Part shown: positions 1-44,670 of the stretch, piece by piece | Layout: each line of letters begins with the position of its first letter | How positions within the stretch are numbered: the stretch's first letter is position 1 | NCBI GenBank assembly: GCA_013298595.1 | Contig: JAAFIG010000026.1 | Location: 1-44,670, forward strand | Direction: 5' to 3' | Origin: Deinococcales bacterium | GTDB taxonomy: Bacteria > Deinococcota > Deinococci > Deinococcales > JAAFIG01 | DNA length: 44,670 bases | Notes under the pieces: generated by a model | Told to the model about the DNA's origin: nothing | The model's input: only the letters and a program-made list of their open reading frames with translations | Database searches by the model: none | Made by a program: the position numbers and the translations under genes

Positions 1-31
1 CAACGGGGGCATTCTCCTTCGAGCTAAGCAC

Positions 32-44
32 TACACTAACAATC
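32..44 (+). promoter_or_regulatory. -10 box of the first gene
   Basis: TACACT (32-37) lies 7 nt before the ATG at 45; no Shine-Dalgarno is seen, consistent with a leaderless mRNA. Confidence 0.5.
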
Positions 45-647
45 ATGTGGTTGGTTTATGTGTTTTTGTTTTTCTCGAGTTTAGCCTTTGCGGGCAATTC
101 AGCAGGTGATAACCCAGCTGCCATGCCAGATTTACCACCTATGGTTCCAGGCTCAAGTGTGTCTGAACAAAAAACGCCTTTAGACCCTGGAGTGCAACGC
201 CAAGGGATCCTTGAATTTGAATTTGACCCAGATGGTGGTGCATTCATAGCTCGAGTTTCGGATGCCAATGGTACTCAACCACTGCTGGCGGATGCACTCG
301 AGTTAGACGCAATTGATGATACTGGTAAAATGGTTAGTCTCAAAGCCGATAAGCTCGAGAAAAACGTTTTCAGAGCAACACTCAATTTAGCCGAAGGCGA
401 ACATAACTTAATTGCTCGAGTCAAACGTGGTGAGAAAGTTTTGGATGGACAATTTATGCTTGGTGTTGGTAAAGCAGTCACAGAAGGGCGTTTTGCGCTT
501 GTGCCACCGAATCCAGAAGTTGGGCGTTTAAGCTGGCTGATTGCCGCACTGATTGGTGTACCCTTGTTTTTAGGTTTGTTGATTGGTTTATTTGTTATTG
601 TGCAAAAAATCATCAATCCACAATCGGTTAATTCAACTGCCGTTTAA
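45..647 (+). CDS. secreted/membrane-anchored protein of unknown function
   Basis: I do not recognise this 200-residue protein. It starts with a short signal peptide (hydrophobic stretch WLVYVFLFFSSLAFA, cleavage likely after AFA), followed by a Pro-rich linker (about residues 20-50), a probable beta-sandwich region (about 55-145, ending near GQFMLGVG) and one C-terminal membrane helix (about 163-190, LSWLIAALIGVPLFLGLLIG). This predicts an extracytoplasmic domain held by a C-terminal anchor, with only a short cytoplasmic tail. The ATG at 45 lies 7 nt behind a TACACT -10 box and has no Shine-Dalgarno, so it is probably translated from a leaderless mRNA. Its last 20 nt overlap the convergent Nudix gene. 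A YtkA/CopC-like fold is possible but not supported by any motif I can point to. Confidence 0.7.
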   Translation: MWLVYVFLFFSSLAFAGNSAGDNPAAMPDLPPMVPGSSVSEQKTPLDPGVQRQGILEFEFDPDGGAFIARVSDANGTQPLLADALELDAIDDTGKMVSLKADKLEKNVFRATLNLAEGEHNLIARVKRGEKVLDGQFMLGVGKAVTEGRFALVPPNPEVGRLSWLIAALIGVPLFLGLLIGLFVIVQKIINPQSVNSTAV

Positions 648-1227
648 GCCATACAGCATGGGCATCTCGAGCGTGGGATTCCATTGCCGAGTGCCAAATC
701 GGAACTTCTTCAATATTCCAGTATTGCAAGCCTAAATCCTCATGCGAACGGGTCAGAATTCCACCAATCACTTCGCATAAATAAACTGTACTCACCAGTG
801 TATATAAGCCGTATTCTGCATTTGGAAACCGAGTGTAAACTTTAACCAACTCGAGAATTTGTATATCTAAACCACTTTCTTCTTTAGCTTCGCGGATTGC
901 GCCTTGCTCAGGTGATTCGCCCGCCTCGACAAGTCCACAAGGCATACACCATTTTTCATTATCCGTGCGTTTTAGCAATAATATCCTGCCACTTGAGTCA
1001 AAAATAGCTGCGTCTGAACCAAGAACAGGAGAAACTCCAAGTTTCCCTAAATCCTTTTTTAAATTAGCCCGAACTTTGGGTGCTGGTATCTCGAGGGTAT
1101 GCCCATAATACTCGGTTGTTAGCTCGAGCAACTGCTCGTAACGCTGACGATCATAAATATCTTTGGTGTAGTACAAACCGAGTTTGGCAATTGACTGAAG
1201 TTTCTCGAGGAGTGCAAAAATGTCCAT
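628..1227 (-). CDS. Nudix hydrolase, ADP-ribose pyrophosphatase-like
   Basis: A 199-residue Nudix hydrolase. The C-terminal half carries a complete Nudix box, G-x5-E-x7-REAKEESGL (starting GLVEAGESPEQG), which binds the divalent metal used to hydrolyse nucleoside-diphosphate-X substrates. The N-terminal helical part (MDIFALLEKLQSIAKLGL...YDRQRYEQLLELTTEYY) matches the extra N-terminal domain of the COG1051-type ADP-ribose pyrophosphatases. I place the start at the ATG at 1227, not the longer TTG-initiated frame from 1293: this fits the family N-terminus, and a TAAAAT -10 box sits 7 nt upstream, giving a leaderless start. The substrate (ADP-ribose versus another X-linked nucleoside diphosphate) cannot be read from the sequence. 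The gene is convergent with, and overlaps, the end of the upstream membrane-protein gene. Confidence 0.88.
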   Translation of the reverse strand: MDIFALLEKLQSIAKLGLYYTKDIYDRQRYEQLLELTTEYYGHTLEIPAPKVRANLKKDLGKLGVSPVLGSDAAIFDSSGRILLLKRTDNEKWCMPCGLVEAGESPEQGAIREAKEESGLDIQILELVKVYTRFPNAEYGLYTLVSTVYLCEVIGGILTRSHEDLGLQYWNIEEVPIWHSAMESHARDAHAVWLKRQLN

Positions 1228-1240
1228 GCGGGCAATTTTA
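1228..1240 (-). promoter_or_regulatory. -10 box of the Nudix gene
   Basis: TAAAAT on the minus strand (1235-1240), 7 nt before the ATG at 1227. It supports the shorter start over the TTG at 1293. Confidence 0.5.
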
Positions 1241-1331
1241 TCAATAAATAATAGCTCGGTAACTTGCTTACCATAAACTATAGCTACAGCCAATCCTGCT
1301 GTTAGATAAGTGTATTAGGTTATGAAAGCAA

Positions 1332-1856
1332 TTAAATTCCTAAACTTGTTTTGCTAAACAGTGGCGCACCAACAAAACCGGCAGCAGCAATATTTTCTTG
1401 TGCACCTTGTTCACGGTTGACCACGTACACAATACGTTCGACAGTTGCCCCTAGTTCTGTTAATAAATGGGCAGCTCGAATGGCTTGCCCTGCGGTTGTG
1501 AGGACATCTTCAATCAAGGCGACTTTGGCATTTTCGGGTAGCACACCTTCAATTAATTTGGCTGTGCCGTACTCTTTTGCGCCTTTACGAACAATCACAA
1601 ACGGTAAACCCGTCTCGAGGGCTACAGCTGTGGCGAGTGGCACAGCTCCTAGCTCTACGCCTGCTAAACAAGTCAGACCTTCGGGGAGTAAACCTGCTAA
1701 GCCAATGGCGATGTCACGCAGTAATTTTGGTTCGGTTGAGAACCGATATTTATCCATGTAGTACTTGCTGCGTTGTCCACTCGAGAGCAGAAAGTCTCCT
1801 TCTAGGTAGGCAGCTTTGACTAGGCGTTGTCCGACTTCTGATGCGTTAAATGGCAT
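1332..1856 (-). CDS. pyrE: orotate phosphoribosyltransferase
   Basis: A 174-residue orotate phosphoribosyltransferase, which converts orotate plus PRPP to OMP in de novo pyrimidine synthesis, in the cytoplasm. The PRPP-binding signature is present near the middle (VALIEDVLTTAGQAIRAA), preceded by the substrate-loop region FVIVRKGAKEYGTAKLIEG and the N-terminal FLLSSGQRSKYYMDKYRF typical of PyrE. Length is slightly short for the family but complete. The ATG at 1856 follows a TAGTAT box by 6 nt (leaderless start). The gene diverges from the cox operon across a short spacer that contains a 14-bp direct repeat overlapping this promoter. No other pyrimidine genes are adjacent. Confidence 0.95.
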   Translation of the reverse strand: MPFNASEVGQRLVKAAYLEGDFLLSSGQRSKYYMDKYRFSTEPKLLRDIAIGLAGLLPEGLTCLAGVELGAVPLATAVALETGLPFVIVRKGAKEYGTAKLIEGVLPENAKVALIEDVLTTAGQAIRAAHLLTELGATVERIVYVVNREQGAQENIAAAGFVGAPLFSKTSLGI

Positions 1857-1925
1857 GGCTACATACTACCGCGTATGGCAGGACTACATACTACCGCATC
1901 TCGAGCTTGTGCTACACTTAGACCC
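1855..1925. promoter_or_regulatory. divergent pyrE / coxG promoter region with 14-bp direct repeat
   Basis: The 14-mer ctacatactaccgc occurs at 1859-1872 and again at 1884-1897 (25-bp period). Read on the minus strand the first copy carries the TAGTAT -10 box of pyrE (1863-1868); the second copy offers the same box one period upstream. On the plus strand TACACT (1913-1918) is a candidate -10 for coxG, giving a leader of about 50 nt. The repeat may be a duplicated promoter or an operator. Confidence 0.5.
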
Positions 1926-1974
1926 GATTCAAACAATTTAATCAGAGCATTTTTGTTGCTCAAGGAGGCTTTCG

Positions 1975-2418
1975 TTGCAACTCGAGGGATTCAACATTAT
2001 TCATGCGACACCAGAGCAGGTTTTTGTTGCGCTACAAAGTCCAGATATGCTGGCGAAGTGTGTCCCAGGAGTCAAAAAACTCGAAGTTGAATCTGAAGGT
2101 GTGTTTAAAACTACGCTGGAAGTTTCGGTTGGACCTGTCAAAGGTTCTTTTTCGGGTAAGGTCAGTGTTTTAGATGCTGTGCTGAATACGTCATTAACCC
2201 TCAAAGTCGAAATGCGAGCACCTGTTGGCATTGCCAGTGCGATTGGGAAAATTATTCTCGAGCCTCAAGATGCTGCTACTAAAGTGCATTGGTCTGGCGA
2301 ACCACAATTGGGCGGCATGATTGCCAGTGTTGGTGCACGTTTAATTGGTGGTGTTGCTAAAGCCCAAGCTGATATTTTTTTTACCAAACTTGAACAGGAA
2401 TTAACCAGTAAGGCTTAG
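1975..2418 (+). CDS. coxG: CO dehydrogenase subunit G-like protein (SRPBCC fold)
   Basis: A 147-residue CoxG-family protein of the SRPBCC/START-like fold. Family hallmarks are the N-terminal LEGFNIIHATPEQVFVALQSPDMLAKCVPGV and the repeated GSFSGKVSV...EPQLGGMIASVGARLIGG segments. In Oligotropha-type systems CoxG is thought to anchor the enzyme to the membrane and, in recent mycobacterial work, to carry menaquinone to the CO/H2-oxidising complexes; here that is inferred from family only. It begins at a TTG at 1975 preceded by a strong AAGGAGG (1962-1968), which decides the start. It is the first gene of the coxG-S-L-M operon; the 107-bp gap to coxS contains an orphan GGAGG near 2451 with no start codon behind it. 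Confidence 0.88.
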   Translation: MQLEGFNIIHATPEQVFVALQSPDMLAKCVPGVKKLEVESEGVFKTTLEVSVGPVKGSFSGKVSVLDAVLNTSLTLKVEMRAPVGIASAIGKIILEPQDAATKVHWSGEPQLGGMIASVGARLIGGVAKAQADIFFTKLEQELTSKA

Positions 2419-2525
2419 TTTTTTATTTAATTGGAGGTGCAAATTCAAAATTTATTTTGCTCGAGATTGATTGATCCTAATAAGTGGCTAGAAACTAACA
2501 GCTAGAAGCTCAAAAGGAGATTCTT

Positions 2526-3023
2526 ATGGCAGACAAAGTTCCAATCACCCTGACTGTAAATGGTACCAAGCACTCTGTTCATGTTGAACCGCGCACACTT
2601 CTGGTTCAGTTTTTACGCGAGCATTTAAGTTTAACAGGCACCCATGTGGGTTGCGACACCAGTCAATGTGGTGCTTGTACAGTGCATCTGGATGGTATGG
2701 CAGTTAAGTCCTGCACCATGTTTGCTGTGCAAGCCGATGGCTCGAGTGTCACAACAATAGAAGGTATTGGTGAAATCGGGCATTTGCATCCATTGCAACA
2801 AGGTTTCTGGGAAATGCACGGTTTGCAGTGCGGTTTTTGTACACCAGGAATGATTATGAGTGCAGCTGATTTATTGCAGCACAACGCAAAGCCATCAGAA
2901 GCCGAAATTCGGCATGCACTTGAGGGTAATTTTTGTCGTTGCACGGGTTATCACAATATTGTCCGCGCAGTGCAACATGCCTCAGGTCAGATACAAAACC
3001 AAGCGCAAGCAGCGGATGATTAA
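2526..3023 (+). CDS. coxS: aerobic CO dehydrogenase-type small subunit, [2Fe-2S]
   Basis: A 165-residue iron-sulfur subunit of a molybdenum hydroxylase. The N-terminal half is a plant-type ferredoxin domain with [16 protein letters not shown] followed by a fourth Cys (KSCTM); the C-terminal half is the [2Fe-2S] helical domain with CGFCTPGM and [12 protein letters not shown]. All eight cluster cysteines are present. It would pass electrons from the molybdopterin site of CoxL to the FAD of CoxM. The start ATG follows AAAAGGAG. It lies between coxG and coxL; the coxS-coxL gap (151 bp) contains no gene I can support. The family also includes xanthine dehydrogenase and nicotine dehydrogenase small subunits; assignment to the CO dehydrogenase group rests on the neighbours. 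Confidence 0.93.
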
Positions 3024-3174
3024 ACGGGACGGTCTATCAATGCAACAAACTGTATTAATGAATCGTACTTAAACGCCCGTAGAATTCCAGCTAAGTTGCG
3101 TTCCTCGAGCATAGAAAATTGCAAAATAAATCGGCTCGAGTTTGCATTGTTGCGCGGTACAAAGAGAGGTTGTT

Positions 3175-5544
3175 ATGGCAGAAAAAATGTTTGGTAAAGC
3201 CCTAAAGCGAGTCGAAGACCCGCGCTTTATCACAGGTACAGGCAATTACACCGATGATATTGCGGTTCATGGCATGGTTCATGCCGCGATGGTACGAAGC
3301 CCGTATCCGCATGCAAAAATTAAAAGTATTGACTCGAGTGCAGCTTTAGCTTTACCTGGTGTAATTGCAATTTTGACAGGTAAAGATTTGGTTGGTGCTG
3401 GTATTAACCCAATTCCTACAGGTTGGTTGCTGCCAGACCTAAAAATTTCGGCACATCATGCGATTCAACCCGAAGAAGTCAACCATGTCGGTGATATTGT
3501 TGCAGCCATAATTGCCGAAACTCGAGCCATTGCCGAAGATGCAGTTGCCCTTGTAGATGTGGATTACGATGTGCTCGAGAGCGTGTCGCTCGGCAGTACT
3601 GCGTTGGCAGCAGGTGCAGTGCAAGTGCATCCTGAAGCACCTGGTAACTTAGCATTTGATTGGACAATTGGCGATGCCGCTGCTACCGATGCCGAATTTG
3701 CCAAAGCCGATAAAATTGTTAAACTCGAGCTTCGCAATCATCGGTTAGTGCCTAATGCCATCGAACCTCGAGCCAGTTTAGCTGAATATAAGCGAGCTGG
3801 TGACGAGTACACTTTACACACGACCAGTCAGAATCCGCACATTCATCGGGTGATGATTGGTGCTTTTGTCATGGGTATACCAGAACATAAACTGCGGATT
3901 GTCAGCCCAGATGTCGGTGGTGGATTTGGTAGCAAAATTTTTCAATATCCCGAAGAAGTGATTGTGTTGTTTGCAGCGAAGAAAGTGAATCGTCCTGTCA
4001 AATGGACGGCGCGTCGTTCAGAATCTTTTGTTTCTGATGCTCATGGGCGCGATCATGAAACTGTTGCTGAAGCCGCTGTGATGAACGATGGTACCTTACT
4101 GGCTTTACGAGTCAATACTATTGCTAATTTGGGTGCATATCTGACTACCTTTGCTCCTGCTGTGCCAACGTATTTATATGGAACGCTGTTAAACGGAACA
4201 TACAAATGGAAAGCTATTCATGCCCATGTACGAGGTGTTTACACGAATACAGTTGGTGTAGACGCGTACCGTGGTGCAGGACGACCAGAGGCGACGTATG
4301 TTGTCGAACGCATTGTCAGTACTGTTGCTCGAGAACTTGGTATGGATCCTGTTGATATTCGTCGTAAAAACTTTATTCAACCGTCTGAATTCCCATATCA
4401 AACACCTGTTGCTTTGCAATACGATAGCGGTAATTACGAACCTGCTATGGACATGGCACTCGAGAAACTTGGTTACAAAGCCTTGCGTGCCAAACAAGCC
4501 GAGATGCGAAAACAAGGCAAATATATTGGCATTGGTGTTTGTACGTACCTTGAGGCGTGCGGTTTAGCCCCGAGCGCATTGGTCGGTTCATTGGGTGCAC
4601 AAGCTGGTCAATGGGAGAGCGCGTTGGTGCGAGTCGCTGCCACAGGTGTTGTTGAAGTGCTGACAGGCAGCCACAGCCACGGGCAAGGTCACGAAACAGC
4701 CTTTGCCCAAGTCGTTGCCGATGAGTTACAAGTTCCAGTTGAACATGTTGTCTTGGTTCATGGCGACACTGCCCGATTACCGCATGGTTGGGGTAGTTAT
4801 GGCTCGAGAAGTGCACCTGTTGGTCTAAGTGCAATCACTATGGCATGTCGCAAAATTACGGATAAAGCCAAGAAAATCGCTGCTCATTTACTCGAGGCTT
4901 CAGTCGAAGATATGGAACATGTGGATGGCAAATACCAAGTCAAAGGTGTTCCTGAACGGAGCAAATCCTTTTTTGAAGTGGCTTTGATGGCACATCTTGC
5001 CCATAATTACCCAGCTGATCTCGAACCAGGTCTCGAGGCAACCCATTTCTACGATCCTAAAAACTTTGTCTACCCATTTGGTACGCACTTAGCTGTAGTC
5101 GAAGTGGATGCTGATACGGGTCGAACCAAGTTAATACGCTATGTTTGTGTAGACGACTGCGGACCAATTGTGAACCCACTGATTGTTGAAGGACAAGTTC
5201 ATGGGGGTGTCGCCCAAGGTATGGGACAAGCTTTGCTCGAGAACACAGTTTACGATGCCAGTGGACAACTTGTGAGCGGTTCGTACCTCGAGTACACCAT
5301 GCCTCGAGCTGATGATATGGTGCAACTCGAGATTGGGCATACAGTTACACCTAGTCCGCACAATCCACTTGGCTTAAAAGGCATTGGCGAAGCAGGTACG
5401 ATTGCTAGTACCGCTGCGGTTGCTAATGCAGTCATTGATGCCCTCGAGCCATTTGGGGTTAGGCACATGGATATGCCATTTACCTCAGAAAAAGTTTGGC
5501 AAGTTATTCACGCTTCACAATTAGCCCAAGCTGCCGACGATTAA
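3175..5544 (+). CDS. coxL: form II aerobic CO dehydrogenase-like large subunit (molybdopterin)
   Basis: A 789-residue molybdopterin-binding catalytic subunit of the xanthine oxidase family. It shows GGGFGSK (molybdopterin contacts), the active-site loop AYRGAGRPEA, and the C-terminal catalytic Glu in KGIGEAGTIAS. True form I CO dehydrogenases carry AYRCSFR with the copper-binding Cys; AYRGAGR is the form II signature, and the S-L-M gene order also fits form II. Carbon monoxide oxidation by form II enzymes is doubtful, so the substrate may be another aldehyde or heterocycle. I use the ATG at 3175 (MAEKMFGKALKRVED), preceded by AGAGAGG, not the upstream in-frame ATG at 3142. It is followed at once by a terminator-like hairpin. 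No coxD/E/F maturation genes are seen in this window. Confidence 0.92.
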   Translation: MAEKMFGKALKRVEDPRFITGTGNYTDDIAVHGMVHAAMVRSPYPHAKIKSIDSSAALALPGVIAILTGKDLVGAGINPIPTGWLLPDLKISAHHAIQPEEVNHVGDIVAAIIAETRAIAEDAVALVDVDYDVLESVSLGSTALAAGAVQVHPEAPGNLAFDWTIGDAAATDAEFAKADKIVKLELRNHRLVPNAIEPRASLAEYKRAGDEYTLHTTSQNPHIHRVMIGAFVMGIPEHKLRIVSPDVGGGFGSKIFQYPEEVIVLFAAKKVNRPVKWTARRSESFVSDAHGRDHETVAEAAVMNDGTLLALRVNTIANLGAYLTTFAPAVPTYLYGTLLNGTYKWKAIHAHVRGVYTNTVGVDAYRGAGRPEATYVVERIVSTVARELGMDPVDIRRKNFIQPSEFPYQTPVALQYDSGNYEPAMDMALEKLGYKALRAKQAEMRKQGKYIGIGVCTYLEACGLAPSALVGSLGAQAGQWESALVRVAATGVVEVLTGSHSHGQGHETAFAQVVADELQVPVEHVVLVHGDTARLPHGWGSYGSRSAPVGLSAITMACRKITDKAKKIAAHLLEASVEDMEHVDGKYQVKGVPERSKSFFEVALMAHLAHNYPADLEPGLEATHFYDPKNFVYPFGTHLAVVEVDADTGRTKLIRYVCVDDCGPIVNPLIVEGQVHGGVAQGMGQALLENTVYDASGQLVSGSYLEYTMPRADDMVQLEIGHTVTPSPHNPLGLKGIGEAGTIASTAAVANAVIDALEPFGVRHMDMPFTSEKVWQVIHASQLAQAADD

Positions 5545-5576
5545 CCGTAGTGGCAAGGTGTGCCTTGCCTTTTCTA
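5545..5576 (+). terminator. hairpin with T-run after coxL; also a member of the CCGTAG palindrome family
   Basis: Directly after the coxL stop, GGCAAGG (5552-5558) and CCTTGCC (5563-5569) form a 7-bp stem with a TGTG loop, followed by TTTTCT. This has the form of an intrinsic terminator and would reduce read-through into coxM. The leading CCGTAG ties it to similar palindromes at 5600-5629, 6434-6458 and 27959-27984. Confidence 0.6.
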
Positions 5577-5599
5577 GCAGATGGAACTTGTATTTTGTT

Positions 5600-5629
5600 A
5601 AAGCAGGCGACCACAAGGGTCGCCCCTAC
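5600..5629 (-). repeat. interspersed palindrome of the CCGTAG/GGCG family (inverted copy)
   Basis: GGCGACC (5606-5612) and GGTCGCC (5618-5624) form a hairpin, followed by the inverted end CCTACG. It is a reversed relative of the copies after coxL, coxM and livF and lies in the coxL-coxM spacer just upstream of the coxM ribosome-binding site. Confidence 0.55.
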
Positions 5630-5643
5630 GAAAAAGGGGATTC

Positions 5644-6432
5644 ATGTACACAGCCGAATTTGATTATAAGAAAGTCTCGAGTGTCGCTGATGCTTTGGCT
5701 GCTTTAAAGGCGCATCCTGATGCAAAATTATTAGCTGGTGGTCATAGTTTAATTCCAACCATGAAATTGCGTCTAGCTTCGCCGAGTGCCTTAATTGATG
5801 TCTCGAGTATTCCTGGTTTGAAGGGAATTCGTCTTGAAGGTGATGTGATTGTTATCGGTGCAATGACTACGCATCGGGATATTGAACACTCGAGTTTGCT
5901 TAAAGATAAGTGCCCGATTTTGCCTGAGCAAGCAGCCTTAATTGGAGATCCAATGGTTCGCAATAAAGGAACAATTGGTGGTTCATTGGCACATGCTGAC
6001 CCTGCTGCTGATTATCCTGCTTCGATGTTGGCGTTGGGTGCCAAAATGAAGATCGAGTCCAGCAGCGGTGCTCGAGTGGTTACAGCGGATGATTTCTTTG
6101 TTGGTATGTTCCAAACAGCGGTTGCTGAGGGTGAAATGCTGACTGAAATTCATATTCCAGCCAATACCAAAAGCAGTGCTTACGAGAAATTCGCTCATCC
6201 TGCTAGTCGTTATGCCATTGTTGGCGTGGCTGTGGTCAAACATGCCGATGGTACAACTCGAGCTGCTTTAACAGGGGCTGGTGCCAGTGCTGTGCGGCTG
6301 CCTAAGCTCGAGGCTGGTAGTATCAGTAGTCTGGTGAGTGCAGCGGATTTATTGTCGGATAATTTTGCCAGTGCCGAGTACCGTGCTCATTTAGTGGATG
6401 TGATGGCAAAGAAAGCCTTGGCTCGGGTCTAA
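5644..6432 (+). CDS. coxM: aerobic CO dehydrogenase-type medium subunit, FAD-binding
   Basis: A 262-residue FAD subunit of the molybdenum hydroxylase. FAD-binding motifs AGGHSLIP (about residues 31-38) and TIGGSLAHADPAADYPA (about 107-123) are intact; the C-terminal CO dehydrogenase flavoprotein domain follows. It accepts electrons from CoxS and passes them to the respiratory chain. The protein is somewhat shorter than typical CoxM (about 285 residues) at the C-terminus but shows no break. ATG at 5644 follows AAGGGGATTC. It is the last gene of the operon, closed by a palindrome and a strong bidirectional terminator shared with the convergent helicase gene. Confidence 0.92.
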   Translation: MYTAEFDYKKVSSVADALAALKAHPDAKLLAGGHSLIPTMKLRLASPSALIDVSSIPGLKGIRLEGDVIVIGAMTTHRDIEHSSLLKDKCPILPEQAALIGDPMVRNKGTIGGSLAHADPAADYPASMLALGAKMKIESSSGARVVTADDFFVGMFQTAVAEGEMLTEIHIPANTKSSAYEKFAHPASRYAIVGVAVVKHADGTTRAALTGAGASAVRLPKLEAGSISSLVSAADLLSDNFASAEYRAHLVDVMAKKALARV

Positions 6433-6433
6433 A

Positions 6434-6458
6434 CCGTAGCGGCGAGGCATGCCTCGCC
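6434..6458 (+). repeat. interspersed palindrome after coxM
   Basis: CCGTAG followed by the perfect 18-nt palindrome GGCGAGGCATGCCTCGCC (6441-6458), one base after the coxM stop. Near-identical to the copy after livF (27959-27984) and related to the one after coxL (5545-5569). Same orientation relative to the upstream gene in all three cases. Confidence 0.65.
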
Positions 6459-6465
6459 TTGATAT

Positions 6466-6497
6466 AAAAAGTGCGACCGTTGTGGTCGCACTTTTTT
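6466..6497. terminator. bidirectional intrinsic terminator between coxM and the RNA helicase gene
   Basis: GTGCGACC (6471-6478) pairs with GGTCGCAC (6484-6491) around a 5-nt loop, flanked by A5 on the left and T6 on the right, so it reads as an intrinsic terminator on both strands. It lies between the convergent coxM (+) and helicase (-) genes. Confidence 0.85.
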
Positions 6498-6504
6498 CTA
6501 CGTT

Positions 6505-7965
6505 TTATCTGCCGTTGCTGCGTCCGCGTTGTGTAGAACCACGTCCGCGAAATCCTGCTGGTCTCGAGTTTTGACCTTCTGCTCGAGGTGCTTGATTTCT
6601 TAGCGTTGGTGCTGGTCCTCTGGTACTGCTGGGTCTTTCGCTACGCGGTGCGGAATCGGCTCGGGGTGCAAAACTGCTGCGGTTGCCTTCTCGAGGGGCT
6701 GTGTTGTCGCGTGGTGCGTTTCTCGAGTCTGGTCTTGGGCTTCTGGTGTCTTGGCGTGGTGGGGCGCGTCTGGATTGTGGACGGCGGGTTTCGCCGCCTT
6801 GTCTGGAATCGCCTCGGGTGTCAGGCATTTTTTCTGGAATAGCGTTGTAATTAAAGCCTTCAATGCGGTTGCGCGGTAATTGGGTTTGAATGGCTTTTTC
6901 GATGTCACGTAATTGTGATTCTTCTTCGCGGCTGAAAAAGGTTAAAGCTTCGCCTGTTCGTTCAGCTCGAGCGGTGCGTCCAACGCGGTGAATGTAGTCT
7001 TCTGGAATGGCTGGTACATCAAAGTTGATCACGTACTCGAGCGCTTCAACATCGATGCCTCGAGCTGCGATGTCGGTAGCGACTAAGACGCGGTATTTGC
7101 CTGTTTTGAAGCCTTTGAGCGCTTCGGTGCGTTGCCCTTGGCTGCGATTGCCGTGGATACGTTCGGCATTGACTCCGTAATTGGTCAAGTACTTGCAAAC
7201 ACTATTAGCTCGGTGCTTGGTGCGGGTAAAAACAATCACGCTTTGCATGTCGCTTTGTGCCAGAATCTCGAGTAACAAGGCTGGTTTTAAACCTTGAGCA
7301 ATTGGGTAAGCACTTTGGGTTACACCAGCTGCGGGCATGGCTTTGCGTTCAACATTAAAGGTGGCTGGGCGGTTGAGTAAATCTTTTGCCAGTTGCCCAA
7401 TTTGTGGTGGCATGGTTGCCGAGAAAAACAGGGTTTGTTTTGGTTTTGGGATGTGTTGCAAAATGCGTTTGATACTCGGCATAAAGCCCATATCGAGCAT
7501 ACGGTCAGCTTCGTCAAAAACCAAGACCTCGAGACTGCCGAGTTTGGCATAGCCGTTTTGGAAATGGTCGAGCAAGCGTCCTGGTGTGGCAATTAAAATA
7601 TCCACGCCGCGTTCAAAAGCTTGGATTTGTTGTTTCATTGGTACGCCGCCGTAAATCGCTGCGCTTTTAATTGGGGTTAAAGCGCCTAATTGCTGTACCG
7701 ATTCTTGGATTTGCACAGCTAATTCTCGAGTTGGGCAGAGAATTAAAGCTCGAGTTACACCTCTTGAACGGTTTATTAAACGCTCTAAGATTGGGAGTAC
7801 AAAAGCAGCTGTTTTACCGCTGCCCGTCATGGCGCAACCAAGTACATCACGACCTTCTAAGGCTGGTGGTATGGCTTGGGCTTGAATGGCAGTTGGTGTT
7901 TCGTAGCCACTATCAGAGATTGCACGGAGTATGCTTCCGTGCAGCGAAAATTGTTGAAATGACAT
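6505..7965 (-). CDS. DEAD-box ATP-dependent RNA helicase (RhlE-like) with Arg-rich tail
   Basis: A 486-residue DEAD-box RNA helicase that unwinds or remodels RNA in the cytoplasm. Motifs in order: Q-motif region (SDSGYETPTAIQAQAIP), Walker A AMTGSGKTAA, PTRELAVQ, DEADRMLDMGF, SATMP, and HRVGRTARA. The helicase core ends near residue 370; the last ~110 residues are low-complexity, rich in Arg, Pro, Ser and Asn (repeats such as RPDSRNAPRDN, ending RGRGSTQRGRSNGR), as in RGG-type RNA-binding tails of RhlE/CshA-like enzymes. ATG at 7965 follows GAGGAC, which can be hidden in a 5' hairpin (see the separate entry). Cold-shock or ribosome-assembly roles are usual for the family but not shown here. 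Confidence 0.93.
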   Translation of the reverse strand: MSFQQFSLHGSILRAISDSGYETPTAIQAQAIPPALEGRDVLGCAMTGSGKTAAFVLPILERLINRSRGVTRALILCPTRELAVQIQESVQQLGALTPIKSAAIYGGVPMKQQIQAFERGVDILIATPGRLLDHFQNGYAKLGSLEVLVFDEADRMLDMGFMPSIKRILQHIPKPKQTLFFSATMPPQIGQLAKDLLNRPATFNVERKAMPAAGVTQSAYPIAQGLKPALLLEILAQSDMQSVIVFTRTKHRANSVCKYLTNYGVNAERIHGNRSQGQRTEALKGFKTGKYRVLVATDIAARGIDVEALEYVINFDVPAIPEDYIHRVGRTARAERTGEALTFFSREEESQLRDIEKAIQTQLPRNRIEGFNYNAIPEKMPDTRGDSRQGGETRRPQSRRAPPRQDTRSPRPDSRNAPRDNTAPREGNRSSFAPRADSAPRSERPSSTRGPAPTLRNQAPRAEGQNSRPAGFRGRGSTQRGRSNGR

Positions 7966-8060
7966 GTTTTGTCCTCGAGCGCCCTGCCTCTATTTCGGGC
8001 GTGAGGTGGCGTGCAGTGGTAAGTATTATCTGTGCGAGTTTTCGTCCCGATCAAACTGGC
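7966..8060 (-). promoter_or_regulatory. helicase 5' leader with hairpin that can mask the ribosome-binding site
   Basis: On the minus strand CGCCC (RC of 7997-8001) pairs with GGGCG (RC of 7980-7984), and CCTC (RC of 8003-8006) can pair with the GAGG (RC of 7973-7976) that forms the Shine-Dalgarno of the helicase. An alternative partner for CCTC is GAGG inside the loop (RC of 7987-7990), allowing two states. A candidate promoter upstream is GATAAT near 8042 on the minus strand. The 184-bp spacer to the bactofilin gene holds no other gene. Confidence 0.4.
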
Positions 8061-8149
8061 AGCGCAAACTGCTGTTTGCAGCTTGCCAAGATAAGAGTGT
8101 ACACGATTTTGTTGGGTAGGAGGTGGGCAAAATAGCGTAGTTGGGTATT

Positions 8150-8578
8150 TTAGCGTCCAGAGCTGGGTTTGTCTGCTGGTTTTTCGGCAGGTTTCTCGAG
8201 TGCAGCCCCAGAATTCATTTCGCTGCGTCCACTGAAAACCGCTCCAGATTCGATATCTAAAGCCACTGCTTTGACATCGCCGACTAATTTGCCGCTTTTG
8301 GTTATGGTAATTTTACCTTTGGCAAGCACATTGGCTTTGACTGAACCATGCAAAATTAAGTTATCGCATTCAATGGTTTCGCCTTCGATGCTTGCGCCAA
8401 CACTCAACTCGAGGTTGCCTTTGATAGCAATATTGCCATTGATATTGCCATCACAACGTACCGAGCCGCTCGAGGTTAAGTCGCCTTTGATAGTTGTACC
8501 TTTTTCGATGTAGGTATAACCAGCACCTTGGGTTGCTTGTGGTTGGTTTTTTGCTTGTTGATTACCGCGTCCTAACAT
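8150..8578 (-). CDS. bactofilin
   Basis: A 142-residue bactofilin, a self-assembling right-handed beta-helix protein that polymerises without nucleotide and scaffolds cell-wall enzymes. The core (about residues 20-115) shows the regular hydrophobic pattern of the family (TTIKGDLTSSGSVRCDGNINGNI, LELSVGASIEGETIECDNLIL, GKLVGDVKAVALDIESGAVFSG); the ends are disordered, with a C-terminal AEKPADKPSSGR tail. ATG at 8578 follows TGGAGA. It lies 56 bp downstream of an M23 peptidase gene on the same strand, the association known from Helicobacter ccmA/csd1, Myxococcus bacM/lmdC and others, pointing to a role in cell shape or septal wall remodelling. Confidence 0.92.
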   Translation of the reverse strand: MLGRGNQQAKNQPQATQGAGYTYIEKGTTIKGDLTSSGSVRCDGNINGNIAIKGNLELSVGASIEGETIECDNLILHGSVKANVLAKGKITITKSGKLVGDVKAVALDIESGAVFSGRSEMNSGAALEKPAEKPADKPSSGR

Positions 8579-8634
8579 GATGTCTCCAATGACGTTGTTC
8601 GAGTTTTGTTTACCAAAAATCTTGCGAAGAAAGT

Positions 8635-9612
8635 TTATTTGATCTCGAGACTATCAAATTTTGGGCGGTCACGGAATAAGTACGAACCTGGATTGATTGG
8701 TGTATTACCAAGGCGAACTTCGTAATGTAAATGTGGACCTGTGCTGTTACCTGTGCTGCCAACAAAACCAATCAAGTCGTTGGTGCTTACCCTATCGCCT
8801 ACATTGACATTGAGTTTAGATAAATGTCCATACAGTGTTTTATAACCGTATCCATGATTGATAACAATATGTAAACCGTAACCAATGCTTGTCCAACCAG
8901 CTGTTTCAACAACCCCAGGTGCAGTGACACGAACAGGTGCCCCCATGTTGGTTGCAATATCCCAACCTGTGTGGCGTTCGACATACCCCCCACGCGGCGA
9001 AACCCGAGTTCCAAATTTAGAAGTAATACGCCCTGGTGTAGGAAATCCTGCTGGCACAGCGGCTTCGCGGCGCATTACGCTATCCAGTGGGTCTAAGGTT
9101 TTTTTCAATCTCGAGTCTGATTGACCTAGTAAGGTATCAAGTGTGCTCAGCATTTCAAATGGGTCTTTAATGGCTAAATTATTTGCGCCACCACCTGGTT
9201 TCACCGATGCACGTTCCACTTTGGAAACCCCAGCTCGAGTTTCAACGTTGCCTAAACGGCTTTCAAGGTCGAGTAAACGCTGTCCAAAATCTTGGGTTTT
9301 TGCGGTTAACGATTGCACTTTGCCTTGCTCGAGTCCGAGTCGGCGTTCAAGGTCAGCTTTCTCGAGTTGTAATTTGGTACGTTCAGTAAATAAGGAAACA
9401 TTGGTTTTGACACTGGCTGCTAGCAATAGTGGGGCACCAACTGCTCCGATACCAATGCACAAACCCAGAATGGCTGCGGGGATTAACCATGTCCAACGTA
9501 AACGCAATTTGCTTGATTCGCCACTGTCGGGAATCATTAACACAGTCATGCCACTTTTGGTGGGTTTGCGTTTAATCAGACTTTCGGAGTTGTTGGGTTT
9601 TTTCCAGAACAT
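8635..9612 (-). CDS. membrane-anchored M23 (LytM-type) metallopeptidase
   Basis: A 325-residue peptidoglycan peptidase-family protein. From the start at 9612 (MFWKKPNNSESLIKRK) there is a short cytoplasmic part, one membrane helix (about residues 38-66, WTWLIPAAILGLCIGIGAVG), a coiled coil (about 70-125, ERTKLQLEKADLERRLGLEQ), and a C-terminal LytM domain with H-x3-D (RHTGWDIA) and HLHYE, so the zinc ligands are intact and it is likely active. The start is set by a TACAAT box 8 nt upstream; the longer frame from 9663 lacks support. Operon with the downstream bactofilin gene, which it probably works with at the inner face/periplasm boundary to trim the cell wall. Confidence 0.92.
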   Translation of the reverse strand: MFWKKPNNSESLIKRKPTKSGMTVLMIPDSGESSKLRLRWTWLIPAAILGLCIGIGAVGAPLLLAASVKTNVSLFTERTKLQLEKADLERRLGLEQGKVQSLTAKTQDFGQRLLDLESRLGNVETRAGVSKVERASVKPGGGANNLAIKDPFEMLSTLDTLLGQSDSRLKKTLDPLDSVMRREAAVPAGFPTPGRITSKFGTRVSPRGGYVERHTGWDIATNMGAPVRVTAPGVVETAGWTSIGYGLHIVINHGYGYKTLYGHLSKLNVNVGDRVSTNDLIGFVGSTGNSTGPHLHYEVRLGNTPINPGSYLFRDRPKFDSLEIK

Positions 9613-9626
9613 CAGTGCAGATTGTA
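9613..9626 (-). promoter_or_regulatory. -10 box of the M23 peptidase/bactofilin operon
   Basis: TACAAT on the minus strand (9621-9626), 8 nt before the ATG at 9612. Confidence 0.5.
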
Positions 9627-9682
9627 GCCCAAAAAAGTGCTGCGTAGTGGTTTTGGCGCACAATCAAACAGGGTTTGCCTCA

Positions 9683-9928
9683 TCATTGGTGTTTCTCGAG
9701 CCAAGGTGTTGGTATTTCGTGGCTGTTGACATACAAAATTTCGTTCTCGAGCCGAGCCTGTCCTTGCTGAATCAGTTTATTGAGTTCGCGTTCAACGCTT
9801 TGTTGGACGCGTCGTAGCATCATTGAATCGGTTTGGACTCCTTTAGAAGTTAAAAATGCTTTATGGAAGTCAGGAAGTTGCTCGAGTGGGATTTGAGCTT
9901 CGAGTTCGCGCCAGTTAATCCAATCCAT
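9683..9928 (-). CDS. small protein of unknown function
   Basis: An 81-residue soluble protein I do not recognise. It is rich in charged residues and probably helical in the middle (SMMLRRVQQSVERELNKLIQQGQARLENE). No signal peptide or membrane helix. Its ATG at 9928 lies 6 nt behind a TAGACT -10 box, supporting a leaderless gene. It diverges from the HspR gene, and the CRP-like element between them is centred about 71 bp upstream of this start, so both genes could share the regulator. The gap to the M23 gene start is 70 bp, with that gene having its own promoter. Confidence 0.65.
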   Translation of the reverse strand: MDWINWRELEAQIPLEQLPDFHKAFLTSKGVQTDSMMLRRVQQSVERELNKLIQQGQARLENEILYVNSHEIPTPWLEKHQ

Positions 9929-9940
9929 TTTTGAAGTCTA
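9929..9940 (-). promoter_or_regulatory. -10 box of the 81-residue protein gene
   Basis: TAGACT on the minus strand (9935-9940), 6 nt before the ATG at 9928. Confidence 0.45.
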
Positions 9941-9970
9941 CAAGGTAATACTTGGACAATTGACATAAAT

Positions 9971-10010
9971 AATTCACAAATAAGTAATAATCGTGAATAT
10001 ATTCACATGA
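9971..10010. promoter_or_regulatory. conserved 40-bp element with CRP-like operator, copy 1
   Basis: A 40-bp stretch that matches 35041-35080 at 33 of 40 positions by hand alignment. It contains AATTCACAAA at the left and the perfect 14-bp palindrome GTGAATATATTCAC (9993-10006) at the right, i.e. GTGA-N6-TCAC, the core of CRP/FNR-superfamily sites. Its centre is about 64 bp upstream of the leaderless start of the HspR gene and about 71 bp from the divergent small gene. Confidence 0.6.
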
Positions 10011-10050
10011 CTAATCTACTCTGTATTGCAAGAAATTCCTCATCATCAGG

Positions 10051-10066
10051 TATACTGCGCTTTGTG
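10051..10066 (+). promoter_or_regulatory. promoter -10 and leaderless GTG start of the HspR gene
   Basis: TATACT (10051-10056) is followed after 7 nt by GTG (10064), in frame with the regulator. TTGCAA (10026-10031) is a possible -35 at an unusually long 19-bp spacing, the spacing typical of MerR-controlled promoters; this hints at autoregulation but no dyad is evident in the spacer. Confidence 0.55.
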
Positions 10067-10828
10067 ACAGATGCCAAAGATCGCCCAGTGTACGTGATAA
10101 GTGTCGCGGCTGAACTGGTGGATATGCACCCCCAAACCTTGCGTCTGTACGAACGCAAAGGTTTAATTCGCCCTGGACGCTCGAGTGGTAAAACCCGTTT
10201 GTATTCTGAACGAGATGTCGAATACTTACGAGAGATTCGCCGCTTAACCCAAGAACTTGGCGTGAACTTAGCGGGAGTCGAAGAGATCATGAAATTGCGC
10301 TTCGAGTTAGACGAAGTGCAAACCAAATTTGAAGGCGAAATTTACCGACTCGAAGGGGCAATCCGTGCCGAATTTGACGCACAAAATGCTGCCCCATCAG
10401 ACCCCAACGACCCTAAAGCCAAAGGTGTTTTTGTCATCAGTGTGGCTGCAGAACTGGTGGACATGCACCCACAAACTTTGCGCTTGTACGAACGCAAAAA
10501 CTTGATTCGCCCAAATCGCTCGAGTGGCAAAACCCGTCTTTATTCCGAACGAGATATAGACCATCTGCGCGATATCAAACGCTTAACCCAAGAACTTGGC
10601 GTGAACTTGGCGGGTGTCGAAGAAGTTATGCGTTTACGCTTTGAACTTGACGATGCCCAAGACCGACTCGAGCGAGAAGCCAGCCGTCTACAAAGCGAAA
10701 TTGCTGACCGTATCGAATTGATGAAAGGGCATTCTCTGCCCAGTAGCGAACCAAAAGCCAAAACAAAAACTGCGAGTAAACCCGCAGCCAAAGCAAAACC
10801 AAAAACCAAGAAAAAATCAGCCAGCTAA
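10064..10828 (+). CDS. tandem-domain HspR/MerR-family regulator with basic C-terminal tail
   Basis: A 254-residue regulator containing two nearly identical MerR-type DNA-binding domains (about residues 8-80 and 123-195), each beginning V(Y/F)[18 protein letters not shown] and continuing YERK(G/N)LIRP and [14 protein letters not shown]. This is the signature of HspR, the repressor of dnaK/clpB heat-shock genes in Actinobacteria and Deinococcus. HspR is normally a single ~130-residue domain protein; here two copies are joined by an acidic linker, giving a covalent pseudo-dimer. The tail (last ~35 residues, [21 protein letters not shown]) is Lys/Ala-rich like H1-type histone tails and may add non-specific DNA binding. 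I choose the GTG at 10064 over the ATG at 10007, which lies inside the conserved operator. The 3' end overlaps the convergent HD gene by 12 nt. Confidence 0.85.
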
Positions 10829-11416
10829 GCCCAAACTATCGGCTCTGGCACGCATACCGGCAATCACATTTTCGATATGTTGCTCGAGGGTCAAGTCTGG
10901 CATAATGCCTTGAAGTTCTTGTAAACCAAGAGCAATATCATCGCGGTTGACACCTTTAGCAAAAGCTTTGTCTTTAAGTTTCTTTTTAACGCTCGAGACT
11001 TCAAGATTGTGAATACTTTTATCTGGGCGCACATACACTGCTGCGGTACAAAAGCCACAGAGTTCATCCACAGCAAATAACGCAATAGCAAGTTTCGTCA
11101 CTCGAGCCACACCACTACCTGTGTAATGCCCAAGAATCGCATCGAGCATGTTTGGCGAAAGATTGGTGTTTTCGCGCAAGTATTTCACACCCCAAAACGG
11201 ATGTCCTTCTGGTCCTAAAGCAGGGTGCGATTCATAATCAAAGTCGTGTAGTAGCCCCGTAACAGCAAAGGTATTGGCATCCTCGCCAAGAATGTCAGCA
11301 TAATGCACCATTGCCGCTTCGACAGCCAACATATGTTTACGCAACGATTCTGATTTTGTGAATTCACACACCAAATTAAACGCTTCATCTCGAGTCATGG
11401 ACTGATAGTTTAACAT
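10817..11416 (-). CDS. HD-domain (HDIG) phosphohydrolase
   Basis: A 199-residue HD-superfamily protein. Metal-binding signature residues are visible in HMLAVEAAM (first His) and in [13 protein letters not shown] (the HD pair), with further conserved His in [10 protein letters not shown] and LGHYTG, matching the small family of predicted HDIG hydrolases. The natural substrate (nucleotide, phosphate ester) cannot be predicted. The ATG at 11416 overlaps the stop of the upstream Uma2 gene by one base (TAATG), so translation is probably coupled; a second in-frame ATG at 11398 is an alternative start. No sign of damage. Confidence 0.85.
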
Positions 11417-11979
11417 TACTCGAGTGGTGGTAAATTCTGGTAAAAACTTGCTAAAACAATTTCAAGCTCGAGACTTGGGAACGGCAAAACAGCATCACCC
11501 TCGAGTTTCTTATAACGCCAATCTGTTCCATCTCTAGCGAAAACCTCGGCAATTGGCTCAACTTGCGATAACAAAATATATTGCTCGAGACTCGGAATTT
11601 GTTGGTATGCTTGCCATTTCTCGCCACGATCTATCGCTTCGGTGCTTTCGGAGAGCACTTCGATAATAATGGCAGGACGATGTTTGACTCGAGTGGAATC
11701 CAAAGATTGATCAAAATAGACAAAGACATCAGGATAATATCCTTTACCACTAGGAGTCCGAACTAACACATCATTTGATAAAGCAAAACCTTTTTTAAGT
11801 AAAGCTTTATTCAATAACAGAGCAGTTAAGAGTATCGCCAAAATGTTGTGTCTGTCTGTGCCACCTGCCATAACGAACAGATTACCATCAACAAACTCAT
11901 GACGTCCCTGACTACGGCTTTCAAACTCGAGAAATTCCTCGAAAGTGATTGCAGTTTGTACAGGTAATTCTCGAACCAT
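11416..11979 (-). CDS. Uma2 family (DUF820) PD-(D/E)xK nuclease-like protein
   Basis: A 187-residue Uma2-family protein, a PD-(D/E)xK-fold group abundant in cyanobacteria, Chloroflexi and Deinococcus and often in high copy. Core residues are seen: GRHEFVDGNLFVMAGG near the N-terminus, YYPDVFVYFD (catalytic Asp) and AIIIEVLSEST (Glu). Its biological substrate is unknown; a defence or mobile-element role has been proposed for the family, but this copy sits among housekeeping genes. The ATG at 11979 is 5 nt behind a perfect TATAAT; there is no Shine-Dalgarno. It is the first gene of a two-gene unit with the HD hydrolase and diverges from tgt. Confidence 0.87.
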   Translation of the reverse strand: MVRELPVQTAITFEEFLEFESRSQGRHEFVDGNLFVMAGGTDRHNILAILLTALLLNKALLKKGFALSNDVLVRTPSGKGYYPDVFVYFDQSLDSTRVKHRPAIIIEVLSESTEAIDRGEKWQAYQQIPSLEQYILLSQVEPIAEVFARDGTDWRYKKLEGDAVLPFPSLELEIVLASFYQNLPPLE

Positions 11980-12025
11980 AGCCGATTATACTCGAGTTGT
12001 GACGATTCAAACAGTATACTGATGT
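11980..12025. promoter_or_regulatory. 46-bp divergent promoter between the Uma2 gene and tgt
   Basis: The two start codons are only 46 bp apart. TATAAT on the minus strand (11985-11990) lies 5 nt before the Uma2 ATG, and TATACT on the plus strand (12015-12020) lies 5 nt before the tgt GTG. The two RNA polymerase footprints must overlap, so firing of the two promoters is probably mutually exclusive. Confidence 0.65.
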
Positions 12026-13174
12026 GTGTTTGAGTTTGAAATCTCTGCTTCATCAGGTCGTGCTCGAGTCGCTACGTTTTCAACACCATTTGAAACAGTG
12101 ACCACCCCAATGTTTATGCCAGTCGGCACACAAGGCAGTGTTAAAAGCCTGTCGGCAAGGGATTTACGCGATATTGGTTCGCAAATGATTCTGGGTAATA
12201 CTTATCATTTGATTTTGCGTCCCGGGCTCGAGATCATGCAGCAATTTAATGGTTTACGCGGATTTACGGCTTATCCTGGCGCGTTTCTTACTGATTCGGG
12301 TGGTTTTCAAGTCATGAGCCTCGGAGATATACGCACCATTACAGAACACGGCGTTGTCTTCAAAAATCATATTAACGGCGATATGCTCGAGATGACCCCA
12401 GAAAGCAGTATTGCTGCTCAGGAAACCATTGGTGCCAATATCATCATGGCATTTGATGAATGCCCACCACACCCTGCAACGTTTGAGTATGGCAAGAAAT
12501 CCCTCGAGCGAACTGTGCGTTGGCTCGAGCGTTGCGTCAAAGCCAAAACTCGAGCTGACCAAGGTTTATTTGCCATTGTGCAAGGTGGCGTGGATTTGAA
12601 GTTACGCCAACAAAGTCTCGAGGCAACTATTCCGTTTGCCACTCCTGGTTTTGCCATTGGTGGCTTGGCAGTAGGGGAGAGCAAAGAAGAAATGTATCCC
12701 AGTGTTGAGTTTAGTACTCGGCATTTGCCTTCCAATAAGCCTCGGTACTTGATGGGCGTAGGTTTTCCAGAAGATTTGGTTGCCAGTATCGCCCTTGGTG
12801 TGGACATGTTTGACTGTGTGTACCCGACTCGTACAGCCAGATTTGGTTATGCCTTAACTTCCCAAGGGCGATTGAATTTGCAAAATGCAAAAAACCGTAC
12901 AGACCCAAATCCTCTCGAGCACGGCTGCGATTGCTACGCTTGTCAAAATCACTCGAGGGCTTATATCGCGCATTTACTCCGAGCCGAAGAAATGCTTGCG
13001 CCACGGTTATTAAGTTTGCATAATCTCAGATTTTTGCACCGTATTACCGAAGCAGCGCGAACAGCTATTCTCGAGCATTCGTACCATGATTGGGCTATTG
13101 AATGGGGCAACCAGTACTTTAAAAATGTGATTCCAGCTTGGTTCTCGAGTGCCATCGAACAAGGACGAGGCTGA
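12026..13174 (+). CDS. tgt: tRNA-guanine transglycosylase
   Basis: A 382-residue queuine/preQ1 tRNA-ribosyltransferase, which swaps guanine-34 for preQ1 in tRNAs with GUN anticodons (Tyr, His, Asn, Asp) on the way to queuosine. Seen are the substrate-pocket FLTDSGGFQVMSL, the second catalytic Asp in GVDMFDCVYPTRTARFG, and the zinc site CDCYACQ...H (CxCxxC...H) near residue 312. Length is typical of bacterial Tgt. It begins at GTG 12026, 5 nt behind TATACT; the ATG four bases earlier runs into a stop at once, so GTG is the start. No other queuosine genes are in the window. The stop is 2 nt from the stop of the convergent membrane-protein gene. Confidence 0.96.
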   Translation: MFEFEISASSGRARVATFSTPFETVTTPMFMPVGTQGSVKSLSARDLRDIGSQMILGNTYHLILRPGLEIMQQFNGLRGFTAYPGAFLTDSGGFQVMSLGDIRTITEHGVVFKNHINGDMLEMTPESSIAAQETIGANIIMAFDECPPHPATFEYGKKSLERTVRWLERCVKAKTRADQGLFAIVQGGVDLKLRQQSLEATIPFATPGFAIGGLAVGESKEEMYPSVEFSTRHLPSNKPRYLMGVGFPEDLVASIALGVDMFDCVYPTRTARFGYALTSQGRLNLQNAKNRTDPNPLEHGCDCYACQNHSRAYIAHLLRAEEMLAPRLLSLHNLRFLHRITEAARTAILEHSYHDWAIEWGNQYFKNVIPAWFSSAIEQGRG

Positions 13175-13176
13175 AA

Positions 13177-13449
13177 TCAAACACCACTCGAGATAATGCC
13201 AAGTAACACGCCAATATCGTTGGCTGTGGCTTTACGTTTATACTTTTCTTCAAATGCCTCGAGTGCATAACGCGCTACGGCTGCTTGGCTAATATCTCCG
13301 CCCATCGCACCGACCAGCACGCCAATCATATGATTTTCGTCGGCTTTGGCTTTTTCGGCAGCCGTCCAAGGTTTCTTGCTTGGCACATAGAAAATCCAAA
13401 CAAAAAGAGCTAAACAAGCAATCCCTAGTAGAATTTGCCAAATGGTCAT
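13177..13449 (-). CDS. small single-pass membrane protein, unknown function
   Basis: A 90-residue protein with one N-terminal membrane helix (about residues 4-22, WQILLGIACLALFVWIFYV) followed by a ~65-residue cytoplasmic part (AAEKAKADENHMIGVLVGAM...AARYALEAFEEKYKRKATANDIGVLLGII). I do not recognise it. It is 16 bp downstream of the IMPACT-family gene on the same strand and may be co-transcribed with it. A TATCGT sequence 5 nt before the ATG is a possible internal leaderless promoter. Its 3' end abuts tgt, which runs the other way. Confidence 0.65.
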   Translation of the reverse strand: MTIWQILLGIACLALFVWIFYVPSKKPWTAAEKAKADENHMIGVLVGAMGGDISQAAVARYALEAFEEKYKRKATANDIGVLLGIISSGV

Positions 13450-13465
13450 GGTTCACGATACAAGT

Positions 13466-14065
13466 TTATGAGATGAAAAGTTTCTCGAGGATACCGTGTC
13501 CTCGAGTTGCATCGCGCAAAGTAATCTCGAGTTTTGCAATCTCGGATTCAAGTGCCTCGAAACAAACCTCGAGTCCGTTTTCTGTAAAATCATCCACGCG
13601 ATTGCTTGTATCAAATTGCTCGAGTAATCTGTGCAATGCACTCATTTGCTCGAAACTTACTGAGATTTTAACAGCAACTCGTGGATGAATCTCGAGTTTT
13701 TCTGCCAAACGCAAAACCTCAGCCGCCGCACCACCATAAGCTCGAGCTAAACCACCAGCACCAAGATTGATACCACCATAAAAGCGAACCACCGCCACAC
13801 AAACTGCTTCTAAATTACTTAGCTCGAGGCTGCGAAAAATCGGTGCGCCAGCCGTACCACTTGGTTCACCATCATCTGAAAAACGATATTGAACACCAAT
13901 TTTGTATGCCCAACAAACATGACTGGCATCTTTGTACTTCGAGCGAATAGTTTTTAGCCACTCGAGTGCGTTTTCTGTACTTGAGATAGGAGTGGCAAAA
14001 GCAATGAACTCGCTGTTTTTGACAACGAGATCATGACGAGTTTCGCAAACTAAGGTGGTGTACAT
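13466..14065 (-). CDS. yigZ: IMPACT/YigZ family protein (UPF0029)
   Basis: A 199-residue member of the YigZ/IMPACT family. The hallmark segment FSDDGEPSGTAGAP is present near residue 62, followed by VAVVRFYGGINLGAGGLARAYG; the C-terminal ~70 residues form the EF-G domain V-like ferredoxin fold (DUF1949). Eukaryotic IMPACT regulates Gcn2; the bacterial role is not settled, with links to translation and peptide hydrolysis. The ATG at 14065 follows the stop of the outer-membrane-like gene with no gap (TAAATG) and has no clear Shine-Dalgarno, so its translation probably depends on the upstream gene. Confidence 0.92.
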   Translation of the reverse strand: MYTTLVCETRHDLVVKNSEFIAFATPISSTENALEWLKTIRSKYKDASHVCWAYKIGVQYRFSDDGEPSGTAGAPIFRSLELSNLEAVCVAVVRFYGGINLGAGGLARAYGGAAAEVLRLAEKLEIHPRVAVKISVSFEQMSALHRLLEQFDTSNRVDDFTENGLEVCFEALESEIAKLEITLRDATRGHGILEKLFIS

Positions 14066-14584
14066 TTAGAATCGGTAAGCAATACCCATCGAAATTAAAG
14101 GAAAAGTGAGTGGGGAAAATCCTTGGTTACTGATATTAGCAGCAATTGGTTGCATCTCGAGCAGTAACCCCCAATTTTGATCTAAAGCAATTTCAAAACC
14201 CATCAGAAAATAAATATAGCCGCTGACACTCGGAGAAATTCCAGTAGAACCGACAGGTACACCACTGACTGGAGTGGCAATTCCATTCGTAAATGATGCC
14301 ACAAGTGCTGCGCCAAGTCCAAGATATGCACTCGAGCCACTGAATCCAACACGGGTTCGCATCAGTCCTTCAATGCCTAACCCAACAATGCCACCGAAAC
14401 CAAAAGAGGTTGCACCTAGATACCCACGAACACCAAAGCCGCGTAAATCCGATTGTGTATCGTAACCATAGCCCACCGAAAATAAGAACGGAATGCCAAC
14501 TCTTAATGCAACACTCGAGCTTTGAGCATTTCCAATCGAACTCAGACCAAAAATACAAACAAGGACAACAAGAATTTTTTTCAT
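14066..14584 (-). CDS. predicted outer-membrane-type beta-barrel protein
   Basis: A 172-residue exported protein. A clear signal peptide (MKKILVVLVCIFGLSSIGNAQ, cleavage after NAQ or GNA) is followed by alternating, Gly-rich strands (VALRVGIPFLFSVGYGYDT, GFGVRGYLGATSFGFGG, GLLLEMQPIAAN) and a C-terminal aromatic residue (GIAYRF), as in small outer-membrane barrels. I set the start at 14584, where TACAAT lies 8 nt upstream; the longer frame to 15097 runs through thrS on the other strand and is not real. It precedes the IMPACT-family gene without a gap. Cargo or function is unknown; a small porin or structural barrel is likely. Confidence 0.75.
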   Translation of the reverse strand: MKKILVVLVCIFGLSSIGNAQSSSVALRVGIPFLFSVGYGYDTQSDLRGFGVRGYLGATSFGFGGIVGLGIEGLMRTRVGFSGSSAYLGLGAALVASFTNGIATPVSGVPVGSTGISPSVSGYIYFLMGFEIALDQNWGLLLEMQPIAANISNQGFSPLTFPLISMGIAYRF

Positions 14585-14598
14585 CCGAACTGATTGTA
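14585..14598 (-). promoter_or_regulatory. -10 box of the outer-membrane-like gene
   Basis: TACAAT on the minus strand (14593-14598), 8 nt before the ATG at 14584. Confidence 0.5.
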
Positions 14599-14659
14599 AC
14601 GCAGGTTTTAGAAAATCAGCCGATGTGCATATTCGCAATTGTCTGAAACGTGTTAAACT

Positions 14660-14804
14660 TTGTAACGTGATGTCATTCTTCTGGACTGCCCGCACCACCC
14701 GAACCCCTTGCGGGGTCTGATTCTTTACGTGGGTGCGGTTTCTCGAGAAGTGTGGTGTTTCATGCCTCGAGCTGTCTAAAAGTCCTAAATTCTTCGAGGT
14801 GATT
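14660..14804 (+). promoter_or_regulatory. structured mRNA leader of thrS
   Basis: About 140 nt ahead of thrS hold three nested or adjacent stems: CCGCACC (14690-14696) with GGTGCGG (14732-14738); inside it ACCCC (14703-14707) with GGGGT (14712-14716) around TTGC; and CCTCGA (14765-14770) with TCGAGG (14794-14799), the last covering the Shine-Dalgarno GAGG. I see no T-box consensus. Translational control of thrS, as in E. coli autoregulation by ThrRS, is the analogy. A TAAACT at 14653-14658 is a possible -10. Confidence 0.45.
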
Positions 14805-16763
14805 ATGCAAGTGTTTCTGCCAGATGGAAAAGCCTTAGATTTACAAGTCGGAGCCACAGCCTTAGATGCTGCCAAACTGATTGGTCCTAAACTCGCCGAG
14901 CAAGCCATTGGAGCCAGAGCCAATGGAAAACTCTGGGATATTTTCACGCCACTGCCCGATGGTGCCAAACTCGAGATTTTAACAACTCGTAAACCAGCCG
15001 AAGCCATTGATTTAATGCGGCATACATTAGCCCATGTCATGGCACAAGCCATTCTTGAAGTATACGGAACGAAAAACTTTGCTCGAGACACCATCAAAAT
15101 GGGTGTCGGACCAGTGATTGAAAATGGGTTTTACTACGATTTTGATTTACCAGAACCCTTAAAACTCGAGGAATTAGAAATTCTCGAGAATAAAATGCGC
15201 GAAATCATTGCTCGAGATTTGCCATTGTCACGCTACGAAGTGACCAGAGATCAAGCCCTTGCCGAGTTTGCGGGTCGGGATCGGTATAAAACCGAGTTGA
15301 TTGAAGGCTTACCGGATAACGAACCGATGACGTTCTACCGCCAAGGTTCAGAAGCAGATTTTACAGATCTTTGCCGTGGTCCACATATTCCTCGCACTGG
15401 CTTGATTCCGCCACATTTTAAATTAACGGCAACTTCGGGTGCCTACTGGCGAGGCTCAGAAAAAAATCCGATGCTGCAACGCATTTATGGCGTGGCATTC
15501 GCCACAGCCGCTGAACTCGAGAAACATTTGTGGCAACAAGAAGAAGCCAAAAAACGTGACCACCGTAAATTGGGCAAAGAGATGGATTTATTTGCCTTTT
15601 CCGACGAGGTAGGGCAAGGTTTGCCTTTGTGGTTGCCAAAAGGTGCATTTATTCGTAAAAAGCTCGAAGATTACATGTACGAAAAAGAACAAGAATACGG
15701 CTATGACTATGTAATTAGCCCGCACATCACAAAAGAAAACTTGTATCATCGGTCTGGGCATTTGCCATATTATGCCGATGGAATGTATGCCCCCATCGAA
15801 ATTGAAGGCGAAAACTATTACCTCAAACCGATGAACTGCCCGCATCACCACATGATTTTTGCGGCTCGCCCAAAATCGTACCGTGACCTGCCAGCACGTT
15901 ACGCCGAAGCTGGCACAGTCTACCGCTTTGAAATGTCAGGTGCTTTAACAGGTCTAGCTCGAGTTCGTGGTTTTACCCAAAACGATGCCCATATTTACTG
16001 CTCGAAATCACAAGTTAAAGACGAATTTATCAACGTTATTAAACTTTTTGAAGAAGTCTACAAAGACTTTGGCATTACTGATTATTGGTTTAGGTTGTCG
16101 TTGCCAGATTTTGAAAATAACCCCGAGAAATTTGGCGAACCAGGACCTCAATGGGATGAAAGCATCGCCGCAATTCGGGCTGCGCTCGAGGAAACAGGTG
16201 CCAGTTACGTCGAAGGCATTGGCGAAGCCACATTCTACGGACCTAAACTTGATGTGCAACTAAGAACCGTGGTTGGTAAAGAAGAAAGCATAGCCACCAA
16301 CCAACTCGATTTTATTGTACCAAGCCGTTTCGATCTCGAGTTCACCAATGCTAACGGTGAAAAAGAAACCCCAGTTGTTATTCACCGTGCCATCATGGGC
16401 AGTTTTGACCGCTTCTTTGCATTTTATCTTGAGCATACTGCTGGTAATTTCCCTGTTTGGCTTGCACCCGAACAAGCCCGAATTATCACCATTTCAGATC
16501 GTCACCTCGAGTATGCTGCCACGCTCGAGGCAAAAATGAAAAAAGCCAAGTTACGTGTGACCATAGACTCGAGTAGCGAACGAATGCAAGCCAAAATCCG
16601 CGATGCAGAAATTGCTAAAGTGCCATTTATTCTGGTTGTAGGCGATAAAGAAATTCTCGAGAATGCTGTGAGCTTACGAGAACACGGCAAGGGTGATCGC
16701 GGTAAAGTCTCGAGCGATGCTGTGATTAGCGAAATGCTCGAGCGAGTGGCTGACCGCAAGTAA
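14805..16763 (+). CDS. thrS: threonyl-tRNA synthetase
   Basis: A 652-residue class II synthetase charging tRNA-Thr. It has the full bacterial layout: TGS domain (residues 1-60, MQVFLPDGKALDLQVG), editing domain with HTLAHVMAQAI, the catalytic core with motif 2, zinc ligands Cys in MNCPHHHMIF and His in VIHRAIMGSFDRF, and the C-terminal anticodon-binding domain (from about residue 545, PVWLAPEQARII). I start at the ATG at 14805 behind GAGGTGATT; the longer frame from 14733 reads through the leader hairpins and adds no conserved sequence. A second gene for a membrane-anchored protein follows after 39 bp with its own Shine-Dalgarno. Confidence 0.97.
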   Translation: MQVFLPDGKALDLQVGATALDAAKLIGPKLAEQAIGARANGKLWDIFTPLPDGAKLEILTTRKPAEAIDLMRHTLAHVMAQAILEVYGTKNFARDTIKMGVGPVIENGFYYDFDLPEPLKLEELEILENKMREIIARDLPLSRYEVTRDQALAEFAGRDRYKTELIEGLPDNEPMTFYRQGSEADFTDLCRGPHIPRTGLIPPHFKLTATSGAYWRGSEKNPMLQRIYGVAFATAAELEKHLWQQEEAKKRDHRKLGKEMDLFAFSDEVGQGLPLWLPKGAFIRKKLEDYMYEKEQEYGYDYVISPHITKENLYHRSGHLPYYADGMYAPIEIEGENYYLKPMNCPHHHMIFAARPKSYRDLPARYAEAGTVYRFEMSGALTGLARVRGFTQNDAHIYCSKSQVKDEFINVIKLFEEVYKDFGITDYWFRLSLPDFENNPEKFGEPGPQWDESIAAIRAALEETGASYVEGIGEATFYGPKLDVQLRTVVGKEESIATNQLDFIVPSRFDLEFTNANGEKETPVVIHRAIMGSFDRFFAFYLEHTAGNFPVWLAPEQARIITISDRHLEYAATLEAKMKKAKLRVTIDSSSERMQAKIRDAEIAKVPFILVVGDKEILENAVSLREHGKGDRGKVSSDAVISEMLERVADRK

Positions 16764-16802
16764 AATACTATTTTCTCATGCTGTTTTGTTTAAGGTGATG
16801 GC

Positions 16803-17711
16803 ATGAGGAAATTCGTTTACCTTGTGATTGCACTATTTGTTGTTATTGGTATCTCTTTTTTGGTATTTAGAGTGCCTAACAAAACGAGTGATGAATATAT
16901 TTATGTTGGTGCAAATAATAGTTTGTACCAACTTGGTACATTTGACAAAGAACAGCGGCTCGAGGGTCGAAAATTCAAACTGCAAAAACAAGATGCAGAC
17001 TTAGTGACATTCCAAGTTGAAGGTCTAACACAGCCTGTTGCCTTAGAAATTGGTCGAAATAAACCATTCCCACAATTAACTGCGGTTGTTTCTGATACTT
17101 CGCTTGAAGCAATACAAAAACGCTGGCTAGGAAAACAGATTTGGGGTTATGGTGGTTTTAAAATGCGTTGCCAAATAACTCAAGAAACCACGATAGGTAT
17201 AAGCGGCGAGCTTGACAGTTCAATGTCCATAAAAAGTATTAATCTGATTAGGTCACAAATGCTGCTGTCTGTCAGTGGGGATAGAGCAATGGAATCTCCA
17301 AATGATGCAGGGAATTTTGCTGTGACAACGCCGATAATGGTGCAATTTGAAAAACTCGAGGGGCTTAAATTGACTTGGGAAAAAGGTGCAATGTTACCTG
17401 CAAAACTCGAGGGAAAACCACTCTCTTCAATCTGTCCAAATCCAGTTGGATTTTACGCTGCTGATTGGCAGCTCAAGCGATTATGGAGTCAAACCCCAGC
17501 TCCTCAAGATATTCCTCGAGATAGTGGAATTAAGCGTGGCATGAATCGTTTACAAGTGGCTTGGTTATGGGGTTTTCCGTCTTTGAATGTTGGTACTCGA
17601 GACGAAGTGATGAAACTTGATACTTGGGAGTACACTAATTTCCCATTTCCTGCGACTATAGCATTTAAGAATGGTGTTGTTAGTCAAATTGATATCCCAC
17701 GATTGCCTTGA
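16803..17711 (+). CDS. membrane-anchored protein with C-terminal BamE/SmpA-like region
   Basis: A 302-residue protein with one N-terminal membrane helix or uncleaved signal (about residues 4-22, FVYLVIALFVVIGISFLVF), no lipobox Cys, and a large extracytoplasmic part. The last ~60 residues (IKRGMNRLQVAWLWGFPSLN...LDTWEYTNFPFPATIAFKNG) have the pattern of the BamE/SmpA fold: G-M-x-x-x-x-V-x-x-x-x-G-x-P, W-x-Y, then a hydrophobic strand ending F-x-x-G-V-V. The middle is unassigned. The ATG at 16803 follows AAGGTGATGG. It may be co-transcribed with thrS; a functional link to it is not evident. Its 3' end is 21 nt from that of the convergent kinase gene. Confidence 0.7.
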   Translation: MRKFVYLVIALFVVIGISFLVFRVPNKTSDEYIYVGANNSLYQLGTFDKEQRLEGRKFKLQKQDADLVTFQVEGLTQPVALEIGRNKPFPQLTAVVSDTSLEAIQKRWLGKQIWGYGGFKMRCQITQETTIGISGELDSSMSIKSINLIRSQMLLSVSGDRAMESPNDAGNFAVTTPIMVQFEKLEGLKLTWEKGAMLPAKLEGKPLSSICPNPVGFYAADWQLKRLWSQTPAPQDIPRDSGIKRGMNRLQVAWLWGFPSLNVGTRDEVMKLDTWEYTNFPFPATIAFKNGVVSQIDIPRLP

Positions 17712-17732
17712 TTTACTTCATAGAAATAGCCT

Positions 17733-18818
17733 TTATTGGCGGCTTTGCTGCCAGTACCAATAAAAAAATGCAAATGCAGCTATGGCTGTTGAGTAAATCC
17801 AAAAAGTTTGCACAATGCGGTCTAAAAATTCTTTATCTTTTTGCTTATCAACTATTCTAATTTTAGGTAAGCCCAAACCAATTCGCATGTCGTTTGCGGT
17901 GCGGTATCGCCGCTCGAGTTTCATTTGTAAAGCTTTTTCTAAAGCATGAGCGAGGGTTGAGCTAATGAGTGGGTTACGGTTTTGTACAGGTGTTAAATCC
18001 TTGCCTTGTGCTCGCTCGAGAGCTGTTTCGGGTGGTTTACCTATGACAGCTTCGTAAAAAGTGGCAGCTAACGAGTATAAATCGGTGCTGGGGTGTTCTT
18101 GAATATTTCGCCCATATTGCTCGAGTGGAGCATATGCTGGGGTGAGAATGCGTTCGGAGTTGTGGTTGCTCATCCCTCGAGCGCTGCCAAAATCCACAAT
18201 TTCGGGGTAATCCTCGATAACAATAATATTGGCGGGTTTGAGGTCACGGTGCAAAATACCTTTGCTGTGCACAACAACCAGTGCCTCGAGTAAAGTATCA
18301 AGGAGTTTCATAGCTTCGGCTTCATAAATTGTGCCACGACGAGCAATGCGGGCTTCTAAAGTTTCGCCCGACAAGAATTCCATTGCTAAGTACGTTGTGC
18401 CGTTTTCCTGCCAATTATCTACAGGGGCAACACAAGCGGGATGTTTAATTGTTTGCAGAATTTTTGCTTCTGTTTGGAATCGCTCGAGTTCTTGTTGCCA
18501 AATAAGTTTTTGAGATTGATCTGGTATAACGTTCAAAGCTGTATTTCGGCTGACACGACCATCTGGAAAGAGTTCTTTGATAGCAACATAAGCGTTATGT
18601 CTCGAGTCAAAAGCTCGGTATGTAATAGCAAAGCCACCACGTCCAACGGTGTGAAGGATGCGGTAACGATTTTGATTGAGTGGCGTACCCGTTGGTAGTG
18701 CATCTTCTCGAGGTGGTGTGACAACGATTTTGACTGGGGCTGCAAGAATCTCGCCGCAGCTTTCGCAGTTGGTGTTATTGATGGGATTGGTTGTACCGCA
18801 AATAATGCAGACTTTCAT
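17733..18818 (-). CDS. zinc-ribbon Ser/Thr protein kinase with C-terminal membrane helix
   Basis: A 361-residue Hanks-type kinase. Residues 4-21 form a zinc ribbon (CIICG ... CESCG, Cys 4, 7, 18, 21). The kinase domain spans about 52-315: glycine loop VGRGGFAIT, AIKELFPDG (catalytic Lys), LHRDLKPANIIV (HRD), VDFGSARG (DFG) and TPAYAPLEQYG. A membrane helix near the end (about 335-357, WIYSTAIAAFAFFYWYW) places the kinase in the cytoplasm on a C-terminal anchor. All catalytic residues are intact. It is downstream of and closely related to the next kinase, with a 37-bp gap that still contains its own TAACAT box 6 nt before the ATG. Confidence 0.92.
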   Translation of the reverse strand: MKVCIICGTTNPINNTNCESCGEILAAPVKIVVTPPREDALPTGTPLNQNRYRILHTVGRGGFAITYRAFDSRHNAYVAIKELFPDGRVSRNTALNVIPDQSQKLIWQQELERFQTEAKILQTIKHPACVAPVDNWQENGTTYLAMEFLSGETLEARIARRGTIYEAEAMKLLDTLLEALVVVHSKGILHRDLKPANIIVIEDYPEIVDFGSARGMSNHNSERILTPAYAPLEQYGRNIQEHPSTDLYSLAATFYEAVIGKPPETALERAQGKDLTPVQNRNPLISSTLAHALEKALQMKLERRYRTANDMRIGLGLPKIRIVDKQKDKEFLDRIVQTFWIYSTAIAAFAFFYWYWQQSRQ

Positions 18819-18830
18819 GTTCAGATGTTA
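18819..18830 (-). promoter_or_regulatory. -10 box of the membrane kinase gene
   Basis: TAACAT on the minus strand (18825-18830), 6 nt before the ATG at 18818, inside the 37-bp gap between the two kinase genes. Confidence 0.4.
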
Positions 18831-18855
18831 CGTGGTGAAAAGCAAAATAGTTGCA

Positions 18856-19983
18856 TTATCTTTTGAGCCATTTACTGATTAACCCAGAAATCGCATTGGC
18901 TCGAGGGGCAACTTGTGTTTTATTAATTGGCACAAAGAGATGATCGCTTTGCGGATTTTTTTGTACTACACCGTTTTGTTCGTCTAAACTTTTGATTGAA
19001 AATTCTATTCGACTTTTAATGTCCACTAAGCCAAGTTCATGCAGCACATGTTGAGCGGTTTGGGGTCTGTCTATGACGCGTTCTTCAAGCATATACTCGA
19101 GGGTGCTGGCAAACCGAGCAGAAATATCCGGGTTGACTCGAGTGACAGGTACCAGTCTTGCGCCTTTGCCGCGCTCGAGAGCACTGGGTGGTGGCATCCC
19201 AGTGACTGCTTCGTAAAAAGTCGCCCCGAGGCTGTACAAGTCTGTGTAGGGTCCAAATTTAGCTTCGGAAGCATATTGCTCGAGTGGGGCGTAAGCAGGC
19301 GTGACAACCCGATGTGTGACGCGCACACTGTCTCGAGGGGCAAATTCGGCAGCACTGCCAAAATCAATCAGTACCGCTTCCCCTGAAACAATCATGATGT
19401 TGCTGGGTTTGATGTCGCGGTGAAGTAAATCGCGTTCGTGTAAATCAAATAAACATTCAAGTAATGGCACCAGTAAATGTTTAGCTTGGGCTTCGTTTAA
19501 TTTACCACTGGCAAGAATGCGTTGCTCGAGTGTTTCGCCTTCAAGCATTTCCATTGCCATGTACGCTGTGCCTAGTTCTTCCCATGTCTCGAGCACAGTC
19601 ACAGCGGCTGGATGACGGGTTGCGCGAATCGTATCGGCTTCGTTCTCAAAGCGCCGCATAAGGGTGTACATAGCTCGAGCTTCGCCTGCTTTGGCAGTTA
19701 CTAGACCACTATTGGTATCTCTGTCCACCATGCCATCAGGGAATAATTCTTTTATTGCCACGTACTCTTTGCGGCTGGAATCGTAAGCGCGGTACGTAAT
19801 ACCAAAGCCACCACGTCCAATGCACTCGAGAATTCGGTATTGCCCATTGCGAAGTGCTTGTCCTGCACGTAGCTCATCGGTGATGGTTTGACTTATTTCA
19901 AGAATAGTAAAAGATGTGCCGCAAGCAGAACAGTAAGCTGCATCTGGTGCATTTTCGATGTAACAAATCGGGCAAGTCTGCAT
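18856..19983 (-). CDS. zinc-ribbon Ser/Thr protein kinase, soluble paralogue
   Basis: A 375-residue Hanks-type kinase and paralogue of its downstream neighbour. The start at 19983 gives MQTCPICYIENAPDAAYCSA, placing the zinc-ribbon cysteines at 4, 7, 18 and 21 exactly as in the neighbour; the longer frame to 20079 reads into the terminator of the next gene. Kinase motifs: IGRGGFGITYRAYD, AIKELFPDG, LLHRDIKPSNIMI, IDFGSAAEF, TPAYAPLEQYA. Unlike the neighbour it has no membrane helix; the C-terminal ~70 residues are polar (FSIKSLDEQNGVVQKNPQSD). The two probably arose by tandem duplication and then diverged in location. Substrates are unknown. Confidence 0.92.
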   Translation of the reverse strand: MQTCPICYIENAPDAAYCSACGTSFTILEISQTITDELRAGQALRNGQYRILECIGRGGFGITYRAYDSSRKEYVAIKELFPDGMVDRDTNSGLVTAKAGEARAMYTLMRRFENEADTIRATRHPAAVTVLETWEELGTAYMAMEMLEGETLEQRILASGKLNEAQAKHLLVPLLECLFDLHERDLLHRDIKPSNIMIVSGEAVLIDFGSAAEFAPRDSVRVTHRVVTPAYAPLEQYASEAKFGPYTDLYSLGATFYEAVTGMPPPSALERGKGARLVPVTRVNPDISARFASTLEYMLEERVIDRPQTAQHVLHELGLVDIKSRIEFSIKSLDEQNGVVQKNPQSDHLFVPINKTQVAPRANAISGLISKWLKR

Positions 19984-20071
19984 TTCTATGAAGTATCCTG
20001 ACAAATTTTGGTCTTTGGCGCTATGCCGTAGGCAACAAAGTTTACGTTTTTTCTCGAGGACAAATGATAAA

Positions 20072-20096
20072 GGACGCAAACACTGTATTTGCGTCC
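20072..20096 (-). terminator. intrinsic terminator of the small membrane-protein gene
   Basis: GGACGCAAA (20072-20080) pairs with TTTGCGTCC (20088-20096) around a 7-nt loop; on the minus strand the stem is followed by TTTATCATTT. It lies just past the stop of the gene ending at 20112 and separates it from the kinase pair. Confidence 0.75.
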
Positions 20097-20111
20097 GACT
20101 AAAGGAACGGA

Positions 20112-20369
20112 TTAGCTTTTCTTGAATAATCCAAGTGATTGTGCGCCGTATACAACCGCTGCGCCAGCCACTGCAACCACGGCAATTTGTCCTATGGTGA
20201 CCAGTAAAAAGGTAATCAGTGGTGTGATAACCCAGTTGGCTACGACACCAGCGATTGCGCCACCAATGGCTGCAATGCCGAGGTGTTGTGGGTTAGAGAG
20301 TTTGAGTTGCAGCATTGCCAAAGCAATTCCTGCACCTGCGCCTATAAGTAATGCCAAGATGATGTTCAT
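20112..20369 (-). CDS. small multi-pass membrane protein, unknown function
   Basis: An 85-residue hydrophobic protein with three likely membrane helices (about 3-18 IILALLIGAGAGIALA, 31-50 LGIAAIGGAIAGVVANWV, 52-79 ITPLITFLLVTIGQIAVVAVAGAA). It is Gly/Ala-rich, resembling small GlsB/YeaQ-like transglycosylase-associated membrane proteins, but no diagnostic motif is visible. The start at 20369 follows GGAGG with a 6-nt gap, which decides it against the longer frame from 20441. It stands alone, with its own terminator, and diverges from nth. Confidence 0.75.
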   Translation of the reverse strand: MNIILALLIGAGAGIALAMLQLKLSNPQHLGIAAIGGAIAGVVANWVITPLITFLLVTIGQIAVVAVAGAAVVYGAQSLGLFKKS

Positions 20370-20467
20370 GATGAACCTCCATATAACAGTATGCAGTTTT
20401 TTCTGAGAAAGTTCCAATCGATCAAAAGGACTAGCGAACAAAAATCCTGATGCTTGATTGTACCTGT

Positions 20468-20479
20468 TAGACTAACACC
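20468..20479 (+). promoter_or_regulatory. -10 box of nth
   Basis: TAGACT (20468-20473), 6 nt before the ATG at 20480. Confidence 0.5.
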
Positions 20480-21127
20480 ATGCCGCGTGAAAGCAAAAAA
20501 GCCATGCAAGCTCGAGCTACTTCGATTTTAGAATTATTGCGTTCTGAGTACCCTGATGCTCGTACAGAACTGGATTTTGGTACAGCTTTTCATTTGTTAA
20601 TTGCCACGATTTTATCAGCACAAGCTACCGATGTCAGTGTTAATGCGGCAACCCCTGCTTTGTTTGAGCAATTTCCTGATGCTGTGGCATTAGCTAAAGC
20701 TAACCTCGAGCAAGTTGAAGCATGTATTCGTACCATTGGTTTATTTCGTAACAAAGCTAAAAATATTATTGCCACTGCCCAAATTCTTGTCTTGAGTTAC
20801 CAAGGGCAAGTGCCAAACAATTTTGAGGCTTTGCTGACTTTACCGGGTGTTGGGCGTAAAACAGCAACGGTGGTGCTTTCCAATGCGTATGGTCGCCCTG
20901 GGATTGCAGTGGATACCCATGTTGGACGTTTAGCACGGCGAATGGGTTTTTCAAAATCCGAGAATCCTGATGTGGTGGAAACGGATCTCGAGAAATTATT
21001 TCCAATGTCGGAATGGATTTTTGCCCATCATGCCCTTATTTTGCATGGACGACGCGTTTGTGATGCTCGTAAACCCCGTTGCGATGATTGCAGTTTACTC
21101 GAGTTTTGCTTACAGGTTGGATTATGA
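20480..21127 (+). CDS. nth: endonuclease III (DNA glycosylase/AP lyase)
   Basis: A 215-residue base-excision repair enzyme that removes oxidised pyrimidines and cleaves the abasic site. The helix-hairpin-helix TLPGVGRKTATVVL holds the catalytic Lys, VDTHVGRLARRMG the catalytic Asp, and the C-terminus has the [4Fe-4S] loop C-x6-C-x2-C-x5-C (CDARKPRCDDCSLLEFC). Length and layout are those of E. coli Nth. The ATG at 20480 lies 6 nt behind TAGACT, so it is a leaderless gene. Its stop overlaps the ATG of a 65-codon gene (ATGA), implying coupled translation. Confidence 0.96.
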   Translation: MPRESKKAMQARATSILELLRSEYPDARTELDFGTAFHLLIATILSAQATDVSVNAATPALFEQFPDAVALAKANLEQVEACIRTIGLFRNKAKNIIATAQILVLSYQGQVPNNFEALLTLPGVGRKTATVVLSNAYGRPGIAVDTHVGRLARRMGFSKSENPDVVETDLEKLFPMSEWIFAHHALILHGRRVCDARKPRCDDCSLLEFCLQVGL

Positions 21128-21321
21128 AAAAATTAAGTCGTGGTGATTTTGTCTTGCTGGACAATAAATTAGCTGTGGTAATTCATCTGGAAAATAATGA
21201 AAACGTGCCAGAAGACCATGTTGCATTATGGTTTGGTCAGAGCGAAAATGGTCTGCCACAGGTTTGGACGGTACCACTTGAGTATTGCGTAGCTGCACCT
21301 GAGCCAATGTACAGGCACTAA
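21124..21321 (+). CDS. small protein translationally coupled to nth, unknown function
   Basis: A 65-residue soluble protein I do not recognise (begins MKKLSRGDFVLLDNKLAVVI, ends VAAPEPMYRH). The pattern of short strands (GDFVLLDNKLAVVIHL, DHVALWFGQ, QVWTVPLEYC) suggests a small beta-barrel of SH3 or carboxysome-vertex type, sometimes seen in nucleic-acid-binding proteins; this is a guess from the pattern. ATG at 21124 overlaps the nth stop (ATGA). Its own 3' end overlaps the stop of the convergent GntR gene by 4 nt. The coupling suggests equimolar production with endonuclease III. Confidence 0.7.
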   Translation: MKKLSRGDFVLLDNKLAVVIHLENNENVPEDHVALWFGQSENGLPQVWTVPLEYCVAAPEPMYRH

Positions 21322-22277
21322 TTTTTTTGACCGTATCTTTTTTGTAGTAATGTCTCGAGAACAGCAAATTCTTCGCGTTGATTTTTAGGTAATTGTGTGG
21401 CAATACAAATTAAGAAACGCTCGAGTTGTGAGGATCGGAGTTGTTCAAGAGCTATTCCTAATTCGTTAGCAGCGTCTTTAATCACAATTGTCGCCATGGG
21501 TCCAACCAAACGCGTAAAATTCCAACGTAAATCCTCGAGAAATTCTGTGCCTAGGGTCGGGTCGTTGCTGTTTTGCTCGAGTGCAACACCAATTTCTTCG
21601 GCACTGAGGATTTGCTCAAGCATGTCATCAAAGGCGTTGGTGGCAAGGTTTGGGTTACGTTTGGCAATACTTTCAACCATATTGCTGTGGGCTTGGTGCA
21701 GTTTTTCAAATCCTTGGGTTAAAAACAATGTGGTGCTAAGGTTACGGACAAGCCCTGCTAAAGGCGTATGAATGGCATGTAAAAGTTGGACAACCACACG
21801 GTTATTGCAGGCATTAGCAATGGCAAAATGCAAGGCAAAATCGGCTTGGATATAGTTTTCTACGTTATCCTTGGCGGCTGCCATATCCATTAAAATGGCT
21901 CGCATCTCGGCAATTTGGTTAGCTGTGGCATGTTTAGCAGCATGAGTTAAGGTGTAATGCTCGAGTAAACGCCGTGCCTCGAGAAATTCTTGGGCTTCAG
22001 ATGTTTCGCTGACAGCTTGAAAAAATAAGTTCTGATTGCTGTTCTCTGGGGCACAAACAACGGTGCCACGCCCAGGTTGTGCCTCGAGTAAACCAATCGT
22101 AGCAAGGATACTGATGGCTTCGCGGACGGTTGGTAAACTGGTGCCAAATTGTTTTGCTAAATCCCGTTGGCTAGGTAAAGTATCGCCTGGTTGATAGACA
22201 CCTTGTCCAATCATTTCTTGGAGTTGTTGTGCCATATCTGCGCCCAGCGAGTTGCGTTTTTGTAAGGGTCGAATCAT
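21318..22277 (-). CDS. GntR/FadR-family (FCD) transcriptional regulator with extra C-terminal domain
   Basis: A 319-residue regulator. Residues 1-75 are a GntR winged helix (ADMAQQLQEMIGQGVYQPGD, TLPSQRDLAKQFGTSLPTVREAISIL), residues ~85-220 an all-helical FCD ligand domain (FLEARRLLEHYTLTHAAKHA ... DFALHFAIANACNN), which usually binds organic acids or amino acids. The final ~75 residues (from about DLRWNFTRLVGPMATIVIKD to the end) exceed the normal FadR length and look like a separate helical module. I prefer the ATG at 22277 behind AAGGA; the ATG at 22298, overlapping the previous stop, adds seven residues and is possible. Operon with the HAMP sensor and divergent from livJHMGF, which it may regulate. 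Confidence 0.85.
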   Translation of the reverse strand: MIRPLQKRNSLGADMAQQLQEMIGQGVYQPGDTLPSQRDLAKQFGTSLPTVREAISILATIGLLEAQPGRGTVVCAPENSNQNLFFQAVSETSEAQEFLEARRLLEHYTLTHAAKHATANQIAEMRAILMDMAAAKDNVENYIQADFALHFAIANACNNRVVVQLLHAIHTPLAGLVRNLSTTLFLTQGFEKLHQAHSNMVESIAKRNPNLATNAFDDMLEQILSAEEIGVALEQNSNDPTLGTEFLEDLRWNFTRLVGPMATIVIKDAANELGIALEQLRSSQLERFLICIATQLPKNQREEFAVLETLLQKRYGQKN

Positions 22278-22294
22278 GGTTGTCCTTAGGGAAT

Positions 22295-23191
22295 TCATTT
22301 GCTGGCTCGTCGCATGGCGAGTACCAAACTCAGGCGCATTCGTTCAACGGCTTTGCCGAGGTCTTCGATTTCATCTCGAGTTGGTGCCAGAATAGGGGTA
22401 TTAATTTCGCCTAAACTGATACGGTTGACCGCTTTGGTGATGTCTATCACAGGTTGTGCTAAGCGTTGACTAATCAGCATGGCTAATATCAAAGCAGCGA
22501 TAACCACCACCAGTGTTAACAGCAGAATCAGTAAAAATTGTGTGTCTAGCACTTGTTGTACTTGGCTCGAGCGCACAGCCACACCAAGATCAAAGACTTT
22601 TTTACCTTCGGGTTTGGGGTCGCCAATAAAACGCACAAAGCGTTGCCCGTTGGGTAAATCAAAAATTTCAGCATCGGTTAAGTCAAAAGTGGTTTTTTGA
22701 TTGGCAGTGCTTTGATAACGCCTAATACTGTCACGTAGATGCTGCCCAATTTGCTGAACATCAGCAGTTGAACCCAATGCCTCGAGTTGTTGCTGGTACA
22801 CTTCCGAGCGCTTATCGATAAAAGTAAATTGTTGACTATTGGGGTTAGCGGCTCGAGCCTGATCGTATTGGCGTAACAAATACCAGTCGGTGTCACCGTT
22901 ATTGGAATTAAAAAAGCGTGTGGCTTCGCCCGTTGGTCGAATATCAATAAACGCTACATCTCGAGAGCTAACAGCAGCTTTAAGTTGATTATCTACTAAG
23001 GTGAAATCGGTGATGTCTACAGTTGTTGCTAACACTCGAGCAATGGTTGTGGCAAGGTTATTAGAGACTGTATTGACGATCAGATTTTTGTAATACAGTA
23101 AAATAATGCAGACCAGTACACCAATTAATAGAACAGGCATAATGCTCGAGAGCATAATTTTGTTGCGAAAACCAACACGTTTTGGATTCAT
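22295..23191 (-). CDS. HAMP-domain membrane sensor without output domain
   Basis: A 298-residue protein: short cytoplasmic N-terminus, membrane helix 1 (about residues 13-35, IMLSSIMPVLLIGVLVCIIL), an extracytoplasmic sensing region (about 36-240, single-Cache-like in pattern), membrane helix 2 (about 225-250, FLLILLLTLVVVIAALILAM) and a HAMP domain (about 250-298, ISQRLAQPVIDITKAV ... PTRDEIEDLGKAVERM). It ends there: no kinase, cyclase or chemoreceptor domain follows, so it must signal through a partner. The start at 23191 follows GAGGT. The next gene on the strand is the GntR regulator, with overlapping or closely spaced start, making that regulator the obvious partner to test. Confidence 0.85.
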   Translation of the reverse strand: MNPKRVGFRNKIMLSSIMPVLLIGVLVCIILLYYKNLIVNTVSNNLATTIARVLATTVDITDFTLVDNQLKAAVSSRDVAFIDIRPTGEATRFFNSNNGDTDWYLLRQYDQARAANPNSQQFTFIDKRSEVYQQQLEALGSTADVQQIGQHLRDSIRRYQSTANQKTTFDLTDAEIFDLPNGQRFVRFIGDPKPEGKKVFDLGVAVRSSQVQQVLDTQFLLILLLTLVVVIAALILAMLISQRLAQPVIDITKAVNRISLGEINTPILAPTRDEIEDLGKAVERMRLSLVLAMRRASK

Positions 23192-23363
23192 TCTGACCTC
23201 GAATTGTAATTTATACTCGGATTTAATGTTCTTAACACTATAACGTTTGACATTTCCTTTGCAACCGTTTATCATCTCGGCTCGAAAGCCAAAACAGTTG
23301 TACAAACAAGCACCTGTGGTGCAGGGAATCTATTGCCTGTAACACAACGCTTGAGGAGGATGT

Positions 23364-24527
23364 ATGAAAAAACAGATGTACTTACCAGTCGCCGCCGTTC
23401 TGCTCGGTATTGTGGCAGCGCAAAAAACTGCTACGCCAATCCCAATTGGTGTTTCGGTAGCCCAAACCAGCAATACTGCTTTGCTGGGTAAAGAACAAGT
23501 CATTGGTGCGCAAATTGCCGAGGAATTCTACAATGGTCGTGGTGGCATTAACGGCACAGCTTTTAAACTCTTTTTTGAAGATACAGGCGGAGACGAAGCA
23601 GGCGCAATTAATGCTTTTCAAACCCAAATCAACAAAAACCGAGTGGTTGCGATTGTCGGACCAACCCTTTCACAACAAGCTTTTGCAGCTGACAAAATAG
23701 CTGATGCCGCTAAAGTACCTGTTATCGGACCAAGCAATACCGCTAGAGGCATTCCACAAATTGGTGATTTTGTCGCTCGAGTTTCGGCGCCTGTCGCAAT
23801 TGTTGCGCCTAACTCGGTGAGAGCTGCATTGAAAATCAATCCAAGCATGAAAAAAGCCGCTGTTTTCTATGCTCAAAACGATGCTTTTGCTACTTCCGAA
23901 ACAGGAACTTTCCAAGAGACAGCCAAAGCCCAAGGTCTCGAGGTTGTGACTGTACAAAAATTCCAAACCACTGATAGCGATTTCACCTCGCAAGTCTCTG
24001 CGGCGTTGGCATTAAAGCCAGACCTTGCGATTGTTTCGGGTTTAGCTGCTGATGGTGGTAATTTGGTTAAACAACTTCGTATTGCTGGTTATAAAGGTGT
24101 TATTATTGGCGGTAACGGTTTAAATACTGCGAATATGTTCCCAGTTTGTCAGCAATACTGTGATGGCGTACTGATTGCCCAAGCGTATGCTCCAACTGCT
24201 CCTGGTGCTTTAAACGCTGCTTTCCGAACGGTCTATAAAAATAAGTACCGCAAAGAACCACCTCAATTTACAGCGCAAGCCTTTACAGCTGTACAAGTGA
24301 TTGTTGAGGCTTTACGAACCCTCGATAAGAAATCCAAAGTTGCTGATATGGAATTAGCCGATCTTCGCATTAAACTTAATGCCCAAATTCTGATTGGTAA
24401 ATACAATACGCCACTTGGCGAAATTACCTTTGATAAAGAAGGCGAAGTGCAACAAAAGAACTTCTATGTTGCCCAAATTAAAATGAATCCAGACGGCAAA
24501 ACCGGTTCGTTTGAATTCCTCAAATAA
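23364..24527 (+). CDS. livJ: branched-chain amino-acid ABC transporter, substrate-binding protein
   Basis: A 387-residue type I periplasmic binding protein of the LivJ/HAAT family. The signal peptide (MKKQMYLPVAAVLLGIVAAQ) lacks a lipobox Cys, so the protein is soluble and exported. Family features: IPIGVSVAQTSNTALLGKEQ near the N-terminus, AEEFYNGRGGINGTAFKLFF, and VVAIVGPTLSQQAFA. It captures leucine/isoleucine/valine or a related ligand and hands it to LivHM. A strong GAGGAGG precedes the ATG. A stem-loop after the stop separates it from livH, consistent with higher expression of the binding protein than of the membrane parts. Confidence 0.94.
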   Translation: MKKQMYLPVAAVLLGIVAAQKTATPIPIGVSVAQTSNTALLGKEQVIGAQIAEEFYNGRGGINGTAFKLFFEDTGGDEAGAINAFQTQINKNRVVAIVGPTLSQQAFAADKIADAAKVPVIGPSNTARGIPQIGDFVARVSAPVAIVAPNSVRAALKINPSMKKAAVFYAQNDAFATSETGTFQETAKAQGLEVVTVQKFQTTDSDFTSQVSAALALKPDLAIVSGLAADGGNLVKQLRIAGYKGVIIGGNGLNTANMFPVCQQYCDGVLIAQAYAPTAPGALNAAFRTVYKNKYRKEPPQFTAQAFTAVQVIVEALRTLDKKSKVADMELADLRIKLNAQILIGKYNTPLGEITFDKEGEVQQKNFYVAQIKMNPDGKTGSFEFLK

Positions 24528-24547
24528 TTGAATGAACATCGTGGCTC

Positions 24548-24569
24548 GAGGGGTGCTTGTGCGCCCCTC
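24548..24569 (+). promoter_or_regulatory. intergenic stem-loop between livJ and livH
   Basis: GAGGGGTGC (24548-24556) pairs with GCGCCCCTC (24561-24569) around TTGT, with one G-U pair and no T-run. Such loops after binding-protein genes usually stabilise the upstream mRNA or attenuate the downstream genes. Confidence 0.65.
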
Positions 24570-24590
24570 ACCGCCTTGTATTGGTGAATT

Positions 24591-25544
24591 ATGGAGCTAG
24601 GAACATTTATACAAAGTTTGCTAAACGGCTTATCAATTGGTTCGGTGTACGCGATTTTTGCCTTGGGCTACACCTTGATTTTCTCTATCCTTGGAATTAT
24701 TAATTTTGCTCACGGCGCAGTCTTTACCTTAGGAGCCTACTTTACGTACTTCCTGATTGGTGGTGTCAATAACGGCACAGGTGTTTTAACCAATCTTGGT
24801 TTACCTTTTGGCTTGCCATTTGTGCTGGCAACATTGCTGGGTTCTTTACTGGCTGGTGGCGTTGGCGTCATTTTAGATCGGATGGCATTTCGTCCATTGC
24901 GTGCTCGAGGAGCCGATCCGTTGCTGGCATTGGTGCTGAGTTTAGGTTTAGCTTTGCTTTTGGTTAATTTAGCCCAGTATCTGATTGGGGCTGAAATCCT
25001 TTCGTTCCCAAGTAATGTCTACGGCGATTGGTTACCACCCGCTATTAACTTTGGCTCGACTGAAAACCCTATTCCTGTGCGTGGTGTACAGATTATTATT
25101 TTCACTGTTTCGATGTTTGTCGTTGTTATTTTGACCCTTTTAATTAACCGTACTAAAATTGGTAAAGCTTTACGGGCTGTTGCTGAAAATGCCACAACTG
25201 CTAATTTACTGGGTATTTCGACCGAGCGCTTTATTTTATTTACGTTTTTCCTTTCGGGCTTTTTGGGTGGCTTAGCGGGTACTTTGGTCGCAACCAGTTT
25301 CTCAATTTCAGGTCCGTACTTTGGTGTCACATATGGCTTAAAGGGCTTAGCAGTGATTGTTTTAGGTGGACTTGGCGATATTCCTGGGGCAGTGGTTGGT
25401 GGTTTGGTGATTGGACTTGCTGAGGCATTTGTTCCAGGTGATTTTAGTGCCTATAAAGAAGCGGTGGCTTTTGCATTATTGTTTGTGATTTTGTTGGTCA
25501 GACCTCAAGGCTTACTCGGACGCAAAGTCATTCAGAAAGTGTAA
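24591..25544 (+). CDS. livH: branched-chain amino-acid ABC transporter permease LivH
   Basis: A 317-residue inner-membrane permease of the LivH family with about eight membrane helices. Family signatures are GLSIGSVYAIFALGYTLIFS near the N-terminus, GIINFAHGAVFTLGAY, MAFRPLRARGADPL, and the coupling-helix region RAVAENATTANLLGIS that contacts the ATPases. It forms the pore with LivM. Second gene of livJHMGF; the gap to livM is 4 nt. Confidence 0.94.
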   Translation: MELGTFIQSLLNGLSIGSVYAIFALGYTLIFSILGIINFAHGAVFTLGAYFTYFLIGGVNNGTGVLTNLGLPFGLPFVLATLLGSLLAGGVGVILDRMAFRPLRARGADPLLALVLSLGLALLLVNLAQYLIGAEILSFPSNVYGDWLPPAINFGSTENPIPVRGVQIIIFTVSMFVVVILTLLINRTKIGKALRAVAENATTANLLGISTERFILFTFFLSGFLGGLAGTLVATSFSISGPYFGVTYGLKGLAVIVLGGLGDIPGAVVGGLVIGLAEAFVPGDFSAYKEAVAFALLFVILLVRPQGLLGRKVIQKV

Positions 25545-25548
25545 ACGC

Positions 25549-26457
25549 ATGGATACTTTTTTTAGCACATACGGTTTTTTGATGGTACAAATGATGCTAC
25601 AAGCCTTATTAGGGTTGTCATTGTACTTCCCAATGATGGCAGGGCAGTTATCCTTGGCGAGTCCTGGTTTTTACGCCCTTGGTGGCTATATCGCAGCGGT
25701 TATTTCGACCAAAGTCGTGGTTACACAAGGCATGTATCCGTTTCATTTGTTATTGCTCGAGATTCTACTTGGAGCAATGGCTTCTGGGGTGTTGGCATTG
25801 CTGGTTGGTATTCCAGCTTTGCGGTTAAAAGGGATCTATTTGGCATTGGCAACCATTGCCTTTGTTGAAATTTTGCGGGTTGTCTCGCTGAACTTAGATA
25901 TTACAGGTGGTGCCGTTGGTATCTTTGGTATTCCACAACCCTTTGCTAATCCACTCAGTTATGCACTGCTGGTACTGCCGTTGCTCATTCTGGTAGCTTG
26001 GTTTGCAGCTCGACTCGAGCGCTCGAGGGTTGGTCGGGCATTTACAGCCATTCGAGAAGATGAATTAGCGGCTGATGCCATGGGTATCAACCCAACTTAT
26101 TATAAAGTGCTGGCATTTGTGATTGGTGCAATGGTGGCAGGTGGTATTGGTGCAATTTCGGCACATTTCTTAAATACTTGGAATGCCCGCCAAGGAACCT
26201 TTGATGCCGCTATTAACGTTTTAGCGTATGTGCTGATTGGTGGCTCGAGAACCTTTTGGGGAGCGATTGTTGGTGGTTTTGCTTTGACTGCTTTGCCCGA
26301 AATTTTGCGTCCATTGGGTGATTTGCGTCTAATTGTTAATGGTTTATTACTGGTGATAGGTGCAATTTACTTACCTCAAGGTTTGATTCGTCCTGCTTGG
26401 CTGGCTGCTTTAGGTAAACGCAAAGTGGCTCTTGTGCAACCAAAAGGAGAATTATGA
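25549..26457 (+). CDS. livM: branched-chain amino-acid ABC transporter permease LivM
   Basis: A 302-residue permease of the LivM family, with about eight membrane helices and the conserved AGQLSLASPGFYALGGY and RVGRAFTAIREDELAADAMG (coupling region) segments, plus GGSRTFWGAIVGGF near the end. It pairs with LivH. The ATG at 25549 follows livH directly; the 3' end overlaps livG by 4 nt (ATGA), with AAGGAG inside livM serving as the livG ribosome-binding site. Confidence 0.94.
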   Translation: MDTFFSTYGFLMVQMMLQALLGLSLYFPMMAGQLSLASPGFYALGGYIAAVISTKVVVTQGMYPFHLLLLEILLGAMASGVLALLVGIPALRLKGIYLALATIAFVEILRVVSLNLDITGGAVGIFGIPQPFANPLSYALLVLPLLILVAWFAARLERSRVGRAFTAIREDELAADAMGINPTYYKVLAFVIGAMVAGGIGAISAHFLNTWNARQGTFDAAINVLAYVLIGGSRTFWGAIVGGFALTALPEILRPLGDLRLIVNGLLLVIGAIYLPQGLIRPAWLAALGKRKVALVQPKGEL

Positions 26458-27221
26458 CCACGGTTCTCGAGGTACAAAACTTTACTCGCCGATTTGGTGG
26501 TTTAATTGCTGTTAATGAAGTTAGTTTTGCTGTGCAAAGCAATGAAATCTTTGGTTTAATTGGACCAAATGGTGCGGGAAAAACCACCACTTTTAATATG
26601 ATGTCTGGTTTAACCCCACCCTCGAGTGGCACATTATTGTATCAAGGCAAAAACATTACAAACTTAAAGCCGTTTCAAATTGCTGCTCTTGGCATGGCAC
26701 GAACTTTTCAGAATATTCGTTTGTTTGGTAATTTAACTGCCCTCGAGAATGTGAAGATTGGACAGCATATTCATAGCAGTAGCGGTGTCCTAAACGGCGT
26801 GTTTGGTATTGGTAAAGCTCGAGCTGAAGAAAAACAGATTCTGGAAAAAGCCAATGAATTACTGGAATTAGTGGGGCTGGCAGACCGAGCTTCGGTAGAA
26901 GCCAGAAATTTTTCTTATGGCGATCAACGCCGACTCGAGGTGGCTCGGGCTTTGGCATTACAACCCAAGGTTTTGTTATTAGACGAACCTGCGGCTGGTA
27001 TGAATCCTAATGAAAAAGCGGCATTATCGGATTTTATTCGTTCGGTACGAGAACGGTTTCAATTAACAGTGGTGCTGATTGAACATCATGTGCCACTGGT
27101 CATGGGCTTATGTGACCGAATTGCGGTGCTGAATTTTGGGCAACGCATTGCCCTAGGTACCCCTGCCGAAGTGGCTAATGACCCAGCGGTCATTGAGGCG
27201 TACTTAGGAGGTGATGATTGA
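26454..27221 (+). CDS. livG: branched-chain amino-acid ABC transporter ATP-binding protein LivG
   Basis: A 255-residue ABC ATPase. Walker A is GPNGAGKTTT, the signature is NFSYGDQRRLE, Walker B is VLLLDEPAAGMNP and the switch His is in LIEHHV. The Y-G-D/Q-Q-R-R-L-E signature and the C-terminal LGTPAEVANDPAVIEAYLGG are typical of LivG rather than LivF. Starts inside the livM stop (ATGA) with AAGGAG upstream. Confidence 0.95.
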   Translation: MTTVLEVQNFTRRFGGLIAVNEVSFAVQSNEIFGLIGPNGAGKTTTFNMMSGLTPPSSGTLLYQGKNITNLKPFQIAALGMARTFQNIRLFGNLTALENVKIGQHIHSSSGVLNGVFGIGKARAEEKQILEKANELLELVGLADRASVEARNFSYGDQRRLEVARALALQPKVLLLDEPAAGMNPNEKAALSDFIRSVRERFQLTVVLIEHHVPLVMGLCDRIAVLNFGQRIALGTPAEVANDPAVIEAYLGGDD

Positions 27222-27919
27222 TGCTCGAGTTAAAAAATTTATGTGTCAATTACGGTGGTATCCAAGCTTTAAAAGATGTTAGTTTAACGGTCAAAACAGG
27301 TGAAGTTGTTTGTTTAATTGGTGCTAATGGAGCTGGCAAAAGCACTACCCTCAGGGCAATCTCGAGAATTATCCGACCAAAAAGTGGTTCAATTATTTTT
27401 AATAACACTGATGTCAGCCGATTTGAAGCAGCCCATGTGGTGCGTTTAGGGATTGCCCAAAGCCCAGAAGGTCGGCAAGTGCTCAGTCGGCAGTCGGTGC
27501 GAGATAACCTCGAGATGGGTGCATATGTTCGCAACGACAACGAAATCAATGCCGATATTGATTTGCAATTCCAGCGTTTTCCCCGTTTGCTCGAGCGGCA
27601 AAATCAATTAGCGGGAACATTATCGGGTGGTGAGCAACAAATGCTTGCCATTGCTCGAGCCTTGATGAGTCGTCCAAAATTATTGTTACTCGACGAACCT
27701 AGTCTTGGTTTAGCCCCAATTATTGTCAAAGAAATCATGGGTATTATTGACACCTTGCGCGAAAGTGGTATGACCATTTTACTGGTGGAACAAAATGCGC
27801 GTTTAGCTTTGCAACACGCAGACCGAGGCTATGTACTCGAGGCAGGAAATCTCATTTTTGATGGTAATGCCAAGGATTTACTTGATGATCCGCGAATTAA
27901 AAAAGCGTACTTAGGCTAA
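27221..27919 (+). CDS. livF: branched-chain amino-acid ABC transporter ATP-binding protein LivF
   Basis: A 232-residue ABC ATPase. Walker A GANGAGKSTT, signature TLSGGEQQMLAIARAL, Walker B LLLDEPSLGLAP and LLVEQNARLAL identify LivF. I start at ATG 27221, which shares one base with the livG stop (TGATG) and has GGAGGTG 8 nt upstream, rather than the in-frame TTG three bases earlier. It closes the transporter operon; a palindromic repeat follows at 27959. Confidence 0.95.
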   Translation: MLELKNLCVNYGGIQALKDVSLTVKTGEVVCLIGANGAGKSTTLRAISRIIRPKSGSIIFNNTDVSRFEAAHVVRLGIAQSPEGRQVLSRQSVRDNLEMGAYVRNDNEINADIDLQFQRFPRLLERQNQLAGTLSGGEQQMLAIARALMSRPKLLLLDEPSLGLAPIIVKEIMGIIDTLRESGMTILLVEQNARLALQHADRGYVLEAGNLIFDGNAKDLLDDPRIKKAYLG

Positions 27920-27958
27920 GCTCGAGATGCCAATAAAACGTTGTCTGAGACGTATCGA

Positions 27959-27984
27959 CCGTAGGGGCGAGGCATGCTTCGCCC
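27959..27984 (+). repeat. interspersed palindrome after livF
   Basis: CCGTAGGGGCGAGGCATGC followed by TTCGCCC: almost the same palindrome as after coxM (6434-6458), 39 bp past the livF stop. No T-run follows, so it is a weak terminator at best. A 12-bp palindrome TTGCATATGCAA lies 13 bp further on (27998-28009). Confidence 0.6.
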
Positions 27985-28024
27985 AACGCAACAACGATTG
28001 CATATGCAACACATGATTATATAT

Positions 28025-28879
28025 TTAACTTATCAAAACCGTCATGACCAGACTAGCAAACGCATATATTGAAATCATAAAAGTAGTGACCATAAGTCCC
28101 AACTCAAATAAATTAAATATTATTGACCCTAATCCTTTCAATTTCGTTGCTGCCTTCCAATTCAGTAAATGCCGAGATACGGCATTTCCAAATAACGCAA
28201 TTGGCATCATCACAAAAAACGCACCAGTTAAAATCAGGGAAGTTTGCCTAGAGTCTTGATTGATTAGTTCAAAAACCTGTATTAGCAGTATTGTGGTGAC
28301 AAGTAATGATGTATATAAACCGAATCCTAATCTCGAGATGTTGTATCCCAGCAAGATAAAACGTTTCCCAAACTCGACTGTATATCCACACATTCGAGCG
28401 TAAATTCCAGATGCACAAGCAACACCACTGCCAAGGAAACTTATGCCTAGTGGTACAAAGAAAATCATCAGTATTAACCGTGTAGATAATGTCATACCGA
28501 AGAATAGAGTAATCAAAAATACCCCAAGCCCAAGAATTGTGTATGCAGTAACAACCCCCCAAGCTTGAAGGGTTTGTGGAAACTGAGGTGCGATTATTGC
28601 ATTAAATATTCCTTGTGCGCCAGTTAATACAGAAATACGGGCATTAAGGGCAGCACGTTGATTTAAATAGGTCGAAATGATTCTCAAAGCAAAAACAAGT
28701 TTAGTGATTTTGTTGGGAATCTCGTCAATATCTGTAAGAAATTCGTCTCGGTACCGTTCTCGGTGCGTTTCTGGTAACAACTGTACGTACCAAGTAATTA
28801 AATGCTTTGCTAACCATGGTGAACTATTACTTATTATATCTGGAAAAAGACCTAGTAAAGTTGCAAAAAATTTAGACAT
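28025..28879 (-). CDS. multi-pass membrane protein with PadR-associated N-terminal prefix
   Basis: A 284-residue protein. The first ~75 residues (PWLAKHLITWYVQLLPETHRERYRDEFLTDI, then PNKITKLVFALRIISTYLNQR) are a soluble helical prefix shared with the protein encoded at 29035-29676. The rest holds about five or six membrane helices (TLQAWGVVTAYTILGLGVFL, LILMIFFVPLGISFLG, FGLYTSLLVTTILLIQVF, SLILTGAFFVMMPIALFG, LGLMVTTFMISIYAFASL). No transport motif is visible. The prefix resembles those of membrane proteins paired with PadR regulators in Actinobacteria and Chloroflexi. Start ATG 28879 follows TAGGAG. Function unknown; a stress- or membrane-responsive role controlled by the nearby PadR is an inference. 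Confidence 0.75.
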   Translation of the reverse strand: MSKFFATLLGLFPDIISNSSPWLAKHLITWYVQLLPETHRERYRDEFLTDIDEIPNKITKLVFALRIISTYLNQRAALNARISVLTGAQGIFNAIIAPQFPQTLQAWGVVTAYTILGLGVFLITLFFGMTLSTRLILMIFFVPLGISFLGSGVACASGIYARMCGYTVEFGKRFILLGYNISRLGFGLYTSLLVTTILLIQVFELINQDSRQTSLILTGAFFVMMPIALFGNAVSRHLLNWKAATKLKGLGSIIFNLFELGLMVTTFMISIYAFASLVMTVLIS

Positions 28880-29034
28880 GAATAACTCCTAGATTTCGTT
28901 TTCTTACTATTTTCGAGTACGACATCAGCAAAAGACAAACAACTTGTGGATTTACGAGCAGTAACTTTAAGGCTGATGAATGCAACCACTTGAACAGGTA
29001 GTTTTTTCAATTATAGTAAAAGTAAACGAGTCTA

Positions 29035-29676
29035 CTAACTAACTTCAGGATCATTGATTGCTTCGCACTGTAAGCGCAAGTAATCAACTGTCCAAATAGC
29101 ATCTTTGAGTTCTTCAATATCCTCATCACTTAGATTTTGATTTTTATTATTTTGCATTTTGTGAAGTCGAATCTCTAGCCGGTTAAGCTCTTTTAGTATT
29201 TTAAATCTTAAAAAAGCTCCTCGTGTGTCAATGAAAAGTGCGATGCAAATTGGCTTAACCAAATATAAAATAGTAATAATTCTTGCAATAATTTCTAATT
29301 GTATTCGAGAAGTTGACTTCTTGGTTTTTTTGAAAATTTGGTCATTTTGTATTCTTGAAATAGAGTCACGTTCGGACTTCAAAGACTTTTTAATTGTCCA
29401 AAGTGTACTACTGAAAAGGAAATAACCACCAAGTTTTTTTGATAACTCTCTTCTCTGAAAATATACTGAGCCAAAAACTCGAAAAGCCCATATCAACTTA
29501 AAAATTTTTCCGGGAACATTTTCTAATTCGGCTAAATACTCTTCCCCATACCTCTGACGACTTCCTACAGGTAAAGCCCGAACAGAAAATCGAATTAGTT
29601 TCTCAGCTAACCAAGGGGCAACCTCGCCTACCTCGTTTGTAAGTAACCCAAGTAAGAAAGCGTTAAATTCAGACAT
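29035..29676 (-). CDS. PadR-coupled membrane protein with shared N-terminal prefix
   Basis: A 213-residue protein whose first ~75 residues (PWLAEKLIRFSVRALPVGSR, QRYGEEYLAELENVPGKIFK, LIWAFRVFGSVYFQRRE) parallel the prefix of the 28025-28879 product. After that it differs: a Lys/Ser-rich middle, one or two membrane helices (about 128-150, LEIIARIITILYLVKPICIALFI) and a charged, probably coiled-coil tail (LRFKILKELNRLEIRLHKMQ). It overlaps the PadR gene by 8 nt, so the two are translated together. The frame contains no CTCGAG, unlike most of the window, and is visibly A+T-rich (many Lys/Asn/Ile codons), suggesting separate ancestry. Confidence 0.75.
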   Translation of the reverse strand: MSEFNAFLLGLLTNEVGEVAPWLAEKLIRFSVRALPVGSRQRYGEEYLAELENVPGKIFKLIWAFRVFGSVYFQRRELSKKLGGYFLFSSTLWTIKKSLKSERDSISRIQNDQIFKKTKKSTSRIQLEIIARIITILYLVKPICIALFIDTRGAFLRFKILKELNRLEIRLHKMQNNKNQNLSDEDIEELKDAIWTVDYLRLQCEAINDPEVS

Positions 29677-29965
29677 GAATAACCCCTAGTTTTGACTGGA
29701 AAAGTTCTCTTTGTGCTTTCAATGCTTCGCGTCGTCCTAAATCCGTAATTGTGTAGTACCTTCTGGCGCGTCGTCCTTCCTTGACAGGGTCGATATCTTC
29801 CCAGTCACTCGAGAGCCATTTATTGGTCTCGAGTCGCATCAGAATAGGGTACAACGTGCCAGCTTGTACACCTGTGGCTTTGGTTATCTCGAGACCATAT
29901 TGTGGCTCATCTAGGTTCTCGAGGAAGATATTTAATACCTTGAGGGTTTCAAAAGTCATACGCAT
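29669..29965 (-). CDS. PadR-family transcriptional regulator
   Basis: A 98-residue PadR winged-helix protein. The diagnostic segments are QYGLEITKATGVQAGTLYPI (recognition helix), LMRLETNKWLSSDWE, and EGRRARRYYTITDLGRREAL (wing). It belongs to the short PadR subfamily lacking a long C-terminal dimer domain. It starts at an ATG (29965) 6 nt behind a TAGACT box with a well-placed TTGACT -35, and overlaps the next gene by 8 nt. PadR proteins usually repress their own operon; imperfect direct repeats in this promoter are candidate operators. It probably controls the two membrane-protein genes downstream. Confidence 0.92.
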   Translation of the reverse strand: MRMTFETLKVLNIFLENLDEPQYGLEITKATGVQAGTLYPILMRLETNKWLSSDWEDIDPVKEGRRARRYYTITDLGRREALKAQRELFQSKLGVIHV

Positions 29966-29971
29966 ATTGAA

Positions 29972-30011
29972 AGTCTATAATGGAGTACATCAAAAGTCAA
30001 TATAGGATACT
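29972..30011 (-). promoter_or_regulatory. padR promoter with direct repeats
   Basis: On the minus strand TTGACT (RC of 29995-30000), a 17-bp spacer, TAGACT (RC of 29972-29977), then 6 nt to the ATG. On the plus strand agtctataatggagtac (29972-29988) and agtcaatataggatact (29995-30011) are imperfect direct repeats across the whole promoter, positioned as an operator. Confidence 0.7.
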
Positions 30012-30061
30012 CTCGAAATTTTAATTCGTCATTTTACTGAAGGATAAACTGGCTGTAGATC

Positions 30062-30080
30062 GTACAATAAGCTATTGTAC
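30062..30080. repeat. short palindrome in the padR/aldo-keto reductase spacer
   Basis: GTACAATA (30062-30069), AGC, TATTGTAC (30073-30080): an 8-bp inverted repeat. It may end the aldo/keto reductase transcript or bind a regulator. The rest of the 214-bp spacer (29966-30179) outside the padR promoter shows nothing else. Confidence 0.4.
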
Positions 30081-30179
30081 ATCTTGGTTTAATGTCAGAA
30101 ACATGTATTTTGAATGCTTGTATGCAAACTAATAACAGTACATAATTTGAAATCTTGGCTCAATCGAAACCAAAATCGT

Positions 30180-32218
<2,039 letters not shown>

Positions 32219-32301
32219 CTAAACCTTTGTAAGTTTTCGGTGTAGGCTGGTAGACTAGAATGGTTTTCTGTAACCGCTTGCAGTCTGCTTGAAGGGGGAC
32301 T

Positions 32302-34968
32302 ATGCCTGTACTCTCAATTGGTGATCGTCGCTTAGGAGCGATTCTTTTACAACTCGGATACGTGTCCGACACAGATTTACAACGTGCCCTCGAGAAACAC
32401 TCGGAATTAGGTGGCAGACTTGCCGACATTCTGATTGATAATGGCATTGTTAATGAACGCCGCATTGCCAGAGCCATCGAGGATGAACTGGGTTATCCTT
32501 TGGTTAATTTGGTTTTGCTTGCACCAGAACCCGAAGTCACAGCCTTAATAGATGGCAACAGAGCACAAGAACTTGGTGCTTTTCCGTTTAAGCTCGAGAA
32601 TGGTAAGTTGCGGGTTGCTTTTGTAGACCCATTAAACACAATGGCAGTCGAAGCTATCGAAGATGCCACGGATTTAGTGGTAGACCCACACCAAGCCCTC
32701 AGAGATCAAATTAAATGGGCTATTGCCACATACTACCCAGAACTTGGACTCGAGATTCCTGATTTGGGCAAAATTTCCAGCCCAGAAGAAGAACGTCTTG
32801 GTAATCGCTTAGTTAAAAAAGGTTTAATTAACGAAGTCCAACTCGAGGAAGCACTTGCCCTCCAAGAACCCAATGGTGAACCACTTGGGCGAATTTTGGT
32901 GCGTTTAGGCTATTTACCAGAAACCGATTTATATCGTGTTCTTGCCGAACAAGCCAGTATTCAATTTGTGGATTCAGGGGCAAACTTGAGTATCCCCGAA
33001 GAAATTTCTGGTTTGTTATTGCGTTCCGATGCTGTACGTTACCAAGCTGTGCCAATTGCTGATGATGGCACTATGATTACCGTTGTTTGCCCAGATCCTA
33101 AACGCCAAGGTGAAATCCAAGCTTTGTTTCGTAAACAAGTACAAATTTCGATGATGGCTCCTGCTGAAGTGGATGCGCTGATAGACCGAATTTACGTTGG
33201 CAAAGGTCGCTTGGGCGAAGAACTTGTGCAACAAGGCAAAGTGAATCGTGAACAATTGGTCGAAGCCTTAAAGGTACAACGTAAAGAAGGTAAATCTAAA
33301 CCACTTGGTGAAGTGTTGGTCGAACTTGGTTATGTCAGTGGTGACGAAGTCGAACGTGCTTTAGCAAAACAAAAAACAGGTGGCGGTAGACTCGAGGACA
33401 CACTGGTTCAATCGGGGAAGCTCTCACCAGAAATGTTGGCAAAATCCTTAGCAGTTCAGCTGGGTTACGAGTTTGTTAATCCTGGTCAAGATGCACCTGA
33501 CCCTGGTGTGATTACCCTAATTCCCGAAAACCAAGCCCGCCGATACACATTATTCCCCTATAAAGTTCAAGGTAATTCTTTACAAGTTTTAATGAAAGAC
33601 CCGCGCAATGTTTTTGCCATAGATGACCTTAAACTCATGACTGGACGCGATATTATTCCAGTTGTTGCTATCGAAGGCGATATCCAAAAACTGATAGACC
33701 GAGCTTATGGCGGATCAGGTATTAGTGCTGACGAATTAAATAAAGAACTTGCAGCACTCGGTAATAGTTCGAGCAAAGCTGAAGAAGTTGACTCGAGTTT
33801 AGATGATAATGCTGTGGTGCGTACTGTAGACCATGTGATTCGTGAAGCAATCTTGGCTGAAGCATCTGATATTCACATTGAACCTACGCCCGAATTGGTT
33901 CGTGTTCGGTTTCGGGTTGACGGTTCATTAAGAGAAATCACAACTTTGCCTAAAGCCTCGGCAAATAGCATCGCAGCTCGTATCAAAATTATGGGTGGAT
34001 TAGATATTGCAGAGCGGCGGCTTCCTCAAGATGGTCGTGTGACTTTTAAATCTAAAAATATTAACTGCGATTTGCGTTTATCAACCTTGCCTGTGAAGTA
34101 TGGCGAAAAGATTGTTATGCGTATTTTGCAGAAAGCTACGAACATCCCCGAAATCGAAGATTTGGGTTTCTCTGATTATAATTTGCAACGCTATAAAGAT
34201 TTAATCGAAGAACCTTACGGTATTTTCTTAATCACAGGTCCAACTGGTTCAGGTAAGTCTTATACAACTTTTAGTAGTTTAAAACGCATCGCTCGACCCG
34301 ATGTCAATGTTTCAACAATTGAAGACCCTATCGAATACGAAATTCCTGGTCTCAATCAATCGCAGGTCAATAATGCCGCTGGTATGACTTTTGCTCGAGC
34401 GTTGCGTTCATTTTTGCGTCAAGATCCAGACATTATTATGGTTGGTGAGATTCGTGATAGTGAAACCGCTAAAATCGCAGTTGAAGCAGCACTGACAGGT
34501 CACTTGGTCGTAGGAACATTACACACCAATGACGCAGCAGGAGCGATCACTCGTCTCGAGGAAATGGGTGTTGAGCTTTTTAATATCTCTGCATCGTTAA
34601 TTGGTGTTTTAGCACAACGCTTGGTGCGTAAAGTTTGTAAAGATTGTAAGCAAGAATTACCAGCCGACCCTGAAGTTTTGCGCCGCTTAGGTTTGCATGA
34701 AGACCAAGTTTCTGGTCGTACCATTGTCAAAGGAATGGGTTGTGGTAAGTGTAATGATACAGGGTATAAAGGTCGTATGGCAGTGCATGAATTACTGGTG
34801 ATTGATGACCATGTTCGTAAAGCCATTATTGAGCACAAAACATCCACCGAAGTTCGCCAAATTGCTCGAGAAAAAGCTGGTTTGCGTACCCTGATGGAAG
34901 ATGGTCTTGAGAAGGCGTTGCAGGGTAAAACGACCCTCGAAGAAATTGCCAGCGCTATTTCCGAGTAG
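32302..34968 (+). CDS. pilF: type IV pilus assembly/DNA-uptake ATPase PilF (PilB family)
   Basis: An 888-residue secretion ATPase of the GspE/PilB family that powers pilus extension and, in Thermus, DNA uptake. Three consecutive MshEN/GSPII domains occupy about residues 1-145, 160-290 and 300-440 (repeats such as LGAILLQLGYVSDTDLQRAL, LGRILVRLGYLPETDLYRVL, LGEVLVELGYVSGDEVERAL); these bind c-di-GMP in relatives. The catalytic core has Walker A GPTGSGKS (about 646), Walker B IIMVGEIRD (about 711) and a tetracysteine zinc site (CKDCKQ about 778, CGKCND about 813). This triple layout and length match PilF of Thermus (889). ATG follows GAAGGGGGA. It is monocistronic, with a terminator at 34985. 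Confidence 0.95.
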   Translation: MPVLSIGDRRLGAILLQLGYVSDTDLQRALEKHSELGGRLADILIDNGIVNERRIARAIEDELGYPLVNLVLLAPEPEVTALIDGNRAQELGAFPFKLENGKLRVAFVDPLNTMAVEAIEDATDLVVDPHQALRDQIKWAIATYYPELGLEIPDLGKISSPEEERLGNRLVKKGLINEVQLEEALALQEPNGEPLGRILVRLGYLPETDLYRVLAEQASIQFVDSGANLSIPEEISGLLLRSDAVRYQAVPIADDGTMITVVCPDPKRQGEIQALFRKQVQISMMAPAEVDALIDRIYVGKGRLGEELVQQGKVNREQLVEALKVQRKEGKSKPLGEVLVELGYVSGDEVERALAKQKTGGGRLEDTLVQSGKLSPEMLAKSLAVQLGYEFVNPGQDAPDPGVITLIPENQARRYTLFPYKVQGNSLQVLMKDPRNVFAIDDLKLMTGRDIIPVVAIEGDIQKLIDRAYGGSGISADELNKELAALGNSSSKAEEVDSSLDDNAVVRTVDHVIREAILAEASDIHIEPTPELVRVRFRVDGSLREITTLPKASANSIAARIKIMGGLDIAERRLPQDGRVTFKSKNINCDLRLSTLPVKYGEKIVMRILQKATNIPEIEDLGFSDYNLQRYKDLIEEPYGIFLITGPTGSGKSYTTFSSLKRIARPDVNVSTIEDPIEYEIPGLNQSQVNNAAGMTFARALRSFLRQDPDIIMVGEIRDSETAKIAVEAALTGHLVVGTLHTNDAAGAITRLEEMGVELFNISASLIGVLAQRLVRKVCKDCKQELPADPEVLRRLGLHEDQVSGRTIVKGMGCGKCNDTGYKGRMAVHELLVIDDHVRKAIIEHKTSTEVRQIAREKAGLRTLMEDGLEKALQGKTTLEEIASAISE

Positions 34969-34984
34969 AATTATATTTTTGTGT

Positions 34985-35016
34985 AATCGCCGAAATTGCT
35001 TCGGCGATTTTATTTT
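34985..35016 (+). terminator. intrinsic terminator of pilF
   Basis: AATCGCCGAA (34985-34994) pairs with TTCGGCGATT (35000-35009) around ATTGC, followed by TTATTTT. It lies 17 nt past the pilF stop and immediately before the CRP-like element of the next gene. Confidence 0.85.
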
Positions 35017-35040
35017 AAATATGTGTATTCTGGAATATAA

Positions 35041-35080
35041 AATTCACAAAATAGCAATAATCGTGATTTATTTCACATGA
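35041..35080 (+). promoter_or_regulatory. conserved 40-bp element with CRP-like operator, copy 2
   Basis: Matches 9971-10010 at 33 of 40 positions by hand alignment, including AATTCACAAA, AATAATCGTGA and TTTCACATGA. The core is GTGA (35063-35066)-N6-TCAC (35073-35076). Its centre is about 44 bp upstream of the leaderless start of the M20 peptidase, 20 bp (about two helical turns) closer than in copy 1. Confidence 0.6.
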
Positions 35081-35100
35081 TTCAAGCTCCTGTAACTTGG

Positions 35101-35116
35101 TATGCTGACCATCATG
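35101..35116 (+). promoter_or_regulatory. -10 box and leaderless start of the M20 peptidase gene
   Basis: TATGCT (35101-35106), 7 nt, then ATG (35114). The in-frame ATG at 35102 lies inside the -10 box itself and so cannot be the start of this transcript. Confidence 0.6.
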
Positions 35117-36460
35117 AACTTTGAAAAAGCGAAACAAGAATTGCTCGAGTGGCTTGCCATTCCCAGCATCAGTACACTCTCCGAACGTAACACAGATACT
35201 CGCCTTGCTGCCGAATACCTGCATCAAAAACTTACTAGCCTCGGTTTTAGCTCAAGTATTCTCGAGACCGCTGGTCATCCTGTTGTTTTTGCTGAACATA
35301 GCAAAGCAGGGGAGAGCACCCCAACTGTTCTACTGTACGGGCATTATGATGTCCAACCCACCGACCCTGATGACGAATGGATAACACAACCATTTTCCCC
35401 TGCTATCCGAGATGCTGCCATTTATGCTCGCGGCAGTACCGATGATAAAGGACAAGTCTGGGCACATGTGGCGGCACTCGAGCATCACTTAATAACCAAT
35501 GGCACATTACCTGTCAATGTAAAAATCCTGATCGAAGGCGAAGAAGAAATAGGCAGCCCAAACCTGAAACCTTTTGTGCTCGAGCAAGCTAAAAAACTTG
35601 CCTGTGATGTGGTCGTTATTTCTGATGGTAGTATGTTTGCTCCTAGTGTACCAACCCTCACCACAGGTTTACGTGGACTGTGCTATCTCGAGGTACTTGT
35701 TCAAGGGGCAAAACAAGATTTACATAGTGGTGGATATGGCGGCGCAGTTGCTAACCCAATCCAAGCCCTTGCCCAAATCATTCAAAGCCTGCGAAATGGC
35801 AATGGCGAAATTTTGATTCCAGGTATTTACAAAGATGTACGTGCTGTTTCGGCAGTCGAACTTGAAGGTTGGAAGAACTTACCATTTACCGAAACAGCCC
35901 TGATGCAATCAGTTGGTGTCACAGCCCTGCCTGGTGAACCTGGTTATAGTGTCCTCGAGCGGCTCTGGGCACGCCCAACACTCGAGATTAATGGCATCTG
36001 GGGAGGGTTCCAAGGCGAAGGACAAAAAACCGTGTTACCTGCCAAAGCAGGAGCAAAAATTAGTTTACGTCTCGTGCCAGACCAACAACCAGACGAAATC
36101 TTTACCCTCGTTAAAAACCATATCGAAAGCCTCGAGTTACCAGGCGTAACTGTACAAGTCAAAAAACTACACACAGGTAACCCTGCCCTTGTTGATGCCA
36201 CCAGCCCAGCTGCTCAAGCTGCCATAGCAGCCTTAGCTCGAGCTTACCCAAATACCAAACCATCTTTTGTACGTGGTGGAGGTACGATTCCAGTGGTATC
36301 AGTTTTTAGCGAAGTGCTCAATGCACCAGTGTTACTTGTGGATTATGGTTTACCAGACGACGGAGCACATGGACCAAACGAACGCTTTACCCTCGAGTGT
36401 TTTGAAAAAGGTATTGAAACCAGTATTTACTTGTACGAGGAATTAGCTAAACTGAAATAG
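35114..36460 (+). CDS. M20 family metallopeptidase (dipeptidase)
   Basis: A 448-residue di-zinc peptidase of the M20 family, related to carnosinase-type dipeptidases and succinyl-diaminopimelate desuccinylase. Metal ligands are visible: His and Asp in YGHYDVQPTDPDDEW, Asp in ARGSTDDKGQVWAH, the catalytic Glu pair in EGEEEIGSPNL, Asp in VVISDGSMF, and a C-terminal His in DDGAHGPNERF. The lid domain lies between. It probably releases amino acids from small peptides in the cytoplasm. The start at 35114 is chosen from the -10 box. A CRP-like element upstream suggests control by carbon or energy status. A hairpin with a T-run follows at 36499. Confidence 0.93.
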   Translation: MNFEKAKQELLEWLAIPSISTLSERNTDTRLAAEYLHQKLTSLGFSSSILETAGHPVVFAEHSKAGESTPTVLLYGHYDVQPTDPDDEWITQPFSPAIRDAAIYARGSTDDKGQVWAHVAALEHHLITNGTLPVNVKILIEGEEEIGSPNLKPFVLEQAKKLACDVVVISDGSMFAPSVPTLTTGLRGLCYLEVLVQGAKQDLHSGGYGGAVANPIQALAQIIQSLRNGNGEILIPGIYKDVRAVSAVELEGWKNLPFTETALMQSVGVTALPGEPGYSVLERLWARPTLEINGIWGGFQGEGQKTVLPAKAGAKISLRLVPDQQPDEIFTLVKNHIESLELPGVTVQVKKLHTGNPALVDATSPAAQAAIAALARAYPNTKPSFVRGGGTIPVVSVFSEVLNAPVLLVDYGLPDDGAHGPNERFTLECFEKGIETSIYLYEELAKLK

Positions 36461-36498
36461 TAGATTTTAGTTGATTGATCTCGAGTTTGACACGTTAC

Positions 36499-36532
36499 AA
36501 AGAACCAGCTTTTTAAATAGGTTGGTTCTTTT
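36499..36532 (+). terminator. terminator after the M20 peptidase gene
   Basis: AAAGAACCA (36499-36507) pairs with TGGTTCTTT (36523-36531), followed by TT then GCTT. 15-nt loop. Confidence 0.6.
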
Positions 36533-36663
36533 GCTTATTAGTGCAGTGTTGGGTAAGCGTTTTTCAAAAGCCATTCGTAAACCAACGCCTTCATGTAATA
36601 AGCCTGTCAGTAGAGTAAATTGCCAAAATCGGCTTAGTAACTTATATTACATTTCACAATCCT

Positions 36664-36692
36664 TGTATTAGGGTTGTCACAACCCTAATACA
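36664..36692. repeat. 29-bp near-perfect palindrome
   Basis: TGTATTAGGGTTGT (36664-36677), C, ACAACCCTAATACA (36679-36692): 14-bp arms with a single central base. No T-run follows, so it is more like an operator or a mobile palindrome than a terminator. It sits between the two halves of the 37-bp direct repeat. Confidence 0.6.
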
Positions 36693-36859
36693 TAGCCTTA
36701 GCGCAGAGTAAATTTTGAAAATCGGGTTAGTGTTTCACAAATATCTCGAGATTCCATCTCTAGACCCAATAAAGCATTTGGGTCACGCAAAGGTCTAAGG
36801 TCACCATCTTCCACTGATGGGTCCATACTGAACTCGTACCGACCCAAGAGATTAATAGC

Positions 36860-36903
36860 AAATAATGGATAGACTTTGCTGAAACAGAGTCTATCCATTA
36901 TTT
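36860..36903 (-). terminator. terminator of the giant gene
   Basis: Perfect 16-bp arms (36860-36875 and 36888-36903; core AATAATGGATAGACT) around a 12-nt loop, 11 nt past the stop of the minus-strand giant gene. It is A+T-rich at the stem base, so it can act on either strand. Confidence 0.75.
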
Positions 36904-36914
36904 ACTACATCTCG

Positions 36915-39900
36915 CTAATTATGCCCTGAGTTTTGCATATCACCAAAAGCTTTAGCCCACGGTGCCGTTGAGAGGATGCTAGTTAGCCCCGTGTTAATTG
37001 CAAGAAGTTTACCTTGGATACCGACAAGCAGTAAGCCTTGTGTCGTCAAGTTTGAACCACTAACCCTGCCATATTGTAGGTAATTGTATTGCCAAATCGG
37101 CTGTAAGTTCTGATCTAAAGCAGTGACATTGCCATCGCGTGGCACCAATAACGTAGAACCTGTTCCATAAATCATATTTCCAGTCACACTGTTTGTTTCT
37201 GGCAGGGTAGCTTCTCGTAGCAAAGTGCCACTTGCAGACACTGTAGTAATCATCGGTGGTTCTCCACTGCCATAGCCATAGCCTAAATAGCCTTGACGAC
37301 TAACCCAAGTGATATTTTCTTGACCGTCTATCAGTGGTGTAAAAGTTGTCGAAGATGTTGGATAAGTCCACTTCGTTTGACCATCGGCTAGATCCACAGC
37401 GACAAGTCCGCTGTTTTGCACATATGCGGTTGTGCTCGAAAGCGCTATTTCACTGGCACAATTTTGACTGGATTGCCAGGCTTGGCTACCGTCATCATTA
37501 AGCATCGTCAGCGTGTTACGACAGTATAGAATTTTGTTGCTTGCTGTGATGACGGGTGAAATATTCCCAGCGTAGTAATTATAATCTGCTGGTTGAGTCC
37601 ATTGCAGTTGCCCGATGGCTGAGTACTTTCTGATTTGGTGATCTGTTAAGGTGATGATTGCTCCACTTGGCATCATTGCTAGTTGCGCCACACCATCGTT
37701 GCCTAGCGATTCAACCCATAGCTGAGACCCCTGGTTATCAAAGGCATACAGATTTTGACTATCAGAGACATAGATGGTTCCACTTGGACTAATAATCGGC
37801 GTAGATACTACATTTTGCAGTGTTTTTCTCCAACGTTCCTGACCTGTGGCGGTTAGCGATACCAATAGCCCACTGTCATTACCAACATATATCTCGCCAC
37901 TTGGAGCGATAGCTGCTGTTTTTAACTCGGCACCTGAATTAGTATTAAATGCCCAACGTCCAGTACCAGTTGATGTTTGATCTACTTGAAAATTCTCCGT
38001 TCGTTCAGTGAGCTGCCCTGCTGGTGGACTAACGATGATGACACGTTTTTGTGTATTGATTTGATCATGGACTTGGATTTCAATCTCAACGGTTGCGTAG
38101 TTGACATCAAGCAAAAATGAATAAACACCATTAACGTCAGTGGTGGTATTTGAATTTACAACATTGTTACTCCTCAAACTTACTACTGCGCCTGAAATCG
38201 GGTTCGGCGATGCGGCTGCATCCGTGATGATTCCTTGAAGACGTAATTGAGCTCGTGATACTGAAAGATTACTGGTCAGCGTCGTCACTGAATTCGCAGC
38301 ATCGGTCGGTACACTTACATTCTGACTGCCTGTTCCCGAGGAACTTTGCACCACTCTAGCTTGCAGGTCGAAGGCTGCAAAATTGTCCGTGGGTGCAGCA
38401 CAAGTGTAGTTACCATCATAATCGGTGGTTGTGTTACAAAATGGATCTCCGTTGGTGAACTGGATAACAACGTGCGCGTCACTTACGGGGGTGTTGTTAG
38501 GAGATGTTTGAACAACCCCTTGGATTTGTACCAATCGTCTGACAATCGCATCTGGTGTGCTTCTTGATGAATTGAATTGGTCTTTATTGACACTTGCCCA
38601 ACTGGTGTTAGCCAGAGTTGCTGTCGGAATGTTCACTGCATAAAGTTGGTTTTGGTCACGCATTACGAACAGATTGCCATTGACCATACCATTACCCTTT
38701 TTGGCGAACTCCCAAAGCGTGGTATTTGCCAGAGATGTGGCTTTGGTGCTATTGGAGATGTTGCCATAAACATTCCCATTGTTGTCAACCAAATACCCAT
38801 CCAAGGTAATTTGCTGCACAGTATTTCCTAAGTTATCAAAAACCGTTCCATTATCTAATCCTACGTTAGCAACCATGACTTTTTCACCTGGTAAGATGAT
38901 GATGTGGTAATTACTTGAATCGAACAAGTCCTTTTCCCAACGTAGTTTTCCACTAGATGTGATGGCTAGTAACTTCTTTGATGGTGGTCCCGAGTATAGT
39001 TGTTGTGTGCCAGCCACATACAAAGTACCATCCGTCGCAATGGCAGCTCCAGTTAAAGCTAGATTCACTGGATATTGCCATCTTGGAGTACCATTCTTGT
39101 TAAAGGCTTGGATCTTTGCATTGGCATAATACGCATCATCTTCCGATACGAAGTAAATAGTTTCATCTGGAGCAACCAAAAGCTTGCCGCTTCGATATGA
39201 CGACGCAAACTCAACTTTTGAGCGCCACAATTCAACACCATCAGCGCCAACCGCAACAACTTGATTGGTGTTTTTTACTGCAACGTACACAACTGAATTC
39301 GACCCTAAGGCAAGTTCGGTGCCTGTATCACTATTCAAAGTATATGACCATAACTCTGTCCCTGCTGCATTAAACGCGTACAATTTCGAGGCATTTTGAT
39401 TGTATTGTCGCCATGCTAGTACAAGGATGACACCGTCTTGACGAATAACGGGTGTGCCTAATGTGTAGTAGTTATTGCCATAACAGCCTGCACAAATCTC
39501 ATTCTTCCACTTCAGTGACCCATCACGATTAATCGCATGAATAAAATTCTTCTCAGTAGCGTATACAGTGCGATCAGCACCCACAGCAAGACGCGACGCG
39601 CTGTAGTCAAGATCGTAATTCCAGCTTGAAACACCAATCACGGCATTGTCAAATGTGATGTTCTCGATAACTTCTGTTGTTACGCCTGCTAGTAAAGTTG
39701 CTTGTACATTACGCGATACTGTGTTCCCAGTGATGTTAGCTTCAACTGTAACTTCTAATGGATCAGTGACTTCAGACACCATGTTTAACGTGATGGCGTA
39801 TTGACCTGTTGAATCAGTGGTGATATCAAAACGGTAATTGTAACCAAGAGGTTGCCCGTTGGCATCTAATGCTTGGACGGGTCTCGGTGACATGATGGAA

Positions 39901-42900
39901 AGTTTGGCGTTTGGGTATGGTTGGCTGTTTGGTTTTAAGATTTGACCTCGGATCTTTAATGCTGTTTGTTGCAGCGTCACTACCGCGTTAATCTGGTTCA
40001 GTTGGTTTTGATTAATGGCTTGTTGGATACCGACATTTCCAACACCACCTGTGTCGGAGTTTAAAACTTTAACCCTGAAATCCGTAGCGTTGACATCAAC
40101 TGGCAGTGAAATCCAAGCGTTAAATTGTCCACCTACGTTGGCGGTTACAACATGGGCGTAGGTAGCATCGAGTGAGCTCCATTGCCTTGCTATCGCACTG
40201 CCATCCTCGGCTGAAACGATGGCATTTGCTGGAATTCCCAGTAATCGGACATTGAGATTACCTACTGGATTTTGTGCTGAGTCAACGATTTGCCCTGTCA
40301 GTTTTACGGTTGAAACATTTATTGGAATGTCATTGACGATCGATGTTGTCGTGTCGACTGGTGCAGCTGCGACCGTATCGGATAAACTCGTCACCCCATA
40401 ATCACTTACCACTTCGATATTCGCTGTGAATGAGCCTAAGGTATCACTTGGACCAGCACAACGGTATACACCTGTACTTGAAGTATTGGCGCTGCATAAG
40501 ATAACACCATTTGCCCGAACAGTCACAGTTGCATTTGCAATTTTCATACTTGGGATAAACGCGTGGTTGATGACACCTTTGAATTCAGCATATCTTTTTT
40601 GGGTTCCATCAGATGGTAGTCGTCTAGTGGCGGCTAAATCACTTGACTGATGACCCCAAGCTGCATTTGGCTGAAGCGTGGTTGAGTTTCCATTGATCCA
40701 CAATAGCTTGGTGCCTTGGCTTAGCAATACAGACTTACCAGTAACTGGGATTGCTGATGTTGGCATACCACTTCCAGTGTAAGTCCATTTGATTTGTTGG
40801 TCACTACTAACTGCCACCACACCAGTATTTGTTAAAGCGTAAACCGTGGCATCATTAGCAATGGTTGGCATCTTTATTTGCAAATCAGGGACTGTTACTT
40901 GTGCTTGGATACTTCCATTTTGATCGGCAATTTTTAATTTGCCATTTTGACTAAAGTAAACAAGTCCAGTTTGGTCAATAGCGGCAGATGATGTCTTCAT
41001 CCCAGGATCCATTTGGTAGGTACCCCAGCGGAATTGCCCATCATAGTCTAGTGCCATCATCGTTGCATTTCCATCGTTATTAACTATAAAAATCCTTGAA
41101 TCACTAAGTGAAATAACAGGTAGATACAAGTAACTGTTAATACTCTTTTTCCAACGTCGTATACCATTGGGGTTCAGTGCAACGACTTCAAGAAAGTTCA
41201 CCGAAAGGATGGTTCCATCTTTTGTGATCGCCACTGAGTTGGCACTACCAGCCACGTCTGAAACCCAGACCAATGATCCATCAGGTTTAAGCGAAGCGAT
41301 ATTGCCATTGGTGGCTTGGGTAAATATGGTTTGATCTGCTCCAATCGCAACGACTTGGCTATGCCCTGAAGCAACCCAGTCTTCGCTGCCGTCGGCTCGC
41401 AACTTAATGGCTCTATAACCATCGCTAAACACCACAGATTGATCTGGCAATAAACGAATTTGTGAACTTGGTATACGTATGGTGTAGCGCCACAACTCAC
41501 CTCCATCAGGTCTTAATGCGCGTACCCCTTGAGTTGTTGCCACATAGATATTGTTGTTGCCACCAATTACTGGTGTGCCTATTTGGGCTGCTCCCAAGTC
41601 AACAGTGCGAGCGACTGCGCCGATCACTCGATCATCCAAGACAAACTTTTGATTCACAGTGTTTAGGACGTGCGGTGTTAAATTTTGGTTGATGACTTTA
41701 TTCACAGTGTTTGCATTAAATGTCGCAGATAATTGTAGTTGTGTCTGACTGGTTCCATCAGCAAACGCTAAGTAAAATCCGTAAGAGCCATTGTTGTTTG
41801 TCAGGGTTGATTGGGTCGGTGTTGGTAGCATGATTTGTACCGTTGCATTAGCAATCGGTTGGGCGGGTTGTTGTATGTCCTCAACAACACCTTCCACTTT
41901 CAGGGTGGTAATCGGTAACTCGAGTGGTTTAGTTTGTTCGATTGTTAATGTGCCAACAGGTACAACGCCTGTCAACTGAGCACTTGTTAATGTGCCAACG
42001 ATGTCGTATTGAACATTGGTTAGGTCAGATTCAAGTAAAGAGTTGCATTCGTACATACCTGTGCTGTCGGATTGGGTTCGACATAACAGTTTTCCATCGG
42101 CTTTTTTCACACTTACCGTATAACCAGCCAATGTTGAATTGGCGATGTACTGATTGCTGACCAGTCCTCTGAATTTGACCGTACGCGGTAAGTTGTCAGC
42201 AGTGTAGCTAAGCAGTGTATTGACGCCAGCATTATTTGCCCCTTGTCGCGCCCAGCTATTGTCTAGACCTCGAGAGTCTGTGTAGTGCGCTAAAAGCTGT
42301 GTTAGTGTGGTTGAGAATACAGTCCCATCGCTTGCAATGATTGGTGCAATAGCGAGATTCTGATTGCTAATCAGGGTGTTCCAGCGAATGCTGCTATCTG
42401 GATTCAGAGTTAGGAGTGCGTTTGTCGTTATTGCATGCACAATGCCATCACTACCAATTGCTAAGGATCCAACTTCAGTGCCTATGTCTTTGCGCCAACG
42501 CAACTGCCCATTTTGATTCAGCGCAACAATACTGTTGGCTTCACTAAAGTAGATGATGCCATCTTTATCAGCGACCAGATACTGGATATTTGCGGCATTG
42601 GCATTAAAAGTCCAAACTTGGCTAGTACCTTGTAAGGCACGAATGGTTGAACCTGTACTGGCGATGACTTGTGAGTTATTGACGATGAGTCTTTGTACTG
42701 GAGGCGTGGCAAGACTTGAAACCAACGCTCCGGTAGGACTGATTGTCATCACGCCTAGGTCAGTACCAATCACTGCATTGCCATCAGCAAGTGTAATTGG
42801 CGAAGTAGTAAATGATCCAGTCGGCAATTGGTAACGCCATACTTCATTGGCATTGGCATCCACTTTGATGGTGTAAGAATTACTGTAACTGATAACAAAG

Positions 42901-44670
42901 CCACGATCACTGGTTTGAGCAATCCCTAAAGCACTACTTGGCAGATTACGCACTTTATATTTGATGGTACCGTTTGGGTTGTAAGCGATAAATTGACTGT
43001 TGGTTGCAACATAGGTAACACCGTTATGATCAACCAGCAATTTACCCTCACTCAAGTTGTCAACATTCCAGCGCAATGAGCCGTCTAGATTAATGGCACG
43101 TACGCCTTGGCTGATAACGCGTAAGCTACCATCTGGTGCTAGTACCATATTTGCATTGTTATTCAAGGCAACACGCCAACGTTCTGAGCCACCTGCTTGT
43201 AATCCAAGTTGTAAATCCTGAGTGGCTTGGGTCACGCCTTGTGGTGCCAGTTCGATCAACAGTTTCGCAACCGCATCTTGTCCAGCGTCTGAAAAGCGTA
43301 GTTCAGGTGTAATACTTGCTTGATTTTTTGCAAAAACAGTGACAAATAAATACTTTCCGTCATTACCACTGGTTGTTTCCATAGGCGCACTAGCACCAAG
43401 TTTAAAGGTTACCGTTTTGCCAATCGCCAAACTTCCATTAGCTAACTTCAAGGTTCCTGAAAGTTGCAAGGTTTTTGCAGGAATCAATAAGTCTTGCTCA
43501 ATTTCAGTTCGGGTGTTAAATTCTCCAGCCGCGACAGCAAAGGGTTGCGTGGCAAAACCATACTCATCATCAGTTTTGGCTGTCCAAGTCATGGCATTGC
43601 GGTTGGTGGTGTTAAAGCCGCACCTGTATTCGCCTACAAGATTACTTTTCACCGCACAAACAACCTGATTGGTTTCATCGGTGATCACAACTTTTTGGTT
43701 GCTAAACAAATGCGTTGGTAAATAGATGTTTTTTAGCTTTCCGATGATGTGAATCGTTCGTCGGTTTTGACCATCACCTTGGATACGTGATGAGTTTTGG
43801 TTATCACGCCCAACTGTTGCCCATTGTGTTGAAGCCAAACCAAGCGTTGAACTGGTCACAGCGATCACTTGTGAACACAAATTGGTCAACACCGTGCCGT
43901 CAAGCGCAATGCGAATGCTGCGAGAAGCAAGTGTGTCTGCAATGCCACCACATTGACGTTCATAACTCCAGCGTTTTGTACCAGCAGCATTGATTGCCAG
44001 TAACGCTGTTTTATCATTAGCAAGCACCGTGATCATTGTTGTCGAGTCCTTACCTAAGGCAACTCCGAGGATTGAAAGACCAGTGTACGAAGCCAGCATT
44101 GGTTGGATGGCGATGTTCTGTCTGATGGCACCTGACGGCTCCAAGACTTGAAGACTGTTGTTCAACGCAAGCGTAATCGCTCCATCGGCTGCAATCACAG
44201 GTACGGCATTTGGCGTTTGGGCAATCTGTACATTCCAGACGACGTCTCCAGTGCTCGAGAACTGACTGAGTTGAGCCGCAGCAGCGGTTCGGGTGTACAT
44301 CAAAATATTACCTGAAGCAGTCAGAACGGGTTCTTGGCGTAGCAGCCCATCGGTGATTTGGTTGACGTTGGTGAACAATGACGTTTGCAATTGACTGATC
44401 AGTTGCGGGGTTCCGTCTGAATTAAAGCGGTGAAATTGCAGCGCGCCTGTTTGTGTCTGATACACAACAACAATAGCTGTTCCGTCAGCATGAACCAACG
44501 GCGAGCCAAGAACTTTCCAATTGGTTTCAAATGAAGTGGTTTCACCGAGCACGCCATTACCCGACACATGTAAATACTGATCGCGTTGTACAGAAATGAC
44601 ATGGAAACCATCATTACTTGGCGCGGCGGCAGCACTTGCCCTGCTGAGATCCCAGCGGACGGTTCCATCA
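36915..44670 (-). CDS. giant repeat protein: PQQ-type beta-propellers alternating with Ig-like domains (5' end outside window)
   Basis: An open frame without a stop up to the window edge, at least 2,584 codons; the GTG at 44567 is internal, since in-frame coding continues upstream (DGTVRWDL and so on), so the N-terminus is missing. Five propeller blocks of ~320-360 residues (approximate spans 36915-37970, 38540-39640, 40610-41610, 42200-43205, and 43760 to the edge) are built of short repeats like DGSLRWN / DGTVYV / AINxxG, the PQQ (quinoprotein) blade pattern. Each propeller ends with W-A-x(4-5)-D-x-x-N-S. Between them lie two or three Ig-like/carboxypeptidase-regulatory-type domains; the first of each set has a conserved Cys pair, C-x(9-12)-G-x-Y-x-C (for example ILCSANTSSTGVYRCA). 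Likely secreted or surface-exposed; function unknown. It is almost free of CTCGAG (3 copies), unlike the rest of the window. Confidence 0.85.
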   Translation of the reverse strand, partial: DGTVRWDLSRASAAAAPSNDGFHVISVQRDQYLHVSGNGVLGETTSFETNWKVLGSPLVHADGTAIVVVYQTQTGALQFHRFNSDGTPQLISQLQTSLFTNVNQITDGLLRQEPVLTASGNILMYTRTAAAAQLSQFSSTGDVVWNVQIAQTPNAVPVIAADGAITLALNNSLQVLEPSGAIRQNIAIQPMLASYTGLSILGVALGKDSTTMITVLANDKTALLAINAAGTKRWSYERQCGGIADTLASRSIRIALDGTVLTNLCSQVIAVTSSTLGLASTQWATVGRDNQNSSRIQGDGQNRRTIHIIGKLKNIYLPTHLFSNQKVVITDETNQVVCAVKSNLVGEYRCGFNTTNRNAMTWTAKTDDEYGFATQPFAVAAGEFNTRTEIEQDLLIPAKTLQLSGTLKLANGSLAIGKTVTFKLGASAPMETTSGNDGKYLFVTVFAKNQASITPELRFSDAGQDAVAKLLIELAPQGVTQATQDLQLGLQAGGSERWRVALNNNANMVLAPDGSLRVISQGVRAINLDGSLRWNVDNLSEGKLLVDHNGVTYVATNSQFIAYNPNGTIKYKVRNLPSSALGIAQTSDRGFVISYSNSYTIKVDANANEVWRYQLPTGSFTTSPITLADGNAVIGTDLGVMTISPTGALVSSLATPPVQRLIVNNSQVIASTGSTIRALQGTSQVWTFNANAANIQYLVADKDGIIYFSEANSIVALNQNGQLRWRKDIGTEVGSLAIGSDGIVHAITTNALLTLNPDSSIRWNTLISNQNLAIAPIIASDGTVFSTTLTQLLAHYTDSRGLDNSWARQGANNAGVNTLLSYTADNLPRTVKFRGLVSNQYIANSTLAGYTVSVKKADGKLLCRTQSDSTGMYECNSLLESDLTNVQYDIVGTLTSAQLTGVVPVGTLTIEQTKPLELPITTLKVEGVVEDIQQPAQPIANATVQIMLPTPTQSTLTNNNGSYGFYLAFADGTSQTQLQLSATFNANTVNKVINQNLTPHVLNTVNQKFVLDDRVIGAVARTVDLGAAQIGTPVIGGNNNIYVATTQGVRALRPDGGELWRYTIRIPSSQIRLLPDQSVVFSDGYRAIKLRADGSEDWVASGHSQVVAIGADQTIFTQATNGNIASLKPDGSLVWVSDVAGSANSVAITKDGTILSVNFLEVVALNPNGIRRWKKSINSYLYLPVISLSDSRIFIVNNDGNATMMALDYDGQFRWGTYQMDPGMKTSSAAIDQTGLVYFSQNGKLKIADQNGSIQAQVTVPDLQIKMPTIANDATVYALTNTGVVAVSSDQQIKWTYTGSGMPTSAIPVTGKSVLLSQGTKLLWINGNSTTLQPNAAWGHQSSDLAATRRLPSDGTQKRYAEFKGVINHAFIPSMKIANATVTVRANGVILCSANTSSTGVYRCAGPSDTLGSFTANIEVVSDYGVTSLSDTVAAAPVDTTTSIVNDIPINVSTVKLTGQIVDSAQNPVGNLNVRLLGIPANAIVSAEDGSAIARQWSSLDATYAHVVTANVGGQFNAWISLPVDVNATDFRVKVLNSDTGGVGNVGIQQAINQNQLNQINAVVTLQQTALKIRGQILKPNSQPYPNAKLSIMSPRPVQALDANGQPLGYNYRFDITTDSTGQYAITLNMVSEVTDPLEVTVEANITGNTVSRNVQATLLAGVTTEVIENITFDNAVIGVSSWNYDLDYSASRLAVGADRTVYATEKNFIHAINRDGSLKWKNEICAGCYGNNYYTLGTPVIRQDGVILVLAWRQYNQNASKLYAFNAAGTELWSYTLNSDTGTELALGSNSVVYVAVKNTNQVVAVGADGVELWRSKVEFASSYRSGKLLVAPDETIYFVSEDDAYYANAKIQAFNKNGTPRWQYPVNLALTGAAIATDGTLYVAGTQQLYSGPPSKKLLAITSSGKLRWEKDLFDSSNYHIIILPGEKVMVANVGLDNGTVFDNLGNTVQQITLDGYLVDNNGNVYGNISNSTKATSLANTTLWEFAKKGNGMVNGNLFVMRDQNQLYAVNIPTATLANTSWASVNKDQFNSSRSTPDAIVRRLVQIQGVVQTSPNNTPVSDAHVVIQFTNGDPFCNTTTDYDGNYTCAAPTDNFAAFDLQARVVQSSSGTGSQNVSVPTDAANSVTTLTSNLSVSRAQLRLQGIITDAAASPNPISGAVVSLRSNNVVNSNTTTDVNGVYSFLLDVNYATVEIEIQVHDQINTQKRVIIVSPPAGQLTERTENFQVDQTSTGTGRWAFNTNSGAELKTAAIAPSGEIYVGNDSGLLVSLTATGQERWRKTLQNVVSTPIISPSGTIYVSDSQNLYAFDNQGSQLWVESLGNDGVAQLAMMPSGAIITLTDHQIRKYSAIGQLQWTQPADYNYYAGNISPVITASNKILYCRNTLTMLNDDGSQAWQSSQNCASEIALSSTTAYVQNSGLVAVDLADGQTKWTYPTSSTTFTPLIDGQENITWVSRQGYLGYGYGSGEPPMITTVSASGTLLREATLPETNSVTGNMIYGTGSTLLVPRDGNVTALDQNLQPIWQYNYLQYGRVSGSNLTTQGLLLVGIQGKLLAINTGLTSILSTAPWAKAFGDMQNSGHN

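Follow-up and report, generated by a model that had tools for sequence, protein, structure and literature searches.

CTCGAG in the window and in the genome

The window analysed here (the whole stretch of 44,670 nucleotides, contig 19 of assembly G000, which has 4.58 Mb in 68 contigs and is 94% complete) is saturated with the hexamer CTCGAG over most of its length. The features referred to in this section are:

1..36914, no strand, CTCGAG-saturated stretch whose 221 copies run from 74 to 36745, in all kinds of genes and in spacers
10007-10828, plus strand, 273-aa protein in which the MerR-type helix-turn-helix is matched twice, an unusual duplication
14733..16763, plus strand, threonyl-tRNA synthetase gene (Pfam) with 17 CTCGAG
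29035..29676, minus strand, 213-aa ORF of GC 35%, with 0 CTCGAG (next copy at 29809) and no Pfam match
36915..44567, minus strand, 2550-aa ORF with PQQ/BamB-like beta-propeller and carboxypeptidase-regulatory-like repeats

The first-pass annotation had estimated about 220 copies in 36.9 kb against about one per 5 kb expected from composition, and both figures hold: exact counting gives 221 copies at 1..36914 (n=224 in the whole window, with 3 at 36915..44670), and a zero-order model predicts one per ~5.2 kb (85.5 in 442 kb). The excess is not confined to the window, nor is the genome-wide count near expectation, as G000 contains 27,159 copies (5.9/kb, ~one per 170 bases), and in a 435-kb sample (GC of sampled sequence 44.9%) the ratio of observed copies to composition expectation (O/E) is ~31. 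GAGCTC, which is CTCGAG reversed and uses the same codons in opposite order, has 15 copies in the whole genome. The maximal-order Markov test on the window (224 observed, 178 expected) makes the excess look too small, since the 5-mers within CTCGAG are themselves raised by it.

The threonyl-tRNA synthetase is 94% and 84% identical to those of two uncultured Deinococcales (L143, JAAFJQ010000097, and L135, JANXTZ010000069), and 67-69% identical to those of Calidithermus and Meiothermus; 73% of the CTCGAG sites in its gene are identical in L143, and 52% in L135 and L249. By these identities G000 belongs to an uncultured member of Deinococcales. The MerR-type protein may be what the first-pass annotation called HspR. 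The window's two GAGCTC (38249 and 40174) both lie in the 2550-aa ORF, which has only 3 CTCGAG (41919, 42269 and 44254; 0.39/kb) and is probably a recently acquired surface protein; the 213-aa ORF is possibly imported. Other CTCGAG-poor stretches of the genome include a polysaccharide cluster (L022; RmlD-like, glycosyltransferase) and a GmrSD/HEPN/methyltransferase defence patch (L023). These stretches look like imports, and CTCGAG density may mark the residence time of DNA.

The motif comprises six bases, and the bases outside it are near background frequency in G000, except that a C.G flank is disfavoured. One-base variants were said to be far rarer, which is right for CTCGAA and TTCGAG when counted against CTCGAG itself, but relative to composition these are not depleted (1.55x). 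The one-offs made by transversion are depleted (0.14-0.69 of composition expectation), and TTCGAG and CTTGAG are the commonest one-offs. The median O/E of 6-bp palindromes is 0.29 (G000, 435-kb sample), with 21 of the 64 below 0.1 in G000 (loci L007-L026 and the window) and 33 of 64 in G005; CGATCG is among the depleted ones in the G000 sample (8 copies, O/E 0.10). GGCC has 13 copies in 442 kb of G000 (1,128 expected) and none in the window. Palindrome avoidance is widespread in G000 although the methyltransferase genes found were few.

Coding constraint, spacing and conservation of the sites

Copies were described as occurring in genes of every kind, in all frames and in spacers, and the counts bear this out, with 1319, 539 and 416 coding copies in frames 0, 1 and 2 and nearly equal densities in coding (5.95/kb) and non-coding DNA (5.66/kb). 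CTC-GAG accounts for 70% of 1,881 Leu-Glu pairs, and the word is present at 64% and 38% of the positions where the protein permits a frame-1 and a frame-2 reading, respectively. Leu-Glu pairs are found at 2.35x expectation and Glu-Leu pairs at 0.95x, so that the former are 2.5 times commoner in G000. Every one of the seven CTCGAG-rich genomes of families f1 (that of G000, with four genomes including it) and f2 has a Leu-Glu/Glu-Leu ratio within 2.1-3.0, as compared to 0.89 in G004 and 0.83 in G110, both of which have no CTCGAG excess, and 0.98 in other phyla (68 loci). Since the Leu-Glu excess is tied to CTCGAG-rich genomes, the pressure extends to the amino-acid sequence. That the word reflects codon usage, composition or a fault of assembly might be suspected because the Leu-Glu frame holds 58% of coding copies, but we give this reading practically no credence: shuffling synonymous codons within genes leaves only a tenth of the coding copies (236 +/- 17 against 2,274 seen), spacers and all frames show the excess, GAGCTC is nearly absent despite its identical codons, and independent genomes agree. 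The shuffle and the dipeptide comparisons rule out codon usage or composition as the cause.

Neighbouring sites interact only at short range. Permuting, gene by gene, the assignment of CTCGAG to Leu-Glu pairs (3,941 pairs in 482 genes of the four f1 genomes) placed CTCGAG-using pairs at 0.35 of expectation for start distances of 6-11 bp (z -5.3) and at 0.46 for 12-17 bp (z -6.4); from 18 to 300 bp the values are 0.87-1.05, i.e. use is independent. For all CTCGAG sites, g(d) lies between 0.27 and 0.51 over 6-17 bp, recovers at 18-21 bp (0.74 in the 18-20 bp bin) and then stays at ~0.8-1.2. At a distance of 6 bp, avoidance of the GAGCTC made by tandem copies is a sufficient explanation. In whole genomes, random placement predicts more pairs starting 9-17 bp apart than are counted in G000, G005, G006, G007, G002 and G003 (0.36-0.60 of prediction) and in 27 Thermus-like genomes summed (0.57); the exclusion measured in this way is weak or absent in G001 and G096 (near 1) and in G008 (1.35), and genomes that do not have the CTCGAG habit give 1.5-3 on tiny numbers. 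With a local baseline, close pairs in the pooled non-f1 Deinococcota set are at 0.58. Direct-repeat slippage was rejected as the source of the gap (other repeated codon pairs at short distance are at 0.98), and so were hairpins (GC-rich palindromes in unrelated bacteria pool at 1.08). A structure of DNA or RNA specific to CTCGAG, on which only the other palindromes bear, may underlie the gap. We read the gap as a putative footprint of ~18 bp, with steric exclusion as its candidate cause, an indirect reading of the spacing. No trend of CTCGAG density was seen along genes or at predicted starts, and this independence of position in genes argues against a regulatory role.

In 14.7 kb aligned between G000 and its genus mate G005 (74.5% identity), 69% of CTCGAG sites are identical in both, as compared to 21% of composition-matched control hexamers. 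If conservation decays exponentially, CTCGAG is by our estimate lost roughly 4 times more slowly than the controls. Because this slowing is only ~4x against a 31-fold equilibrium excess, gains of CTCGAG must be accelerated as well. A scaled strength of ~ln(31) = 3.4 per site, whether exerted by selection or by directional drive, would suffice, an estimate that assumes equilibrium, whereas protection from mutation by itself would not give a 31-fold excess. A bound protein that merely shields CTCGAG from mutation, with no selection, agrees with the slower loss, but we consider it very improbable: bases beside conserved sites have conservation of 0.72, 0.71 and 0.75 (at 1-3, 4-6 and 7-12 bp), which is not above background even within the putative footprint. 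Shielding was thus rejected on the unprotected flanks and the only ~4x slower loss.

Distribution in Deinococcota and comparison with known systems

We surveyed 111 Deinococcota genomes plus sampled sequence, among which we could assign none to Deinococcus itself. CTCGAG has O/E values of 31 in G000 and 20-26 in the other f1 genomes, 10.6, 31.6 and 28.5 in three f2 members, 5-11 in Meiothermus and Calidithermus loci, 10.6 in G008 (probably Marinithermus hydrothermalis) and up to 11 in family f5 (presumably Trueperaceae); values near 1 were observed in G004, G105 and G110. The word leads in much of Deinococcota, and a few genomes have lost it. CTCGAG behaves as highly iterated palindromes in general do: a single palindrome exceeds expectation by a wide margin across the genome and in its relatives, and neither codon nor amino-acid usage accounts for it.

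In genus g13 (27 genomes), which we take to be Thermus, CCTCGAGG makes up most CTCGAG copies (e.g. 1,678 of 1,814 in G048). This octamer is an iterated word in its own right, in a genus used in the laboratory, and TCGA is almost absent there outside it. In the Thermus-like G044 (L227 and L228), the values are 0.08 for TCGA outside the word, 0.25 for CTCGAG with other flanks and 19.4 for CCTCGAGG. The C.G flank is avoided in f1 (0.01-0.44), the opposite of Thermus, and such lineage-specific flank preference suggests a trans-acting reader with drifting specificity. A mirror image of Thermus is also seen in G007, G002, G072, G073 and G099, where CTCGAG is common and CCTCGAGG almost absent (47 of 27,118 copies in G007, and 3 of 2,317 in G073), perhaps reflecting a restriction system or a competing octamer reader. 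A scan of viral contigs for dense CTCGAG gave mostly GC-rich contigs among the matches listed. One piece of an IMG/VR contig (L369, 9722 bp, GC 0.64) has 57 CTCGAG (O/E ~17) and no GAGCTC; it could derive from a phage of a CTCGAG-rich host, or from another lineage with the same habit. A literature search that covered few subscription papers turned up no description of iterated CTCGAG or CCTCGAGG in Deinococcota.

The DUS of Neisseria and the USS of Haemophilus are non-palindromic words present about once per kb. CTCGAG resembles them in being short, in having built up over whole genomes of naturally competent bacteria and in being missing from recent imports, and differs from them in being palindromic and in showing no interaction between sites beyond 18 bp, which is an indirect argument against an uptake-sequence role. 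The likeness to HIP1 noted in the first-pass annotation is supported, and the effect is stronger than was claimed and spread over the phylum. As with HIP1 (GCGATCGC) and the alternate HIPs of cyanobacteria, in the passages of Elhai 2015 (PMC4390886) that describe them, one palindrome is massively over-represented in coding and non-coding DNA, the habit is clade-wide with sporadic losses and derivative words, and most other palindromes are avoided. CTCGAG is denser (~5,900 per Mb, as compared to 300-2,700 per Mb for HIP1), Leu-Glu is doubled, no methyltransferase common to its carriers was found, and it has an 18-bp exclusion zone, a feature that these passages do not report for HIP1. The top word is CTCGAG rather than GCGATCGC or a derivative, and the nearest relatives of the host are Deinococcales MAGs, Calidithermus and Meiothermus rather than cyanobacteria; CTCGAG is thus HIP1-like in behaviour and not HIP1 by membership. 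In Helicobacter, which has a CCGG restriction-modification system, CCGG is over-represented with ratios that peak at ~1.4-1.5 (PMC4687349). CCGG is likewise a restriction-type palindrome over-represented with no accepted explanation, though the ratio for CTCGAG is ~31.

Candidate mechanisms and significance

The data point to selection or drive acting per site, and not to kilobase-range repair, uptake or a spacing signal. Our preferred reading, to which we give a probability of about 0.45, is that CTCGAG is a highly iterated palindrome kept site by site and read by a protein that binds it stably, has a footprint of ~18 bp and brings an additive benefit. The force maintaining the word would act on each copy separately. 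The reading protein would be symmetric, bind dsDNA sequence-specifically, remain on its site and cover ~18 bp; two copies closer than this could not both be occupied, and only one would be favoured. Each occupied copy would give a small additive advantage, by coating or organising the chromosome or by marking DNA as self, and selection, perhaps aided by biased repair at bound sites, would drive tolerated positions to CTCGAG. Among the three causes offered in the first-pass annotation (a CTCGAG methyltransferase, mismatch-repair bias and a chromosome-organising protein), the last fits best, judging from the spacing. In a bolder form, which appears unlikely to us at a probability of about one in four, much of Deinococcota would carry an ancient, methylation-independent, sequence-specific chromosome-coating protein that recognises CTCGAG (CCTCGAGG in Thermus); its sites, as many as ~27,000 or one per 170 bp, would be selected strongly enough to reshape codons and proteome, as a sequence-encoded bacterial chromatin.

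Methylation is a rival that we also hold to be unlikely: one or more methyltransferases would modify CTCGAG, TCGA or CCTCGAGG, and sites would accumulate through methyl-directed repair or because methylation is beneficial, a scheme already put forward for HIP1. Palindromes are typical methyltransferase targets, and TaqI-type TCGA enzymes are known from Thermus (TaqI is treated in PMC5587805). According to the passages of PMC4390886 on this point, every cyanobacterium with an iterated palindrome has a fitting enzyme. We searched the f1 and f2 genomes for methyltransferase domains (PF00145, PF01555, PF07669, PF02384 and PF02086). What comes nearest to sharing is a C5 methyltransferase (L004) that G000, G005 and G003 have in common at 59-74% identity; its best solved relative is M.HhaI. 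Clustering of the PF00145, PF01555, PF07669 and PF02384 proteins, however, gave no orthologue (C5, N4/N6, Eco57I-type or N6) common to the four f1 genomes, D12 (PF02086) matches, which were left unclustered, are missing from the CTCGAG-rich G001, G002 (58% complete), G008 and G096, and PF00145 had no match in the Thermus control. An 18-bp exclusion is not obviously expected of an enzyme that binds transiently, and methyl-directed repair predicts density effects over ~1 kb, none of which is seen beyond 18 bp. A conserved methyltransferase was set aside as the driver, as the clustered families hold none shared across f1, and a CTCGAG methyltransferase as the cause finds no backing in the gene content of these families. 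The contrast with HIP1 cyanobacteria looks real as far as these families go, though the enzymes found may have a fitting specificity and a methyltransferase of another family may be present. In another locus (L057, G000 C11), the gene of an Eco57I/PglX-like methyltransferase (514 aa) adjoins that of a 308-aa protein with no family match, likely an uncharacterised restriction-modification pair.

Somewhat more doubtful still is directional drive with no benefit, in which heteroduplexes are repaired or converted with a bias (mismatch repair, gene conversion) or DNA is taken up with one, so that the word rises like the uptake sequences of Neisseria and Haemophilus. The lineages concerned are naturally competent. 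Drive would account for the equal bias in coding and non-coding DNA, for the amino-acid changes and for imported genes that have no CTCGAG; selection and drive are not told apart by these data. Uptake, however, acts per fragment, so that extra sites within 1 kb should count less, which is not seen beyond 18 bp, and VSP-type T:G repair, which would deplete TTCGAG and CTTGAG, was rejected because both are the commonest one-offs. NucS/EndoMS was also rejected as a driver, as its presence does not track CTCGAG. Mismatch-repair bias of the HIP1 type, the remaining cause offered earlier, is disfavoured, its kilobase-range strand signal disagreeing with the spacing and VSP-type repair with the one-off spectrum.

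HIP1 has been unexplained for decades, and an independent, denser iterated palindrome allows its explanations to be tested. The spacing suggests that single-site occupancy at a scale of ~18 bp matters, and not a kilobase-range signal. As Thermus is a genetic model with an 8-bp form of the word, capture and deletion of the protein concerned would be feasible there. CTCGAG also separates native from imported genes, and it distorts codon- and dipeptide-based inferences in Deinococcota, where a force at the level of DNA can change protein sequence across a genome.
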